Below are positions 1 through 64,000 of a stretch of DNA of 64,000 bases, one piece after another (positions within the stretch are counted from its first letter, which is position 1; every line of letters starts with the position of its first letter). The notes under the pieces are model-generated. The model saw nothing but the letters and a program-made list of their open reading frames with translations. It was not told the origin of the DNA and did no database searches. This DNA is from Polynucleobacter sp. CS-Odin-A6 (GTDB lineage: Bacteria; Pseudomonadota; Gammaproteobacteria; Burkholderiales; Burkholderiaceae). The DNA lies in contig NZ_JACVPD010000003.1 in assembly GCF_018882095.1 (NCBI RefSeq), positions 186,001 through 250,000 of the forward strand, read 5' to 3'. Position numbers and translations under genes: made by a program.

Positions 1-858
1 AAGACAGAGCTTCGCGTGGAGCCTCCTCAAAAAATTCAATTAACGACTGCGCCAAAGAAAAAAGTACAGCCTAAACAAGTCAACAGTGTCTCTTCTGAGC
101 CATTAGCAGATGCTGCAACTGATGGTCAGGGTGAGCAAGGCGCCTTAGGAAAACAGAAGGGTCAAGCGTTTCGTCTTCCTCAATCGGGAACTTATTATTT
201 TGATGCCTTTCTTGATGGGCAACTGTTACAAACGGCACAGCTCGACTGGATCACCGAGGGAAATAATTATCGGCTTTACATTAATATCCCCTATGCCGTT
301 GTTGGGCCTTTTGTATTTGAATCGCGCGGCACGGTTGATGCCTATGGCATAGCACCAGCTATCTATTGGACCCAAAGAGGGACTAAGCCGCCACGGTTTT
401 CCCGTTTTGATCGAGATGCCAGCGGAGGAGGGAAGATGTTCTTCTCCGAGAAGCCAGAATTTACGCCCGATTTACTACCTGGAACTCAAGACCGGTTCAG
501 CCTGATGTTTCAACTCGCATCTCAGCTTAATGGCAGCGATAAGATCGATGAAGCAGGCAGTATTCGGGGTATCCCCGTGGTTGATTACGATACCCTGGAG
601 ATGTGGCAATTTAAAAGCTATGGTGAGCAAGATTCAGATGCCATTCCGAGTCTCGGCAAGTCGATTAATCGCCATTACGCACTCATGCAGCGAGAAAGCA
701 GCCCCTTCAAGCGCCAAGTGGACATTTGGCTGGCCAAGGATCTGGATTGGCTTCCTGGCAGAATGCGCTCCCTAGAGTCCAGTGGACGCGTATTGGAGCT
801 AATCTTTAAGCAACGAGCGCCAATCGACAAATCAAAGCTCACGAATACTGCTAGCTAA
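1..858 (+). CDS. DUF3108 domain-containing protein (5' partial)
   Basis: The reading frame is open from base 1, so the gene very probably begins upstream of the window; the GTG at 16 is only the first start-like codon visible. The visible part begins with a Lys/Pro/Gln-rich stretch that resembles a periplasmic linker. It then has a beta-rich DUF3108 domain (GTYYFDAFLDGQ at the start, WLPGRMRSLESSGRVLELIF near the end). DUF3108 proteins are thought to be cell-envelope proteins; no reaction is established. The next gene is convergent, 24 bases away. Family assignment is fairly secure, function is unknown. Confidence 0.8.
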   Translation, partial: KTELRVEPPQKIQLTTAPKKKVQPKQVNSVSSEPLADAATDGQGEQGALGKQKGQAFRLPQSGTYYFDAFLDGQLLQTAQLDWITEGNNYRLYINIPYAVVGPFVFESRGTVDAYGIAPAIYWTQRGTKPPRFSRFDRDASGGGKMFFSEKPEFTPDLLPGTQDRFSLMFQLASQLNGSDKIDEAGSIRGIPVVDYDTLEMWQFKSYGEQDSDAIPSLGKSINRHYALMQRESSPFKRQVDIWLAKDLDWLPGRMRSLESSGRVLELIFKQRAPIDKSKLTNTAS

Positions 859-882
859 GCCAAAGGGCCTGAAGCGCTCTAT

Positions 883-1425
883 CTACAGTTTTGGGTCAGA
901 TTTAGGCTTTTGGTTAGATCGATTCAACAAAGCCCCTAACATCGTATACAAAGCTGCTCCAGACATGGAGACTGAAAAGATGCCTGAAAAAGAGATGATG
1001 ATGGGAAGGATTCTCCAGCGCTCGGCTAGGATGTAATTTCCATAACCAACGGTGGTATACATTTCGCCTGCAAAGTAAAAGGTCTGAGGGTTGCCAGGGA
1101 ACACCTGTAGTGCCATGCAGACATAGCACCAGGTAATAATTTCAAATAAATGACTAACAATGATTAAGAGGATCGCAATGAAATAGGATACAAAATTGGC
1201 GCCATAGACCCTTTTATTTTCTAATTTATTACTAAGCCAGTGAAAAGTTCCCGCAATCATCAGCACAACGATTCCATGAATTGCTAACAAGAGGCAAGCC
1301 ACTACCAATAGCATCCAAATATCACTGTTTCCCATATCAGAATTGATTTGAGAAAACAGGGTGTTTAGGCTGGGTAGATTCTCGATATCGGGATAATGAG
1401 AAATGAAATCGCTGAATATGTTCAT
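883..1425 (-). CDS. Two-pore-helix-type K+ channel domain protein
   Basis: This 180-residue membrane protein has hydrophobic segments at about 36-60, 78-105 and 138-165. Between the last two lies a pore-loop motif, TTVGYGN (about 124-130), which matches the K+ channel selectivity filter TVGYG. I infer an ion-channel (Ion_trans_2 family) protein of the inner membrane. No cytoplasmic RCK or cyclic-nucleotide domain is visible, so gating cannot be predicted. It is a single-gene unit convergent with the DUF3108 gene; an AT-rich Fur-box-like sequence lies about 50 bases upstream of the start. Confidence 0.75.
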   Translation of the reverse strand: MNIFSDFISHYPDIENLPSLNTLFSQINSDMGNSDIWMLLVVACLLLAIHGIVVLMIAGTFHWLSNKLENKRVYGANFVSYFIAILLIIVSHLFEIITWCYVCMALQVFPGNPQTFYFAGEMYTTVGYGNYILAERWRILPIIISFSGIFSVSMSGAALYTMLGALLNRSNQKPKSDPKL

Positions 1426-1474
1426 TTGGGGTGTAGTGGTGATATCAGCTTTAACTAAGATTTCTTATTTGACA

Positions 1475-1489
1475 TAATAATGATTATAC
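1475..1489. promoter_or_regulatory. Fur-box-like inverted repeat (weak)
   Basis: The 15-mer TAATAATGATTATAC matches the 7-1-7 Fur pattern TGATAATnATTATCA at 11 of 14 defined positions. It lies between the ankyrin gene's end and the start of the channel gene. The region is AT-rich, so a chance match is quite possible. Confidence 0.2.
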
Positions 1490-1509
1490 GCAGTAATAAG
1501 ATAGTTCAT

Positions 1510-2211
1510 TCAAGTAGGAGTCTTCTTGGGACCGCCTGAATATGGCTGTTTGTAGAGCTTAAGCCAGCGCGACATTAATCCCGTGCTCACTTCATCTCTA
1601 TTAAAAAGCACGGCAACATCAATCGCTGAATAACCTTCATGATTGCGCATACTCAGATCAGCTCCGTTGTCCAAAAGAAACTTAATCAGAAGTTCATTAC
1701 CAGAGCTAACGGCCATCATGAGCGGCGTTGTGTCGCTCGGACTCAATGCATTCACTTTGGCTCCATTGGCCACTAAGAATTCTGCAACGCTCAATTTACC
1801 GGCACTGCAGGCGTAATGCAAAGCAGTCCAGCCTGATTTATTAACCAGAGCCTTATTTTTGAGCACCATGGTCTCAACTAAAGGCAGCTCACCCTCAATT
1901 GAAGCCATCATAAGCGGGTTTTCACCGCTCTTATTGGTTAAATTCACATCAATAGCCTGATTCGCAAGGAGCAAATCTGACACTTTGAAGGATTTATCGC
2001 GAATAGCCACAATCAACATTGGATTGCCTTTTGGGTCTAGCGTATTTGGGCTAACATTGGCTTTCAATAAGGCCCGAACCTCTGAAACATCATCAAACTT
2101 CGCCGCCTTTGTAAAATCGGCAATTTGATCCGCTGTCTGACCAAAAGTCAGCTGCGATAGACAAAATAGAGTGGTGAAAACAGCAAGATTTAAATTAATC
2201 TTATTTATCAT
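1510..2211 (-). CDS. Exported ankyrin-repeat protein
   Basis: This 233-residue protein has an N-terminal signal peptide (about 1-24, cleavage likely after LTFGQ). Five to six ankyrin repeats follow, from about residue 30 to 205, with typical signatures such as GWTALHYACSAG, DTTPLMMAV and GADLSMRNHEGYSAIDVA. Ankyrin repeats bind other proteins; a periplasmic partner is implied but not identifiable here. Its ATG overlaps the stop of tatD by 4 bases (ATGA), so translation is probably coupled and it is the last gene of the mltG-tmk-holB-tatD operon. Confidence 0.85.
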   Translation of the reverse strand: MINKINLNLAVFTTLFCLSQLTFGQTADQIADFTKAAKFDDVSEVRALLKANVSPNTLDPKGNPMLIVAIRDKSFKVSDLLLANQAIDVNLTNKSGENPLMMASIEGELPLVETMVLKNKALVNKSGWTALHYACSAGKLSVAEFLVANGAKVNALSPSDTTPLMMAVSSGNELLIKFLLDNGADLSMRNHEGYSAIDVAVLFNRDEVSTGLMSRWLKLYKQPYSGGPKKTPT

Positions 2212-2996
2212 GAAAAATCTCTATTTATATGAAAACATTGAAAAAAATTATTAGAAGTTTGTTCTGCTAGTTGCTCAATAGAAACCCCCTTTAAATCAGC
2301 GACATACTCACCGACTTTAGAAACCCAAGCTGGCTCATTCGTTTTGCCACGGTATGGAATGGGCGCCAAGTAGGGAGAATCTGTTTCTATCAACATCCGA
2401 TCTAAAGGCACCTGCTTACAAGTTTCTTGCAAATCTTTGGCGCTCTTGAATGTGACAATTCCAGAAAAAGAGATGAAAAAGCCCATATCAATGGCCGCCC
2501 TAGCTACTTCGGTGGTTTCGGTAAAGCAGTGCATTACCCCGCCAACGCGATCAGCACCCTCCTCTTTGAGGATTCTGAGGGTATCTGCAGAGGATGAGCG
2601 GGTATGAATGATTAAAGGCTTCTGAGTGGCAATGGATGCCCGAATGTGGGTTCTAAAACGCGCTCTTTGCCATTCCATAGACTCGTAGCTCCGATCTCCC
2701 ATACGGAAGTAATCCAAGCCAGTCTCACCAATAGCAATGACTTTGGGGTGTTTGGCTTCCTTGACTAGGAATTCAAAGGTAGGTTCTGTAGTTTCTTCGT
2801 AATCTGGGTGAACGCCAACCGATGCATAAAGGTGGGGATGATCCTCCGCTAATTGACGGACCTTGGGAAAGTCAGGAATATCCACCGATACGCAAAGCGC
2901 ATGACTAACCTTACAGGCAGCCATATTGGCCAACACTTCGGGCAAGCGGGCTTGGAACTCAGGAAAATCGAGATGACAATGTGAGTCTATGAACAT
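2208..2996 (-). CDS. tatD: TatD-family metal-dependent deoxyribonuclease (YcfH type)
   Basis: This 262-residue TIM-barrel hydrolase has the N-terminal metal motif SHCHLD (His6, His8), the GETGLDYFR motif with the metal Glu near residue 91, and downstream His/Asp ligands (PLIIHTRSS, GGVMHCFTE, ETDSPYLAP). TatD proteins are divalent-metal DNases/hydrolases linked to DNA repair. It follows holB by 33 bases in the common mltG-tmk-holB-ycfH order. Length is typical (about 260). Exact substrate remains uncertain; YcfH and TatD paralogs are hard to separate. Confidence 0.9.
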   Translation of the reverse strand: MFIDSHCHLDFPEFQARLPEVLANMAACKVSHALCVSVDIPDFPKVRQLAEDHPHLYASVGVHPDYEETTEPTFEFLVKEAKHPKVIAIGETGLDYFRMGDRSYESMEWQRARFRTHIRASIATQKPLIIHTRSSSADTLRILKEEGADRVGGVMHCFTETTEVARAAIDMGFFISFSGIVTFKSAKDLQETCKQVPLDRMLIETDSPYLAPIPYRGKTNEPAWVSKVGEYVADLKGVSIEQLAEQTSNNFFQCFHINRDFS

Positions 2997-3029
2997 AACT
3001 TGCCATTTTAGTCTTCATTTAGCCTTCTT

Positions 3030-4175
3030 TTAGCCTTCAAATACCTGCTGGTATTGAGAGAGCAAGGCTTCCAATTGAATACGGTTAGCCAAGGGATGGT
3101 TTTCATGGCGACGCGCCTGAATTAAGGACTGCCAGAAACGAATGAGCTTAGGTAGCCTTGCTTGTTGAGCTAAGCTCTGAATGCTAGGCTCATGCTTGGG
3201 GTAATACCGCGGACTACCTCTTTGTGCGGCACTTTGTAAGTCTGAGACCCAGCGCTGTATGGTGGCTAACAATATGGAGTAGCGGGCTTTTTGTATTTTT
3301 TCGGCTGCATCCAACCAATTGATACGACCACCCTGTGACAGGGCTTGCAATAAATATCTCGAGGCCTGAATAGCGATTGTGAGCTCGTCCTTATCGTCTT
3401 GATTGTGGCGCGCTACCAGAGAATCTAAAACGGCATAAGGTGCCCCGCCCTGCTCGTCATAAATGGACTCAATGTCACCATCATTCACTTTTAAGCCGGG
3501 GATCAGATTCAATTGATTGCGTAGCCACTGCAATCCAGTGGGCCGATCTGGCCTTGGTGCTGATAACAAGCGGCAGCGAGAGCGGATAGTGGGCAATACC
3601 CGATCAAGACGATCTGCCAGCAATATAAAAATCGTATTGTTTGGTGGCTCTTCAAGTGACTTTAATAAAGTGTTTGCTGAGTCTGCCCTCAGCATCTCCA
3701 GTGGATAAACCAGAATGATCCGATTACCCCCACGATGAGAACCAATAGAAAGTCCTTCTATGGCGCTACGAGCATCTTCAATTGAAATACTTTTCTTCTC
3801 TTTTTTCTCTGGCGCATCGCTATCTCCATCAGCTTGACTGAGCTTCGATTTTTTAGGCGTGTCTAGGTCAGCATCAAAATCCCCGTGGGGAAGAAATTTA
3901 CGATGCGTTTCAGGTACGAGCGCAATAAAGTCTGGATGATTGCCAGAGTCAAACCATCGGCAAGCTTCGCACTGATTACAGGGCTTCACAGCCGCTGGAG
4001 ACTCACATAAAAGCGCTTTTGCAAGTTCAATCGAGAATTCAAATTTTCCAATCCCTGATTGGCCATAAATCAGTGCCGCACTAGGAAATGCCGCAAAGTT
4101 CATATCATGCCAAAGCGAGTCTAGCCAGGGTGCGATTTTTTTTGCAGATACCTCAGGCAGCACCAAATCATCCAT
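3030..4175 (-). CDS. holB: DNA polymerase III subunit delta'
   Basis: Delta' is part of the clamp-loader complex that loads the beta clamp on primed DNA. Residues 38-44 form a P-loop-like GQSGIGK. A zinc module follows with cysteines at about 57, 66, 69 and 72. Conserved AAA+ segments are visible (GGNRIILVYPLEML, NTLLKSLEEPP with sensor, TIRSRCR). A Lys/Asp/Glu-rich insert at about 100-129 looks like a disordered linker. Its start codon directly abuts the tmk stop, as in other proteobacterial tmk-holB operons. Confidence 0.92.
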   Translation of the reverse strand: MDDLVLPEVSAKKIAPWLDSLWHDMNFAAFPSAALIYGQSGIGKFEFSIELAKALLCESPAAVKPCNQCEACRWFDSGNHPDFIALVPETHRKFLPHGDFDADLDTPKKSKLSQADGDSDAPEKKEKKSISIEDARSAIEGLSIGSHRGGNRIILVYPLEMLRADSANTLLKSLEEPPNNTIFILLADRLDRVLPTIRSRCRLLSAPRPDRPTGLQWLRNQLNLIPGLKVNDGDIESIYDEQGGAPYAVLDSLVARHNQDDKDELTIAIQASRYLLQALSQGGRINWLDAAEKIQKARYSILLATIQRWVSDLQSAAQRGSPRYYPKHEPSIQSLAQQARLPKLIRFWQSLIQARRHENHPLANRIQLEALLSQYQQVFEG

Positions 4176-4838
4176 TTATAGTGTGATCTCTAATGACTGG
4201 AGGTCATTCCAGATTGAGCTTGGAGTTTGGGTCGCATCTATTAAATAGAATCGTCTTGGGTCCGCTTTTGCTCTGCGTAAATATTCTTGCCGTACTTTTT
4301 CAAAGAAGTTCAAATCCATCTGCTCAAACTTATCTGGGGCGCGGACTTTAGATCTTCTAGCTTCAGCAATTGAACCCGGTAAATCAAATAAAAAGGTCAA
4401 GTCGGGTTGTAGCAAGGAACCATTAGAACGGCCCTGAACCCATCTTTCTAATTCATTGAGTTTTTCAAGACTCAAGCCGCGACCGCCGCCTTGATAAGCA
4501 AAACTAGCATCTGTAAAACGATCAGAGATCACAATCTTGCCAGCCAATAATGCCGGCTCTATTACTTGCGCAATATGTTCACGACGTGCTGCAAACATGA
4601 GTAATGCTTCGGTTTCTAAATTCATGGGGGCAGCAAGCAATAAAGCACGCAATTGTTCGCCTAATGGGGTGCCGCCCGGCTCCCGAGTCATCACCACCTC
4701 ACGATCTGGGTAGCGATCTTTCATGAGCTTGCCAAACGATTCAATGTGCGTACTCTTCCCGGCTCCATCAATTCCTTCAAAGCTAATAAAATATCCGGGA
4801 AATTGAGCTGCGAAGTGAGCTGGAAAGTGAGACGTCAT
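4176..4838 (-). CDS. tmk: Thymidylate kinase
   Basis: Phosphorylates dTMP to dTDP with ATP in the cytoplasm. The P-loop [10 protein letters not shown] (about 21-30), the [11 protein letters not shown] substrate motif, and the YQGGGRGL lid-region sequence are all visible. Length is 220 residues. The N-terminus is some 14 residues longer than in many homologs, so a later start is possible, but [10 protein letters not shown] has no closer Met. It lies 4 bases after mltG and abuts holB, so cotranscription is likely. Confidence 0.95.
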
Positions 4839-4842
4839 AGCA

Positions 4843-5919
4843 TTACTGTGAATTCGTTTTAGAAGAAGAGCTACGTTTACGCTGAAACTGATCTACTGCA
4901 TTTTCATGCTCTCTTAACGTTTTAGAAAAATGACTGCTGCCATCGCCACGAGCCACGAAAAAAACTGCATCACTTTTCGCTGGATGAATTACCGCCTGGA
5001 GCGACTCCTTGCTGGGCATGGCAATCGGCGTTGGTGGTAAACCTTTATGCATATAAGTATTGTAGGGACTGTCCTTACGAAGGTCCGCTTTTCGAAGATT
5101 TCCATCAAATTTAGGGCCGATGCCATAAATCACTGTTGGATCAGTTTGTAATGGCATATTTAAATTTAGGCGGTTAACAAAAACGGCGGCCACTAGAGAG
5201 CGATCGCTTGAGCGCCCCGTCTCCTTCTCGACGATTGAAGCTAGCACGAGGAGTTCATACGGGGTTTTTAAAGGCAAGCCAATCTCTTTTTGCCCCCAAG
5301 CCGCAGTCAGCTGCTTTTGCATGGCTTGAGAAGCGCGCCTATAAATTGCAATATCGGCATCATCGGGGTCAAAAATATAGGTATCAGGGTAAAAGAGTCC
5401 TTCATCTCCAGGATAGGAAAGACCCAAGGCTTGCATGAGGGCTGTAGAGCTCATTCCCTTCGTTTGATGTATCAATGCAGGATGACTATCTATGAGCGCC
5501 CTCAGCTGCCAGATCGTCATGCCAGGGATGATCGCAATACTCTCCCTCACCCGATCGCCACGGGCAATTTGCAACAAGACATTCCCCAGGCTGGCTCGAG
5601 GAGTCAGTAAGTACGTTCCTGGCTTGAGTTTTGAGCCCACAAAAAGCGCTCTTGCAGCTAGTTGAAAAGTCACCGCATTGGTTGAAATGCCCTGCCCGGA
5701 TAACTGTTCTGCAATTGCAGTTAATCCCGATTGGGGTGCTATCTTTACTTTATAGGCGCCACTCTCTTTAATATTCGATTCGGCAGGAACTACCGGCCAA
5801 AGAAAAGTGATGCCATAGAATAGTGTTAAGAGGGCAAGTAGATAGAACGCAAAGGATCTCCAAGAGCCCACTTTCGATGGCTTAATAAAAAGAGATCTTC
5901 CCTGAAATTTTCTATTCAT
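4843..5919 (-). CDS. mltG: Endolytic peptidoglycan transglycosylase MltG
   Basis: Cuts nascent glycan strands to end their growth at the inner membrane. The start at 5919 (MNRKFQG) is chosen over an in-frame one at 5988, because the upstream extension would run into the divergent ygfZ gene and lacks family character. One transmembrane helix at about 21-41 is followed by a LysM-like region and the YceG catalytic domain with SIVEKETG (catalytic Glu near 231), [10 protein letters not shown] and KGLPPTPI. It heads the mltG-tmk-holB-tatD operon. The pabC gene that precedes mltG in E. coli is absent here. Confidence 0.92.
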
Positions 5920-5965
5920 ACGGCTATGATAAAAGCTCTTGATACTGAGCCCAGAAAATACCCTC

Positions 5966-6946
5966 ATGACTAATGCCCACCAAACCAATGGATTTACTCC
6001 CCTCTCTGATTGGGGCCTGATCCTTGTGGAGGGTCAAGATGCTGCATCTCTCCTGCAAAATCAACTAAGTAATTCTGTTTTAGGTCTTAAGCGCACTATT
6101 GCTGGTGAGATTGCACGGGATTCTGACTCCGTCCGTCTAGTGGGTTATTGCAGCCCCAAGGGGCGACTTTTAGCTAGTTCCTGGCTTGGCTTATTTCCAG
6201 AATCTACTGAATCAGATGATCGCTTCGCCCTATTTATTTCGAGAGATATTGCTGCGAATATAGCGAAACGACTTTCGATGTATGTGTTGAGATCAAAAGT
6301 GAAAGTAATAGATGCCTCGAATGATTGGGGAATCTATGGTGCGTATCAATCTGCAGAAACTCAAGGCAATATTTCTATTCCCTCCCACTCTCTAGCATTG
6401 CGTATGCCGGATGTCTTAATTAGTGACACATCATTTCAACGCGTGCTCATAGCCCAAAAGAGAAATTCAGCACAAGAACCAGATAATGATAATGCTGCAC
6501 TAGCCCACTGGAACTCGTTAGAGGTATTGAGTGCGATCCCCCGGATTGTGTTGGCCACTCAAGAACAATTTGTTCCGCAAATGATTAACTTTGAATCCGT
6601 TGCAGGAGTCGATTTCAAAAAGGGATGCTATCCAGGCCAAGAGATTGTGGCTCGTAGTCAATACCGTGGCGTTGTTAAGAGAAGGCTTCAACTAGCACAT
6701 ACTGCATCGAATCCATCCATCCTAGAAATGGCCAAACCTGGAGTGGAGCTATTTTATCAAGGCGAGGCTACACAGCCCTGCGGAATGGTGGTCCTTGCCG
6801 CATCTAACCCAGACTATCCTGATCGTATTGACTTTCAGGCAGAGTGCAAACTCGATGCAATGGAGGCTGGAGAAATTCATTTAGGCAATAGTGATGGCCC
6901 TGTGTTAAAAATGGATTTACTCCCCTACCCTTTAATAGAAATTTAA
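5966..6946 (+). CDS. ygfZ: tRNA-modifying / Fe-S maintenance protein YgfZ
   Basis: A folate-binding GcvT-like protein that helps maintain some Fe-S enzymes and supports tRNA modification. The family signature KGCYPGQE is present at about residues 217-224, followed by ARSQYRG. The ATG at 5966 is preferred over a TTG at 5939, since MTNAHQTNGF leads straight into the domain. It is divergent from mltG with a gap of about 46 bases. Length (326) is normal. The next gene follows after 26 bases in the same direction. Confidence 0.9.
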   Translation: MTNAHQTNGFTPLSDWGLILVEGQDAASLLQNQLSNSVLGLKRTIAGEIARDSDSVRLVGYCSPKGRLLASSWLGLFPESTESDDRFALFISRDIAANIAKRLSMYVLRSKVKVIDASNDWGIYGAYQSAETQGNISIPSHSLALRMPDVLISDTSFQRVLIAQKRNSAQEPDNDNAALAHWNSLEVLSAIPRIVLATQEQFVPQMINFESVAGVDFKKGCYPGQEIVARSQYRGVVKRRLQLAHTASNPSILEMAKPGVELFYQGEATQPCGMVVLAASNPDYPDRIDFQAECKLDAMEAGEIHLGNSDGPVLKMDLLPYPLIEI

Positions 6947-6972
6947 TTCAACTACTTTACCGTTCATTTTTT

Positions 6973-7830
6973 ATGTGCCTCATTCTCTTCGCCTGGAAAT
7001 CTCATCCGGACTACCCACTGGTAGTGGCTGCAAATCGAGACGAATTTTATGAGCGTGATACTGAGCCGATGGGATGGTGGCCAGAACACCCTTATCTATT
7101 GGCAGGTAAAGACCGCGCTGATGTCCTAGGTAGCCCGGGTACTTGGCTTGGTTTTACTAAAACTGGTCGTTTTGCTGCATTAACCAATGTCAGATCGCCT
7201 AGCGAAAAAAATCCCGATGCGAGAACCCGAGGTGAGATTAGTTTGAACTATCTCGCTGGCCAACATAAGCCTCATGCCTTTATTCAAGAAAATACCAAAC
7301 GATTTGAGCAATACAACGGCTTTAATTTGCTCATGGCAGATTTAAGTGACCCAGAAAACGCAGAAATGCATTGGGTGAGCAATCGTCTGATGATGGGGCA
7401 GAATATTCGCCCACGAAAAGTCTTTCCTGAGCAAGCGTTAAGTCCTGGCGTATACGGCTTATCGAATGCGATGCTCGATACCCCGTGGCCAAAAGTCAAT
7501 CATCGGGTTGCCGCATTTGCTCAAATTTTGGCAATGGATAGTGGTCGACTCAAAAATACAGATCACTATTTACGTTTGCTGGCAGATACTCATGAAGCGA
7601 GCCCCCAAGAACTACCCAATACTGGGATTAACAAAGACTGGGAAAAAGCGCTCTCCGCAACCTTCATTAAAACGCCTTCGTACGGCACCCGATCCAGTAC
7701 CATTTTGCGCGTTCGTAAGGATGGCCAATTTGAGATGGTAGAAAGACGCTTTGATGCCAATGGCACCGTAGGTCATGATGTTGTTACTGGGGAGCTCAGT
7801 GCCGCCCCCGGATCCAATCTTTCCGTCTAG
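6973..7830 (+). CDS. NRDE family protein (TANGO2 homolog)
   Basis: This 285-residue protein begins MCLILFAW and carries the diagnostic AANRDEFYERDT at about 19-30. Further conserved pieces are GTWLGFTKTGRFAALTNVR and YGLSNAMLDTPWPKV. NRDE proteins belong to the Ntn-hydrolase fold, with Cys2 as a plausible N-terminal nucleophile. Animal homologs (TANGO2) are linked to heme and lipid handling; the bacterial role is unsettled. It lies 26 bases after ygfZ and could be cotranscribed. Confidence 0.88.
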   Translation: MCLILFAWKSHPDYPLVVAANRDEFYERDTEPMGWWPEHPYLLAGKDRADVLGSPGTWLGFTKTGRFAALTNVRSPSEKNPDARTRGEISLNYLAGQHKPHAFIQENTKRFEQYNGFNLLMADLSDPENAEMHWVSNRLMMGQNIRPRKVFPEQALSPGVYGLSNAMLDTPWPKVNHRVAAFAQILAMDSGRLKNTDHYLRLLADTHEASPQELPNTGINKDWEKALSATFIKTPSYGTRSSTILRVRKDGQFEMVERRFDANGTVGHDVVTGELSAAPGSNLSV

Positions 7831-7833
7831 CTG

Positions 7834-7850
7834 AATAAAGAATCTTTATT
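7834..7850. terminator. Small AT-rich hairpin between convergent genes
   Basis: A 7-bp stem AATAAAG / CTTTATT with a 3-base loop lies between the convergent NRDE and PaaI-like genes and overlaps the latter's stop codon. It might act as a weak two-way terminator, but it lacks GC pairs and a long U-tract. Confidence 0.25.
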
Positions 7851-8328
7851 GCTGACGCAAGTCCTCGTTGATGACGCGCTCACCTTTCTCATTTTTGCTT
7901 GCTAGGCGTTTTACATATTGGAACGTACCCGTTGCCATACAACAGATTTCACCTTGATCGTTGTACAGTTTTGCTTCACAGAACGCCATTGTTGCAGTAC
8001 GTCGGACGGTATCTGCTTTTACCCGCAGAATGCCTTTTGCGGCTTGCATAAAATTATTTTTCATCTCAATAGTGACTACGCTTCGGTCGCTAGGGTCTCC
8101 AGACCGGGCCGCCACAGCCATCGCTACATCCATTAGGGTCAGTAATACTCCCCCATGGGCTACATCCCAAGTATTGGTATGCTCAGGCTTCAAGGCTAAA
8201 AGGATCTCGCCTTTACCCATTTCAGCACTGAGAAAACGAACCCCTAATAATTTCAAAAAGGGAACATTGAGCTCTTCGCCAAGGTTACCAAGCTGAGTTG
8301 CCGCATTCAGTTGTACTTTATTTGTCAT
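7846..8328 (-). CDS. PaaI-family hotdog thioesterase
   Basis: This 160-residue 4HBT/hotdog-fold protein contains the AHGGVLLTLMDVAMA motif (about 57-71) with HGG and a downstream Asp67, as in PaaI-type acyl-CoA thioesterases. It probably hydrolyses acyl- or aryl-CoA esters in the cytoplasm. No pathway genes sit next to it, so the substrate is unknown. It is divergent from selO with a gap of 55 bases and convergent with the NRDE gene. Confidence 0.85.
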   Translation of the reverse strand: MTNKVQLNAATQLGNLGEELNVPFLKLLGVRFLSAEMGKGEILLALKPEHTNTWDVAHGGVLLTLMDVAMAVAARSGDPSDRSVVTIEMKNNFMQAAKGILRVKADTVRRTATMAFCEAKLYNDQGEICCMATGTFQYVKRLASKNEKGERVINEDLRQQ

Positions 8329-8383
8329 TGGAATATTTTAAAGGCTTCTGCGGCTGTTGTGAATTACCCCTAGAATACAAAAT

Positions 8384-9850
8384 ATGCCTTTTACCCTCCG
8401 CGGCAATGATGCTTGCCAAGCTACCTTACCCACATCGATCTCAAAGCCATATTGGGTTGCTTTTTCACCTTCTGTAGCTCGTTTACTCAATCTGAAATTG
8501 GGATCTAATGGCTTACCAAGCAATCCTGACTGGCTTGAAGTACTAGCGGGTAATCAGCTGAAAGCGGATGAAATAGAATTTGTTGAGCCGATTGCTTCCG
8601 TCTATAGCGGCCATCAGTTTGGGGTTTGGGCTGGTCAACTAGGTGATGGCCGCGCCATTTTGCTTGGGGATATGAATGGCCTTGAACTCCAATTAAAAGG
8701 GGCAGGTAAAACGCCTTACTCCCGAATGGGAGACGGTAGAGCGGTCTTGAGATCGTCGATTCGTGAGTTTCTATGCAGCGAGGCTATGCATGCCTTAGGC
8801 ATTCCGACTAGTCGTGCTCTTGCCGTGGTTGGCTCTAAGCAAACAGTTTTGCGTGAAACCATGGAAACAGCGGCGGTGTGCGCGCGTGTTGCACCAAGCT
8901 TTATACGCATCGGTCATTTTGAGCATTTTGCCTCCCTGCAAAGCAATGCTCGCTTAAAAGAATTGGCGGATCTGATGCTTGCCTATTTTTATCCAGAATG
9001 CAGTGCGGACCAAGATCCCTACTTGAGTTTATTCAAGGCAATCTCTGCTCGCAACGCCAAGTTAACAGCCCAATGGCAATCAGTCGGTTTTTGTCATGGC
9101 GTTCTCAATAGTGACAACATTAGCGCTTTAGGCCTCACCATTGACTATGGCCCATTTGGCTTTTTAGATTCTTTTGAAATTGATCATATTTGCAATCATA
9201 GTGATCACGGTGGTCGATATGCGTATCACCGACAACCTCAGATCATGCATTGGAATATGGCTTGCCTCGCTAGTGCAATGTTGCCCCTACTCGAGCTGAA
9301 TCACTCCGACGAAGAGTCCCAAGCTCTTTTGCGCTCTGCCCTAGAAGAGTTTCCATTGAACTATGCGAGGGAATGGTTGCATTTATTTCGCTCTAAATTA
9401 GGGCTGCAAATAGAACAAGAAGGTGATGTTCAGTTAATTAAACGTCTTTTACAAGCGATGCATGACTCAAGAGTAGATTTCACCAGCTTTTTCCGAGGTC
9501 TGGGCAATATTAAAAAAGATTCTTTGCTGACTGATCTCTTGCAAAGGAATGAATTTGTCGACCGAGAAAATATAGATCAATGGTTTAACGACTATCTCAA
9601 TAGACTTCAATTGGAGGCTCTGAGCGATCAATCTAGGAAAGAAATGATGAATCGTATTAATCCAAAATTTATTCTCAGAAATTATTTAGCCCAAACTGCT
9701 ATTGAAAAAGCACAGCAGGATGATTTTTCAGAAGTGGAAAGATTGCTACAGATTCTGAGCAATCCTTTTGATGAACAAAAAGATTTTGAAAGTTATTCAC
9801 AACCGCCCCCCGTTGATATGCAGCACATTGCAGTCAGCTGCTCTTCCTAA
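8384..9850 (+). CDS. selO: Protein adenylyltransferase SelO
   Basis: SelO (YdiU/UPF0061) is a pseudokinase-fold enzyme that transfers AMP to Ser/Thr/Tyr of proteins and is linked to redox homeostasis. Conserved blocks include SVYSGHQFGVWAGQLGDGRA, LQLKGAGKTPYSRMGDGRAV, SIREFLCSEAMHALGIPTSRAL, CHGVLNSDN and TIDYGPFGFLD. At 488 residues it is full length and ends in a Cys-containing VSCSS tail, as in other bacterial SelO proteins. msrB follows after 9 bases. Confidence 0.95.
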   Translation: MPFTLRGNDACQATLPTSISKPYWVAFSPSVARLLNLKLGSNGLPSNPDWLEVLAGNQLKADEIEFVEPIASVYSGHQFGVWAGQLGDGRAILLGDMNGLELQLKGAGKTPYSRMGDGRAVLRSSIREFLCSEAMHALGIPTSRALAVVGSKQTVLRETMETAAVCARVAPSFIRIGHFEHFASLQSNARLKELADLMLAYFYPECSADQDPYLSLFKAISARNAKLTAQWQSVGFCHGVLNSDNISALGLTIDYGPFGFLDSFEIDHICNHSDHGGRYAYHRQPQIMHWNMACLASAMLPLLELNHSDEESQALLRSALEEFPLNYAREWLHLFRSKLGLQIEQEGDVQLIKRLLQAMHDSRVDFTSFFRGLGNIKKDSLLTDLLQRNEFVDRENIDQWFNDYLNRLQLEALSDQSRKEMMNRINPKFILRNYLAQTAIEKAQQDDFSEVERLLQILSNPFDEQKDFESYSQPPPVDMQHIAVSCSS

Positions 9851-9859
9851 ACCTAGCCA

Positions 9860-10282
9860 ATGACCATCATGACTAAAAAAACAGATCAAGAATACAAAAA
9901 ATCATTAAGCGATATTCAATATCGAGTAACTCGAGAGGCTGCAACCGAAAGACCTTTCACAGGTGAATACTGGGATCATTGGGGAGATGGTCGCTATAGT
10001 TGCATTTGCTGTGGTACCGCCCTATTCCAATCTGCTACTAAGTTTGATGCTGGTTGTGGATGGCCAAGTTATAACGCCCCAGAAGATGAAAAAGCAATCA
10101 CTGAAATCCGCGATGCATCGCATGGAATGGTTCGTACTGAAGTACGTTGCACCAAGTGCGACGCCCATTTAGGCCATGTTTTTGATGATGGTCCGAAACC
10201 CACTGGCCTGCGCTACTGCATCAACTCCGCCTCCCTCAGCTTCGAGCCCTCTGAGAACGCCATATCCAGAAAAACGGAATAA
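9860..10282 (+). CDS. msrB: Peptide-methionine (R)-S-oxide reductase
   Basis: Reduces the R-form of methionine sulfoxide in proteins. Zinc-binding CxxC pairs are at about 48/51 and 97/100, and the catalytic Cys lies near 120 in RYCINSASL. The motifs [10 protein letters not shown] and [10 protein letters not shown] are typical. The 140-residue length fits a single-domain MsrB. ATG at 9860 is used; a Met three codons in (9869) is equally possible. It sits 9 bases after selO. Confidence 0.94.
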
Positions 10283-10308
10283 TTTAGAAATAGCTGGATA
10301 ATCACCCT

Positions 10309-10857
10309 ATGAAATTTTTATTTGACCTATTTCCGATCATTCTCTTTTTTATCGCCTTTAAGTTTGGTGATATTTATACGGCTACCATCGTTGCCATGGT
10401 CGCAACTATAGGTCAAATTCTGTGGGTGTATTACCGTCATCGTAAGATTGATGCAATGCAATGGGTCAGCCTGGTAATGATCTTAGTCTTTGGTAGTCTG
10501 ACTATTTTTTTGCATGACAAGACCTTTATTCAGATGAAGCCAACCGCGCTCTACTGGCTGTTCTCAGGCGCTTTATTTGTGAGCGCTCAATTTTTTCAAA
10601 AGAACTGGATTCAGGTTCTGATGGCTAAGCAGATCACACTTAAAGAGCCCAATGCCAAATCGGTTTGGCATCAAGTCAATATGGCTTGGGCCACTTTCTT
10701 CTTTTTCATGGGCGCCCTAAACCTTTATATCGCTTTTGAGTACTCCGAAGAAACTTGGGTTAACTTCAAGTTATTTGGTAGCACAGGTTTATTAGTCGTA
10801 TTTGTAATTCTTCAGGGTATGTGGTTAAGCCGACATATGGAGCATCCAGCCGAATGA
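10309..10857 (+). CDS. yciB: Septation protein A / inner membrane protein YciB
   Basis: A 182-residue integral membrane protein of the YciB/IspZ family. It begins MKFLFDLFPIILFF, the usual family start, with about five hydrophobic segments. WHQVNMAWATFFFFMGALNLY is characteristic. Family members affect cell division and envelope synthesis; the mechanism is not firm. The stop overlaps the start of the bolA-like gene (ATGA), so the two are translationally coupled. Confidence 0.92.
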   Translation: MKFLFDLFPIILFFIAFKFGDIYTATIVAMVATIGQILWVYYRHRKIDAMQWVSLVMILVFGSLTIFLHDKTFIQMKPTALYWLFSGALFVSAQFFQKNWIQVLMAKQITLKEPNAKSVWHQVNMAWATFFFFMGALNLYIAFEYSEETWVNFKLFGSTGLLVVFVILQGMWLSRHMEHPAE

Positions 10858-11141
10858 GCATTAACCAAAACCGTATTACCAATTTCGATGCCGATTTAAG
10901 GTCTGCCTTTAAAGTAAGCTCTTTGAATATTGAAGATGAAAGTCATCTGCATGCAGGACATGCTGGCGCTGCTACTGGCGGAGGGCATTTCAAATTGACA
11001 ATCGTAGCGCCAGAATTTGAGGGTATGAGCAAAGTATCCCGTCACAGAGCCATTTATGCAGCCCTAAACAAGCACTTCCCTACTGAAATTCATGCTCTCA
11101 CTATCTTAGCTTTCACGCCTAGTGAAAGCACTAATGCGTAG
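10854..11141 (+). CDS. BolA family protein
   Basis: A 95-residue BolA-like protein: the helix-turn-helix-like region with HLHAGHAGAATGGGHFKLTIVAPEF and the C-terminal HALTILAFTP. BolA proteins partner with monothiol glutaredoxins in Fe-S cluster handling. The ATG at 10854 is chosen since it overlaps the yciB stop by 4 bases; an upstream in-frame start inside yciB is unlikely. Order yciB-bolA-parvulin suggests one operon. Confidence 0.88.
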   Translation: MSINQNRITNFDADLRSAFKVSSLNIEDESHLHAGHAGAATGGGHFKLTIVAPEFEGMSKVSRHRAIYAALNKHFPTEIHALTILAFTPSESTNA

Positions 11142-11186
11142 CCTCCTTTAATATTCTTATTTAATCCCTTTTCTAATCTCTAGCTT

Positions 11187-11981
11187 ATGTTGAACACACG
11201 CCACATTTTGACCATCAGCGCGTTGAGCGCCTCAATACTCTCAACAACCGTCCTCGCTCAAAACGCCGTGATTGTGAATGGCAAGCCCATTTCAAAAGCG
11301 CAATTGGATAAATTGGTACAAAAAACCAATCAACCAGACAGCCCCCAAGTACGTGATCAAGCCAGAGAAATGCTGGTAACGCGTGAGTTGATTTTGCAAG
11401 AAGCCAATAACCGCGGCTTAACCCAGAAGGAATCTGTTCGGGAACAACTAGAACAATCCAAAATGGGTGTTTTAGTCGCCGCTGTATTTGAAGACTTTGT
11501 GGAAAGAGAAGGCGTTACAGAATCCGAACTTAAATCAGCCTATGAACAAGTGAAGAGTCAATACACCGGCAAGGAATATCACGTCGAGCACATCCTGGTA
11601 GAAAAAGAGGCGGACGCGAAGGCCATCACTGCCCAAATTAAAGCAGGCGGTAATTTTGAGCAGATTGCGAAGGAAAAGTCTAAAGACCCTGGTTCTGCTC
11701 CCAATGGTGGCGATCTTGGTTGGGTCAGTGATAAAGCCTTAGTTCCTGAGTTTTCAAAGGCCATGGTTCAGTTGAAAAAAAGTCAGATTACTGACAAGCC
11801 TGTGAAGACGCAATTCGGCTGGCATATTATTAAATTGGATGATGTTCGTGATGTGAAAGCGCCCAGCATGGACGAAATCAAAGATCAACTCAAGCAAATG
11901 ATTACTGCCGATCAAAACTGGCAAAAAGCAAAATTCTCCGAGCTCATGCAAAAGCTCCGCGCTAAGGCAAAGATCCAATAA
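11187..11981 (+). CDS. Exported parvulin-type peptidyl-prolyl isomerase
   Basis: This 264-residue protein has a signal peptide (about 1-24, ending VLAQ) and a SurA/PrsA-like N-terminal chaperone region. A rotamase domain lies at about 128-218 (EYHVEHILVE, SKDPGSAPNGGDLGWV, TQFGWHIIKLDD). It should assist folding of periplasmic and outer-membrane proteins. It follows bolA by 45 bases and is followed by a strong terminator. Which named homolog (PrsA, PpiD-like, SurA-like) it equals cannot be settled from sequence alone. Confidence 0.9.
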   Translation: MLNTRHILTISALSASILSTTVLAQNAVIVNGKPISKAQLDKLVQKTNQPDSPQVRDQAREMLVTRELILQEANNRGLTQKESVREQLEQSKMGVLVAAVFEDFVEREGVTESELKSAYEQVKSQYTGKEYHVEHILVEKEADAKAITAQIKAGGNFEQIAKEKSKDPGSAPNGGDLGWVSDKALVPEFSKAMVQLKKSQITDKPVKTQFGWHIIKLDDVRDVKAPSMDEIKDQLKQMITADQNWQKAKFSELMQKLRAKAKIQ

Positions 11982-12000
11982 TTCTGATTACGCCATTCTA

Positions 12001-12033
12001 AAACCCAGGCCAAAATCCTGGGTTTTTCTTTTT
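12001..12033 (+). terminator. Rho-independent terminator after the parvulin gene
   Basis: A perfect 9-bp stem AAACCCAGG / CCTGGGTTT with a 7-base loop is followed by TTCTTTTT. It ends the yciB-bolA-parvulin unit. Confidence 0.88.
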
Positions 12034-12069
12034 CAACGAGATTCTCAATTTAGATTTATATTGGAATAA

Positions 12070-12456
12070 ATGATGATCCTTCACACCATGCTTAGAGTCG
12101 GGAATCTGACTCGCTCTATTGATTTTTATACCAAAGTTCTCGGCATGAATCTCTTACGAACTACTGAACGTCCAGACCAAAAATATTCTCTGGCGTTTGT
12201 TGGATTTGGTCGTGGCAACCAGGATGGTCAATCCGAACTTGAATTGACCTTTAACCATGGGGTTGAGTCCTACCAATTAGGCAATGCCTATGGTCATATC
12301 GCCATTAGCGTTTCTGATGCTTACGCTGCTTGTGAAAAAATCAAGGCTGCCGGGGGAAATGTGACTCGTGAAGCGGGTCCAGTGATGGGTGGCAATACTG
12401 TAATTGCATTTGTTACGGATCCCGACGGATATAAAATCGAATTAATTCAAGTCTGA
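12070..12456 (+). CDS. gloA: Lactoylglutathione lyase (glyoxalase I)
   Basis: Converts the methylglyoxal-glutathione hemithioacetal to S-lactoylglutathione. The four metal ligands expected from E. coli GloA can be aligned: His5, Glu58 (ELELTF), His76 (YGHIA) and Glu124 (YKIELIQ). Other hallmarks are [20 protein letters not shown] and REAGPVMGG. At 128 residues it is slightly shorter than E. coli GloA (135). Two adjacent ATGs exist (12070 and 12073). Confidence 0.95.
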
Positions 12457-12472
12457 TCTATTTTTCATCCCA

Positions 12473-13645
12473 TTGAATCCAGATCCGTTTCAACTCCGAG
12501 TTCTCAAAAGTATTTCAGATGTTGAAGAGCATCAATGGAATGCCTTATTAAGTCCTGATTCGGGCCCATTTCTGAAATATGCATTTCTTCACACCCTTGA
12601 AAAAACGGGCTGCGTCGGCAGAAATACCGGATGGCAGGTTGCCCATCTGATTGTTGAGAATGCGCAAGCAGAGCTTATCGGAGCCATGCCCCTCTATCTG
12701 AAGCAACATTCCTACGGAGAATTTGTTTTCGATTGGGCTTGGGCGCAAGCGTATGAACAAAACAATCTGCCCTATTACCCGAAGGCCCTATCTGCCATTC
12801 CCTTTACTCCCGTTCGTGGAGCTAGGCTACTAGCTTCAGGTAGATATGATGAAGCCAGTATTCGAGAAGTCTTAGTAACCGGCTTAAAAACACTCGTCAA
12901 CCAAAATCAACTTTCCTCGGCACATGTGCTATTTCCAGAACTAAGTGAACTAGAAGAACTTCAGAAGCAAGGCTTTATGCTGCGGGACTCGGTACAGTTT
13001 CATTGGCATAATCGGGACTATCAGGATTTTGAGCAATTTCTGAGTGCTTTAACGATGAAGCGCCGCAAAAATATTCGACGTGAACGTACAGAAGTAAGGA
13101 ATAGTCAAATGGCTTATCGCCATATTCCTGGGTCTACGGCAAGTGCGGAGGATTGGTCATTCTTTTATCGCTGTTATGAAAATACTTACGCAGAGCATCA
13201 TTCCAGTCCTTATCTAACAGAAGAGTGCTTTCAATTATTAGGTCAGGCAATGCCAGAAAATTTTCATCTGATTATTGCCAGTCGAAATGAAAAACCCGTT
13301 GCCTCATCACTTCTCGTCATTGACCGACTCACATCCAAGGCCTATGGACGCTACTGGGGTGCGATTGAATATATCCCTTGTCTACATTTTGAATTAGCTT
13401 ATTACCAATCTATTGAATACTGCATTAAAGAAGGTATCCAGACGCTAGAGGGTGGCGCTCAGGGCGAGCATAAGATGGCCAGAGGCTTTCTACCCACCAC
13501 CATTCAATCGGCTCACTGGATTGAAGATCCCGGCTTTTCAAAGGCGGTGAAGCGCTTTTTAGATCGAGAACATGAGGGCATGGCTGCTTATGTGGATGAG
13601 TTAGAGCAACACATTCCACTAAAATCGACTAAAGTACTGTCATGA
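12473..13645 (+). CDS. FemAB-like acyltransferase / GNAT family protein (PF04339 type)
   Basis: This 390-residue protein resembles the peptidogalycan/FemAB-like family. Visible blocks are WNALLSPDSGPFLKYAFL near the start, MKRRKNIRRERTEV in the middle, and a GNAT-like core with ASSLLVIDRLTSKAYGRYWG and EGGAQGEHKMARGF. The start appears to be TTG at 12473, with no good ribosome-binding site; no later Met would keep the N-terminal domain. The substrate is unknown. Its stop overlaps the DUF1289 gene by 4 bases. Confidence 0.8.
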   Translation: MNPDPFQLRVLKSISDVEEHQWNALLSPDSGPFLKYAFLHTLEKTGCVGRNTGWQVAHLIVENAQAELIGAMPLYLKQHSYGEFVFDWAWAQAYEQNNLPYYPKALSAIPFTPVRGARLLASGRYDEASIREVLVTGLKTLVNQNQLSSAHVLFPELSELEELQKQGFMLRDSVQFHWHNRDYQDFEQFLSALTMKRRKNIRRERTEVRNSQMAYRHIPGSTASAEDWSFFYRCYENTYAEHHSSPYLTEECFQLLGQAMPENFHLIIASRNEKPVASSLLVIDRLTSKAYGRYWGAIEYIPCLHFELAYYQSIEYCIKEGIQTLEGGAQGEHKMARGFLPTTIQSAHWIEDPGFSKAVKRFLDREHEGMAAYVDELEQHIPLKSTKVLS

Positions 13646-13899
13646 CATCTTCCAGCAATCCAGCAGCCGATCAAGACGGCGCAAATTCTTTAGCGGTGGG
13701 CGATGATGCCTCTGATTCTCCCTGTATTGGAGTATGCACTACACTTTACGATGATGTCTGTCAGGGCTGCGGCCGTACCTTAGGCGAGGTCAGCAACTGG
13801 GTTTTTTTTAGCCAAGAAGAGAAAGATACGGTATGGAAACGCATTCGGGCCGATGGCACTGCAATGCGCTTCCAGCGTCAAGCCAAGACGAGCAACTAA
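13642..13899 (+). CDS. DUF1289 domain-containing small Cys-rich protein
   Basis: An 85-residue protein with [22 protein letters not shown] at about 26-47. Its four cysteines (CxxxC, CxxC) suggest a small metal- or cluster-binding domain, followed by the typical DUF1289 [16 protein letters not shown]. Function is unknown. It is coupled to the upstream acyltransferase by a 4-base ATGA overlap, and its stop overlaps the convergent ABC-F gene. Confidence 0.85.
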
Positions 13900-15503
13900 C
13901 CCGTTAAAGCTTGGCTTCTTAAATATTCTTCGTAAGTTCCGGAGTAATCAGCAATCGTTCCATCCATCTTAACCTCTAGGATGCGGTTGGCCAACGCGGA
14001 GACAAACTCGCGATCGTGAGAAACGAAAATTAAAGTGCCTTCGTATTTCTCAAGAGCGATTTGTAAGCTCTCAATGGATTCCATATCCATGTGGTTGGTT
14101 GGTTCGTCCATTGCAAGTACGTTGTGCTTCTGAAGCATCAACTTACCCCAAATCATGCGACCCTTCTCTCCACCGGACAGCACCTTAACCGACTTACCAA
14201 TATCATCGCCGGAAAATAAGAGGCGACCTAAGGTACCGCGAATAACTTGATCGTCATCACCGGTATTACGCCACTCATTCATCCAATCCATCAGGATTTC
14301 ATCTTTAGCAAACAGCTCAGTGTTGTCCTGCGGCATTACACCAACGTTGGCATTCTCCGCCCATTTAACATCTCCGCTATCAGCCGAAAGACCGCTAAAG
14401 CGTTTGCTCAAAATCGTTTTTAATAGCGTTGTTTTACCTGCACCGTTTTGACCAATAATCGCAATCTTTTCGCCAGCACGAATACCGATCTTAAAGTTCT
14501 TGAAAATTGGTCGATCAAAGGCTTTAGAGAGTGCATTGCACTCCACCGCCATATTGTGGAGTTTCTTCTCAGAATCAAAACGGATAAAAGGATTTTGACG
14601 TGAGGAAGGTTTAATCTCGGTAATCTCAATTTTCTCAAGCTGCTTTTGACGAGATGTCGCTTGACGGGCTTTAGAAGCGTTGGCAGAGAAGCGGCTAACG
14701 AATGCCTGTAATTCAGCAATCTTTTCCTTGGCCTTATCGTTTGAGCTTAATTGTTGAGCGCGAGCTTGAACAGAAGCCAACATGTAAGAATCATAATTAC
14801 CGGGATAAACTTTCAGGGTTCCGAAGTCCATATCGGCCATATGTGTGCACACTTCATTTAAGAAGTGACGATCATGAGAAATGATCACAATCGTACTTTT
14901 GATTTCATTCAGAATATCTTCTAACCAATGAATCGAATGAATATCCAAGTTATTGGTTGGCTCGTCTAAAAGCAAGACATCTGGATCGGAGAACAAGGCC
15001 TGCGCTAAGAGTACGCGCAATTTCCATCCAGGAGCAACATTACTCATTGGGCCATCATGCTGTTCAATTGGAATACCAATTCCCAGCAACAACTCCCCTG
15101 CTTTTGCCTCTGCTGTATAGCCACCGTACTCAGCATAACTACCTTCAAGCTCTGCAGCCTTCATGTAGTCTTCATCAGTAGCGTCTGGATTAGCGTAGAT
15201 AGCATCGCGCTCTGCAGCCGCTTTCCACATCTCTTCATGACCCATCATCACCACATCTAAGACGCGCTGATCTTCGTAAGCAAATTGGTCCTGACGCAAT
15301 TTACCCAAACGAATGCCTGGATCCAAGCTCACATTACCACTGCTAGGCTCGAGTTCGCCGCCCAGGATCTTCATGAAGGTGGACTTGCCGCAACCATTCG
15401 CGCCAATCAGGCCGTAACGATTTCCCCCGCCAAATTTGACAGAAATATTTTCAAACAGGGGTTTCGCCCCGAACTGCATAGTGATATTAGATGCTGACAA
15501 CAC
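13896..15503 (-). CDS. ybiT: ABC-F family ATPase YbiT
   Basis: A ribosome-associated ABC-F protein with two ATPase domains and no membrane segment. Walker A motifs are GANGCGKST (about 34-42) and GQNGAGKTT (near 353). [11 protein letters not shown] and [10 protein letters not shown] are the Walker B regions, and an interdomain linker near 240-310 contains [18 protein letters not shown]. It matches E. coli YbiT closely from the first residues on. At 535 residues it is full length. ABC-F factors act on stalled or initiating ribosomes. Confidence 0.9.
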
Positions 15504-15748
15504 GGATAGGTCTTACTTTCTGAAAGTCAAGGAACAATAAACAGCTGCCTAAATTACAGCATGGCTCTTATTTTAACGGCTACAGAGGGAACTACCTGAA
15601 ATTTGGGCGGGCCCAAGATCAGATCCCTTAAATATCAGCACTTAAGCAGTTTTAAGGCGAAAAATGGATAATGTAGCCATAGCAAACCTGATTACACCTG
15701 CATCTGGGTTCATGCCTTTTCATCAGAAATTTAGGAGCCATAAAAAAC
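15504..15748. other. Divergent intergenic region between ybiT and gcdH
   Basis: This 245-base stretch is one of the longest non-coding gaps in the window. It must carry promoters for both ybiT (minus) and gcdH (plus). A good ribosome-binding site, AGGAGCC, lies shortly before the gcdH ATG. A GATAAT sequence near 15667 could be a -10 element. I see no RNA gene or strong hairpin in it. Confidence 0.4.
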
Positions 15749-16927
15749 ATGAGTAAAGCCAGCTTTAATTGGGCAGATCCCCTACTTCTTGATACACAGC
15801 TGACTGAAGAAGAACGCATGGTACGTGATGCTGCCGCAGAATACGCTCAAGGGCGTCTCATGCCGCGTATTCATGATGCTTTTCGTAACGAGACTACCGA
15901 CCCCACTATCTTCCGTGAAATGGGTGAGTTGGGTCTTTTAGGGATCACAATTCCTGAGCAATACGGTGGCGCTAATTTGAATTACGTTTCTTATGGCTTG
16001 ATCGCCCGCGAGATTGAGCGGGTTGATTCTGGCTATCGCTCGATGATGAGTGTTCAATCCTCCCTAGTAATGGTTCCTATCAATGAATTTGGTAGTGAAG
16101 CGCAAAAACAAAAATACCTACCTAAATTAGCTAGTGGTGAATGGATTGGTTGCTTTGGATTAACTGAACCGAACTATGGCTCAGACGCAGGTGGCATGAT
16201 TACCAGAGCCAAAAAAGTTCCAGGCGGATTTTCTTTAACGGGCTCCAAAATGTGGATCTCGAACTCCCCGATTGCTGATGTATTTGTGGTCTGGGCTAAG
16301 AATGATGAAGGTTTGATTAGAGGCTTCATCCTCGACAAAGGCATGAAGGGTTTATCTGCTCCAAAGATCAGTGGCAAGATGGGTTTAAGAGCCTCCATTA
16401 CCGGGGAAATCGTTATGGATGAAGTCTTCGTTCCTGCTGAAAATGAATTCCCTGAAATCACTGGCCTCAAGGGCCCCTTTACTTGCTTAAACTCGGCGCG
16501 CTACGGCATTGCCTGGGGAACACTGGGCGCAGCGGAGTGGTGTTGGTATGCCGCTCGTCAATACACCATGGATCGCAAGCAATTTGATCGTCCCTTGGCC
16601 GCAAATCAACTCGTTCAAAAGAAATTGGCTGATATGCAAACCGAGATTACGCTAGGTCTACAAGGTTGCTTGCGCTTAGGTCGCATGAAAGACGAAGGTA
16701 TTGCGGCACCAGAAATTACCTCCATCATGAAACGCAACTCTTGCGGAAAGTCATTAGATATCGCTCGCCTAGCGAGAGATATGCACGGTGGCAATGGCAT
16801 ATCGGATGAGTATGGTGTGATTCGTCATATGCTTAATCTGGAAGTAGTTAACACCTACGAAGGCACGCATGACATTCATGCTCTAATTTTGGGTCGTGCA
16901 CAAACGGGCATTCAAGCCTTTAGCTAA
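15749..16927 (+). CDS. gcdH: Glutaryl-CoA dehydrogenase
   Basis: A 392-residue FAD-dependent acyl-CoA dehydrogenase. It oxidatively decarboxylates glutaryl-CoA to crotonyl-CoA in lysine/tryptophan degradation. Family hallmarks: [35 protein letters not shown], and the catalytic Glu near residue 371 in NTYEGTHD, preceded by [16 protein letters not shown]. It stands alone, and its stop overlaps that of convergent mnmH. The crotonyl-CoA product could feed the 3-hydroxybutyryl-CoA dehydrogenase at 58.5 kb, but they are far apart. Confidence 0.93.
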
Positions 16928-17997
16928 ACAGCCACTTTAGTAATGAGGTCTTTTGCAGCCAATGCAAAGGCTTCATCGCTATCATCCTTTAGTTCTACGA
17001 AATGATCTTCGCGATAAGCGGGAAAATTACGCACGATTGAAGACTGGTAGGATGGGTCGTAATGCATCACCAATAACTCTTCAACCAGACTAGCGAATTC
17101 CCCTGCCTCAATGGCATCATGCCATTTACCAATTTGCACTTTGCCATAGCGTGATGTCAGCAAACTGAGCTTTTGTTTAAAGCTTTCAGGATTTGATAAG
17201 AAATGGCGATACTCACGCAGTAACCAAGATACTCGGGTCTGAGTACTCGATCGCAGCTCAATACATTTACCATCACGAATACGATCCATTAGGGCATCAG
17301 GAATATGGGTGCCCCCTACTTTTTTACTTTCAGATTCAACAAAAACTAGCTTAGTAGGATCGAGTGAGCGTAAGGCATTCCATAAATTGGTTTCAAAGCC
17401 TTTTTGAGAGGGCTGCTCAATATTGGGTTCGCTACCCAATACCGAGCCACGGTGAATAGCTAAGCCCTCAAGATCTAAAATCTGCCCACCGAGAGTGCTA
17501 ATTTCTTGAAGTAGGCGAGTTTTACCGCTACCCGTCATTCCGGCGATCACTTGAAATGAAAAATCCTTAGCCGCTTGCTCAAGACCATCAATCACGACTC
17601 GTCTAAAACCTTGATAGCCACTCTCCAATTGCATCGCTTTCCAGCCAATGCGATTCAAGATATGAGTAAATGCACCGCTCCGCTCACCGCCACGCCAACA
17701 ATAAATGAGAGGTCGCCATTCCCTAGGAAAATCGATGAGACTATTTTCTAAATAGTGAGCGATATTACGAGAAACATATGCCGCTCCCAACTTCTTCGCT
17801 GCGAATGGAGAAACTTGTTTATAAAGCGTACCAATCTCAATACGCTCTTCATTATTTAAAACGGGTAGATTGATTGCTCTAGGAATATGGTCTAAAGCAA
17901 ACTCTGCCGGTGAACGCACATCGATAATGGCATCAAACTCATGAAGCGATGCAGAAAGCTGATCAATATTCAGAATGTGAGGATTGCTCGATTGCAA
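16924..17997 (-). CDS. mnmH: tRNA 2-selenouridine synthase
   Basis: MnmH (SelU/YbbB) replaces sulfur of 2-thiouridine in tRNA wobble positions with selenium, via a geranylated intermediate. An N-terminal rhodanese domain has the active-site Cys near 100 in [10 protein letters not shown]. It is followed by a P-loop GMTGSGKT at about 153-160. The 357-residue length is typical. No selD is visible in the window. It is the last gene of the minus-strand sulfur locus, 8 bases after a thioesterase gene. Confidence 0.92.
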
Positions 17998-18005
17998 ACG
18001 GTGTC

Positions 18006-18425
18006 CTAGACCAGTTTACTTAGCAGATGATCGGGCCATGGCGCCGATTTGCCAGACTGCAGATCGACCCAAACCATCGTAGCGCCACCAACGGCAGCCA
18101 TTGAATCTGGCTGGGTTGTCAGAGCCATCGTTGTGTAGACATCGACACTGGTGCGGCCAATAGCACCGATATAGGTTTTTAGAATGAGTTCACCCGGGTA
18201 AGCTAACTGCTGATGGAAATTACAGAAACCATTAATCATCAACATGGATGCATCACCAGGAGAAAGGCTATAACCCAGTGAAGCAATCCACTCTACCCTA
18301 GCTTGCTCCATGTAACGAAAGTACACGGTGTTATTAATGTGGCCAAAGGCATCCATATCTCCCCAACGAATCGGCATATTCATTTCATGAACAAACCGTT
18401 TCTCAGCTGGGATCTCAATACGCAT
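18006..18425 (-). CDS. Acyl-CoA thioesterase (4HBT, YbgC-like)
   Basis: A 139-residue hotdog-fold protein. The motif RWGDMDAFGHINNTVYFRYMEQAR at about 20-43 carries the catalytic Asp of YbgC/FadM-type thioesterases. It probably cleaves acyl-CoA or acyl-carrier thioesters; substrate unknown. It sits 8 bases before mnmH and 17 bases after the DUF442 gene, so it is likely part of the same transcript. Its link to sulfur metabolism, if any, is only positional. Confidence 0.85.
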   Translation of the reverse strand: MRIEIPAEKRFVHEMNMPIRWGDMDAFGHINNTVYFRYMEQARVEWIASLGYSLSPGDASMLMINGFCNFHQQLAYPGELILKTYIGAIGRTSVDVYTTMALTTQPDSMAAVGGATMVWVDLQSGKSAPWPDHLLSKLV

Positions 18426-18442
18426 CTAAATGTCTGTAAAGA

Positions 18443-18787
18443 TCAGCGAACTTGCAATGCCATGTGATACAAATTAGTAGAGCGTGCTCCGGAGCGGCAG
18501 AAAGCCAAAATCGGCTCCGGCATCGTTTTCAATAAGCGCGCCATCTGAACCACTTGCTCGGGTGTAATTGCACCAGCAATCACCGGTAAATACGCATAGT
18601 TCAGACCTAGCGCTTCCGCCTGCGCTTGAATATCTACATTTCTTGGCTGATTTGGCCCTTCTTCAAAATCTGGGCGATTGTTGATTACGCTTTTGTAGCC
18701 CTGCTTTGCAATTTCAGCTAAGTGACTAGGGTCGATTTGGCCAAGCGTGCCAAATTCATTGGTGTGACAGGAAATAGGAAGGCTCAT
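18443..18787 (-). CDS. DUF442 / TIGR01244-family sulfurtransferase-like phosphatase (Blh-type)
   Basis: A 114-residue dual-specificity-phosphatase-like protein with the active-site loop FCRSGARS at about 96-103 (Cys97, Arg102). GQIDPSHLAEIAKQGYKSVINNRPDFE near the N-terminus is typical. This family is found fused to, or next to, rhodanese and persulfide dioxygenase genes and is thought to handle persulfide sulfur in the cytoplasm. Here it follows three YeeE/YedE genes. The exact reaction is not established. Confidence 0.85.
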   Translation of the reverse strand: MSLPISCHTNEFGTLGQIDPSHLAEIAKQGYKSVINNRPDFEEGPNQPRNVDIQAQAEALGLNYAYLPVIAGAITPEQVVQMARLLKTMPEPILAFCRSGARSTNLYHMALQVR

Positions 18788-18839
18788 CTCAATCTCAAAA
18801 TGTAATAGAAATATTCAAACTAGTAACTTACATTCTAAA

Positions 18840-19277
18840 TCAGACTGAATGTGAATGGCCTGTAAAGAAGCGATTGCAAAGAACCATGCCTGCAAGCATT
18901 GCCAAAACGAAGACTACTGCTTTGATGTGACCTGCCCCAAGCGCAACTATAGCCGGGCCAGGACAAAATCCCGCAATGCCCCATCCCGCTCCAAAGATGA
19001 GGCTACCGATTACGAGGGGTCTGGAAATATCCCTTTTACTCGGAATATGAAGTGCACCATCAAAAAAAGATAACGCACGCTTAGAGGCAAAGTAAAAACC
19101 TCCTAAACCCACGATTACCGCACCACCCATTACAAAAATTAAGGATGGATCCCAATCGCCAGTGATATCCAGAAAATTAAGAATTTTTTGAGGATTACAC
19201 ATACCGGAAATGATCAGGCCCAGACCAAAAAGTACCCCGATAAAGTATTGGCTATAAAGATGAAAATATCTTCTCAT
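18840..19277 (-). CDS. YeeE/YedE-type membrane protein, PmpB-like (DUF6691)
   Basis: A 145-residue membrane protein with about four hydrophobic segments and conserved cysteines in SGMCNP (Cys27) and AGFCPGPA (Cys105). These resemble the sulfur-handling cysteines of YeeE/YedE transporters. It is the second half of a split pair with the gene just upstream, separated by 3 bases. Such pairs sit next to sulfide- or thiosulfate-oxidation genes in many proteobacteria. Transport of a sulfur compound is inferred. Confidence 0.85.
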   Translation of the reverse strand: MRRYFHLYSQYFIGVLFGLGLIISGMCNPQKILNFLDITGDWDPSLIFVMGGAVIVGLGGFYFASKRALSFFDGALHIPSKRDISRPLVIGSLIFGAGWGIAGFCPGPAIVALGAGHIKAVVFVLAMLAGMVLCNRFFTGHSHSV

Positions 19278-19280
19278 GAT

Positions 19281-19718
19281 TTAGAAGCCCAGTACGTGGC
19301 GAATGACAAATACCGTAAAGAAGCCGGCAGCCATAAACGTGAACGTGGCCACTAGAGATCTAGGGGATAGTCTGGATAGACCGCAGATCCCGTGGCCACT
19401 AGTGCAACCTGATCCATAGTTGGCCCCAAAGCCCACTAATACACCAGCAAGAATGATGGCAAACCAATCGGCATCAATCACCACTTCTGTGTGGAAATCA
19501 AATAAGATAGCAGCCCAGAATGGAGCGCTTAACATTCCCAGTAGCAAAATAAGGCGCCAATGAACATCACCAAATCTCGGTGAGAGCAGACCAGCAATAA
19601 TTCCGCTGATGCCTAGAATCCGACCGTGCAATAGAATAAATAAAGAAGAAGCGATACCCAATATGATTCCGCCAAGCAGCGCTGGACCAGGAGTAAATGC
19701 TATCCAATTTATCTGCAT
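19281..19718 (-). CDS. YeeE/YedE-type membrane protein, PmpA-like
   Basis: A 145-residue membrane protein with about four hydrophobic helices. The conserved motif YGSGCTSGHGICGLSRLSPRS at about 101-121 (Cys105, Cys112) is the YeeE/YedE signature. With the 145-residue PmpB-like partner downstream it would make a heterodimeric equivalent of a full-length YeeE transporter. Its position between the 373-residue YeeE protein and PmpB supports a shared sulfur-import role. Confidence 0.86.
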   Translation of the reverse strand: MQINWIAFTPGPALLGGIILGIASSLFILLHGRILGISGIIAGLLSPRFGDVHWRLILLLGMLSAPFWAAILFDFHTEVVIDADWFAIILAGVLVGFGANYGSGCTSGHGICGLSRLSPRSLVATFTFMAAGFFTVFVIRHVLGF

Positions 19719-19735
19719 CTGATTTACATCACGAG

Positions 19736-20857
19736 TTAGCTACAGGGATTTGGAGCCATGCGAACTTGAAGGTAGCGCATCGCTAAATAGGCGCCAAAAA
19801 TAAATCCAGGCAAGGCAAGGATTGATCCAATGGCTAAAGTAGAAATTCCACTTAAGCCCTGACCAACAGTACAGCCAAGCGCAGTAACTCCACCAAACCC
19901 CATCAGAGTAGCGCCAACCAAGTGATTCGCAGTGTCCTCTGTATTGCGGAAACTTTCCCAACGAAAAGATTTGGTAATTAAGGCTATAAACGCCGAACCA
20001 GAAATCATGCCGATCACTGCAGCAATGCCAACAGTAATCACCTTAGAGGTATCGCTGTACATCATTAAGAAATCCAATGAATATGCATAAGGGGCAACAA
20101 AAGATAAGCTCTCCATTCGGCCAGAGTTAGTCAATAGAAAGACTTCTGCCAATGTGTTGGGATCTTCAGCCACATAGCCTAGACTTCCTGAGATCCACCA
20201 GATTGCACAGATCGCAAGGCCAACAAAAATACCGGCAAACAGATTTTCTAAGGTCCAAAATGCCTTGGTAGCCAGCGCATAAACAGTAAAGCCAAACCCG
20301 ACAAACAAGCCAAGGGCAAGATGCAAATCATTGCGGGCAATGCCCATAACTGGACTCAAGATACTGGGTAAGTCTTGAGGCGTATTTAAGGCAATAAATA
20401 CAGAATCAAGCGTATTAATGCGTATGACCCCAAGAAAACCTCTCATCGTCATGTAGGCAGATAGCCCTAGAACCAGAAATACAATAATCGATTTCAGATT
20501 CCCGCCGCCAATACGAACGAGTGTCTTGCTACCGCAACCAGATGCAAGCACCATTCCAAAACCAAAGAGTGTGCTCCCTACTATAGAAGAAAGCCATAAT
20601 ACTTTGCTGCCGGTATACATACTCTTGAGAGGATCAATCATTCCCATATAAGACATCAAAGCAAAGCCAATAATGGCAACGCCAATCGCCAGAAACCACT
20701 GCTTTAGACGGACCCAGCTAGACATAATAAAAATATCTGAAACAGCACCCATACTGCAAAAACCGGTCTTTTGCATGACGGCACCCAATAAAAATGTGAC
20801 TGCAAAAGTGGCTAGTAAAACAGTCTTGCTAAGGGAGGAAATATCTACCGCATCCAT
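19736..20857 (-). CDS. YeeE/YedE family transporter (TsuA-like, probable thiosulfate uptake)
   Basis: A 373-residue protein with roughly nine to ten membrane segments. Conserved cysteines are at about 34 (KTGFCSMG), 108 (ASGCGSKTL) and 329 (ALGCTVGQGLSG), the pattern through which TsuA relays thiosulfate across the inner membrane. It could bring thiosulfate or a related sulfur anion to the cytoplasm beside the periplasmic Sox system. The precise substrate is inferred from family and context. Confidence 0.88.
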   Translation of the reverse strand: MDAVDISSLSKTVLLATFAVTFLLGAVMQKTGFCSMGAVSDIFIMSSWVRLKQWFLAIGVAIIGFALMSYMGMIDPLKSMYTGSKVLWLSSIVGSTLFGFGMVLASGCGSKTLVRIGGGNLKSIIVFLVLGLSAYMTMRGFLGVIRINTLDSVFIALNTPQDLPSILSPVMGIARNDLHLALGLFVGFGFTVYALATKAFWTLENLFAGIFVGLAICAIWWISGSLGYVAEDPNTLAEVFLLTNSGRMESLSFVAPYAYSLDFLMMYSDTSKVITVGIAAVIGMISGSAFIALITKSFRWESFRNTEDTANHLVGATLMGFGGVTALGCTVGQGLSGISTLAIGSILALPGFIFGAYLAMRYLQVRMAPNPCS

Positions 20858-20879
20858 ATATCAAATTTCTCAGGAATAT

Positions 20880-21194
20880 TTATTTAAATTTATAAAACTG
20901 TTTATTTAGGAAGGCCACTACATCTGCCTCGTCCTCAGGGAAAAGGTCCAGGCGCAATTCACTATTGCACCTCGCTACCATTGAATTTAAATTCTGCAAA
21001 TTCTTTACTTTGCCGTCACTGCGCGTGTAAATCATATCCCCATTACTAAATCCGCTTTTCTTAGCATGGCAAGCGTAGCATTTCTGCTCATCAATTTTTT
21101 TTCCATTTGCAATATCAGGAGTGGCGTATACAGGTGGCTGCAGACCGAACAACATCGTGAAGGTTAGGAAGCACTTCAATAGTGGTAATTTCAT
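20880..21194 (-). CDS. Small exported monoheme c-type cytochrome
   Basis: A 104-residue protein with a signal peptide (about 1-24) and a single heme site CYACH at about 39-43. Met54 (GDMIYT) is a possible distal ligand, and an extra Cys lies near 75. The C-terminal FPEDEADVVAFLNKQFYKF is a typical cytochrome helix. It should carry electrons in the periplasm, perhaps from one of the neighbouring sulfur enzymes. I do not recognise it as a named Sox subunit. Confidence 0.8.
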   Translation of the reverse strand: MKLPLLKCFLTFTMLFGLQPPVYATPDIANGKKIDEQKCYACHAKKSGFSNGDMIYTRSDGKVKNLQNLNSMVARCNSELRLDLFPEDEADVVAFLNKQFYKFK

Positions 21195-21254
21195 TTGAAA
21201 TCAATCATTTAGCAAAGTAATTGGCTATTTTAAAGCCCAGATGACAAAATTGCC

Positions 21255-22226
21255 TTATTCGGCCTGAATCGAGAGGTAAACGTTATAGGCATTCATACGA
21301 TTGGCGGCCCTAAATAAGGGCATTCCTTCGTATTCAGACCAATCCGTCTGCTTATAGGCCTCCTCAAAAGAGTCCATATTGATAGCGGCGGTAGACATCG
21401 ATTGACGTAAATACTGGAGATATGCCCGTGTAAAACGGATGTCCTCAACCGGGTTAGTAGAAACCGCCCCGTGACCAGGAATAACGATTTTGGACTTAAA
21501 TCGATCAAAACGATCCAAGGAAGCCAGCCAGCCTTTGCTATCAGCATTACCAACATAAGGAATGCGACCTCTAAAAACAAGGTCACCTACAAAGAGGGCA
21601 TGTTCAGTCGGCACATAAATAATCAGATCTTCTGGTGCATGTGCTGGCCCTACTCGACTGATTAGAAAATCAATACCGCCAACTGTTAACTTATATTCTC
21701 GATCGATCCAAATATCTGCCCCTTGAAGTCGAGTGTTTTCATCTATCCAAGGAGCAAAATCTACCCGTGAGGCAATCAGCCTTTGTTTGGCGGTTTCTGA
21801 CGACAGGTAATTACGACCTTCATTCTGGGCATATATCTTGGCGCCAATCTTCTTAAACTCTTGTAGACCATAAATATGATCTGCATGATAGTGGGTCACA
21901 ATCACGGCGACAATTTTTTGAGAGGTGACCTTTTGAATTTCTTTGATGAGATGCTTAGCTAATGTAGGCGAGCCCAAGGAGTCGATCACGACAACCCCTT
22001 TTGGAGTTACTACAAAACCAGCATTAGAAATGAAATTTTGATTTTGACTACTACCCATTTCTGCCAAGCCCTGAACAAAATAGGTATGGGGGGCAACTTG
22101 AACTGGTTTAAAGAGGATGCCTGATGAAACCGAAGTTTTTTTTAGGGCTTGAGCTTGCGCAAACCCAAGAGAAATCGCATGAATCAATAATGTGATTCCA
22201 ATACGTCTGATTAGCTTCTGATGCAT
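21255..22226 (-). CDS. Exported metallo-beta-lactamase-fold hydrolase (SoxH-like)
   Basis: A 323-residue protein with a signal peptide (about 1-26) and the zinc motif THYHADH at about 111-117. Further ligands lie in RVGPAHAPEDLIIY, LFVGDLVFRGR and VIPGHG. This resembles SoxH of sox clusters and the quinoprotein-associated zinc metallohydrolases. The ATG at 22226 is preferred over a TTG at 22235. It follows the DsrE-like gene by 15 bases. Its substrate in sulfur oxidation is not known. Confidence 0.85.
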   Translation of the reverse strand: MHQKLIRRIGITLLIHAISLGFAQAQALKKTSVSSGILFKPVQVAPHTYFVQGLAEMGSSQNQNFISNAGFVVTPKGVVVIDSLGSPTLAKHLIKEIQKVTSQKIVAVIVTHYHADHIYGLQEFKKIGAKIYAQNEGRNYLSSETAKQRLIASRVDFAPWIDENTRLQGADIWIDREYKLTVGGIDFLISRVGPAHAPEDLIIYVPTEHALFVGDLVFRGRIPYVGNADSKGWLASLDRFDRFKSKIVIPGHGAVSTNPVEDIRFTRAYLQYLRQSMSTAAINMDSFEEAYKQTDWSEYEGMPLFRAANRMNAYNVYLSIQAE

Positions 22227-22241
22227 TGAGATCAAACGAAG

Positions 22242-22679
22242 TTACGGCTTAATATAAGCAAAACCATCTTTGTATTGCAAATCTGCAACCCGAACTACGC
22301 CAGATGGTACAAAGTCAGCATCAAGAATAAATTGATCTTTCTTCAAATTGCGATTGACCAAGGTAATTTCACACACCTCAAAACGTACGCCACGCGACTT
22401 CAGAGCACCAACCAGGGGCGCATACTCAGTATTATTCTTGGCATCTTTAGCGCCTTCCATTAACAAGTCCACGCCATTAGCATGTGTCACCACAATAATT
22501 TTTGTACCAGGCGATACATCTAGGTGATTACGAACATTACGCAGCCCTTTTAATCCTTGGACTTGAGCATCATCAATGTGATAAACCACCTTTGTGCCAT
22601 CAGCAGCTATTGCCTGTTGATATCCAAGGGCGCTAAAAGCCATTAAAAGAGCGGTAGTGATGTGGATGAAAGTCTTCAT
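22242..22679 (-). CDS. Exported DsrE-family protein
   Basis: A 145-residue protein with a signal peptide (about 1-26, ending AIAA) and a DsrE/DsrF-like fold. Visible features are KVVYHIDDAQVQGLKGLRNVRNH and IIVVTHANGVDLLM, and one Cys near 103 in FEVCEITL, where sulfur-carrier Cys residues occur in this family. DsrE proteins usually bind persulfide sulfur in the cytoplasm; a periplasmic version fits a role with Sox. It lies 44 bases after soxB. Confidence 0.83.
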   Translation of the reverse strand: MKTFIHITTALLMAFSALGYQQAIAADGTKVVYHIDDAQVQGLKGLRNVRNHLDVSPGTKIIVVTHANGVDLLMEGAKDAKNNTEYAPLVGALKSRGVRFEVCEITLVNRNLKKDQFILDADFVPSGVVRVADLQYKDGFAYIKP

Positions 22680-22723
22680 GATTCATATTCCTAGACGTTG
22701 AGGATGAGTGTGACGCATAGATT

Positions 22724-24457
22724 TTATGTAAGCGGAACCATGCCTGGATTATTTTTAATTCCCTTAATCATAGGCTCATTCAGCTTAACTGCTTTAACTA
22801 CTTTTACATCACGTAAATGTCGTTCGATGACATCCCAGATAGGCTCGCCACCAACATCCTTCGCCTCTTCGCTTACTGGAGCCCAACCAGCTACCTTATA
22901 AGTCTTGCTGGGATCAATGCTCTTGCCATTCAAACGCATATCACTGATGCGATTGCCGATTGTTGCAACTGGATCAATCGTATATTGCATACCGCCTACA
23001 CGGACCATATCACCACCCTGCTGATAATAGGGGTCAGGATTAAACAAGTTATCGGCAACATCCTCCAGAATCGTTTTTATAGTGTCACCAGTCATATTGG
23101 TCAATGTGGTGTAGGGATAAGTAATGGCGGTTTGATCTAATAAGTTTTCACGAGTAATTGCTTGGCCAGGCAAAAGGCTGGTCCCCCAGCGGAAGCCAGG
23201 TGAGAATGCAATTTCAGCATTCTTCTGCGCCATGAGGCCATCCAAGATTAATTGGTCGAAGCTGCCATTGAAGTTACCACGGCGATACAAGAGGCTATCT
23301 GTCGTGGCTAATTTTTCATTAAGCTTGGTTTCGTAAGGAGCTCTCACTTTTGCAATCAACTGATTCATTGCCGGATCAGCTGGAATCATGTTTGAAAAGA
23401 TTGGGAACAACTTGTAACGGAAATCAACCGGCTTACCGCTCTTCACATCAAAATCAAGCACACCCAAGAACTTGCTATTTGAGCCCGCATTGGTGACTAA
23501 AGTGACTCCTGCAGCATTTTTAACTTTCACGGGAATTGGCACACCGTCATGAGTATGGCCACCCATAATGGCATCCAGACCAGTGACCCGTGAAGCCATC
23601 TTCAAGTCTACATCCATACCATTGTGAGAAAGCAGGACGACCACTTTGGCTCCCTTCGCTTTCACCTCATTGATGGTCTTTTGTAAATTCTCTTCCTGAA
23701 TTCCAAAAGTCCAGTCTGGAGTGAAGTAACGGGGATTGGCAATCGGCGTATACGGGAATGCTTGACCAATAACGGCAACCCGAATACCGTTTTGCACTTT
23801 CATGACATAGGGGTTGAATACAGAATCTCCGAAGTCTGCGGTCTGAATATTCTGCGCAACAAAAGACACCTTGCCTTTGAAATCGCCGTTGACGATCTCC
23901 ATCACCCGCTTTTCACCAAGAGTCATCTCCCAATGCGCCGTCATGACGTCAACACCTAAGAGTAAAGCGGCATCAACCATATCTTGACCATTAGTCCAGA
24001 GCGCAGTACCTGAACCCTGCCATGTATCGCCACCATCCAAGACTAAGGAGCCTGGACGACTGGCTTTCAGCTGCTTGATGAGAGTTGCCATATGAGCAAA
24101 GCCACCCATCTTGCCGTAATTCTGGGCTGCAGCGACATAATCTAAGTAGGTAAATGCATGGGCATCACGCGTCCCCGCAATAATACCATTCGCTTTCAGG
24201 AAATATTCGCCCACTAAATGCGGAGTTTTACCTTCTTGAGAAGTGATGCCTATATTGACATTTGGCTCGCGAAAATAAATTGGCAAGAGCTGGGCGTGAC
24301 AGTCGGTGAAGTGCAAGAAATGCACATTACCAAATTTCGGTAAATCATAAAATTTTTGCGCGGAAGTTTGTGCTCCAGCAAAATTGGATTGCAAACCCAT
24401 TCCGCCAGCAGACGCGATGGCGAGGGCTTGCAAGAACTCACGGCGATTTAAAGACAT
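22724..24457 (-). CDS. soxB: Thiosulfohydrolase SoxB
   Basis: SoxB hydrolyses the terminal sulfone from SoxY-bound S-thiosulfonate, releasing sulfate, in the periplasm. A Tat signal NRREFLQA is at about 4-11. Dimanganese-site motifs of the 5'-nucleotidase superfamily follow: HFTDCHAQL (Asp52, His54), LDGGDTWQGSG, LLSHNGMD and GGHTHDG. The C-terminal domain holds FSPGFRWGTSLLPGQ. At 577 residues it is full length. The region before its start forms a hairpin (24473-24498). Confidence 0.97.
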   Translation of the reverse strand: MSLNRREFLQALAIASAGGMGLQSNFAGAQTSAQKFYDLPKFGNVHFLHFTDCHAQLLPIYFREPNVNIGITSQEGKTPHLVGEYFLKANGIIAGTRDAHAFTYLDYVAAAQNYGKMGGFAHMATLIKQLKASRPGSLVLDGGDTWQGSGTALWTNGQDMVDAALLLGVDVMTAHWEMTLGEKRVMEIVNGDFKGKVSFVAQNIQTADFGDSVFNPYVMKVQNGIRVAVIGQAFPYTPIANPRYFTPDWTFGIQEENLQKTINEVKAKGAKVVVLLSHNGMDVDLKMASRVTGLDAIMGGHTHDGVPIPVKVKNAAGVTLVTNAGSNSKFLGVLDFDVKSGKPVDFRYKLFPIFSNMIPADPAMNQLIAKVRAPYETKLNEKLATTDSLLYRRGNFNGSFDQLILDGLMAQKNAEIAFSPGFRWGTSLLPGQAITRENLLDQTAITYPYTTLTNMTGDTIKTILEDVADNLFNPDPYYQQGGDMVRVGGMQYTIDPVATIGNRISDMRLNGKSIDPSKTYKVAGWAPVSEEAKDVGGEPIWDVIERHLRDVKVVKAVKLNEPMIKGIKNNPGMVPLT

Positions 24458-24472
24458 ACTGATTCCTCTTAA

Positions 24473-24498
24473 GAAAACAGGCCTTTCGGCCCGTTTTC
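24473..24498 (-). other. GNRA-capped hairpin between soxX and soxB
   Basis: In the minus-strand RNA this forms an 11-bp stem (GAAAACGGGCC / GGCCUGUUUUC, one G-U pair) closed by a GAAA tetraloop. It sits just before the soxB ribosome-binding site (AAGAGGAA) and start codon. It could be a processing or stability element, an attenuator, or a control on soxB translation. The U-rich part is inside the stem, so it is not a classical terminator. Confidence 0.6.
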
Positions 24499-24504
24499 AA
24501 TACA

Positions 24505-25152
24505 TTATTTATTTACGGGAGACTCTGGATCAAGCAGCAGTGCCATGACATCTTGCATTTGCTTCTCATTCAAAAGTTTAAAGTGTCCAAAGCGAGGCAT
24601 ATTGCTACAAGCGTTGTATGCCTTAGAGTTATTAATGCGATTCCAGGTATAGGTCACTACTTCCTGGGTATAGCCGCGAAGCTTAGCGTACCCAGTTAAA
24701 GAAGGGCCAATATTTCCATAAGAAATCTCCTTAGGATCGATTTGATGACAGTTGTAACATCCACCACCAATCACGGTATCGGCTTTATCTGTCCAAGTAG
24801 CACCACGGCCGCTTTGAGCAATACTCTCACCCCGCTTCCAGTCTCCGAGGTATTTGCCATCAGAAGGCTGTTTAATCGCATCCATATTGATTTTTTGAAT
24901 CTTCACTCTCATCGCCTCACCCTGCTTGCTATTCGCAAACTGGGGGTCTGAACAAAACTTCTGAGTAGCATCTTGGTCAATGCGATCGAGACCCGCAATA
25001 CCATCTGCTTTGAAGCTATCTTGAATCATCTTATTGAACTTAGGGTCATTTTTTTGCTGAGCGACTGCTACATTCTGCAGGAGGCTTGAAGCAAAAATAA
25101 ATCCAGCAAGCGCTAAGAGTTTTTTGATATTTGTATTTTTCATGATCATCAT
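24505..25152 (-). CDS. soxX: Sulfur oxidation c-type cytochrome SoxX
   Basis: SoxX accepts electrons from the SoxA-catalysed joining of thiosulfate to SoxY. It has a signal peptide (about 1-31) and a single heme site CYNCH at about 132-136. NIGPSLTGYAKLRG follows, and FGHFKLLNEKQMQDVMALLLDPESPVNK ends the protein. The long segment before the heme marks the longer SoxX subtype (215 residues). The start could be any of three Met codons at 25152, 25149 or 25143. soxA lies 10 bases upstream. Confidence 0.95.
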   Translation of the reverse strand: MMIMKNTNIKKLLALAGFIFASSLLQNVAVAQQKNDPKFNKMIQDSFKADGIAGLDRIDQDATQKFCSDPQFANSKQGEAMRVKIQKINMDAIKQPSDGKYLGDWKRGESIAQSGRGATWTDKADTVIGGGCYNCHQIDPKEISYGNIGPSLTGYAKLRGYTQEVVTYTWNRINNSKAYNACSNMPRFGHFKLLNEKQMQDVMALLLDPESPVNK

Positions 25153-25162
25153 CTCTTATGAA

Positions 25163-25978
25163 TTAGCGCTTCAATCCAGGCGTTTCGACAGTACCGCCAT
25201 TAGCCGTCTTAGCCATATACATAGATAAGGCTATGGTTACATCGGAACCATAAATAGGAAATGGAAAGCGCTGCTGGCGGAAGCAATCATTTAGACGTTG
25301 TTGCATTGTCCAAAATTGACCGCTGGATACTCGGTAGGCTGGCCAATACCCCCAGCCTAGCGCAGCGCCTTTTTGTTCCGTAATATTTGGCAGGTCTTGG
25401 AGGCGAATACGCTTACCGTTCTCTGCATGGCATGAGGCACATGAAAAGTCCATTGGACCACCCTGAAAAAAGAAGGCGCGTTTGCCCAAGTCATACATCT
25501 CTTTTTCCTTAGGATGGGCTGTGGTCACTTTGATCTTGTCACCTTTAGATAAGGTAACCACATATGCAACGATTGCCTCCATATCCTTTTTAGGGCCAAT
25601 CTGAAAAGGGGCATCGATCATCTCTTGTGGATTACGCCCTTGCAATACCTGCATACAGGTCATCAAGCGGGATTCCAGATCCTGAACTTTGTTTGTATCT
25701 TTAAAGTAGCGTGGCAACTGCGCCGCAGCTCCTTTAACTACACCGGCACCTAAGCCCAAATCACACTTTTCTAGGGTTGCATTTTTAGGCCCAGCAGGTT
25801 TTTTCCATAAATCTTCACCTGCCGCCTCATAGAGTTCTGAAGGATTACCATCAGCAATCATCTCGCGATATTTTGCAATATCATCCGTGGCACTATTTTG
25901 CGCCCAAGATGAAGATGACATCGTGAATACGGTAGCCAATAAGCCAGTGGCTAGCCCTAATCTCAGTTTTCGTTGCAT
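25163..25978 (-). CDS. soxA: Sulfur oxidation c-type cytochrome SoxA (one heme)
   Basis: SoxA with SoxX joins thiosulfate to the SoxY carrier Cys. It has a signal peptide (about 1-27). One heme motif, CASCH, lies at about 180-184, and the likely active-site Cys near 232 (LNDCFRQQR). Cysteines at about 72 and 108 stand where diheme SoxA proteins have their first heme region, here without CxxCH, so this is a one-heme SoxA. ATG at 25978 is chosen because GAAAGGG precedes it; an upstream TTG is less likely. Confidence 0.95.
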   Translation of the reverse strand: MQRKLRLGLATGLLATVFTMSSSSWAQNSATDDIAKYREMIADGNPSELYEAAGEDLWKKPAGPKNATLEKCDLGLGAGVVKGAAAQLPRYFKDTNKVQDLESRLMTCMQVLQGRNPQEMIDAPFQIGPKKDMEAIVAYVVTLSKGDKIKVTTAHPKEKEMYDLGKRAFFFQGGPMDFSCASCHAENGKRIRLQDLPNITEQKGAALGWGYWPAYRVSSGQFWTMQQRLNDCFRQQRFPFPIYGSDVTIALSMYMAKTANGGTVETPGLKR

Positions 25979-26030
25979 TTGCAACCCTTTCAAAACAAAT
26001 TCATAAAGATCAAATCAAAAAACGGTGAAA

Positions 26031-26339
26031 TTAAGAAGCGGTTGCTTCATCAGTACGTTTATCACCCTTGCTATCAATCCAAGTCACCACAATCTTGTCA
26101 CCCTTAGCGCCTTTGTACTTAAAGTTCAAAAATGGGTCTTTAGAAACAGCAGGGCCAAATTGGCCATTAAACACATCTTTACCATTTGCAGTCACCTTGA
26201 TGGTGCTAATAAACCAAGCCGGGACAGTTTTTCCAGCAGCATCTTTACGCTGACCTGACTCCATATCGTGCTTCATCAAAATTTTTACGTCTACAGTGCC
26301 ACCGCTTTCGGCAGCTCTTACGCGCATCGGATCACCCAT
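26031..26339 (-). CDS. soxZ: Thiosulfate oxidation carrier complex protein SoxZ
   Basis: A 102-residue SoxZ: no signal peptide, immunoglobulin-like beta fold. MRVRAAESGGTVDVKILMKHDMESGQRKD is at the N-terminus and FNGQFGPAVSKDPFLNFKYKGAKGDKIVVTW at the end. SoxZ pairs with SoxY and is co-exported with it through SoxY's Tat signal. It lies 55 bases after soxY and 52 before the soxA start. Confidence 0.96.
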   Translation of the reverse strand: MGDPMRVRAAESGGTVDVKILMKHDMESGQRKDAAGKTVPAWFISTIKVTANGKDVFNGQFGPAVSKDPFLNFKYKGAKGDKIVVTWIDSKGDKRTDEATAS

Positions 26340-26394
26340 TTTGTTCCTCTTTTATTCTGTATTTAATTAATTGAAACTGTTGACGAGTTCAGCA

Positions 26395-26847
26395 TTAACC
26401 GCCGCAACCACCTAAAGTAACCTTGACTTCTTTAACCGCCATCAACCATTTACCGTCAGCCTTGACTAAGCCATAGACATTTGATGTTTGACCCATTTTG
26501 ATGCGGGTAGTCACGAATGCATCTGTTCCTGATGGGATAAAGAATTGCGCTGCCAAAGAGCTTGGATTCTTTTCAACCAAGATAGCCATTTGCTCTGCTT
26601 TTAAGCTTGTAATAATGCCCACCGGAACTACGGCACCGTTTTCAGCGATATCCGGCGCATTTAAAGTAACGGCGGATGATTTTTCTGGACTTCCGCTGCT
26701 CAGAATTTTAAAAACGTCATCCAAGCTTTTGCCTTCAAAGGCAGCTTTATTCCACTCTTGGGCTTGGGCTACGCTGATAAGACCGGATGAGGCCATTAAA
26801 CTAAAAACCGCTGAATACTTTAAAAGACTACGTCGTTGCTGATTCAT
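26395..26847 (-). CDS. soxY: Thiosulfate oxidation carrier protein SoxY
   Basis: SoxY holds the sulfur substrate on its C-terminal Cys during the whole Sox cycle. The protein has a twin-arginine signal (QQRRSLLKYSAVF at about 3-15) and ends in the hallmark GGCGG with Cys near 148. Length is 150 residues. An 84-base AT-rich gap separates it from soxD, enough room for an internal promoter, though I cannot point to one with confidence. Confidence 0.97.
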   Translation of the reverse strand: MNQQRRSLLKYSAVFSLMASSGLISVAQAQEWNKAAFEGKSLDDVFKILSSGSPEKSSAVTLNAPDIAENGAVVPVGIITSLKAEQMAILVEKNPSSLAAQFFIPSGTDAFVTTRIKMGQTSNVYGLVKADGKWLMAVKEVKVTLGGCGG

Positions 26848-26931
26848 AAAAAACTCCTTTTAATCTTTGCTTTTTGTTAACTTATTAGCTATTTTGCATT
26901 AAAACTGACCATTTAATACGAAATTCACCCC

Positions 26932-28017
26932 CTACTTACCTTCAGATAGCATCCAAGTAACCAATGCCCTGCGGTCTTCATCGGAAAGTTGGGCTTGAGG
27001 AGGCATTGGAATAGCCCCCCAAACCCCTGCACCACCACTCTTAACCTTAGCCATCAATTTGTCCTGAGCATCGCTTTGCCCCTTGTATTTATTGGCTACA
27101 TCCGTAATAGAGGGACCTACTAATTTGGTATTGGATGCGTGGCAAGCCGAGCAATTTTCGCTTTTAAATAGTGCAGCAGGACCTTTCGAGGCCAAAGAGG
27201 GAGTATTAACAGAAGGAGTTACTCCTGTACCTGCGGAAACAGGCAGCTGCTTTAATGGCGGCTTAGTCGTATCTGCACCTCGATAGGGTCCATACATTCG
27301 ATTTTGATCTGCGATATTTTCATGGGCATTACGGGCAAAATCCGGCAAGGTAGAACCGATCTGGACAAAGGGAACGCAATTATTCATACAAGCGTTGCCA
27401 TTCACATCCGGTTTGCCGTCCACACTCCAAAGCCCATGTTTCGTTGTCATGCCATTTCGATTGGGCATTTTGATATCGGCGATATTGTTATTACTCAGGA
27501 CAAAATCATCCGGAACAATATCGCCTAAACTTAACGTGAAGGCCACCAAAGCATAAGTATCATCAGGCGTTAAAGATCGAGGTGCATTCCATGGCATGGC
27601 ACGATAAATATAGTCCCATAAGGTTGAAACTGTTGCCACCTTCATTAAGGTAGTGCGTTGCGGTTGCTTCATATCGTTTAATGAAGCAACACGACCTGTC
27701 TTAATATCTTCTTTTGTAGTACCGCCGGCGATCGGAGTAAAGATTTCATTTGAATCCCCAAAGGTGCCGTGACAACTTGCACACTTCGCCTCCCAAATTT
27801 CCTGCCCTTTCGCTACTGAACCAGATCCCTTTGGCAAGCCCTTAAAGTCCGGTCTAACATCAATATCCCAAGCGGCAACTTCAGCAATAGTGGCATGACG
27901 GCCAATACCAGGGTACTTGACGGATGGGGTTTGAGATTGCGCAAAGGCGAAATTGGCTCCCAGTAAAATAGTCCCAACCGAAATAGCACACGAAATAAAT
28001 TTATCCCACTTGCACAT
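26932..28017 (-). CDS. soxD: Sulfur dehydrogenase cytochrome subunit SoxD
   Basis: The diheme c-type cytochrome partner of SoxC; it takes the electrons from oxidation of the SoxY-bound sulfane sulfur. A signal peptide (about 1-27) is followed by heme sites CASCH (about 79-83) and CSACH (about 289-293). Methionine-rich VWGAIPMPPQAQLSDED lies near the end. The start at 28017 (MCKWDK) overlaps soxC by 17 bases; a start at 28032 is also possible. Confidence 0.92.
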   Translation of the reverse strand: MCKWDKFISCAISVGTILLGANFAFAQSQTPSVKYPGIGRHATIAEVAAWDIDVRPDFKGLPKGSGSVAKGQEIWEAKCASCHGTFGDSNEIFTPIAGGTTKEDIKTGRVASLNDMKQPQRTTLMKVATVSTLWDYIYRAMPWNAPRSLTPDDTYALVAFTLSLGDIVPDDFVLSNNNIADIKMPNRNGMTTKHGLWSVDGKPDVNGNACMNNCVPFVQIGSTLPDFARNAHENIADQNRMYGPYRGADTTKPPLKQLPVSAGTGVTPSVNTPSLASKGPAALFKSENCSACHASNTKLVGPSITDVANKYKGQSDAQDKLMAKVKSGGAGVWGAIPMPPQAQLSDEDRRALVTWMLSEGK

Positions 28018-29401
28018 TACTGACCTCACCATTGGAATCTAATTTCCAAGATTGAATTGCATTATTGTGATAAATCGATCGTGTGCCGCGTAAGTTACGG
28101 AGTGTCTTGATGGAAGGCTGAATGTAACCCGTATCATCCACAGCTCTTGATTGCATAATGGCGGGCGAACCATCCCAAATCCAATCAATATTAAATCGAG
28201 TTATAGACTTGGTGAGGATAGGCGTTTCCAAACGGGCTGTACGCCAGTTATTGCCGCCATCAAAGGAAACATCGACACGTTTAATCTTGCCGCGGCCAGA
28301 CCAAGCCATGCCACTGACGTTATAGAAACCTTTGTCTAGTAGTTGTTGGCCACCAGATGGTGTAGTGATAACCGATTTACATTCTTGGATCGAGGTGTAT
28401 TGACGATGCTCACCATTTGGCATGAGATCAATATAGTGAATCGCTTCGTCTTTTGAATTCCAAGGCATGTCGCCTACCTCTAGGCGCCGCAGCCATTTGA
28501 CCCAGCTAACCCCCTGCACACCTGGCACAACCAGGCGCAATGGAAAGCCGTTTTCAGGGCGTAACATCTCGCCATTCATACCCCATGCAACAATCGCATC
28601 CTGAAGATTGCTTTCTAGGTTAATGGTTCGAGTCATGCCAGAGCCGTCACCACCCTCGGCAAGCATGTACTTCCCTTTCTTCAAATCAGCACCACACTCT
28701 TCAAGCAATACTTTAAGAGGTACACCTGTGAACTCACAACAGGACAGCATGCCGTGGGTGTACTGAACCGTTGGTACAGCAACGTTACCCCACTCAAGAC
28801 CAGTGTTCGCACCGCACTCAATAAAGTGTGTACGTGAAACTGAAGGTAAACGCATTAAATCATTCATCGTAAATACACGTGGGTTTTTTACTAGACCATT
28901 CACCATCAAACGATGGGTTTCTGGGTTGAGGTTATACCAACCCTGATGGTGCCGCTCAAAATGCAAACCATTCGGTGTAATGGTTCCAAATAAACCTTGT
29001 AGTGGCGTAAATGCAACTGAAGAGGCTGAAACACGCGTTAAGCCAGGAGACTGACGACGTATTAAGTTTGACTCATAGATAGACGGGACACCATAAGGCA
29101 TAGTTGCTACGTTCTTGCCTAAAGTCGTTTGCCATTCTTGTTTTTCTAGAATCGCAGGATCGCCCTCGCCTGCAGCCATAGCCAGAGGTGCTGATAGTCC
29201 AGCGGCAACACCACCTAATGCAGACATAAAACCTTTACGCAAAAAACCACGACGATTTTCATCCAAGCCATTGCTATTAATTTCGGCAATCAGATCCTGT
29301 GAAATAAAATGCTCTGGCGCCTTAACTAGACGAGCTCTGTGGCTCAACCTTTCGATTGTGTCGACATCTTCTGCGCTAATCTCTATTTGTTTATTTGTCA
29401 T
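28001..29401 (-). CDS. soxC: Sulfite/sulfane dehydrogenase molybdoenzyme subunit SoxC
   Basis: A sulfite-oxidase-family molybdenum cofactor protein that with SoxD removes six electrons from the SoxY-bound sulfane sulfur. The Tat signal NRRGFLRKGF is at about 49-58, after a long N-terminal region. The molybdenum-ligand Cys is near 196 in THFIECGANTG. Downstream are GGDGSGMTRTI, PLRLVVPGVQGVSWVKWLRRLEV and a dimerisation domain. At 466 residues it is slightly longer than Paracoccus SoxC. It lies 34 bases after the ArsR regulator. Confidence 0.95.
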   Translation of the reverse strand: MTNKQIEISAEDVDTIERLSHRARLVKAPEHFISQDLIAEINSNGLDENRRGFLRKGFMSALGGVAAGLSAPLAMAAGEGDPAILEKQEWQTTLGKNVATMPYGVPSIYESNLIRRQSPGLTRVSASSVAFTPLQGLFGTITPNGLHFERHHQGWYNLNPETHRLMVNGLVKNPRVFTMNDLMRLPSVSRTHFIECGANTGLEWGNVAVPTVQYTHGMLSCCEFTGVPLKVLLEECGADLKKGKYMLAEGGDGSGMTRTINLESNLQDAIVAWGMNGEMLRPENGFPLRLVVPGVQGVSWVKWLRRLEVGDMPWNSKDEAIHYIDLMPNGEHRQYTSIQECKSVITTPSGGQQLLDKGFYNVSGMAWSGRGKIKRVDVSFDGGNNWRTARLETPILTKSITRFNIDWIWDGSPAIMQSRAVDDTGYIQPSIKTLRNLRGTRSIYHNNAIQSWKLDSNGEVSNVQVG

Positions 29402-29435
29402 GTAATTTCTAATTTAAGGAACAGCTGCTAATCAA

Positions 29436-29807
29436 TTAATGCAAACTCTCGGCAATCTTTGCGCATACCGTTTGACACATCTCAACGGTTGCGTTGTCAG
29501 CAATTGAATAAAAAACGGTGGTTCCTTCTTTGCGCCTTAACAAGATTCCAGCTTTATGCAACATTGCGAGATGACGTGACACATTCGCCTGGCTAGAGCC
29601 ACATAACTGGATGACCTCAGAAACCGACTTTTCACCGCTACAGACCGCGTACATGATGCGCAGGCGCGCTGGCTCAGACAGTACATCGAAGTATTGGGCA
29701 ACGCGTTCGAATACCTTCTCCATCAAAGCCGGAGATAGGTTACTGGTTGCTTTTTTGAGCTTAGCCTTATTATTCATTAATTTATTGTTGTATGCGTATA
29801 TATGCAT
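29436..29807 (-). CDS. soxR: ArsR-family regulator, SoxR-like
   Basis: A 123-residue winged-helix repressor (VLSEPARLRIMYAVCSGEKSVSEVIQLCGSSQANVSRHLAMLHKAGILLRR at about 42-92). Cysteines lie at about 56, 69, 111 and 115. One before the SGE turn and one near the C-terminal helix match the paired redox thiols of SqrR/BigR/SoxR sulfur sensors, so persulfide sensing is likely. An AAGAG sequence supports the ATG at 29807. An alternative start at 29777 would put the palindrome at 29791-29808 outside the gene. It heads the sox locus. Confidence 0.85.
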   Translation of the reverse strand: MHIYAYNNKLMNNKAKLKKATSNLSPALMEKVFERVAQYFDVLSEPARLRIMYAVCSGEKSVSEVIQLCGSSQANVSRHLAMLHKAGILLRRKEGTTVFYSIADNATVEMCQTVCAKIAESLH

Positions 29808-29808
29808 A
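29791..29808. promoter_or_regulatory. 18-bp near-palindrome, candidate SoxR operator
   Basis: TATGCGTATATATGCATA is symmetrical at 8 of 9 base pairs. It lies at the start of the soxR-like gene, between it and divergent modB, overlapping the probable promoter. ArsR-family repressors bind AT-rich palindromes of this size. Assignment to SoxR is inferred from position. Confidence 0.55.
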
Positions 29809-29879
29809 TATTAAACTCTTACATCCAACAGAACCATATAGAGAGATACCCTTACTAGAACAGCCAATACAATGGCAGC

Positions 29880-30533
29880 ATGGATACCGATGCAATCCTT
29901 CTCTCCCTCAAGCTCGCCTTCTGGACATTAGCACTCATACTGCCATTTGGTATTTGGGTCGCTCATCGACTCATGAGCTTAAATAAAAGTCGCCCCTGGA
30001 TTGAGGCGGCTTTAGCTCTGCCTCTCGTATTACCCCCTACTGTATTGGGCTACTATTTTTTAGTGGGCTTGAGCGAACAATCTATTTTTGGATTCCCTTT
30101 GGTTTTCTCGTTTTACGGCATTCTCATTGCCTCATTAATCGTGAATCTACCCTTTGCTATACAGCCAATACAAAGGGCCTTTGAGGCCATCAATCCAGAA
30201 ATTCGAGAGGCAGCTCAAGTCAGCGGACTTAGTCAATGGCAAATATTTCGACTGATTGAGTTGCCATTAGCCTGGCGTGGGATTACCAGCGCAGCTGTTA
30301 TCACATTTGCTCATACGCTGGGTGAGTTTGGAGTGGTCCTCATGGTTGGGGGCGCAATACCTGGCGAAACGAAGACTGTTTCTATTGCAATCTATGACAA
30401 AGTTCAAAATTTTGACACTGCTGGTGCAGGAGCTCTTTCTCTATTTTTATTAGCAACTTCCTTGATTGCAATCGCAATCTCTTACGGGATCTTTGCCCGC
30501 ACTTCTGCCCAGCCGTATAGAGGTGCTACCTAA
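29880..30533 (+). CDS. modB: Molybdate ABC transporter permease
   Basis: A 217-residue inner-membrane permease with about five hydrophobic segments and the EAA-loop EAAQVSGLSQWQIFRLIELPLA. The ModB hallmark FAHTLGEFGVVLMVGG is present, as is ALALPLVLPPTVLGYYFL. It should form the molybdate channel with ModC. It overlaps modC by one base (TAATG). Tungstate cannot be ruled out as substrate. Divergent from soxR, it probably supplies molybdenum for SoxC among others. Confidence 0.92.
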   Translation: MDTDAILLSLKLAFWTLALILPFGIWVAHRLMSLNKSRPWIEAALALPLVLPPTVLGYYFLVGLSEQSIFGFPLVFSFYGILIASLIVNLPFAIQPIQRAFEAINPEIREAAQVSGLSQWQIFRLIELPLAWRGITSAAVITFAHTLGEFGVVLMVGGAIPGETKTVSIAIYDKVQNFDTAGAGALSLFLLATSLIAIAISYGIFARTSAQPYRGAT

Positions 30534-31645
30534 TGTTAAAACTCAGGCTATCCCAACGTCTGCCGATGCCAATAGAAGTGAATCTGGAATGTGCAGCCGG
30601 TGAAATGCATGCCTTAGTTGGCCCATCTGGAAGTGGAAAAACGACTGTACTCAGAACCATTGCAGGCTTACGACATGCTAGTAGCGGAAGAATTGAATGC
30701 AACTCCGAAGTTTGGTTTGAGAGCGATGATTTAACTAGTACTCCAAAATTAATGACGGCTGCCCAACGGTCTTGCGGCTTTCTCTTTCAACAGTACGCCC
30801 TCTTTCCTCACTTAAACGCAATTGAAAATGTTTGCATACCACTGCAAAATTCAGGACTTAGCACTAGTGAACGTAAAGTGATTGCTTTAGACTGGCTAGA
30901 AAGAATGGGTATTGCTGAGCTTGCCCAACGCATGCCGGATCAACTGTCAGGTGGACAACAGCAGCGTATAGCCCTGGCAAGAGCATTGGCTAGAAAACCA
31001 AAAATCCTGCTGCTGGATGAGCCCTTTTCTGCAGTGGATGCTCCAACTCGTCAAAGCCTCTACAAAACCCTGGCAGATCTGCGTCAAGACCTCAACATCC
31101 CAATCCTACTCGTCACTCATGATTTGCGGGAGGCAAGTTTGCTGGCTGATCGGATCACGGTATTAGAGGAAGGCATTAGTCTGCAGACAGCAGCCCCACA
31201 AATATTATTTCAAAAACCACGAAACTCTCGTGTTGCTGAGTTAGTCGGGATTAGTAATCGGTTTCATGGGGTATTTAATGCTGGTAGTCTTACATGGGAT
31301 GGGTGTGATCAAACATTTGCAGTAGCCGATAAAGGCAAGATCCCAGCTAATACAAAAGTAGCTTGGGTCATTCCACAAAGCGGATTAAGTGCACACAATC
31401 ATTCCTCTTCTATAACAATGCCCGCTATTGTTAAAAAAGTGAGTAGCTTAGGTCAAATTTCAGTCATTCAGTTCTGTATTCAACAGAGCGAGAATACGAT
31501 CGAATGGGAAGCCTCAGCAGCAGAAGTAAAGCGACTCAATATTGAAGTTGGCGCTCTCATGCATCTGGAATTAGATGGCAGTCAAATTCATATCATGCCC
31601 TTAAGATCCATTAATGATCCCAGAAGATTTCTAGAGTCTATGTAG
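30533..31645 (+). CDS. modC: Molybdate ABC transporter ATPase
   Basis: A 370-residue ABC ATPase: Walker A GPSGSGKTT at about 30-38, signature LSGGQQQRIALARAL near 139-153, Walker B ILLLDEPF near 158-165, and LLVTHDLREA as the switch His. A C-terminal TOBE-like domain (about 290-355) may bind molybdate. It is coupled to modB by a one-base overlap. The gene for the periplasmic binding protein ModA is not in this cluster. It ends 5 bases from the convergent methyltransferase. Confidence 0.92.
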   Translation: MLKLRLSQRLPMPIEVNLECAAGEMHALVGPSGSGKTTVLRTIAGLRHASSGRIECNSEVWFESDDLTSTPKLMTAAQRSCGFLFQQYALFPHLNAIENVCIPLQNSGLSTSERKVIALDWLERMGIAELAQRMPDQLSGGQQQRIALARALARKPKILLLDEPFSAVDAPTRQSLYKTLADLRQDLNIPILLVTHDLREASLLADRITVLEEGISLQTAAPQILFQKPRNSRVAELVGISNRFHGVFNAGSLTWDGCDQTFAVADKGKIPANTKVAWVIPQSGLSAHNHSSSITMPAIVKKVSSLGQISVIQFCIQQSENTIEWEASAAEVKRLNIEVGALMHLELDGSQIHIMPLRSINDPRRFLESM

Positions 31646-31650
31646 CTGCA

Positions 31651-32271
31651 TCACCGTTTTTTAGAGACTAAGCCCAGCAATGCCGACATGCCTGTATGCC
31701 TAGGACCTTCTGATAATTCTTTTTCATAACAGCACAAATCTAGAATTTCGAATCCATGGCTTAGCTCACGAATCATCTCTTCGGTATAGAGATGCTCAAT
31801 CAGAGATGGGCCACCCGTTTTATATTCCAACTGTTTTGGCGTATAGCCCTGCAGAATGAATATCCCACTAGGCTTTAATGTTTGTTTAATCTGTTGGAAG
31901 ATTCTAGAGCGCATCTGAGGATCTGCAAACTGAATAAAGATTCCAACTACCGCATCATATGAGTTGGGTGACCAATCAAATCCATCCGTATCAGAAAGGC
32001 TATAGTTAATATTGACTTGATTTTCCTCTGCAAATTGCCTAGCCTTAGCAAGCGCAATATCAGAAACATCAAAGCCAGTAACTTGCATTCCCTGCTTTGC
32101 TAACCACACTCCATTACGACCCTCACCATCTGAAATGCAAAGAATGGAGTTACCTTGTTTTAGATACCGGGTAGATTGCTTAACAAGAAATTCATTGGGC
32201 TCTTTACCGAAGATAAACTCTGCTTTATCAAATCGCTCATTCCAAAACTGGGTTGCATTACTAAACCCCAT
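31651..32271 (-). CDS. Class I SAM-dependent methyltransferase
   Basis: A 206-residue Rossmann-fold methyltransferase. Motif I is ILCISDGEGRNGVWLAKQG at about 42-60, followed by VTGFDVSDIALAKA and GIFIQFADP. The N-terminal FWNERFDKAEFIFGKEPNEFL resembles TehB/thiol-methyltransferase-like proteins, which hints at a small-molecule substrate; none can be named. Its start abuts the metZ stop exactly, so the two are in one operon. Confidence 0.82.
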   Translation of the reverse strand: MGFSNATQFWNERFDKAEFIFGKEPNEFLVKQSTRYLKQGNSILCISDGEGRNGVWLAKQGMQVTGFDVSDIALAKARQFAEENQVNINYSLSDTDGFDWSPNSYDAVVGIFIQFADPQMRSRIFQQIKQTLKPSGIFILQGYTPKQLEYKTGGPSLIEHLYTEEMIRELSHGFEILDLCCYEKELSEGPRHTGMSALLGLVSKKR

Positions 32272-33480
32272 TTATTTTTTCAAGCCACCAATCAGGTCAT
32301 TCTTTAGATCGGCTACATTCTCGAGCCCAACAGCAATGCGAACTAATCCATCGGTAATGCCAGCTGCCTTGCGAGCTTCCGGGCTCACTCTACAATGGGT
32401 CGTGGTTGCTGGATTAGTGATGGTCGTCCGGGTGTCTCCCAAATTAGCAGTAATAGAACAGAGCTTAGTTTGATTGATTAATTTGAATGCCGCCCTCTTC
32501 CCGCCCTTCAGCGTAAAAGAGAGAATCGCGCCACCCGCTTTTTGTTGGCGCTTGGCCAGCGCATGTTGTGGATGGGATTTTAGTCCAGGGTGATATACAC
32601 GCTCTACGCCAGGCTGCTTTTCTAACCACTGAGCAATTTCCAAAGCATTTTGACTCTGTTGCTTCATGCGCAACTCCAGAGTCTCTAAACCTTTGAGAAA
32701 AACCCAAGCATTAAATGCAGACAGGGTTGGACCAGCTGTTCTCACATAGGGAAATACTTTTCCCATAATGAAATCATTACTACCGACAATCGCGCCACCA
32801 ACAACTCGACCTTGACCATCTAGATACTTGGTGGCTGAATGAATAATTACATCAGCCCCTAACAAAAGTGGTCTTTGTAATGCAGGTGTGCAGAAACAGT
32901 TATCTACTGCAAAAAGTGCTTTTGCTTTCTTAGCAATTTTAGAGATTGCTTTGATATCAGCAATCTCGGTTAAAGGATTAGATGGTGTTTCTAAATAAAA
33001 CAGTTTGGTGTTTGCTTGGACGGCATCTTGCCAAGCCTGGGTATTTGATAAATCTACATAGGTAGTCGTAATACCAAAGCGTCCAAGGATATTGCTAAAC
33101 AGTTGAATCGTTGCACCAAAGACAGAGCGAGAGCATATTACGTGGTCTCCTGCTTGCAGATGGGACATCGCCATTGTCAAAATCGCAGCCATTCCTGAAG
33201 AGGTGGCTATACAAGCTTCACCACCTTCTAATGCAGCAAGTCGATCTTGAAACATACTAACTGTGGGATTGGTAAAGCGCGAATAAATAAAACCCTGATC
33301 GGCATGGGCAAATCCATCAGCCGCTTGTTCAGCACTGTCAAAGCAAAAACTGGAGGTCAGGAACATTGCCTCAGAGTGTTCTTGATATTCAGCAGTGCGG
33401 CGAGTACCCGCGCGAACCGCCAAGGTTTCCAACGCCAGCTTTGAGAAATCAGGTTTTTTGCGAGGTGTTTTACTCTTCAT
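32272..33480 (-). CDS. metZ: O-succinylhomoserine sulfhydrylase
   Basis: A PLP enzyme of the Cys/Met-metabolism family that makes homocysteine from O-succinylhomoserine and sulfide. The PLP lysine is near 218 in HSATKYLDGQGRVVGG. LTSSFCFDSAEQAADGF and TRTTITNPATTTHCRVS are typical of MetZ. Length is 402 residues. It follows purF by 69 bases, a common gene order in beta- and gammaproteobacteria. Direct sulfhydrylation would tie sulfide pools to methionine synthesis. Confidence 0.93.
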   Translation of the reverse strand: MKSKTPRKKPDFSKLALETLAVRAGTRRTAEYQEHSEAMFLTSSFCFDSAEQAADGFAHADQGFIYSRFTNPTVSMFQDRLAALEGGEACIATSSGMAAILTMAMSHLQAGDHVICSRSVFGATIQLFSNILGRFGITTTYVDLSNTQAWQDAVQANTKLFYLETPSNPLTEIADIKAISKIAKKAKALFAVDNCFCTPALQRPLLLGADVIIHSATKYLDGQGRVVGGAIVGSNDFIMGKVFPYVRTAGPTLSAFNAWVFLKGLETLELRMKQQSQNALEIAQWLEKQPGVERVYHPGLKSHPQHALAKRQQKAGGAILSFTLKGGKRAAFKLINQTKLCSITANLGDTRTTITNPATTTHCRVSPEARKAAGITDGLVRIAVGLENVADLKNDLIGGLKK

Positions 33481-33511
33481 ACCGCTATTTTGACACCGAA
33501 TGACTAAATTG

Positions 33512-33533
33512 CCTCAGACACCAGCATCTGAGG
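33512..33533 (-). terminator. Hairpin between purF and metZ (weak)
   Basis: A 7-bp perfect stem CCTCAGA / TCTGAGG with an 8-base loop lies in the 69-base purF-metZ gap. In the minus-strand RNA it is followed by CAAUUU, not a true U-tract. It may be a weak terminator or an mRNA processing hairpin. Confidence 0.3.
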
Positions 33534-33549
33534 AACTAGATCGTTGTTT

Positions 33550-35088
33550 TTAGTCTTCGGTAGCTAAGTGTAGGTGTAGTTGTGAACGGGCAAAGTCACT
33601 AGAATCGCGTTGACGATCGGCCTGTGCTTCTGAAGTATTCCGAGCGGCTTCCAAAGCATCCAGATAAGAATCATTAATATCACCCGTGACATAATGCCCA
33701 TCAAAACAAGAAGCTTCGAAGTGCTCGATCTTGGGGTTGATGTCCCTAACTGCTTGCTTCATATCCTCGACACTTTGATAAATGAGTTGATCTGCCCCAA
33801 TCATTTTGTTGATCTCCTCATCTGTTCGCCCATATGCCACTAACTCACTGCGAGTTGGCATATCGATACCATAGACATTGGGAAAGCGAACAGGCGGTGC
33901 AGCGGAAGCAAAAATCACTTTCTTAGCACCAGATTCACGAGCCATTTGCACGATCTCAAACGAAGTTGTACCACGCACAATGGAGTCGTCCACAATTAAG
34001 ACCGTCTTATCTTTAAACTCAATTCTCATGGCATTGAGTTTTTGACGTACCGATTTTTTGCGCACTTCCTGCCCCGGCATGATGAAAGTTCTGCCGATAT
34101 AACGGTTTTTGAAGAAACCTTCACGGTAATCCACACCCAAACGCTTGGCAACTTGCATTGCTGCTGGACGACTCGAGTCTGGGATTGGCATGACTACATC
34201 AATCTCACCTGGAATCGTTTCTTGACGAATCTTTTCGGCAAGGTAATCACCCATTCGCATCCGTACGTTGTAAACAATAACACCGTCAATCGTTGAATCT
34301 GGACGAGCCATGTAAACATATTCAAAAATACATGGAGTCAACACCGCATCGGCTACACATTGTCGAGAAAAGAAGTTACCGTCTAAATCAATATAGATTG
34401 CTTCACCAGGATTTACGTCCCGAACAAATGTGAAGCCCAAGCCATCAAGCGCGACCGACTCAGAAGCAACCATCCACTCAGGGCCCTTTGGCGTATCAAT
34501 GCGACCAATGCATAAAGGACGGATACCAAATGGATCACGAAAAGCCAATAAGCCATACCCAGCAATCAAAGAAACAACGGCATAAGATCCCTTTACACGC
34601 TTAGTAACCTGAGTCACAGCATTAAACATTGCCCCCTCATCCAAAGTAACGCTATTTGTTTCTTTTTGTAATTCATCAGCTAATACGTTAAGTAGGACTT
34701 CTGTATCAGAGCTGGTATTAATATGACGACGATCACGATACGCCATTTCTACGCGCAGGCTAGGCGCATTAGTCAAATTTCCGTTATGCGCCAGAATAAT
34801 GCCGTAAGGGGCACTTACATAAAACGGCTGCGCCTCTTCTTCGCTACTCGCAGAGCCGGCAGTGGGATAGCGCACTTGGCCTATGCCAGCATTACCTACC
34901 AGGCTACGCATATTTCGAGTTCGAAACACATCTCGCACCAAACCATTAGCCTTGTGCATAGTGAATGAATTTCCATTCATCGTAGCCATACCGGCCGCAT
35001 CTTGACCTCGATGTTGCAAAAGCAACAATGCGTCGTATATCAATTGATTAACTGGGGAGTGGGAAACTGTTCCAACGACGCCGCACAT
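33550..35088 (-). CDS. purF: Amidophosphoribosyltransferase
   Basis: Catalyses the first step of purine synthesis, PRPP plus glutamine to phosphoribosylamine. Cys2 (MCGVVGT) is the glutaminase nucleophile. LLLQHRGQDAAGMAT and GIGQVRYPTAGS are the class II amidotransferase motifs; VLIVDDSIVRGTTS is the PRPP loop. At 512 residues it is full length. It follows cvpA by 4 bases, as in E. coli. Confidence 0.97.
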   Translation of the reverse strand: MCGVVGTVSHSPVNQLIYDALLLLQHRGQDAAGMATMNGNSFTMHKANGLVRDVFRTRNMRSLVGNAGIGQVRYPTAGSASSEEEAQPFYVSAPYGIILAHNGNLTNAPSLRVEMAYRDRRHINTSSDTEVLLNVLADELQKETNSVTLDEGAMFNAVTQVTKRVKGSYAVVSLIAGYGLLAFRDPFGIRPLCIGRIDTPKGPEWMVASESVALDGLGFTFVRDVNPGEAIYIDLDGNFFSRQCVADAVLTPCIFEYVYMARPDSTIDGVIVYNVRMRMGDYLAEKIRQETIPGEIDVVMPIPDSSRPAAMQVAKRLGVDYREGFFKNRYIGRTFIMPGQEVRKKSVRQKLNAMRIEFKDKTVLIVDDSIVRGTTSFEIVQMARESGAKKVIFASAAPPVRFPNVYGIDMPTRSELVAYGRTDEEINKMIGADQLIYQSVEDMKQAVRDINPKIEHFEASCFDGHYVTGDINDSYLDALEAARNTSEAQADRQRDSSDFARSQLHLHLATED

Positions 35089-35092
35089 AAGC

Positions 35093-35659
35093 CTAGATCC
35101 CTATTGTTAGTGAAGGGGTTACGGTGGGTGTAATTTTAGGCATTGCATCACCTAATTGTTTAGCCCAATCAGCCGGTAACCATCCTTTGATTAAACCAGT
35201 CGCCATATCTACAGCAGGGCGAGTTATGGCTTTTTGCCATGCTATGCTTTGCGGTATTGGTGTGAGCGCCGCTAATGTAGCCAATACAACGATCACTATA
35301 CCTCCGCGAGCCAAGCCAAAAACCAAGCCAAGGAAACGATCGGTCACAGTTAAGCCTGCCGACAAAATAATTTTTTGTATCAGATTTCCAACCAATCCAC
35401 AAATAATCAAAGTCAAGATAAATAAGATCAGAAAACTGATACCCAGACTCAAGAGCTCATCCATATGGAAAGTGGATAGCCATTCCACAGAAAGATAGTT
35501 AGTGTAGTGATAGGCAACCCATGCAGCGATGAACCAAGAAGCTAATGCCAACAATTCTTTAAATAAGCCTCTAGAAATACCGACCAGAGCAGAGACCAGC
35601 AACACAACCAGGGTGAAGTAATCCACCGGGGTTAATTTCAGGGTGGATAAGTATTCCAT
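35093..35659 (-). CDS. cvpA: CvpA family membrane protein
   Basis: A 188-residue protein with four hydrophobic helices. DYFTLVVLLVSALVGISRGLFKELLALASWF at the N-terminus is the family mark. CvpA is needed for colicin V production in E. coli and affects envelope tolerance; its mechanism is unknown. It overlaps the SPOR gene by one base (TAATG) and precedes purF by 4 bases. Confidence 0.92.
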   Translation of the reverse strand: MEYLSTLKLTPVDYFTLVVLLVSALVGISRGLFKELLALASWFIAAWVAYHYTNYLSVEWLSTFHMDELLSLGISFLILFILTLIICGLVGNLIQKIILSAGLTVTDRFLGLVFGLARGGIVIVVLATLAALTPIPQSIAWQKAITRPAVDMATGLIKGWLPADWAKQLGDAMPKITPTVTPSLTIGI

Positions 35660-36429
35660 TAAGGGGAACCAAGCTCAACAAGTCTGGGCGTTAAGCCCAT
35701 GGCCTTCACTTTTTTCTCGGCAGCCTCAGCGACATCTTTATCGAGAAAAGGTCCCGCTCTTAGAACATAGAGTTTGGTGCCATCGGCGCTTGTTTTATTT
35801 AAAACGTAGTTGGGAATCTTTTGGTCCTTCATTTTAGAAATCCAACCTTTAGCCCGATCTTCGGATGCGAAGGCACCAATCTGAATCAAGTACTTTCCAG
35901 ACCCCGCTTTTTTTGAAGTCTCTTCTGTTTTGGCAGCAGGGTTTGCTGAAGCAACTACTTCCTCTCCAGCAGCTAAGCCAATGGAACTGGCTTTATTTAA
36001 TGATGGGGCTGATTTAGCATCAGATTTCATTTCAGATTTAATCTCGGGTACCGAGATGATCTCCCTCTCCTTGAGCGGAAGATCTTCTGATGCCTTAATC
36101 TTTTCTTCGTTAGCGGGGACAGCAACATTAGGCGCTGGGAGACTAGAAACAATATTGATAGCAATGTCATTATTCACTGCTTTTGGCTTGCTATCTAAAA
36201 TTCGTGGGAGCCCCACTACTGCAATGAGTACCAATACGGCTGCACCAATCAGGCGATGACGAGCGCGCTGCTGCTCAGGATCTTCATTAAACGCAAGCTC
36301 TTCGCTTTCTTGAGCCCTTTGAAAGCTCCGCGGAGCTAATTTATTGACAGTGCGGCGGCCTCTCACAGAATCTCGATCGAGATATTCAGTATCAGAGTTT
36401 CGCTTAAAAAGCTTCGGTAAACGAATCAT
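35659..36429 (-). CDS. SPOR domain protein (DedD-like)
   Basis: A 256-residue bitopic protein with a cytoplasmic N-terminus of about 58 residues, one transmembrane helix (about 60-80), a low-complexity periplasmic linker, and a C-terminal SPOR domain (about 178-254, KYLIQIGAFASEDRAKGWISKM). SPOR domains bind denuded septal peptidoglycan. Its place between folC and cvpA is that of dedD in E. coli. It probably works in cell division. Confidence 0.88.
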   Translation of the reverse strand: MIRLPKLFKRNSDTEYLDRDSVRGRRTVNKLAPRSFQRAQESEELAFNEDPEQQRARHRLIGAAVLVLIAVVGLPRILDSKPKAVNNDIAINIVSSLPAPNVAVPANEEKIKASEDLPLKEREIISVPEIKSEMKSDAKSAPSLNKASSIGLAAGEEVVASANPAAKTEETSKKAGSGKYLIQIGAFASEDRAKGWISKMKDQKIPNYVLNKTSADGTKLYVLRAGPFLDKDVAEAAEKKVKAMGLTPRLVELGSP

Positions 36430-36432
36430 GGA

Positions 36433-37758
36433 TCAATGCGCCTGGTTATTTCGATATGCCATTACGCCGGCAACGGTATAGAAGGATCCGAAGATGACAA
36501 TTCTATCACCCTCACCTGCTTTAGAAAGGGCTTTTTGATACGCTGCAGCAGGATCTGAGAAGCATTCAATGCCCCCATCAGCACTATTTTGAATAACAAC
36601 CCCAAGCTCCGCCAACTTCTCTGCTAAAACCCGCGCACTAGAGGCCCGTGGGGTAGGCAAATCGGTGCAAAACCAGAAATCCACACTACCTAACAAGGGC
36701 TTCATCACGCCAGCAATATCTTTATCTGCCATGGCTCCAAAGATGGCATAGGTGTAGGGGTGATAACCCATCTTGTCCAAACCTTGGCCAAGTGTCGCAG
36801 AAGCATGCGGATTATGAGCAACATCGAGGATCACGGTGGGCTGACCTGGTAGCACCTGAAAGCGGCCTGGCAACTCGACCAAGGCAAATCCATTGCGAAT
36901 ATCTTGAGCACTGACAGGTAAGCGCTGATGTAAAGCCATTAAGGCGGCAATGACAGCGGATGCATTCAGAATTTGGTTGGCACCGCGTAAAGCGGGATAA
37001 CCTAAACCACTAAAACGTTTTTGACGCCCTGCCCAACCCCATTGTTGCTTATCGCCTTGAAAATTAAAGTCTCTCCCTTGCAGCCATAAATCACAACCCA
37101 GCTCTTCAGCTTGATCAATTAAAGATTGTGGGGGCACTGGATCTCCGCAAACGGCAATAGCGCCTGATCGAAAAATACCTGCTTTTTCACGTGCAATAGC
37201 TTCACGTGTATCGCCTAAAAAATCTGAATGATCAATGTCAATGCTAGTGACGATTGCGCAATCAGCATCAACAATATTGACGGCATCTAAGCGACCGCCC
37301 ATTCCGACTTCTAGTATGACGGCATCTAAGCTTGCCTTAGAGAATAGATGCATGATTGCAAGAGTCGTAAATTCAAAATAAGTTAAGGTTGGTGGATCCA
37401 GTAGACTCACGCGAGCTTTTTCAACTAAAGCAAAATGCTCTAGCAATACGACATCCGCTACTTCCTCACCATTCACGCGAGCACGTTCATTGAACGAGAG
37501 TAAATGGGGCGACATGTGGCAACCCACTTTATATCCCGATGCCAGCAGGATACTTTCCAAGTAGGCACAGGTTGATCCCTTGCCATTAGTGCCGGCAACC
37601 GTAATGACAGGGCAATTAAAATGAAGGCCTAGTGACTCCTTGACGCGATTAATCCGGTCAAGCCCCATATCGATACCGACGGGGTGAGCAGTTTCAAGGT
37701 GGCTAAGCCAGGCCGCTAGGCTAGAAAAAAGAATGGGGGCTTGGTATGAAGTGCTCAA
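36433..37758 (-). CDS. folC: Bifunctional dihydrofolate synthase / folylpolyglutamate synthase
   Basis: A Mur-ligase-fold enzyme that adds glutamate to dihydropteroate and then to folates. The P-loop is VAGTNGKGST at about 54-63, with GCHMSPHLLSFNERARVNGE, LEVGMGGRLDAVN and ILDVAHNPHA as further signatures. Length is 441 residues. It is 5 bases after accD and 3 bases before the SPOR gene, in the accD-folC-dedD-cvpA order. Confidence 0.95.
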   Translation of the reverse strand: MSTSYQAPILFSSLAAWLSHLETAHPVGIDMGLDRINRVKESLGLHFNCPVITVAGTNGKGSTCAYLESILLASGYKVGCHMSPHLLSFNERARVNGEEVADVVLLEHFALVEKARVSLLDPPTLTYFEFTTLAIMHLFSKASLDAVILEVGMGGRLDAVNIVDADCAIVTSIDIDHSDFLGDTREAIAREKAGIFRSGAIAVCGDPVPPQSLIDQAEELGCDLWLQGRDFNFQGDKQQWGWAGRQKRFSGLGYPALRGANQILNASAVIAALMALHQRLPVSAQDIRNGFALVELPGRFQVLPGQPTVILDVAHNPHASATLGQGLDKMGYHPYTYAIFGAMADKDIAGVMKPLLGSVDFWFCTDLPTPRASSARVLAEKLAELGVVIQNSADGGIECFSDPAAAYQKALSKAGEGDRIVIFGSFYTVAGVMAYRNNQAH

Positions 37759-37763
37759 GCGCT

Positions 37764-38651
37764 TTATACAGCCGAGCTGCCTACAGTCGCAGGCTCAGGA
37801 AGTTGTTGAAGTAAGGCCAATAAGCGAGCAATCTCACCACGCATTTGGCGACGATCCACAATCATGTCGATGCCACCCTTCTGCATCAAAAATTCAGCAC
37901 GCTGAAACCCTTCCGGTAGTTTTTCACGCACAGTCTGCTCGATCACTCGAGGTCCAGCAAAACCAATCAAAGCCTTAGGCTCAGCAATGACTACATCACC
38001 CATAAAGGCAAAGCTAGCAGAAATTCCGCCCATCGTTGGGTCGGTCAAAACACTGATATAGGGTAATTTCTTTTTAGACAATAAAGTCAACATCGAGTTG
38101 GTTTTTGCCATCTGAAAAAGGGATAGCAGGCTTTCTTGCATGCGCGCACCCCCAGTAGCGGTCACGCAGATAAAGGCACACTTCTTGGCAATCGCCTCTT
38201 GGACACCGCGAGCAAAACGCTCACCGACAACTGAGCCCATAGAGCCACCCATAAACTGGAACTCAAAGCAGGCCGCTACAACGGGGATACTTTCGATTTT
38301 CCCGCCAAGAACAATCAAGGCTTCAGATTCGCCAGAGGCATCGCTGGCTTCTTTCAGGCGATCGGGGTACTTTTTAGAATCTTTAAATTTCAGCGGATCA
38401 ATTGGGAAAATGTCAGCACCAATCTCATAACGACCCTTAGGATCTACCAGGCTATCGAGTCGCTGGCGGGCGCCGATGCGCATGTGATGACTACATTTCG
38501 GACAAACAGAAAGATTGGCTTCGATATCAGTACTGTAAAGAACAGTTTCACAGCTGGGGCACTTAACCCAAAGACCCTCCGGAACAGATTTGCGATTTGC
38601 AGGATCCGTATGTTGGATTTGTGGGGGTAATAATTTATCGATCCAGCTCAT
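37764..38651 (-). CDS. accD: Acetyl-CoA carboxylase carboxyltransferase subunit beta
   Basis: With AccA it transfers the carboxyl group from carboxybiotin to acetyl-CoA. The zinc ribbon has cysteines at about 31, 34, 50 and 53. The carboxyltransferase core shows [22 protein letters not shown] and [13 protein letters not shown]. At 295 residues it is full length. It follows trpA by 22 bases, a usual order in betaproteobacteria. Confidence 0.97.
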
Positions 38652-38673
38652 TAGTTTTTGACTATCCAGTGCA

Positions 38674-39471
38674 TTAACTATCTAAAGCAACGCGAATTTC
38701 TCGTATGAAGTTCACAAGTGATTGTACTGCCTGCTCCGGGGCTGAATCCTCTAAAAGACGGATTATTCGACTACCAATAACTACCGCATCCGCTGTTTTT
38801 GAAACCGCACGCGCACTCTCTGGATCGTTGATACCAAAACCGACTGCAATGGGGATTGACGTAGCATCACGAATTTTGGGAATATTGCTCGCCACATCCT
38901 GGGTATTCAAGTGAGATGCACCTGTAACCCCTCGCATAGAGACGTAATAGATATAACCAGAAGCAATTTTAGCGGCCTCTTTAATGCGATCTGACGATGA
39001 AGTAGGTGCTAATAAGAAAATAGGGTCTACTCCAGCCGCTCGCATACGCGCTGCAAAATCAACACACTCTTCTGGTGGGTAATCGACTATGAGCACGCCA
39101 TCGACACCAGCAGACTTTGCTTCATTGGCAAAACGCTCCGCACCCATCTGCTCAACCGGGTTGGCATAGCCCATTAATACTACTGGTGTATTCGTATCGA
39201 CCTGACGAAACTCTTTGACCATCTCTAGGCAACTATGTAAGGTCACACCTTGAGATAGAGCTCTTTCTGAGGAACGCTGAATAACTGGCCCATCAGCCAT
39301 CGGGTCAGAGAATGGCACGCCCAACTCAATTAAATTGGCACCTCCACGAACTAAGGCATGCATCAACTCGACCGTCAGTTGCGGATGGGGATCACCTGCA
39401 GTGATGAATGGAATCAGCCCTTTTTTTCCAGAGGCTTTTAAGTCGTTGAAGAGTGTATTAATTTTTGACAT
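38674..39471 (-). CDS. trpA: Tryptophan synthase alpha chain
   Basis: Cleaves indole-3-glycerol phosphate to indole. The catalytic Glu49 (IELGVPFSD) and Asp60 (PMADGP) fall at the same numbers as in E. coli when the ATG at 39471 is used. A longer frame starting at 39561 inside trpB is rejected for that reason. The phosphate-binding GVTGAS and VAVGFGI-type loops are present. Length is 265 residues; trpB lies 37 bases upstream. Confidence 0.96.
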
Positions 39472-39508
39472 AACAGTTCGTATCTGATTTTTTCTTATTA
39501 CTTCGGAG

Positions 39509-40702
39509 TTAACCTTCAGAACCGGTAGCTTGAGCAACAGTATGCATGTCTTTATCACCACGACCAGATAGATTGACCAAAATGGTTTTATCTTTAGATA
39601 GCGTTGGCGCTAACTTGCAAGCATAAGCAATGGCATGTGCTGACTCAAGCGCAGGAATGATGCCTTCTATTTGGCAACAATCATGGAATGCTTTCAGCGC
39701 CTCTTCGTCTGTGATTGCGACGTATTCAGCACGACCAGAATCTTTGAGCCATGCATGCTCAGGACCAACGCCCGGGTAATCCATGCCGGCAGAAACAGAA
39801 TGGGTTTCAGAAATCTGACCATTCTCATCTTGTAAAAGATAAGTGCGATTGCCATGCAACACTCCTGGCTTACCTACGCACAAGGCCGCAGAATGAAGGC
39901 CACTATTTAAGCCATGTCCCGCTGCCTCAACACCAATGAGTTTAACTTCAGGATATTCAATATATGGATAAAAAATGCCCATCGCATTAGAGCCACCACC
40001 AACACAGGCCATGACAAAATCAGGCTGACGTCCAGTGAGCTCTGGCATCTGCACTTTGCACTCTTCACCAATCACACTCTGGAAATCTCTGACCATCATG
40101 GGGTATGGATGAGGGCCGGCAACAGTGCCAATAATGTAGAAGGTATCTTCAACATTGGTTACCCAATCTCGCATCGCCTCATTGAGGGCATCTTTAAGCG
40201 TTTTAGTACCAGATTCAACGGGAACAACCTTCGCCCCGAGCAATTTCATTCGGAACACATTTTGAGCTTGCCGAGCAACGTCAACAGATCCTTGATATAC
40301 CGTGCAATCTAAACCAAAGCGAGCGCAGATGGTTGCTGTAGCAACACCATGCTGTCCTGCCCCTGTCTCAGCAATAATGCGTGGCTTCCCCATCCGCTTA
40401 GCCAACATTGCCTGACCAATCACGTTATTGATTTTGTGGGCACCAGTATGATTTAAATCTTCACGCTTCAGATAAATCTGAGCACCGCCCAACATTTGAC
40501 TCCAGCGTTTGGCGTGATAGACCGGTGATGGTCGCCCTACAAAGTGTTTGAGCTCGTAATGGAATTCTTCTAAAAACTCGGGGTCGTATTGATATTTGGC
40601 ATAAGCCGCTTTGAGCTCATCCAAAGCAAACATCAGCGTCTCAGAAACAAATACGCCACCGTAAGGACCAAAGTGTCCTCGTGCATCTGGCTTATCGTAC
40701 AT
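39509..40702 (-). CDS. trpB: Tryptophan synthase beta chain
   Basis: Condenses indole with serine using PLP. The PLP lysine is near 90 in [23 protein letters not shown] and [12 protein letters not shown] are the substrate and phosphate loops. At 397 residues it is normal. It follows trpF by 30 bases. The trp genes trpE, trpG, trpD and trpC are not in the window, so tryptophan genes are split as in other Burkholderiales. Confidence 0.97.
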
Positions 40703-40732
40703 AAATACCTCTTTTATTTAGCTACAGCAATA

Positions 40733-41407
40733 TTAGGATGTGGTGCTTGCGTCTGCCGCACGCACTGCCTGAATAAACTCCTTCATTAAGGCATGATCTT
40801 TAACACCCTTGCTGATTTCTACGCCGCTAGAGACGTCAACTACGCAAGGATGTAGGCGAGCAATGGCATCGCCCACGTTGTGAACGTTCAACCCACCACT
40901 CAAAACGACCTGATGCGCGTTTGCGCTTATCCATGCTTCTGGGATTCCTGACCAGTCAAAAGGAATGCCTCCTCCACCGTAACCCTCAACTAGGGCATCG
41001 AGCAAAAAAGCATCTGCTTGCCTATATTGTAGGGAAAAATCGGCAAAGGGGAAGTCGGCGCCAACACGGGCCGCTTTTATCCAGGGTTGGCCTGCTGCAA
41101 AGCCCTGGCATTCTGAGGGTGACTCATCCCCATGAAACTGCCATAAAGTGATTGGGGCTACCCTACGAATGGCCTCAAACTCGGCATCTGTGGCATTAAC
41201 AACTAAACCTACTGCATCAACACCGGCTGGAAGCCTGGAGATCAAGGCAGCAGCTGTTTGGGGGCTGACAGCCCGGGGGCTTTTGGGGTAAAAGACAAAA
41301 CCAACGGCATCAACCCCAGCTGCAACTGCTGCATCTACATCATGGATGGTTTTTAGACCACAGATTTTGACTCTGGTTCGATTGGGGGAGTAATTGAGTA
41401 AGCCCAT
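40733..41407 (-). CDS. trpF: Phosphoribosylanthranilate isomerase
   Basis: An (alpha/beta)8 enzyme of tryptophan synthesis. The catalytic Cys16 lies in VKICGLKT. Further signatures are GVDAVGFVFYPKSPRAVSP and VVLSGGLNVHNVG. Length is 224 residues. It follows truA by 42 bases and precedes trpB. Confidence 0.94.
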   Translation of the reverse strand: MGLLNYSPNRTRVKICGLKTIHDVDAAVAAGVDAVGFVFYPKSPRAVSPQTAAALISRLPAGVDAVGLVVNATDAEFEAIRRVAPITLWQFHGDESPSECQGFAAGQPWIKAARVGADFPFADFSLQYRQADAFLLDALVEGYGGGGIPFDWSGIPEAWISANAHQVVLSGGLNVHNVGDAIARLHPCVVDVSSGVEISKGVKDHALMKEFIQAVRAADASTTS

Positions 41408-41449
41408 AAGGAAATGATAAGGCTTTAGGCCTTGGATGACCGAGTTTGA

Positions 41450-42274
41450 CTAAAACAGACTTTTGGGAAGCCACGAATTTTCAAGCCATGGCTGTGGAAT
41501 TTGAAATTGCTCTGGATAAGCGATTTGAGTCAAATAGAGCCCAGCCGGAGAAAAAGTGGGAGCAGCAATACTGCGATTTTTTGCTGCCAAGACATCTGAC
41601 ATCCAATCAGCAGACTGTTTACCAACGCCAATTTGGATAAAGCTACCGACAAGATTGCGGACCATATGATGCAAGAAGGCATTTCCTTTGATCTTAAAAT
41701 ACAGCCAAGGTCTATCAGAGACAATCTCAATAGAATAAATGGTTTTCACAGGAGTCTTACTTTGACATTCAGAGGAGCGAAATGAGGTGAAATCATGCTC
41801 GCCGATTAAACACACTGAAGCCAATTTCATCACATCTACATCAAACCAGCGCTCTGCAGGAAGCATTACATAACCCGCACGTGCAGCAGCCATTGGCGAG
41901 CGGCATGGTCCAGCATGCAAAGCATAAATGTAGGTGCGCTCAAATGCAGAGTAGCGAGCACTAAAATCTACTGAAACAGGCTGAGCCCAATTCACCACAA
42001 TAGATTCTGGTAAGAAAGTATTGACCCCTCTTACCCATGACCAATGATCTCGTTCAACTTCAACATCAAAATGAACGACTTGACCTAAGGCATGTACGCC
42101 AGTATCTGTTCTGCCAGCCGTAATCACGCGTATGGGGTCAGATTGGATCGCACTCGTCCCGACAAATGCAGTAATCGCTTTTTCTACCTCATCTTGAATC
42201 GTGTTTTGATTTACTTGGGATTGCCAACCTGAGTAGGGGCTGCCATCGTATTGGAGGCCTAGGGCTATCCGCAT
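41450..42274 (-). CDS. truA: tRNA pseudouridine(38-40) synthase
   Basis: Makes pseudouridine in the anticodon stem-loop of tRNAs. The catalytic Asp57 lies in [28 protein letters not shown] is the second family motif. Length is 274 residues. It is 9 bases after the fimV-like gene. Confidence 0.96.
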
Positions 42275-42283
42275 AGCAAGGCT

Positions 42284-43678
42284 TTAGTGATGACGATCTG
42301 ATAGCTCAGCTAACATACCTTGAGCTTCCACCGTAATGGCAGTATCAATATCTGCGCCAATCAGAATGATTTCTTGCAGCGATTTCTTAGCAGCCGCAAA
42401 GTCTTCAATAGTAATATAGGCACGCGCTAAATTTAACTTCACGCGCAGAGTGTCAGCCAAAGGATTCGACTCAGTAAGAACTGCTGCACTTGTTTTTTTT
42501 GCAGGAGATAAGTCTAAATCAATTCCTGCAAATAATGCCTTGGCTCGGTTAGGCATCGCACCAGGTGATGCAGCATGGTCATCAGGGGTTGGAATCGTTT
42601 GTGCTGGTTCTTTAGAAAAATGACGCGCTTCTGACTTACGCGCATTCTTGGCCAACAACCATAGTAGTAATCCTGTAAAACCCATCAGCACCAAAGCGAG
42701 TATGGCAGGCGCAAAACTACCCAGAATAGAGGCATTGTTAGAATTGGGTTCACCCTTATCTTTACCTTTTGCTTTGTCGAGCAGTTGCTGAAGATCTGCA
42801 ATATTTTTTTCTAACTCAACTACACGTTCTCGGCTCTGCTCTAGTATTTTTTCTTGCGCAACCAATTCTTCAGTGTAACGACGCTCCTCGGAGTTACCTT
42901 CAGCAGTAGAGCCAATTTTTAATCTATCTTGAGCAGGTAGCGCCACCCCACTCTTTGAGGTATTTGCAGCAGTGGATGCACCACCCTGTGACGCACGTTT
43001 AGACTGCCATTGGGCATTTGATTCAGCCACAAACTCATAAGCCTCTGCTGGACTAATCGATCGCAATAAAGCTTGACTAGGCTTGCTCAGCTCAGCTCCC
43101 GCCTCAAGTCGATTGATACTGCCGCTAGCAAATGCATCAGGATTAGCTCTAAAAAGTGCCATCATGGTTTGGTCTAGGGTTGCACCATCTAATTTAGGCA
43201 ATAATTGAGAAGCGATCTCAGACAAACTTTGGCCTGGTCTGACAGTAATCTTTTGAGGGTCACCCAAAAGCAAGGTATAGGTCTTAGTAATGCTCCCTGC
43301 AGACCAATTTAATGTCACCATGACATCTAGAAATGGATCATCCACTGCGGGAACTGATTCAACCGTCTCAACCAAGACCATTAACCGCTCTTTCTGATTA
43401 CGATAAACCATCGCTTGCGGATTAAACATGAGTAACTTCTGGGAGACGCCGCGTTTTTCGTATACGGCTTTATTCGAAATATCGACATTCAAACTGGAGA
43501 TAAGCGATTGCTCCTCTGCGCCAACCCGAATTGGAAACTCAACTTTCAGCGGCTCTCCAGGTCGGGACAACAGTTTCGGGGAGCCTAGAGAGATAGCGCC
43601 TGCTGTGCATGACCAGCTCAGCCAAATTAAGCATAGGGCTTTTACTTTTACTAACTTCATTTGGCTCATTCTTAACAT
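42284..43678 (-). CDS. FimV-like peptidoglycan-associated membrane protein
   Basis: A 464-residue protein with a signal sequence (ending SCTAGA), then the FimV N-terminal domain starting ISLGSPKLLSRPGEPLKVEFPI, and a LysM-like region (KITVRPGQSLSEIASQL). A coiled coil follows at about 262-305, a transmembrane helix at about 318-340, and a C-terminal FimV TPR-like domain (KLNLARAYITIEDFAAAKKSLQEI). FimV homologs organise polar pili and signalling. Its first ATG overlaps the asd stop (TAATG); starts at 43669 or 43660 are also possible. Confidence 0.88.
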   Translation of the reverse strand: MLRMSQMKLVKVKALCLIWLSWSCTAGAISLGSPKLLSRPGEPLKVEFPIRVGAEEQSLISSLNVDISNKAVYEKRGVSQKLLMFNPQAMVYRNQKERLMVLVETVESVPAVDDPFLDVMVTLNWSAGSITKTYTLLLGDPQKITVRPGQSLSEIASQLLPKLDGATLDQTMMALFRANPDAFASGSINRLEAGAELSKPSQALLRSISPAEAYEFVAESNAQWQSKRASQGGASTAANTSKSGVALPAQDRLKIGSTAEGNSEERRYTEELVAQEKILEQSRERVVELEKNIADLQQLLDKAKGKDKGEPNSNNASILGSFAPAILALVLMGFTGLLLWLLAKNARKSEARHFSKEPAQTIPTPDDHAASPGAMPNRAKALFAGIDLDLSPAKKTSAAVLTESNPLADTLRVKLNLARAYITIEDFAAAKKSLQEIILIGADIDTAITVEAQGMLAELSDRHH

Positions 43679-44835
43679 TAGCGCTCGAGCAAGATGCGGA
43701 GCATGCGACGTAAGGGCTCAGCAGCACCCCACAAGAGTTGATCGCCCACTGTAAAGGCGCCGAGATATTCAGGGCCCATCGCCATTTTATGTAATCGGCC
43801 AATAGGTACTGTCAAAGTACCGCTAATGGCAGATGGAGATAATTCACGCTCAGTCATCTCACGGTCGTTCGGAACGACTTTGACCCATTGGCTATCGTTA
43901 GCCAAAATGTCTTCGATATCCTGTAAGGGAATATCTTTCTTGAGCTTCACTGTCAAACCCTGTGAGTGGCAACGCATTGCACCAACACGCACACATATAC
44001 CATCAATCGGAATACTTCCAGGCGATCTAAACGCAGGTCGCCCTAAGATCTTGTTAAATTCAGCGCCACCCTTCCACTCTTCTTTAGTTTGGCCATTCTC
44101 AACAGGAACATCAATCCACGGAATTAAGCTACCTGCCAAAGGAGTATTGCGGAAATTTTTCTTAGGAAAATCAGGAGAACGCAAAGTTTCAGTGATTTTT
44201 CGATCAATATCTAAGATCCAGGATGAAGGATCGGCTAATTCGGTTGCGACGCTGTCGCGTAAGGCACCCATCTGCAAAAGAAGCTCACGCATATTCTGAG
44301 CACCAGCGCCTGAAGCAGCTTGATAGGTCATAGCACTAATCCATTCGACCATATCCGCCTTCACAAGACCACCCATAGCCATCATCATCAGACTTACAGT
44401 GCAGTTACTACCAATCCAGTTTTTTCCACCAGCAGCTAATGCCTTGTCTATAACCGGTCGATTTATGGGATCCAGAACCAGCACTGCGTCACCTTTCATA
44501 CGCAATGCACTAGCTGCATCGATCCAGTGGCCCTGCCAACCAGCAGAGCGTAACTTTGGAAAAATATCGTTGGTGTAGTCACCGCCTTGGCAAGTCAAAA
44601 TAATGTCACAACGTGATAGAGCTTGAATGTCGTTCGCATTCCGCAAAGAATTTTCGCCCTTAGTAACCTTTTGTCCGTTAAAGAGAGGAACTTCACCACC
44701 AGCCTGGCTAGTACTAAAAAATACGGGCTCAATGAGATCGAAATCCTTTTCAGCCAGCATTCTATCCATCAGAACACTACCGACCATACCGCGCCAACCG
44801 ACTAAACCTACCAATGGTATTTTTGTATTTGCCAT
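43678..44835 (-). CDS. asd: Aspartate-semialdehyde dehydrogenase
   Basis: Makes aspartate semialdehyde for lysine, threonine, methionine and diaminopimelate. The NADP site [15 protein letters not shown] is at about 12-26 and the catalytic Cys145 lies in [17 protein letters not shown]. Length 385 and these sequences mark the gram-negative Asd type. It follows leuB by 54 bases. Confidence 0.96.
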
Positions 44836-44889
44836 GATTAACTATCTATGAATGAACTGCACTATGTTATTAACTTAAACGATTTATTT

Positions 44890-45957
44890 TCAAAGCGCAG
44901 CCAGAACTGCGTTACCCATTTCAACGGTAGAAACCTTTTGGGTACCTTCTGTGAAAATATCAGCGGTGCGCAATCCTTGTGTCAATACTTTTTGCACAGC
45001 CCTTTCAATACGATCAGCTTGATCAGGCATCTCTAATGAATAACGCAACATCATGGCAGCAGACAAAATGGTTGCCAATGGATTTGCAATACCCTTGCCC
45101 GCAATATCCGGAGCTGAACCATGGCTCGGCTCATACAAGCCTTTATTATTTTTATCCAATGATGCAGACGGCAACATACCAATTGAGCCAGTCAACATCG
45201 CGGCCTCATCGGACAGAATATCGCCGAATAGATTACCAGTCACTACCACATCAAATGCTTTTGGTGCCCTTACTAGTTGCATTGCTGCGTTATCAACGTA
45301 CATATGTGACAACTCGACATCTGGATAATCTTTACCAACCCGAATCATGACTTCACGCCACAACTGTGAGGTCTCCAACACGTTTGCCTTATCAACACTA
45401 CAGACTTTTTTGCTGCGCTTACGAGCCGCTTCAAATGCAACACGACCAATCCGCTCTACCTCTGGCTCGCTGTAATGCATCATGTCATATCCCTCACGCG
45501 CACCCTTGAATAAAGGTAACTCTGAAGTACGAATGCCCCGCGGCTGACCAAAATAGATATCACCATTCAGCTCACGAATAATTAAGATATCAAGACCACC
45601 AACAATTTCTGCTTTCAAGCTAGAAGCCGCTGTGAGCTCGTCGTAGCAAATAGCGGGTCTGAAATTGGCAAACAACTCTAAATGCTTACGCAAACCTAGA
45701 ATGGCTTGCTCAGGACGTAGTTCACGGGCGAGAGTATCGTATTTCCAATCGCCAACAGCGCCGAACAAAATAGCGTCTGCTTTTTTAGCAAGGTCTAATG
45801 TAGCGGGAGGCAAAGGATGGCCAGACAAGTCATAAGCAGCGCCACCAACAGGGGCTGTCTCAAGGTCAAATTGAGGGCCGAGTGCGTTTAATACTTTAAC
45901 GGCTTCAGCAACGATTTCCGGGCCAATACCATCGCCCGGTAGAACTGCAATTTTCAT
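44890..45957 (-). CDS. leuB: 3-isopropylmalate dehydrogenase
   Basis: Oxidatively decarboxylates 3-isopropylmalate in leucine synthesis. It begins [29 protein letters not shown]-like and [27 protein letters not shown] segments carry the substrate and metal-binding residues; [18 protein letters not shown] is the NAD region. Length is 355 residues. It follows leuD by 23 bases. Confidence 0.97.
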
Positions 45958-45980
45958 GAAAGGCCTTTAACTAGATAAAA

Positions 45981-46628
45981 CTACGGCAGTTGTGTCGCAA
46001 GCCAAGGCATCTTGAGGATGCGCTCAGCTTCATAAGCCTTGATTTTATCTGCATGTTCCAGAGTTAAGCCAATATCGTCCAAACCGTTAAGCAAGCAATG
46101 CTTCCTAAATGGCGCTACATCAAAGCTATAAGGAGTACCGTCAGGGGTAATCACTTGCTGAGCATCGAGATCGATAGTGAGCTGATAGCCATTAAACGCC
46201 AGTGTTTCATTAAATAAGTGGTCTACTTGCAGCTCAGACAACACAATGGGTAGAAGGCCATTTTTGAAGCAATTATTGTAGAAAATGTCAGCAAAGCTAG
46301 GAGAAATGACTACCCTAAAGCCGAACTGGTCGAGCGCCCAAGGTGCGTGTTCGCGGGAGCTTCCACAGCCAAAGTTCTTGCGAGCCAACAAAATACCGGC
46401 ATCTTTATAACGGGGCTGGTTTAAAACAAAATCCGGATTCAGGGGGCGTATGCTGCAATCCTGCCCAGGCTCACCATGATCTAGGTAGCGCCACTCATCA
46501 AATAAATTCTGGCCAAAACCGGTTTTCTTAATTGACTTTAAAAATTGTTTTGGGATGATGGCATCGGTATCGACATTCTCGCGATTGAGCGGAGCCACCA
46601 AACCTTTGTATACGGTAAATTTATCCAT
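45981..46628 (-). CDS. leuD: 3-isopropylmalate dehydratase small subunit
   Basis: Swivel-domain subunit of isopropylmalate isomerase, partner of Leu[15 protein letters not shown] and [20 protein letters not shown] are the family signatures. At 215 residues it is typical of the longer bacterial type. A small lipoprotein gene separates it from leuC by design of the operon, ending 5 bases before leuD starts. Confidence 0.96.
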
Positions 46629-46633
46629 TGCTT

Positions 46634-46849
46634 TTACTTAACCGGTGTGACAACAACATCTTTTCCCTGAGTTTGGGATTGGTTATTGTTATTCGTATTC
46701 GCTTGGTTTTTTCCACCCATGGAGTTACCCATCGTTTGGAGATCCTTACCAACACCTTCCATCGTATTGGCGCACGCAGCAAGAATAATCCCAGCAACAG
46801 CGACTACAGTTAGCTTTTTAATCATCGTGCAAGAAGACAATTTGACCAT
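46634..46849 (-). CDS. Entericidin A/B-like small lipoprotein
   Basis: A protein of about 71 residues with a lipoprotein signal ([16 protein letters not shown], lipobox LAAC) and the entericidin-like sequence [18 protein letters not shown]. An Asn/Gln-rich tail follows. An AAGGA ribosome-binding site overlapping the leuC stop favours a start at 46849 or 46852, over the more usual entericidin start MIKKL at 46825, which has no such site. Entericidins are small membrane lipoproteins, in E. coli an antidote/toxin pair; a role within leuCD is unknown. Confidence 0.82.
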
Positions 46850-46858
46850 CATATTTCC

Positions 46859-48268
46859 TTAAGAAATCTTACGAATATCCACAAAATGCCCTTCAATGGC
46901 TGCAGCAGCTGCCATAGCAGGACTTAGCAAATGCGTTCTTCCACCATTACCTTGGCGACCCTCAAAATTCCGATTAGAAGTAGAGGCGCAGCGCTCTCCT
47001 GGCTCGAGTCGATCTGCGTTCATAGCTAAGCACATGGAACAACCCGGCTCACGCCATTCAAAGCCGGCAGCTTTAAAAACACGATCCAAACCTTCGCGCT
47101 CTGCCTGAGCTTTCACTAAGCCAGATCCTGGCACCACCAAGGCCAATTTAACGTTAGCTGCAACCTTTTTACCTAAGCGATCCACTACCTTAGCAGCAGC
47201 ACGTATATCTTCAATGCGACTATTGGTGCAAGAACCAATGAATACTTTATCAACTGCGATATGACTTAGTGGCGTATTTGGGGTGAGGCCCATATATTCC
47301 AATGCACGCTCCATCGCGGAACGTTTATTGGGGTCTCGTTCTTTTTCTGGGTCGGGGACACGATCGCTAATAGATAGAACCATTTCTGGCGAAGTACCCC
47401 AAGTGACTTGTGGGGCAATTTCTTCAGCACGTAGCTCAACGGTAGTATCAAACTTGGCATCCACATCCGAATGCAAAGTGCGCCAGTATTGCAAGGCATG
47501 ACGTAATGCTTCACCACTCGGGGCGTAAGGTCGACCTTGAATGTATTCAATTGTAGTCTCATCAACTGCAATCAGACCAGCACGAGCACCAGCTTCAATC
47601 GCCATATTACAGACAGTCATGCGACCTTCCATCGATAAATTGCGAATAGCCTCACCAGCAAACTCAATGGTGTAACCCGTGCCACCAGCAGTGCCGATCT
47701 TGCCAATCACGGCAAGCACAATATCTTTTGCAGTCGAGCCTGGCTGTAAACGACCGTCCACTTTCACCAACATGTTCTTGCTCTTTTTCATGAGCAAGGT
47801 TTGGGTAGCAAGTACATGCTCTACTTCTGAGGTACCAATACCAAAAGCTAACGCACCAAAAGCGCCGTGAGTACTAGTATGGGAGTCACCACAAACCACA
47901 GTCATGCCAGGCAAAGTAGCACCCTGCTCTGGCCCAATCACATGCACAATCCCTTGACGGGAATCGTTCATTTTGTATTGAGTGATACCAAAAGCGTCAC
48001 AGTTTTGATCCAGGGTATCTACCTGCAACTTAGAAATCGGATCAGCAATTCCTTCGGATCGATCAGTTGTCGGAACATTGTGATCTGAGACTGCCAGGTT
48101 AGCCGAGATACGCCAAACCGGACGACCAGCCAAATTTAAACCTTCAAAAGCCTGGGGGCTCGTGACCTCATGCAATAAATGACGGTCTATATAAATCGTA
48201 GCCGTACCATCATCTTCAGAATAGACGACATGGTCATCCCACAATTTATCATAAAGCGTACGTGACAT
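46859..48268 (-). CDS. leuC: 3-isopropylmalate dehydratase large subunit
   Basis: Aconitase-family subunit with a [4Fe-4S] cluster. Cluster cysteines lie in [11 protein letters not shown] (about 347) and [11 protein letters not shown] (two Cys near 409-412). [30 protein letters not shown] is a LeuC block. Length is 469 residues. It lies 17 bases after gltA. Confidence 0.97.
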
Positions 48269-48285
48269 AAAACCCTCTAAGGCGT

Positions 48286-49599
48286 TTATTTACGAACCGA
48301 AATGTTGGAAACTTTACGTGAAGTTTCACCAACGTATAGCTGGCGTGGACGACCAATCTTGTACTCAGGATCAGTAATCATCTCCTCCCACTGGGCAATC
48401 CAACCAACCGTCCTTGCTAAAGCAAAGACACAGGTGAACATTTCTGTAGGGATACCAAGTGCGCGTTGAACAATACCTGAGTAGAAATCTACGTTGGGAT
48501 AGAGCTTACGGCTAACAAAGTACTCATCCTCCAAAGCAATCTTCTCAAGCGTCATTGCCAACTTAAATAATGGATCATCTTGTAAACCAAGCTCTTGCAA
48601 CACTTCATAGCAAGTCTCACGCATCAATTTAGCACGGGGATCAAAGTTTTTGTATACACGATGGCCAAAGCCCATCAAACGCACGCTGGAATTCTTGTCT
48701 TTAACTTGCGCGATGAAATCATGAATCTTATCTACGCCACCATTCGCCTGAATGTCACTCAACATCTCCAAACAAGCTTCATTAGCGCCGCCATGAGCTG
48801 GGCCCCATAAGCAGGCGATACCGGCCGAAATCGCCGCAAAAGGATTGGTTCCTGAAGATCCACATAAGCGAACAGTTGAAGTAGATGCGTTTTGCTCGTG
48901 ATCAGCATGCAAAATGAAGATCCGATCTAGGGCGCGCACCAAAACTGGGTTCACATGATAGGCTTCACATGGTGTAGCAAACATCATTCGCATGAAATTA
49001 GCCGTGTATGACAGGGAGTTATCGGGATAAATGAATGGCTGGCCAATAGAGTACTTATATGCCATAGCAACTAAGGTCGGCATCTTTGCAATTAAACGAA
49101 TTTGAGCTATCTCACGAGCTTTGGTCTGACTATAGTCAATCTGATCATGGTAGAAGGCAGCCATTGCACCAACCAATCCAGTAAGCACTGACATTGGATG
49201 TGCATCACGACGAAAGCCCCGCAAGAAAAATTGCATTTGCTCGTGCACCATAGTGTGATGCATGACCATATTTTCAAAATCTTTTTTCTCTGTGGCATTT
49301 GGCAAGTCGCCATTAATTAAGAGATAGCACACCTCCAAGAAATCACAATTATTCGCCAGATCTTCAATTGGGTAACCGCGATACAACAACTCACCTTTAT
49401 CACCATCAATATAAGTAATTTTGCTGTTGCAAGATGCTGTAGAAAGGAAGCCTGAATCGTAAGTGAACTTACCAGTTTGACCATATAGTTTGCGAATATC
49501 AATGACATCAGGACCAATCGTGCCTTTGTAAATCGGCAGTTCGATATCTGGTGTGCCATCCGAAAACGAGAGTTTTGCCTTGATGTCCGATTCAATCAT
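48286..49599 (-). CDS. gltA: Citrate synthase
   Basis: Condenses oxaloacetate and acetyl-CoA, first TCA-cycle step. Length 437 and sequence fit the large gram-negative type, which is usually hexameric and NADH-regulated. Active-site regions: [44 protein letters not shown] and the catalytic Asp in [16 protein letters not shown]. It follows sdhE by 58 bases, giving an sdhCDABE-gltA unit. Confidence 0.97.
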
Positions 49600-49657
49600 T
49601 TCTAATCCTTAGTCATTCATATTGAAGATTAATACACTATTTGATCCTACAACCGCA

Positions 49658-49927
49658 CTACTTCTGCCTAAGCTTTTGCAAAACCGACTTAAAAGAGGTT
49701 TTTTGGGCCTCTTGTTCCAATGCCGCTACAGAATCTTTACGTCCGATCAATAAGTCCATCAAATCGTTATCCTCTAGAGCAAGCAACAGGGTTAATACTT
49801 TTCCATCTTCCGCATTTAATTGAGTGCCAAAGCGCTCAAAAAAACGATGCAAAATCAAATCGTTCTCAAGCAAGCCCCTGCGGGCATCACTCTTTAATCG
49901 ATATAACTCTGCATTACTAAGGGTCAT
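49658..49927 (-). CDS. sdhE: FAD assembly factor SdhE
   Basis: An 89-residue protein of the SdhE/YgfY family, which promotes covalent FAD attachment to SdhA. It contains LKSDARRGLLENDLILHRFFERF (RGxxExD motif at about 17-23). Its start overlaps the sdhB stop (ATGA), consistent with coupled expression with its target complex. Confidence 0.92.
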   Translation of the reverse strand: MTLSNAELYRLKSDARRGLLENDLILHRFFERFGTQLNAEDGKVLTLLLALEDNDLMDLLIGRKDSVAALEQEAQKTSFKSVLQKLRQK

Positions 49928-50628
49928 ACGGCCCTACGTACCATCAATTCTTTAATCTTTCCAATCGCTTTTGTTGGATTTAAATGCTTAGGGCATACAT
50001 CCACACAATTCATAATCGTATGGCAACGGAATAAACGATACGGGTCTTCCAAGTTGTCCAAACGCTGCGCAGTCTCTTCATCGCGACTATCGGCAATGAA
50101 GCGATACGCTTGCAGCAAACCGGCAGGACCTACAAATTTATCCGGATTCCACCAAAAAGATGGACATGCTGTAGAACACGAAGCACACAAGATGCACTCA
50201 TATAAGCCGTTTAACTCTTCACGCTCTTCAGGACTCTGGAGACGCTCTTTTTCTGGTGGAGGGTTATCGTTTACTAAGTAAGGCTTAATAGACAAGTATT
50301 GCTTGAAGAACAAAGTCATATCAACAATCAGATCACGAACGACTGGCAAGCCAGGCAATGGGCGTAATGTGATGACCTTTGGCAGGGTTAACATATTCGT
50401 CAAGCAAGCAAGGCCATTTTTACCGTTGATGTTCATCGCGTCTGAACCACACACACCTTCACGACATGAGCGGCGATAGGTGATACTCTCATCTTGTTTC
50501 TTCAAAGAAATCAAAGCGTCCAATAACATCCGCTCACCAGTCAACTCCAGTTCATAACGTTCCATACGCGGCGCTGCATCGACATCAGGATCGTAGCGGT
50601 AAATTTCAAATATACGAATATCACTCAT
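49924..50628 (-). CDS. sdhB: Succinate dehydrogenase iron-sulfur subunit
   Basis: Carries three Fe-S clusters. The 2Fe-2S ligands are in CREGVCGSDAMNINGKNGLAC (Cys55, Cys60, Asp63, Cys75, as in E. coli). CILCASCSTACP and CHTIMNCVDVCP hold the 4Fe-4S and 3Fe-4S clusters. Length is 234 residues. It is 18 bases after sdhA. Confidence 0.97.
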   Translation of the reverse strand: MSDIRIFEIYRYDPDVDAAPRMERYELELTGERMLLDALISLKKQDESITYRRSCREGVCGSDAMNINGKNGLACLTNMLTLPKVITLRPLPGLPVVRDLIVDMTLFFKQYLSIKPYLVNDNPPPEKERLQSPEEREELNGLYECILCASCSTACPSFWWNPDKFVGPAGLLQAYRFIADSRDEETAQRLDNLEDPYRLFRCHTIMNCVDVCPKHLNPTKAIGKIKELMVRRAV

Positions 50629-50646
50629 TTTTCTATTTCTCTTCGC

Positions 50647-52425
50647 TTAGAAAGTACGTTCTTTGGGAGGGAAAGATTCCACTGTTAAAGGCTTCAATTG
50701 CACGGGCTTGTAATCTAGGCGGTTACCTTCGCTATACCAAAGCGTGTGCTTCATCCAATTGATATCATCGCGGACCTGATGATCATCATGTGAATGTGCT
50801 CCTCGACTTTCAGTACGCGCAGCCGCTGAAATCATCGTAGCGTTTGCAGTCTCGATCAAGTTAGCCACTTCCAAGGCTTCAATCCGTGCGGTATTAAAAA
50901 TCTCCGACTTATCTTTTACCCATAAGTGTTTTGCGCGCTCTGTCAACTTCGCCATTTGACGCACACCTTCGTCCATCAGCTCTTGATTACGGAAAACGCC
51001 TGCATACTTTTGCATCGTCTTACGAATATCATTTGCAACATCTTGGGCGTACTCACCCGAACTGGAGTTATCGAGTGCGGCAATACGCTCTAAAGTATGC
51101 TCGCCAGCATTAGCAGGCAATGATTTGAATTCACGATTCTTGAGATCCATTGCAACGATGTGATTCCCTGCTGCGCGCCCGAATACCAACAGATCGAGTA
51201 ATGAGTTTGTACCTAAGCGGTTTGCACCATGAACGGATACGCAAGAACACTCACCGATCGCATATAAACCATTCACAATTTCATTGGGCTTACCATTGGC
51301 CGGAACCACCACCTGACCATTGATGTTCGTCGGAATACCGCCCATTTGATAGTGAATGGTTGGCACCACCGGGATTGGCTCTTTAGTAACATCCACGTTC
51401 GCAAAGTTCATGCCGATTTCATAGACAGAAGGCAAACGCTTCATGATGGTTTCAGCGCCAATATGGGTCAAATCAAGCACTACATAGTCCCCATTAGGAC
51501 CGCATCCGCGTCCTTCTTTAATTTCTTGATCCATACAACGAGACACGAAATCACGAGGAGCCAAATCTTTATAAGTCGGTGCATAACGCTCCATGAAGCG
51601 TTCGCCATCCTTATTGCGCAAGATACCGCCTTCACCACGACAGCCCTCTGTCAACAATACGCCTGCACCAGCTACACCCGTTGGATGGAATTGCCAGAAC
51701 TCCATATCTTCCAAGGGAATACCTGCGCGCGCAGCAAGACCCATACCATCGCCAGTATTAATATAAGCATTGGTTGATGCGTCCCAAATACGACCTGCTC
51801 CGCCAGTCGCCATCAAGACCACCTTAGCCTCAAGAATGTAGACCTGGCCTGTTTCCATTTCGAGAGCAGTAACGCCAACAACATCGCCTGCATCATCACG
51901 AATCAGATCGAGAGCCAGCCATTCAACAAAAAAGTTGGTTTTGGCGCGCACATTACGTTGGTACAAGGTGTGCAACATCGCATGACCAGTGCGGTCCGCT
52001 GCAGCGCAAGCACGTTGCACCGGCTTCTCACCATAATTTGCTGTGTGCCCACCAAATGGGCGCTGATAAATCGTGCCATCTGGGTTGCGGTCGAAAGGCA
52101 TCCCAAAGTGCTCGAGCTCATAAACTACCTTCGGGGCTTCACGACACATAAATTCAATCACGTCTTGGTCACCCAACCAGTCGGATCCTTTAATCGTGTC
52201 ATAAAAGTGATAGTGCCAATTATCTTCACTCATGTTTCCAAGCGCAGCACCGATACCGCCTTGAGCCGCAACGGTATGAGAGCGTGTAGGAAAAACTTTT
52301 GTTAACACCGCAACATTCAGGCCCACCTCTGCTAGTTGCAGTGAAGCACGCATACCCGAGCCACCAGCGCCAATAATGACGGCATCAAAACGGCGGCGTG
52401 GTAATACTTTTTTAATCGCAGTCAT
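50647..52425 (-). CDS. sdhA: Succinate dehydrogenase flavoprotein subunit
   Basis: Oxidises succinate to fumarate. The dinucleotide-binding GAGGSGMRASLQLAE is at about 19-33; the FAD-linked His is near 50 in TRSHTVAAQGG. Substrate-binding HPTGVAGAGVLLTEGCRGEGG and the catalytic-Arg region follow. Length is 592 residues. It is 4 bases after sdhD. Confidence 0.97.
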   Translation of the reverse strand: MTAIKKVLPRRRFDAVIIGAGGSGMRASLQLAEVGLNVAVLTKVFPTRSHTVAAQGGIGAALGNMSEDNWHYHFYDTIKGSDWLGDQDVIEFMCREAPKVVYELEHFGMPFDRNPDGTIYQRPFGGHTANYGEKPVQRACAAADRTGHAMLHTLYQRNVRAKTNFFVEWLALDLIRDDAGDVVGVTALEMETGQVYILEAKVVLMATGGAGRIWDASTNAYINTGDGMGLAARAGIPLEDMEFWQFHPTGVAGAGVLLTEGCRGEGGILRNKDGERFMERYAPTYKDLAPRDFVSRCMDQEIKEGRGCGPNGDYVVLDLTHIGAETIMKRLPSVYEIGMNFANVDVTKEPIPVVPTIHYQMGGIPTNINGQVVVPANGKPNEIVNGLYAIGECSCVSVHGANRLGTNSLLDLLVFGRAAGNHIVAMDLKNREFKSLPANAGEHTLERIAALDNSSSGEYAQDVANDIRKTMQKYAGVFRNQELMDEGVRQMAKLTERAKHLWVKDKSEIFNTARIEALEVANLIETANATMISAAARTESRGAHSHDDHQVRDDINWMKHTLWYSEGNRLDYKPVQLKPLTVESFPPKERTF

Positions 52426-52429
52426 TCAA

Positions 52430-52795
52430 TTACACTTTCCACAAAATTTCTACGGCATAGGCCGCACAGGCTACGAGATATAAAACAGTGAGCGCTTGAA
52501 GCGTCAAGCGAACACTGACAGGCTTGATGTAGTCCATCCAAATGTCGCGAATACCAATCCAAGCGTGGTAGAAGAGGCTAAAGAAGAACAGGAGCGTGAG
52601 GAGCTTCATAAACTGATTACTAAACAAAGCAGACCAGCCCTCATAAGTTGCGCTACCGGTAATGCAATAATCAATCAATAAAACAATCGTGAAAACCACC
52701 ATCACAACAGCAGTAACGCGCTGAATAATCCACTCTTTCAGACCATAATGCGCGCCGACCACTAAACGCTTTGGTCCGATTTGATAAATAGGCAT
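52430..52795 (-). CDS. sdhD: Succinate dehydrogenase membrane anchor subunit
   Basis: A 121-residue protein with three transmembrane helices. It has YGLKEWIIQRVTAVVMVVF near the N-terminus and a heme/quinone-region FYHAWIGIRDIWMDYIKP. It anchors SdhAB with SdhC and carries heme b and quinone-site residues. It is 24 bases before the sdhA-side gene cluster continues and follows sdhC closely. Confidence 0.94.
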   Translation of the reverse strand: MPIYQIGPKRLVVGAHYGLKEWIIQRVTAVVMVVFTIVLLIDYCITGSATYEGWSALFSNQFMKLLTLLFFFSLFYHAWIGIRDIWMDYIKPVSVRLTLQALTVLYLVACAAYAVEILWKV

Positions 52796-52819
52796 GAGAT
52801 TTCCTTAGTATAGAAACGC

Positions 52820-53239
52820 TTAATACAAGCCGAATAGTTTGAGACCAACCAGGGCTGTTAAAGCAAGGCCCAAGCAAAATACAAAAATTGCTGAACGATT
52901 GGCATCCACTTTTTCAACGCCAATCTCTAAATCGAGCAATAGATAGCGAATGCCGGCACAAAAATGGTGCAAAAAGGCCCAAATTAAGCCAAGGCAAACG
53001 ATTTTGACCAGCACATGACCGGTAATCAACTGAAACTGTTGATAACTGAGTTCAGAGGCCAAACTTTGATCTAAGAGATAAAGTAAAAATGGCAACATCA
53101 AAAATAATGCTGCTCCACTAATGCGGTGAAGAATAGATACTTTTCCAGCCCATGGCAGGCGGTACTTGATCAACTGGGCTAGACCAATATTGCGATAAAC
53201 CGGTCTATCTTTTTTTATGGTTTGCTGTGCATCACCCAT
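52820..53239 (-). CDS. sdhC: Succinate dehydrogenase cytochrome b556 subunit
   Basis: A 139-residue three-helix membrane protein. RPVYRNIGLAQLIKYRLPW and SILHRISGAALFLMLP are SdhC signatures; the heme His lies in LHHFCAGIRYLLLDLE. The ATG at 53239 is preferred over a TTG at 53251. It is the first gene of sdhCDABE; the 131 or more bases up to the GntR gene's end should hold its promoter. Confidence 0.94.
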   Translation of the reverse strand: MGDAQQTIKKDRPVYRNIGLAQLIKYRLPWAGKVSILHRISGAALFLMLPFLLYLLDQSLASELSYQQFQLITGHVLVKIVCLGLIWAFLHHFCAGIRYLLLDLEIGVEKVDANRSAIFVFCLGLALTALVGLKLFGLY

Positions 53240-53382
53240 GGGTAATCTCAATCTTTCGGTGGAGGTTCAGTGTGGCTTTGTTGTGTTGCAACATATTCTA
53301 TTGGAAACCTTGGTGTAAAAGTGGACTTTTTCGTGTTTAAAGGGGTTAAATAGTGGTTTTTACTCATTTTTGAGTGTACTAC

Positions 53383-54111
53383 CTAGTTCAATTTATTGTC
53401 GTAATGCTGGTCAGAAGTGTCGTACCTAGCATGCCGAATTTCCACTGGTTTACTCCCATAGGTAAAGGCTACCCGCTCTACCGAGAGTAAAGCTGCGCCA
53501 GCTGGAATCTGCAGATATTGAGCCAGATTCTGATTGGCCAAAACGGCTTTAATTTTTTCCTGTGCACGCACCATATGGGTAGCGTATTCACTTTCATAAA
53601 AAGCGTACATTGGGCCATGCCAGTCATTCAACTCTTCCATCGTCAGCCCTTTAAAGCGCCATTCAGGAAGCCAAATCTCCTCAAATACGATCGGTTTACC
53701 CGCATAGCTTTGGATACGATCAATTCGAATGATGGGGTCACCGACCTTTAAGCTCAATAAATCAGCAATATAGGCATCGGATTGAATGTTTTCACAGACT
53801 AAAAACTGGTTTTTCAGGTGCAGTTTTTCACCAGAATCCGGCTCCAAACGCAGAAAACGATACTGCCAGTTTTCCTCTTGATGGGTGGCTACAAAGGTGC
53901 CTTTGCCTTGGCGCCTTACTAATAAATTTTGGGCAGCCAACTCATCAATCGCCTTGCGAACGGTCCCCTGGCTTACGGCATAGCGTACTGCGAGCTCCAT
54001 TTCACTGGGGATAGCCTCACCTGGCAACCATTCGGAAGTCTGCAAACTGGCCAAAATCAAAGCTTTTATTTGCTCATAGAGGGGGCTAAACGAGGCAATG
54101 GGTTCGGACAT
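53383..54111 (-). CDS. GntR-family regulator (HutC/UTRA type)
   Basis: A 242-residue regulator with an N-terminal winged helix (about 10-75, SEMELAVRYAVSQGTVRKAIDELAAQNLLVRRQGKGTFV). A UTRA ligand-binding domain is at about 95-235 (DPIIRIDRIQSYAGKPIVFEEIWLP). The ATG at 54111 is used; TTG at 54120 is an alternative. It lies upstream of sdhCDABE and divergent from mdh, so control of TCA-cycle genes is likely. The effector is unknown. A 24-bp palindrome in the mdh gap is its probable operator. Confidence 0.88.
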   Translation of the reverse strand: MSEPIASFSPLYEQIKALILASLQTSEWLPGEAIPSEMELAVRYAVSQGTVRKAIDELAAQNLLVRRQGKGTFVATHQEENWQYRFLRLEPDSGEKLHLKNQFLVCENIQSDAYIADLLSLKVGDPIIRIDRIQSYAGKPIVFEEIWLPEWRFKGLTMEELNDWHGPMYAFYESEYATHMVRAQEKIKAVLANQNLAQYLQIPAGAALLSVERVAFTYGSKPVEIRHARYDTSDQHYDNKLN

Positions 54112-54164
54112 AATTGACAAATTAACTTAACGAGCGCTGCTATTGGATAAAATCTGGTGCATAT

Positions 54165-54188
54165 CTCATATCTTATATAAGACATGAG
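54165..54188. promoter_or_regulatory. 24-bp near-perfect palindrome, candidate GntR operator
   Basis: Core TCTTATATAAGA flanked by CTCAT and ATGAG gives 11 of 12 symmetrical base pairs. It lies between the GntR gene and divergent mdh. GntR-family proteins bind AT-centred palindromes of this kind, so autoregulation and control of mdh are likely. I see no second copy just before sdhC. Confidence 0.65.
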
Positions 54189-54267
54189 CAATAGTGTAAA
54201 TGGAAAGTCCGCACTCTTGAATGGATAATAGAAAAAGATTTTTTAACCTTAACTGGAGTTATTAGTA

Positions 54268-55257
54268 ATGGCAAAAGCCCCAATGCGTGTTGCGGTCACC
54301 GGTGCAGCCGGTCAAATCGGTTATTCCCTGCTCTTTCGTATCGCCAATGGCGATTTACTAGGAAAAGACCAACCTGTCATCCTCCAGTTGCTTGAAATTC
54401 CAGATGAAAAAGCTCAAAAAGCCTTGGCTGGAGTGATGATGGAATTAGACGATTGTGCGTTCCCATTGTTGGCCGGCATGACTGCCCATTCTGACCCAAT
54501 GACGGCCTTTAAGGATATTGATATTGCTTTACTGGTTGGCGCACGCCCGCGCGGCCCAGGTATGGAGCGAAAAGATTTGCTCTCTGCGAATGCGCAAATT
54601 TTCACAGCCCAAGGTAAAGCACTAAATGCAGTTGCTAAGAAAACGGTCAAAGTATTGGTGGTTGGTAATCCAGCTAATACCAATGCTTACATCGCGATGA
54701 AATCTGCTCCCGATATTCCTGCTAAGAACTTCACAGCGATGTTGCGCCTCGATCACAATCGGGCACTGTCACAACTAGCAAGTAAGCTGAATAAACCCGT
54801 AGCGGATATCGAAAAATTGGTTGTTTGGGGCAACCACAGTCCAACCATGTATCCCGATTATCGCTTCGCAACAGTGGATGGTAAATCGGTAAAAGACAGT
54901 ATTAATGATGCCGCATGGAATAAAGATACTTTCATTCCTACAGTGGGTAAGCGTGGTGCAGCTATTATTGAAGCGCGCGGCCTTTCATCAGCAGCGTCTG
55001 CTGCAAATGCAGCCATTGATCACGTTCGTGATTGGGTTCTCGGTACTAATGGGAAATGGGTCACGATGGGCATACCGTCTAAAGGCGAATATGGCATTCC
55101 GGCTGATGTCATTTACGGTTATCCTGTCGTTTGCGAAAACGGCGAATATAAGATGATTGAAGGCTTGGAAATTGATGAGTTTTCTCGTGAGCGCATGAAC
55201 CACACTCTGAATGAATTGCTTGAAGAGCAAGCAGGCGTTCAACATCTCCTCTCTTAA
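54268..55257 (+). CDS. mdh: Malate dehydrogenase
   Basis: Interconverts malate and oxaloacetate with NAD. The nucleotide-binding [14 protein letters not shown] is at about 12-25. Substrate arginines are in [15 protein letters not shown] and LRLDHNRA; the catalytic His is near 188 in [11 protein letters not shown]. Length is 329 residues. CTGGAG precedes the ATG as ribosome-binding site. A small exported protein gene follows 12 bases later. Confidence 0.97.
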
Positions 55258-55269
55258 GGATTTAGATAC

Positions 55270-55644
55270 ATGAAGAAAACCCTGATGATTGTTGGTTTAG
55301 CTGTAACTGGCCTCCTGGGCTCGGTGCAAGCCCTTGCAAATGAAGAAGTTTCTACTTGGACTTGTAGCGAAAGTAAGCAATTTAAAACTTCAGGTACTAC
55401 TGAATTGGTTCGCCTTACTTGGGAGTCAAAAACATTTGAGCTAAAACGCGAGAATTCGTTGCCGGGTAGCTTGCGTTACAAGAACGCTAATACTGGACAT
55501 GATCTTGTGGTCCTAGGAAATAAAGCGATGTTATTCAATATCAAATCAGGAAGTCGCTTAGCAGATTTCTGCCAAACTGCAGAAATGAAAACCGGTAAGC
55601 TGCCTCATTTATTTGCTAATTCAGAGCCTTTTATACAAAATTAA
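55270..55644 (+). CDS. Small exported protein, MliC-like
   Basis: A 124-residue protein with a signal peptide (about 1-23, ending QALA). The rest is beta-rich, with a Cys early (TWTCSESK) and one late (ADFCQTAEM), plus ELVRLTWESKTFELKRE and HDLVVLGNKAMLF. This layout resembles the MliC/PliC lysozyme-inhibitor fold, but the match is weak. It sits 12 bases after mdh and ends before a strong terminator, so it is likely cotranscribed with mdh. I do not recognise a named gene. Confidence 0.65.
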   Translation: MKKTLMIVGLAVTGLLGSVQALANEEVSTWTCSESKQFKTSGTTELVRLTWESKTFELKRENSLPGSLRYKNANTGHDLVVLGNKAMLFNIKSGSRLADFCQTAEMKTGKLPHLFANSEPFIQN

Positions 55645-55674
55645 AATATGCATTTAAGCTAGTGTTATCAGATC

Positions 55675-55702
55675 AAAAGCCGAGAGTTTCTCGGCTTTTT
55701 TC
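55675..55702. terminator. Strong bidirectional terminator after mdh unit
   Basis: An 11-bp perfect stem AAAAGCCGAGA / TCTCGGCTTTT with a 3-base loop, followed by more Ts. It lies between the convergent MliC-like and DUF2863 genes. Its A- and T-rich arms would work on either strand. Confidence 0.9.
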
Positions 55703-55728
55703 GTTACTGCAACCAACTTTGAAATTGC

Positions 55729-56940
55729 CTAATGAAACAAAGGTTGCTGTATTGGTGCGTCATCTGGTAGCTCGGCGTGAGCAGCCTCACCCGATCGATC
55801 GGGAAATAGAGGCGCGCCGCAATCATCACACAACTCTGGATCAAAGAGCATCGCATGACGGAAAACATCATCCACACCTGCATCACGTAATGCATCAGCA
55901 ATTTTCTTCATCGGGCTATCATCATCCGATAAATCATTCAGCGCATCGTTAGCAACACTTTCGCGATCATAAAGAGGCCAAATTACCCCATAGACTATCT
56001 CTGGAGAGCCTTTTACGCTAAAAGAAATACGATACTCGTCAGCCTGCTCTTCGCCGAACGCACCGACTACACAAGATAATCCAGCGGGCAAGACACCGAG
56101 TGTGCTTTCCAGGAAATTCACAGCGGCTCTAATACTCAATGGACGTATCTGCTTATCTGCTAAACGACAGTTTGTAAAATAAGCCTCAGGTAATAAGAGT
56201 TCAAATTCGCAGCCCGGCAAGAGTAATGCCACGGACTCTTGCATCGTATTTTGCCAACCAATCAGGCTAACACCACGCTCTTGTCGGGTTGGTGCTTCTG
56301 CTTGCCAACGAAACAATGGCATTCCAGAGGGAGCAGCAACAGCTGCAATGATAAAACGGGGATCGGCCAAAACAGCAATCGTTTCAGACATCTCACGTAG
56401 CTCCAGCTTAATCTCGCTCGCAGTAATTGCTGCCATTGCCAAAGCTTCAGTTAATAAACGGGTTTGGCTATGTGAATGCGGCATTTGATCAATACTATAG
56501 AGCCAAGGAATAATTGCAAGGCGCGCATCCGCAGAAGCGATCGAGCTATGTAGGGAAGCGGCTGTAGATTCAATGATGTGAACTGGCAGAGCGCCAGAGG
56601 GAATTTGATAGCGAGTATGCGCAATAATGGGTATGGCTAGCAAAAGCACATCCCATTGTTGCTCTTCATGCTCCATGATTAAGGATTCAGCTAAGGTTTC
56701 AGCACAATCGGCAAGCACTTCAAAGGCCAAGGTATTAATTCGAAATGTTTGATCTAGAGCGGCGTCAATGACATTCTGATTCTGGCTCTTGAGTAAACGC
56801 ATTAAACGTACGTTTAAGCGTTCTTCCCAGAACTGATCTTCCATATGACTGCCTGAGGCTGCCAAGGAAATAGCGTCAGCTACCAATCGCTCCACATCTG
56901 GCGAAGCGCGTTGTGAGGATTTAGTGCGATGTACAGCCAT
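55729..56940 (-). CDS. DUF2863 family protein
   Basis: A 403-residue protein that begins MAVHRTKSSQRASPDVERLVADAISLAASGSHMED-like and is recognised as DUF2863, a family known mainly from Burkholderiales. No signal peptide or membrane segment is visible. The C-terminus has a CDDCGAPLFPD knuckle that might bind zinc. Function is unknown. It is 11 bases after yaaA, so the two are probably cotranscribed. Confidence 0.85.
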   Translation of the reverse strand: MAVHRTKSSQRASPDVERLVADAISLAASGSHMEDQFWEERLNVRLMRLLKSQNQNVIDAALDQTFRINTLAFEVLADCAETLAESLIMEHEEQQWDVLLLAIPIIAHTRYQIPSGALPVHIIESTAASLHSSIASADARLAIIPWLYSIDQMPHSHSQTRLLTEALAMAAITASEIKLELREMSETIAVLADPRFIIAAVAAPSGMPLFRWQAEAPTRQERGVSLIGWQNTMQESVALLLPGCEFELLLPEAYFTNCRLADKQIRPLSIRAAVNFLESTLGVLPAGLSCVVGAFGEEQADEYRISFSVKGSPEIVYGVIWPLYDRESVANDALNDLSDDDSPMKKIADALRDAGVDDVFRHAMLFDPELCDDCGAPLFPDRSGEAAHAELPDDAPIQQPLFH

Positions 56941-56951
56941 AGTGCACTCTC

Positions 56952-57728
56952 CTACTTTCTTTCGGGACGTCTAAATAACGGTTTTTCAGGCTTAGATTCA
57001 GAGGCGACAAATTGATAGCCGTCCAAATTAAAACCCTTCAACTCAGCGGGCTCTGTAATGCGATTTTCAACCACATAACGCGCCATCAACCCCCTCGCTC
57101 GTTTGGCGTAAAAGGAAATAATTTTGTATTTACCATCCTTGCCATCTTGGAACACGGGAGAAATCACAGGGCACCCTAGATTCTTCGCTTGCAGTACTTT
57201 GAAATACTCCTCTGATGCAAGATTGAGTAGCGCAGGCTTCTTTTGCTTCTCCAGAAGCTTTTTAAGAGAATCAGTAACGCGCTCACCCCAAAAGGCATAC
57301 AGATCCTTGCCCCTTGGATTCTGAAAGGCAGTACCCATTTCCAAGCGGTAAGGCTGCATTAGATCAAGGGGTCTGAGAACACCATACAGTCCAGATAGGA
57401 TGCGAATATGGTCCTGGGCAAAATCGATCGCCTTGACACTCAATGTTTTGACGTCAAAGCCATCATAAACATCGCCGTCAAAGGCATAAATGGCAGCCTT
57501 GCTGTTTTCTTCGGTGAATTTCTTGGACCAATCGCGATATCGTCCAACATTGAGTGTAGCTAACTGATCAGATAAGCCCATCAAATTGGCAACTTCTTGG
57601 GGTGAAAGCTTCTTGAGATCGGCAATCAGCTTTGCCGATTCCGAGGCAAACTCAGGCAAAGTTGGCGCCTTAACCTTGGCGGGGGTTTTGTAATCTAGAG
57701 ATTTAGCAGGTGAAAGGACGATCAACAT
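56952..57728 (-). CDS. yaaA: Peroxide stress protein YaaA
   Basis: A 258-residue DUF328/UPF0246 protein. It begins [16 protein letters not shown] and contains [23 protein letters not shown] and [22 protein letters not shown]. In E. coli YaaA lowers free iron and protects DNA during H2O2 stress. It is divergent from the glutathione transferase gene with a gap of 80 bases; I see no clear OxyR site there. Confidence 0.94.
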
Positions 57729-57808
57729 GGCACAATTTATAAAGAATTTCCCCCATTCTAGCGACTACCCACCTTATTTGCCTTAAATCCCCTTTGAAGG
57801 AACTCATA

Positions 57809-58543
57809 ATGACTATCAATAAAGCTCAGGAAAACCAAATTGAAGTGTTTAGCTGGGCAACTCCTAATGGGCACAAGGTGCACATCATGCTTGAGGAATG
57901 CGGCTATAAGTTAGGAAAAGATTGGATTGCTCATCCAATTGATATTGGAGCTGGCGATCAATTCAAGCCAGACTTCTTGACTATTAGTCCAAACAACAAA
58001 ATACCGGCGATAACAGATCCACAGGGACCCGATGGAAAGCCGATCCACCTTTTTGAATCTGGCGCCATCTTGCTCTACCTTGCAGCAAAAACCGGTAAGT
58101 TTTTACCCAAGTCTACCCGGGGTAAATATGAAGTATTGCAATGGCTGATGTTTCAGATGGGTGGCGTAGGCCCCCTTTTGGGACAAAACCACCACTTTCG
58201 AATTTATGCTCCAGAGAAAATTGGATACGCGATTACTCGCTACACTAATGAAGCAAAGCGCTTATATGGGGTTATCGATCATCAACTCAAAGATAATCCC
58301 TACATCGCGGGCAAAAGTTACACCATTGCCGATATAGCCATCTTCCCTTGGACTCGTAATTGGAAGAATCAAGGTATCGATATTCATGAGTATCCGCATT
58401 TCAAGCGCTGGTTTGAGATGATTAGTGAGCGCCCTGCTGTTAAGCGTGGGGTTGAGGTGTTAACAGCATTACGAAAGCCTTTGCATGATGACAAAGCAAA
58501 AGAACAATTATTTGGTTCATCACAGTATCAAAAAAGGAAATAG
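57809..58543 (+). CDS. Glutathione S-transferase (YfcG/YghU nu-class)
   Basis: A 244-residue GST with thioredoxin-like and helical domains. ATPNGHKVHIMLEECGYK, ISPNNKIPAITDPQGP, LFESGAILLYLA and GPLLGQNHHF closely follow the YfcG/YghU type, known for disulfide reductase activity with glutathione. The ATG at 57809 is chosen; a TTG at 57794 is less likely. It ends 1 base before the hbd start, so an operon is likely. Confidence 0.9.
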   Translation: MTINKAQENQIEVFSWATPNGHKVHIMLEECGYKLGKDWIAHPIDIGAGDQFKPDFLTISPNNKIPAITDPQGPDGKPIHLFESGAILLYLAAKTGKFLPKSTRGKYEVLQWLMFQMGGVGPLLGQNHHFRIYAPEKIGYAITRYTNEAKRLYGVIDHQLKDNPYIAGKSYTIADIAIFPWTRNWKNQGIDIHEYPHFKRWFEMISERPAVKRGVEVLTALRKPLHDDKAKEQLFGSSQYQKRK

Positions 58544-58544
58544 C

Positions 58545-59399
58545 ATGAAGATTCAATCAGTAGGAGTCATTGGCGCGGGCACGATGGGTAATGGTATTGC
58601 CCAAGTTTGCGCGGTAGCTGGACTAGATGTAGTCATGGTTGATATGAATGATGCTGCGGTGGAGCGTGGCTTGAGCCAAATTAGTAAAAGCCTAGATCGC
58701 CTAGTGAAGAAAGAAACGCTTACAGCAGAAAATAAAGATGCCGCACTCAAGCGCATCAGAGGTAGCACATCGTATGCCGACTTCAAAGGTTTGCAATTAG
58801 TGATTGAAGCTGCTACAGAGAACCAAGCGATTAAAGAGCAGATTCTGAAGCAAGTCGATGAGATTGTGAGCAAAGATACGATCATTGCCACGAACACCTC
58901 ATCATTGTCGATCACCAAACTGGCCGCTCTTGACTCTAATCCAAGTCGCTTCATAGGCATGCATTTCTTCAACCCACCACCCTTGATGGCCTTGGTTGAA
59001 GTAATTCGCGGCCTGCAAACTTCAGATGCAACCCATGCCACCATTATTGAAATGGCTAAACGAATTGGCAAGGAGCCCATTACGGTGAAAAACTCACCTG
59101 GTTTTGTTGTAAACCGTATTTTATTGCCGATGATTAATGAAGCCTTCTTTGTTTTACATGAAGGACTTGCTAGTCCAGAAGATATTGATGCTGGCATGAA
59201 GTTGGGTTGCAACCAACCGATTGGTCCGCTGGCCTTGGCTGATTTAATTGGTCTGGATACCTGCCTAGCAGTCATGGAAGTGTATTTTGAAAACTTCAGC
59301 GACTCTAAGTATCGTCCGTGTCCACTCCTCCGAGAAATGGTTGCCGCCGGTTATCTCGGACGTAAGACTAAGCGCGGCGTTTATACCTATGATCAGTAA
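58545..59399 (+). CDS. 3-hydroxybutyryl-CoA dehydrogenase
   Basis: A 284-residue NAD(P)-dependent 3-hydroxyacyl-CoA dehydrogenase. The nucleotide-binding motif GAGTMGNGIAQ is at about 10-20. The catalytic His is in FIGMHFFNPPPLMALVEVI, with NSPGFVVNRILLPMINEA and CNQPIGPLALADLIGLD downstream. GGAAATAGC precedes the ATG at 58545, so an upstream frame extending into the GST gene is rejected. PaaH/Hbd function in butyrate or aromatic degradation cannot be told apart. Confidence 0.93.
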   Translation: MKIQSVGVIGAGTMGNGIAQVCAVAGLDVVMVDMNDAAVERGLSQISKSLDRLVKKETLTAENKDAALKRIRGSTSYADFKGLQLVIEAATENQAIKEQILKQVDEIVSKDTIIATNTSSLSITKLAALDSNPSRFIGMHFFNPPPLMALVEVIRGLQTSDATHATIIEMAKRIGKEPITVKNSPGFVVNRILLPMINEAFFVLHEGLASPEDIDAGMKLGCNQPIGPLALADLIGLDTCLAVMEVYFENFSDSKYRPCPLLREMVAAGYLGRKTKRGVYTYDQ

Positions 59400-59450
59400 T
59401 TTAGCAACATTCATTACCCTATACCCTATAACCTCAATGAAAAATCCTTT

Positions 59451-59930
59451 GTGAACCCATTACCACCCCTAGTCCTTAAATTAGCTTATGCCGGCCTGAT
59501 ACCTTTTGTGGGCCTCGCTTTAATGGTTCAGTTAGCACCAACGCCACTCAATTATCTAAGTGCCGAGTCACTGGCGAGTTATGGCGCAATCATTACCGCC
59601 TTTATGGGTGCATTGCATTGGGGTGCGAATTTACATCATCTTGGCAAGACGCCGCAGGGCGATCGCTGGGAAGACCGCAATGCTTGGATCTGGGGTATCA
59701 CACCGGCATTGGCTGCCTGGGTTGCGCTTCATGTTTATATTCCAGTAGGCTTGCTCATCTTGGCATCCGCATTAATCATTCAACGCAATATTGATAAGGA
59801 AACCTATCGATATTATTTTTCCAGCGAAGTAGCTTGCAAAGCATTTATGACCTTACGCACTCGACTGACAATTGTTTCTGCAGGATGTTTAACTTGGGCC
59901 GCTCTCGTGATTTTATTTGTACAGAATTAA
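59451..59930 (+). CDS. DUF3429 domain membrane protein
   Basis: A 159-residue membrane protein with about five hydrophobic segments, among them LKLAYAGLIPFVGLALMV, SYGAIITAFMGALHWGANL and LTIVSAGCLTWAALVILF. The GAxxxxFxGALHWG region is typical of DUF3429 (YgjV-like/TMEM69). The start is GTG at 59451; no ATG is available. Function is unknown. rarA starts 9 bases later. Confidence 0.82.
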   Translation: MNPLPPLVLKLAYAGLIPFVGLALMVQLAPTPLNYLSAESLASYGAIITAFMGALHWGANLHHLGKTPQGDRWEDRNAWIWGITPALAAWVALHVYIPVGLLILASALIIQRNIDKETYRYYFSSEVACKAFMTLRTRLTIVSAGCLTWAALVILFVQN

Positions 59931-59939
59931 ATCGGGTAT

Positions 59940-61277
59940 ATGGGCAATCTATTTGATCAAACGCCGCCCCCACCATTAGCGGAAGCCTTACGCCCTAAAA
60001 CAATTGAAGAAGTCATTGGCCAAACTCACCTATTAGCCTCAGGTAAGCCACTAAATCTGGCTTTTGCATCTGGTAAGCCTCACTCAATGATTTTATGGGG
60101 GCCTCCAGGAGTTGGCAAAACTACCTTGGCTCGACTATCTGCTAAAGCCTTTGATCGAGAATTTATTGCCATCTCAGCAGTCTTGGCTGGTGTAAAAGAA
60201 ATTCGCGAGGCAATCGAACAAGCGCAACAAAGCATGTCTCAGTATGGCAAGCAGACCATTCTGTTTGTTGATGAAATTCATCGCTTTAATAAAAGTCAGC
60301 AAGATGCCCTATTACCGCATGTGGAATCAGGTCTCTTTACCTTTATTGGCGCCACTACTGAAAACCCTTCTTTCGAAGTCAACTCTGCCCTTCTCTCTCG
60401 TGCGCAAGTGTATGTACTTAAGTCATTAAGCGCACCAGAGCTAAAGCTGCTGTTTGATCGAGCCCGTGAATACGCTATGCCGGAAATTGCATTTGAAGCG
60501 GCTGCAATTGATAGTCTCATTACCCATGCAGATGGCGACGCCCGTCGACTACTGAATTTAGTAGAGCAAGTACGTAATGCGCTCTCAGCACCTAATTTAA
60601 ATGTTCAGACTGTAGATCAAGCGTTTATTGAGAATGCGTTAACGGTCCAAGCACGTCGATTTGATAAAGGTGGCGATCACTTTTACGATCAAATTTCTGC
60701 ATTACACAAGTCGGTTCGTGGCTCCAATCCTGATGCAGCTCTTTACTGGTTTTGCCGAATGCTCGATGGTGGCGCAGATCCGCGTTATTTAGCCCGCAGA
60801 ATTATTCGTATGGCATGGGAAGACATTGGGCTTGCTGATCCTAGGGCAATGCAACTGGCGAATGATGCTGCCGAAACTTTTGAGCGCCTTGGCTCTCCTG
60901 AAGGTGAACTCGCCTTAGGTCAAGCCGTGGTGTATTTGGCTATTGCTGCCAAAAGCAACGCAAGCTATAAGGCATTTAATGCTGCGAGAGCCTTTGTTGC
61001 GAATGACCAAAGTCAGCCGGTACCCAATCATCTCCGCAATGCTCCAACCAAGCTCATGAAAGAGTTAGGTCATGGAAAAGAATATCGCTATGCTCATGAT
61101 GAACCCCATGCTTATGCCGCCGGAGAATCCTATCTGCCAGATGGTATGGCAGAGCCTCATTGGTATGAGCCGGTAGATCGTGGCTTAGAAACTCAGATTG
61201 CAGAGAAGATGGCTTTTTTACGGAAGCTAGATATGGAATCAACACAGGAATCAACACAGAAATTAAAGAAGAAATGA
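59940..61277 (+). CDS. rarA: Replication-associated recombination protein A
   Basis: An AAA+ ATPase (MgsA/WRNIP1 family) acting at stalled replication forks. Walker [10 protein letters not shown] at about 54-62, Walker [17 protein letters not shown] at about 106-121, sensor 1 [14 protein letters not shown]. The C-terminal tetramerisation region has [29 protein letters not shown]. Length 445 with a Gln/Lys-rich tail. Confidence 0.95.
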
Positions 61278-61339
61278 ATCAAAGACTTTGAGCAATACAA
61301 TGGAATGAATTATTTACTAGAACCTTAAGGAACTTCATC

Positions 61340-61915
61340 ATGCGCAAAATTTTTACTTTCCTGTTATTTGTTACCAGTCTCCTTACGAGTGCTGTCGCAC
61401 TGGCTGCTCCGATGGTGGAATTCAAAACAACTATGGGCAATTTTGTAGTTGAGCTTGATTCCGTTAAAGCTCCAAAGACAACTGCTAACTTCTTAGCTTA
61501 TGTCAATAGTGGCTTTTATAACGGCACCATTTTTCATCGTGTCATTGATGGCTTCATGATTCAAGGTGGAGGCTTTACTCCAGATTTAGCGCAAAAGCCA
61601 ACTAATGCGCCGGTAATCTCAGAAGCTCAAAATGGTCTGAAGAATCAGACCTACACCATTGCCATGGCCCGCACTTCTGATCCTGATTCCGCAACAGCAC
61701 AATTCTTCATCAACGTGAAGGACAACGAGGGATTAAATTATCCTAATGCAATGGGTAATGGCTACACCGTATTTGGCAAAGTGATTTCTGGAGCACAAAC
61801 GATTGATGCAATTCGCAAAGTCCCAACCATGATTGCATCGACACCAAAATCGGGTCGCATGTCAGATGTTCCTAGTAAGCAAGTAACCATTGAATCCGCT
61901 ACTGTGTTGAAGTAA
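61340..61915 (+). CDS. ppiA: Periplasmic cyclophilin-type peptidyl-prolyl isomerase
   Basis: A 191-residue protein with a signal peptide (about 1-23, ending ALAA) followed by a compact PpiA-like cyclophilin domain. FHRVIDGFMIQGGGF holds the catalytic Arg, and TIAMARTSDPDSATAQFFINVKDNEGLNY is the substrate groove. AAGGAAC precedes the ATG. It follows rarA by 62 bases with no visible terminator between them. Confidence 0.93.
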   Translation: MRKIFTFLLFVTSLLTSAVALAAPMVEFKTTMGNFVVELDSVKAPKTTANFLAYVNSGFYNGTIFHRVIDGFMIQGGGFTPDLAQKPTNAPVISEAQNGLKNQTYTIAMARTSDPDSATAQFFINVKDNEGLNYPNAMGNGYTVFGKVISGAQTIDAIRKVPTMIASTPKSGRMSDVPSKQVTIESATVLK

Positions 61916-61952
61916 TTTTAGTTAAATTATTAGCGCTCAGAAGGTTAGTTCA

Positions 61953-63785
61953 GTGATATTGCTAGATGATGCCCAGAGTACCGAGGCTCAGCCTAGCAGC
62001 CGCCTCTATCAACACGCGCTTCGATGTTGGACTATTTATGCTGGGCCCAGCGCCATAGAAACCGCTGCTGCGGTTGATCAGTGTCTTCAAGAGATCAATG
62101 AAGCTCTTGGTAGCGGACAGTATGTCGTAGCGGCATTTGCTTATGAATTAGGTCGATCCATTCATGGACTTTCTCAGCGAGAGCACTCAAATGTGATGCA
62201 GTCACACCCTCTGGTTCAGGCTTGGTCTTTTTCGTCTTATGAGAGTTTAAGCAAGGGCCAAGTAGATGCTTTCATTCAAGATGGCTTGTGTGCATTAGAG
62301 CCCGACTCCTCCCATATTGCTGGTGTAGCGAATCTCCATTGCTCTGTTGATGAGAAGCAATTTACTGCAGATATTGACACCATACAAGAGTACATTCGCA
62401 ATGGCGATACGTATCAAATCAATCACACCTTTCGGATTACGGGTGAGACTTATGGTGAGCCTTTGGCTCTTTATGCCCGTTTACGGGATCGTCAACCAGG
62501 AAGATTTGGAGCATTCATTAATGAGGATTCGAGCTGCATCCTTTCACAGTCCCCCGAATTATTTATTCAGCGCCAAGGCAATACATTAAAGGCGATGCCT
62601 ATGAAAGGCACTGCTAGCGCCTTGAGTGATTCGGCGGATCATCTGTCAAAAGATGCCAAGAACCAAGCAGAGAATGTCATGATCGTGGATTTGCTTCGTA
62701 ACGACCTGAGTCGACTTGCATTACCAGGCACTGTGAAGGTTCCGCAATTATTCGAGGTTGCTAGGCATGGTGATGTTCTGCAAATGACATCGACTATTCA
62801 AGCTGAGGCTAAGCCTGACGTTCAATTGCGGGAAGTACTCAATGCAGTCTTTCCTTGTGGATCTGTAACCGGCGCACCCAAAAAAAGAAGTATGGAAATT
62901 ATTCAGGAGTTAGAGCCCGAAGATCGAGCCTATTACTGTGGCGCTCTAGGCTGGCTTGATCCTGACGGTGATTTTGCTTTTAGCGTCCCCATTCGCACAG
63001 TAGAAATTGATCGCAACTTGAAGACGCAGGCCTCACCCTTTACACTGGGCATTGGTGCCGGGATTACGATTGACTCTGAAGCTAAGCTGGAGTGGGAAGA
63101 ATGTCACATTAAAGCTGCTTTTTTAAGTGATTTACCCAGCCAGATCGGCCTGTTTGAAACTATTTTGATTCAGCATGCCACACCCCAACATATAGAGCTT
63201 CATCTTGATCGTTTAGTGCATTCAGCCCAAGTGCTAGGGATCCCTTGCTCTAAAGCAGCTGTCAACAGCGTAATTCAAACTTCATGCAAAAGTTGCGCCT
63301 TCGATCAAGAGTATCGATTGAGGATCGATTTGAGTCATGCTGGAGAGGTAAGCTTTCAACTATCCCTATTGACTCCACTAATACACCCAGTCAAGATTTT
63401 TTGGGCAAGCGATATTCTCCCCAACCCCAGTCAGGCGGTCTTCCATTCTGGCAATATCTTATTAAGACATAAGGTCACCAGTCGAAGTACCTATGATGAG
63501 GCCTGGAAACTCGCAGAGAGTCATGGCGGGTTTGATGCGCTTTTTGTCAATGAGCAGGGTTTTGTAACTGAAGGTGGTAGAAGTAGTATTTTTATCAAGT
63601 CTGGGGACCGCTGGCTTACGCCTCCCGTTGCCGCTGGCTTGCTTCCAGGGGTCATGAGATCGATCGGATTAAATGATCGACAATGGAATGTCCATGAAGC
63701 TAACTTAACTATTGATCAGGTTCGTAATGCGAAAGAGATTATGCTTAGCAATGCCTTACGCGGATTTATTCCCGCTTATTTTTAG
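61953..63785 (+). CDS. pabB: Fused aminodeoxychorismate synthase component I / aminodeoxychorismate lyase
   Basis: A 610-residue fusion making p-aminobenzoate for folate. The N-terminal half (about 1-395) is PabB: YQINHTFRITGETYGEPL, MPMKGTASALSDSADHLSKDAKNQAENVMIVDLLRNDLSR, CGSVTGAPKKRSMEII. The C-terminal third (about 400-610) is a PabC-like PLP lyase: GLFETILIQ, HLDRLVHSAQVLGIP, FVTEGGRSSIFIKSGDRWLTPP. Start is GTG at 61953. The amidotransferase PabA must be elsewhere. Confidence 0.92.
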   Translation: MILLDDAQSTEAQPSSRLYQHALRCWTIYAGPSAIETAAAVDQCLQEINEALGSGQYVVAAFAYELGRSIHGLSQREHSNVMQSHPLVQAWSFSSYESLSKGQVDAFIQDGLCALEPDSSHIAGVANLHCSVDEKQFTADIDTIQEYIRNGDTYQINHTFRITGETYGEPLALYARLRDRQPGRFGAFINEDSSCILSQSPELFIQRQGNTLKAMPMKGTASALSDSADHLSKDAKNQAENVMIVDLLRNDLSRLALPGTVKVPQLFEVARHGDVLQMTSTIQAEAKPDVQLREVLNAVFPCGSVTGAPKKRSMEIIQELEPEDRAYYCGALGWLDPDGDFAFSVPIRTVEIDRNLKTQASPFTLGIGAGITIDSEAKLEWEECHIKAAFLSDLPSQIGLFETILIQHATPQHIELHLDRLVHSAQVLGIPCSKAAVNSVIQTSCKSCAFDQEYRLRIDLSHAGEVSFQLSLLTPLIHPVKIFWASDILPNPSQAVFHSGNILLRHKVTSRSTYDEAWKLAESHGGFDALFVNEQGFVTEGGRSSIFIKSGDRWLTPPVAAGLLPGVMRSIGLNDRQWNVHEANLTIDQVRNAKEIMLSNALRGFIPAYF

Positions 63786-63794
63786 AAAGTTTGC

Positions 63795-64000
63795 ATGAAG
63801 TTTTGCTCGTACTGCGCAGCGCCTATCACCATGAAGATTCCTGCGGATGATTCACGGGAACGTCATGTTTGCGAATCTTGCGGAGCGGTTCACTATTTCA
63901 ACCCACGTAATGTGGTTGGTACTATTCCGGTTTACGGCAAGCAGATATTATTATGTCGGCGTGCAATTGAGCCACGGCATGGTTACTGGACCTTGCCAGC
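63795..64000 (+). CDS. Zinc-ribbon NUDIX hydrolase (3' partial)
   Basis: The first 68 codons are visible; the gene runs off the window. It begins [12 protein letters not shown] and has a four-Cys zinc ribbon (FCSYC and VCESCG) followed by [12 protein letters not shown] and [18 protein letters not shown], the start of a NUDIX fold. The NUDIX box itself lies beyond the end. It resembles NudC-like or ADP-ribose-type hydrolases. It starts 9 bases after pabB. Confidence 0.8.

Follow-up and report, generated by a model that had tools for sequence, protein, structure and literature searches.

Gene content of the locus

The analysed window, a 64,000-nucleotide stretch of the genome of Polynucleobacter sp. 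CS-Odin-A6, carries a run of 17 genes on the minus strand, from 29807 down to 16924, with gaps of –32 to 84 bp in the ORF list of the window (Table 1). All open reading frames of the original prediction, which had described 17 co-directional genes from a soxR-like regulator to mnmH, were recovered, and the combination of a sox core (soxCDYZAXB), sulfur-import genes and mnmH in a single co-directional run was borne out. The core had been called complete; curated cut-offs confirmed SoxC, Y, Z, A, X and B, whereas SoxD matched generic cytochrome models and no specific one. All three predicted YeeE/YedE proteins, a long one (YL) and two half-size ones, passed Pfam cut-offs. Other names held in part. 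The "SoxH-like" hydrolase possesses the PF00753 fold but fell short of the SoxH-related cut-offs (score/cut-off 163/280 and 154/300), the small cytochrome has its CxxCH motif but yielded no match in a Pfam profile search, and the soxR-like regulator belongs to the ArsR family (77/55) but failed as BigR, leaving a generic ArsR protein. The divergent modBC genes were confirmed on the plus strand, the name modC resting on a sub-cut-off score.

Table 1. Genes of the sox locus and its flanks, with window positions and the basis of each assignment
Feature	Position	Strand	Basis
ArsR-family regulator in soxR position	29436..29807	-	four conserved cysteines (56, 69, 111, 115)
soxC	28001..29401	-	TIGR04555 603 bits (cut-off 420)
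soxD	26932..28032	-	position and two cytochrome c stretches; 32-bp overlap with soxC
soxY	26395..26847	-	TIGR04488 162/125 (bits/cut-off); carrier arm GGCGG at end
soxZ	26031..26339	-	TIGR04490 117/76 (bits/cut-off)
soxA	25163..25993	-	TIGR04484 252/110 (bits/cut-off)
soxX	24505..25152	-	TIGR04485 83/61 (bits/cut-off)
soxB	22724..24457	-	TIGR04486 868/550 (bits/cut-off)
exported DsrE-family protein	22242..22679	-	PF02635 45/22.7; signal-like N-terminus read from sequence
metallo-beta-lactamase-fold hydrolase, SoxH-like	21255..22235	-	PF00753
small c-type cytochrome	20880..21194	-	one CxxCH in sequence
long YeeE/YedE transporter (YL), proposed sulfane-sulfur importer	19736..20857	-	PF04143 192/27; Cys34, Cys108, Cys329
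half-size YeeE 1, PmpA-like	19281..19718	-	PF04143 33/27, C-terminal part of profile
half-size YeeE 2, PmpB-like (DUF6691)	18840..19277	-	PF20398 163/27
DUF442 sulfur transferase, proposed cytoplasmic acceptor	18443..18787	-	TIGR01244 95/86; CRSGAR loop
YbgC-type thioesterase	18006..18425	-	PF13279
mnmH, tRNA 2-selenouridine synthase	16924..17997	-	NF008752 470/266 (bits/cut-off)
modB, divergent	29880..30533	+	TIGR02141 201/183 (bits/cut-off)
ABC ATPase in modC position	30533..31645	+	ModC score 179, cut-off 285
acyl-CoA dehydrogenase, convergent border of slot	15749..16927	+	named from sequence

Among relatives, the GGCGG arm was found in 113 of the 115 loci with soxY, and the arm cysteine in all 115. 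How SoxYZ is kept reduced had been regarded as open, since no soxF, soxV or soxW was seen. Indeed, none of these names occurs among the genes of the 17-gene run, but the same genome encodes a thioredoxin–CcdA pair away from the sox locus (L129:8148-9256) and, elsewhere, a DsbD-type frame of 567 aa, and the notion of a fully open question was thus set aside. The CcdA protein of the pair shares 25–26% identity with three CcdA proteins linked to sox (E at most 6e-16); its thioredoxin bears no convincing similarity to sox-linked ones (E 0.04 to one partner) and scored 63 against a thioredoxin cut-off of 97. Both the pair and DsbD could serve as candidates for SoxYZ reduction.

Short palindromes were found at the start of the soxR-like gene, and nothing further emerged as an operator candidate. 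Promoter-like sites numbered ten, against 26.1 in shuffles, and terminator-like sites 15, against 12.9, with no clear internal break, and folding of two intergenic gaps was no better than that of shuffles. The genes may be co-transcribed.

Gene order and the border of the cassette

For comparison with relatives, 118 loci were picked by YL matches, so that the presence of YL in this set is by construction; L131–L134, L136, L140, L141 (mnmH-centred), L153, L158 and L161 were left out, and some of the genes flagged "f" in the locus table are short proteins with coverage just below 85%. Across the stretches surrounding the YeeE gene, 118 of 118 loci matched the window in gene order and strand. The original prediction would have been contradicted had no relative with sox genes preserved the order of the tail; this did not happen, as the soxB-to-mnmH order was found in 105 of the 118. 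Wherever the flanks were seen, modB was divergent (104/104) and the acyl-CoA dehydrogenase convergent (102/102).

An ordinary sox operon might nevertheless lie beside unrelated sulfur and tRNA genes, with a gene order that vertical descent within a single genus has preserved and a tail sharing no function with Sox, an explanation that we consider somewhat unlikely. It gains support from 53 loci (L032–L085 except L059; soxB identity of at most 75%, several of them short), none of which contained half-YeeE, DUF442, thioesterase or mnmH genes, and from the position of the cassette border. Identity dips over the block from soxY to YL and recovers beyond it in G104, G090, G184, G032 and G005, indicating that the long YeeE travels with sox. 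The replacement ends between YL and the half-YeeE pair: this pair, DUF442, the thioesterase and mnmH remain on the chromosomal side of the border, while YL goes with the sox cassette. That order and strand are preserved throughout despite such changes of cassette argues, on the other hand, against a chance neighbourhood.

The position of mnmH also fits unrelated neighbours, as in other genomes of the genus the gene adjoins selD or sits elsewhere. Among the matches listed (150 for each gene, 122 genomes shared), 101 of the 122 genomes had mnmH downstream of soxB at a distance of 4.4–7.2 kb, 6 had it elsewhere on the contig and 15 on another contig, several of the latter being fragmented assemblies. 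Hence, mnmH is a common but separable neighbour and no required part. No thioesterase was found in 14 of the 118 loci, of which one is a stretch cut short. The assignment of MnmH itself is backed by the equivalog cut-off and by SelD in the genome; with selD above cut-off in 181 of 186 genomes of the genus, including the source genome, an MnmH lacking selenium supply was rejected. Beside loci devoid of soxC and soxD, modB persists, which argues that modBC is not tied there to the cofactor of SoxC and leaves a link between modBC and SoxC unsupported. With the cassette border behind YL, mnmH separable and modBC kept without soxCD, the view of sox, import and tRNA genes as a joint unit was not supported.

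The long YeeE protein and its fusion to DUF442 in relatives

YL matched TsuA structures by sequence and scored 103 bits with the TsuA equivalog (cut-off 400). Together with a model of a fused relative (mean pLDDT 66) and three conserved cysteines (Cys34 in 117/117, Cys108 in 118/118 and Cys329 in 118/118 loci), the match assigns YL to the YeeE/TsuA fold. In a YeeE tree with weak deep forks, built without a SoxT1 reference and without H. denitrificans, YL nested among Burkholderiales YeeE, while five alphaproteobacterial YeeE, three of them seen beside sox, formed a separate starred clade. As YL falls outside that clade, descent from alphaproteobacterial SoxT is unsupported; the two share being encoded alongside sox genes. 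Relatives of YL elsewhere in the order have no sox neighbours within 1.5 kb, suggesting that YL may act independently of sox, and adjoin pal-, cpoB-, queC- and tcdA-like genes (read by eye), which again favours unrelated neighbours. Sox genes without an adjoining YL were present in L153 (G123) and L028, which counts against a relay from SoxYZ to YL. On a Paracoccus alcaliphilus plasmid, soxYZ and two FAD oxidoreductase genes adjoin a YeeE gene, with no soxAXB in the stretch read, which favours such a relay.

YL and DUF442 form a single frame of 505–507 aa in L029, L030 and L031. Within the 118 loci, eight carry the fusion, including G012 and G030 (the genomes of L031 and L029), and YL open frames of 506–514 aa occur in at least 14 genomes. 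The model of the fused protein gave a target-normalised TM of 0.83 with TsuA 6leo and of 0.67 with the TsuA–TsuB complex 8k1r, and matched the DUF442 structures 2f46 and 3gxg/3gxh as well. Outside the genus, no fusion was found among the matches listed for 399 genomes of the order, none of which extended past residue 390 of 505. DUF442 itself passes the TIGR01244 cut-off and carries the active-site loop of Rhd442/DUF442 sulfur transferases, with CRSGAR in 116 of 118 loci; sulfur-transferase activity is described for the DUF442 domain of Blh (PMC5823870). The fusion speaks against unrelated neighbours, as does a Ruegeria plasmid on which DUF442, half-YeeE genes and YeeE likewise lie beside sox.

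On that plasmid, DUF442 and the half-YeeE genes lie with a metallo-beta-lactamase-fold hydrolase, and a separate locus of the CS-Odin-A6 genome has a BigR-like regulator, an ETHE1-like hydrolase, a TauE-like protein and a half-YeeE pair. The tail could accordingly be imagined as a counterpart of the bigR operon, a module against persulfide/H2S stress that would detoxify sulfane sulfur made by Sox instead of importing it for use. We regard this as quite improbable: the tail has no named ETHE1-like protein, the models nearest to its hydrolase are SoxH-related, and its regulator scored 46 against the BigR cut-off of 155, compared with 101, also below cut-off, for the 82-aa regulator piece of the other locus.

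YL might also be a signalling transporter feeding sulfur to an ArsR-type SoxR, by analogy to the soxSRT arrangement and signalling role of SoxT1B in Hyphomicrobium (PMC11582611). The four conserved cysteines of the regulator would suit such a role, but we find it highly improbable, since the regulator was found in 81 loci and not found in 37 of the 118 with YL, partly owing to stretch ends, and cysteines 56, 69, 111 and 115 align with non-cysteines in three alphaproteobacterial regulators.

Retention in decaying loci and the proposed relay

In six partly broken loci, selected for broken genes, some possibly of shared ancestry and with frame breaks that could be assembly errors, soxY, soxZ, YL and mnmH were intact in 24 of 24 cases, compared with 37 of 78 for the other genes (Fisher 5e-7). 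For genes of at least 900 bp, the counts were 12/12 and 7/28 (Fisher 9e-6). Genes cut by a stretch end were removed by hand, and the borderline dsrE (G034) and cytochrome (G037) genes were scored as intact. Among the six, G051 had a disrupted DUF442 gene, G031 and G051 had disrupted half-YeeE genes, and a further half was disrupted in G034. As mnmH was retained as strongly as YL, retention fails to single out the relay. G005 retained soxYZ, YL, the half-YeeE pair, DUF442 and mnmH in intact form, while SoxB had no match and SoxC none that passed its cut-off. A SoxA match that did pass lay at a second place in G005, so its SoxYZ may work with another, incomplete Sox set. G033 kept the same genes; its thioesterase was broken, and neither SoxA nor SoxB was matched. 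The comparison suggests that carrier and importer genes can persist after loss of the oxidation genes; the persistence of soxYZ and YL in decaying loci is at odds with unrelated neighbours.

Survival of soxYZ, YL and mnmH where soxAXB and soxCD decay would also be expected if SoxYZ were a general periplasmic carrier of sulfur (perhaps selenium) that loads a YeeE importer, with DUF442 and MnmH downstream and thiosulfate oxidation as an add-on. We judge this clearly unlikely. Our preferred reading, held with evenly divided confidence and built on sequence comparison, is that a conserved chromosomal slot, bounded by modBC and the acyl-CoA dehydrogenase gene, is occupied by a cassette for thiosulfate oxidation whose core is a sulfur-import relay (SoxYZ to YL to DUF442). 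In the periplasm, thiosulfate would be oxidised by SoxAX, SoxB, SoxYZ and SoxCD, while the swinging arm of SoxYZ would also offer sulfane sulfur to YL. YL would then hand the sulfur inward by way of its conserved Cys34, Cys108 and Cys329 to DUF442, the sulfur transferase in the cytoplasm, and from there it might reach regulator sensing, cofactors or tRNA modification. It weighs against this reading that, with SoxCD, full oxidation would not call for import.

Comparison with known systems

The locus resembles the soxVW–soxSRT-type clusters of Rhodobacterales plasmids in its Sox core, ArsR regulator and YeeE, and the Ruegeria cluster has DUF442 and half-YeeE genes nearby as well; those clusters, however, include CcdA and thioredoxin genes, whereas here such a pair lies elsewhere. 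With the bigR operon (Blh, TauE; PMC5823870) it has in common an ArsR-type regulator and a sulfur transferase of the DUF442 kind, but its DUF442 is a separate protein, or in relatives joined to YL, without an ETHE1 domain, and the regulator is below the BigR cut-off. TsuA–TsuB (YeeE–YeeD; 6leo, 8k1r, 8j4c, the last two with chains named as both TsuA and TsuB) offers a parallel in fold, conserved cysteines and the fusion of transporter and sulfur carrier, yet the partner of YL is DUF442 and not a TusA-like YeeD, and YL remains below the TsuA cut-off.

Sox genes of Polynucleobacter are already published: for strain QLW-P1DMWA-1, three SOX gene clusters are depicted in Figure 7 of PMC3308952, according to which thiosulfate oxidation was not yet confirmed as a trait of the studied strain. 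The YeeE, DUF442 and mnmH tail is absent from the discussion of the clusters in the accessible part of that account.

The closest parallel is soxT1A-Rhd442 of Hyphomicrobium denitrificans, where a YeeE-type transporter and a DUF442-type rhodanese likewise accompany sox, SoxYZ is the proposed donor and a SoxYZ–SoxT1A–Rhd442 path has been put forward (PMC11582611). In the available part of that paper, its authors call SoxT1A the sole importer shown experimentally for sulfur from periplasmic oxidation. The present locus differs in the Burkholderiales clade of its YeeE (in a tree from which H. denitrificans itself is absent), in the presence of SoxCD and in the YL–DUF442 fusion of its relatives. 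Our comparison suggests that the SoxYZ–YeeE–DUF442 path has gained independent support from a YeeE of apparently other ancestry than that of Hyphomicrobium. The natural YeeE–DUF442 fusion, together with soxYZ–YeeE surviving without soxB and soxCD, provides a compact and testable gene set for sulfur import in the freshwater genus Polynucleobacter.

Gene content and distribution

Seventeen open reading frames follow one another on the minus strand at spacings of –32 to 84 bp, in the order regulator, soxC, soxD, soxY, soxZ, soxA, soxX, soxB, exported DsrE protein, SoxH-like hydrolase, small cytochrome, long YeeE/YedE gene (YL), two half-size YeeE proteins, DUF442, thioesterase and mnmH, confirming the run from sox to mnmH noticed in the original prediction. 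modB and an ABC ATPase in the modC position diverge from it. Most gene names passed curated cut-offs in a profile search, with less secure assignments for soxD, "SoxH-like", "modC" and the small cytochrome. The closest soxB among named genomes belongs to Polynucleobacter sp. 80A-SIGWE (94% identity). Beyond modC lies a gene that we identify by eye as a MetZ-like sulfhydrylase; it stays next to the locus in many relatives.

Locations of the features discussed (G000, source genome, 2.10 Mb assembly; C, contig; L, locus read)
Feature	Location	Strand
Window	G000:C4:186001-250000	
17-gene run	window 29807 to 16924	-
YL	window 19736..20857	-
MetZ-like sulfhydrylase gene	window 32272-33480	
Second SoxA match	G000:C5:183152-183769	
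DsbD-type frame	G000:C3:449526	
Thioredoxin–CcdA-type pair	L129:8148-9256 (G000)	
Second half-YeeE pair	L128:5915-8845 (G000:C5)	
selD, modA	L127:8401-15077 (G000:C2)	
TauE-like and RND-efflux-looking genes, P. cosmopolitanus	L031:13411-19121	
YeeE–soxYZ run, Paracoccus alcaliphilus plasmid	L165:4197-8977	

Across 186 genomes of the genus, SoxB, SoxC, SoxY, MnmH and SelD exceeded their cut-offs in 171, 153, 175, 176 and 181 genomes, respectively (0, 0, 0, 1 and 2 of 14 control genomes), and YL was matched in 177. In 101 of the 122 genomes that appear among the matches listed for both genes, soxB is followed on its strand by mnmH at a distance of 4.4–7.2 kb. The surroundings of YL were read in the window and in 117 further loci (118 in all); having been picked by YL, this set is uninformative on sox loci without it, two of which were seen (L153 of genome G123, and L028). 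Gene order and strand were those of the window in 118/118 loci, and DUF442 was always present. All 17 genes were present, intact or broken, in 60 loci and scored intact in 40; soxB and mnmH occurred together in 105. Wherever seen, modB was divergent (104/104) and an acyl-CoA dehydrogenase convergent (102/102), bordering a common slot. Half-YeeE genes, DUF442, thioesterase and mnmH were found in none of 53 named loci with soxB at most 75% identical (L032–L085 without L059, several of them short). After soxB, an Oxalobacteraceae MAG (L079) carries hydrolase, DsrE, cytochrome, a YeeE 26% identical and an ArsR regulator; in L045, L071, L072 and L083, a YeeE 28–29% identical lies on the opposite strand.

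The slot is filled as in the window (full type); without regulator, soxC, soxD, hydrolase and cytochrome (e.g., genomes G184, G104, G022, G182); with soxY, soxZ, YL, the half-YeeE pair, DUF442 and mnmH alone in G005, all intact between intact flanks, and in G033, with a broken thioesterase; or with sox and a fused YL–DUF442 gene, without half-YeeE genes and mnmH (8 loci). In G039 it holds YL to mnmH, with soxB 486 kb off. Outside the slot, mnmH can adjoin selD, the two genes being divergent and adjacent (G121, G180), and mnmH copies in L131–L134, L136, L140 and L141 are 45–49% identical to that of the window. In the source genome, no more than 7 kb separates selD from modA; both are distant from mnmH and modBC, and near them is a 527-aa protein with several rhodanese-like repeats by appearance.

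Boundary of the exchanged segment

Relatives without the full gene set were compared with the nearest full-type genome, chosen by flanking genes. Between G104 and G101, identity was 90–99% in the flanks, 69–82% from soxY to YL and 91–97% from half-YeeE to mnmH. G090 gave the same pattern, and in G184 the dip began at soxZ. The dip was also clear in G005 (YL 61% vs 85% for the next gene) and G032 (66% vs 77%), with lower surrounding values; it was less clear in G033, and G022, G182, G068 and G040 showed no clear dip because their flanks had diverged too. YL is not simply a fast-evolving gene, for the comparison of the window with L006 shows it better conserved (90% identity) than the next gene (75%). 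These comparisons show that the long YeeE is exchanged together with sox, and the downstream genes are not. In place of the one unusual 17-gene unit originally proposed, we read the locus as a sox–YeeE cassette that can be exchanged, joined to a tail that is conserved on the chromosome.

Retention in decaying loci

Six loci contained several broken genes (G031, G033, G034, G036, G037, G051; some of these genomes may be those of endosymbionts). There, soxY, soxZ, YL and mnmH were intact in 24/24 cases, against 37 intact and 41 broken among 78 other genes (Fisher 5e-7); when only genes 900 bp or longer were counted, YL and mnmH were intact in 12/12 and others in 7/28 (9e-6), and a per-locus length model gave a joint chance of 3e-7. 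All of these values are descriptive: broken genes were the reason for choosing the loci, the four focal genes had drawn attention before testing, the six lineages may share ancestry, and frames can be disrupted by assembly errors. G051 has a broken DUF442, and broken half-YeeE genes occur in G031, G034 and G051. Across the YL loci, the C-terminal GGCGG of SoxY was kept in 113 of 115 loci with soxY (its cysteine in 115/115), Cys34, Cys108 and Cys329 of YL in 117/117, 118/118 and 118/118, and CRSGAR of DUF442 in 116/118.

The genome-wide profile search of G005 gave no SoxB match and no SoxC above cut-off; SoxY scored 121 (cut-off 125) and SoxZ 107 (cut-off 76). A SoxA match above cut-off lies 265 kb from the slot, so Sox enzymes are not wholly absent from G005. 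G033 gave no SoxA or SoxB match and a weak SoxC-family match only (E 1e-5). A second SoxA match above cut-off suggests a second sox place in the source genome; G039 likewise has two SoxA matches and G031 one in pieces.

Fusion and ancestry of YL

YL and DUF442 form a single frame of 505–507 aa in L029, L030 and L031 (two MAGs and P. cosmopolitanus), and open YL frames of 506–514 aa occur in 14 genomes among the matches listed. In P. cosmopolitanus, TauE-like and RND-efflux-looking genes stand between the fusion and the thioesterase. A structure model of this fused protein (mean pLDDT 66, pTM 0.58), of moderate quality and unreliable for domain contacts, matched TsuA (6leo), the TsuA–TsuB complex (8k1r) and, with probability 1.00, the DUF442 structures 2f46 (E 0.0035) and 3gxg/3gxh (E about 0.1) in a fold search.

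YL relatives at E 1e-30 or better occurred in 175 of 399 genomes of the order (seven from this genus), none fused to DUF442 among the matches listed. Within 1.5 kb of 23 such genes outside the genus, we found no homologues of the window's other genes except a hydrolase, 25% identical, at one locus; the neighbours resemble pal, cpoB, queC and tcdA by eye. In a tree with weak deep forks and E. coli TsuA as a long branch, Polynucleobacter YL fell inside a Burkholderiales YeeE group, and five alphaproteobacterial YeeE, of which three were seen next to sox, formed a separate clade; a second YeeE of a Paracoccus sox region was placed elsewhere.

Proposed sulfur path

Thiosulfate sulfur would be carried on SoxYZ and oxidised there by SoxCD, while part of it would be moved inwards by YL to DUF442. 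This scheme, with its presumed cargo and direction, agrees with the gene parts, the fusion and the retention. Candidates for SoxYZ reduction elsewhere in the genome are a DsbD-type frame (567 aa) and a thioredoxin whose N-terminus resembles a signal peptide, followed directly by a CcdA-type protein. No regulator was found in 37 of the 118 YL loci, some of them stretches ending before its place, and YL thus seems independent of it. A second half-YeeE pair accompanies a BigR-like regulator and proteins that we take, by eye, to be ETHE1-like and TauE-like; it is probably a separate H2S/persulfide locus.

Comparison with known systems

Polynucleobacter SOX genes have already been published (PMC3308952). 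In the open-licence papers searched, we found neither DUF442 together with YeeE nor selenouridine synthase together with sulfur oxidation, and a single relevant paper on Rhd442. According to PMC11582611, no sulfur importer of dissimilatory sulfur oxidisers other than SoxT1A of Hyphomicrobium has been demonstrated by experiment, and its authors consider a path from SoxYZ via SoxT1A to Rhd442; the DUF442 domain of Blh is described as a sulfur transferase (PMC5823870). A Paracoccus alcaliphilus plasmid carries a cytochrome, two FAD oxidoreductases, YeeE and soxYZ in one run, with no soxAXB within the stretch read. The locus resembles a Ruegeria plasmid on which sox, an ArsR regulator, YeeE, TIGR01244, an MBL-fold hydrolase, DUF6691 and a half YeeE stand together; there, however, CcdA and thioredoxin stand with sox, whereas in the source genome the thioredoxin–CcdA pair occupies a separate locus.
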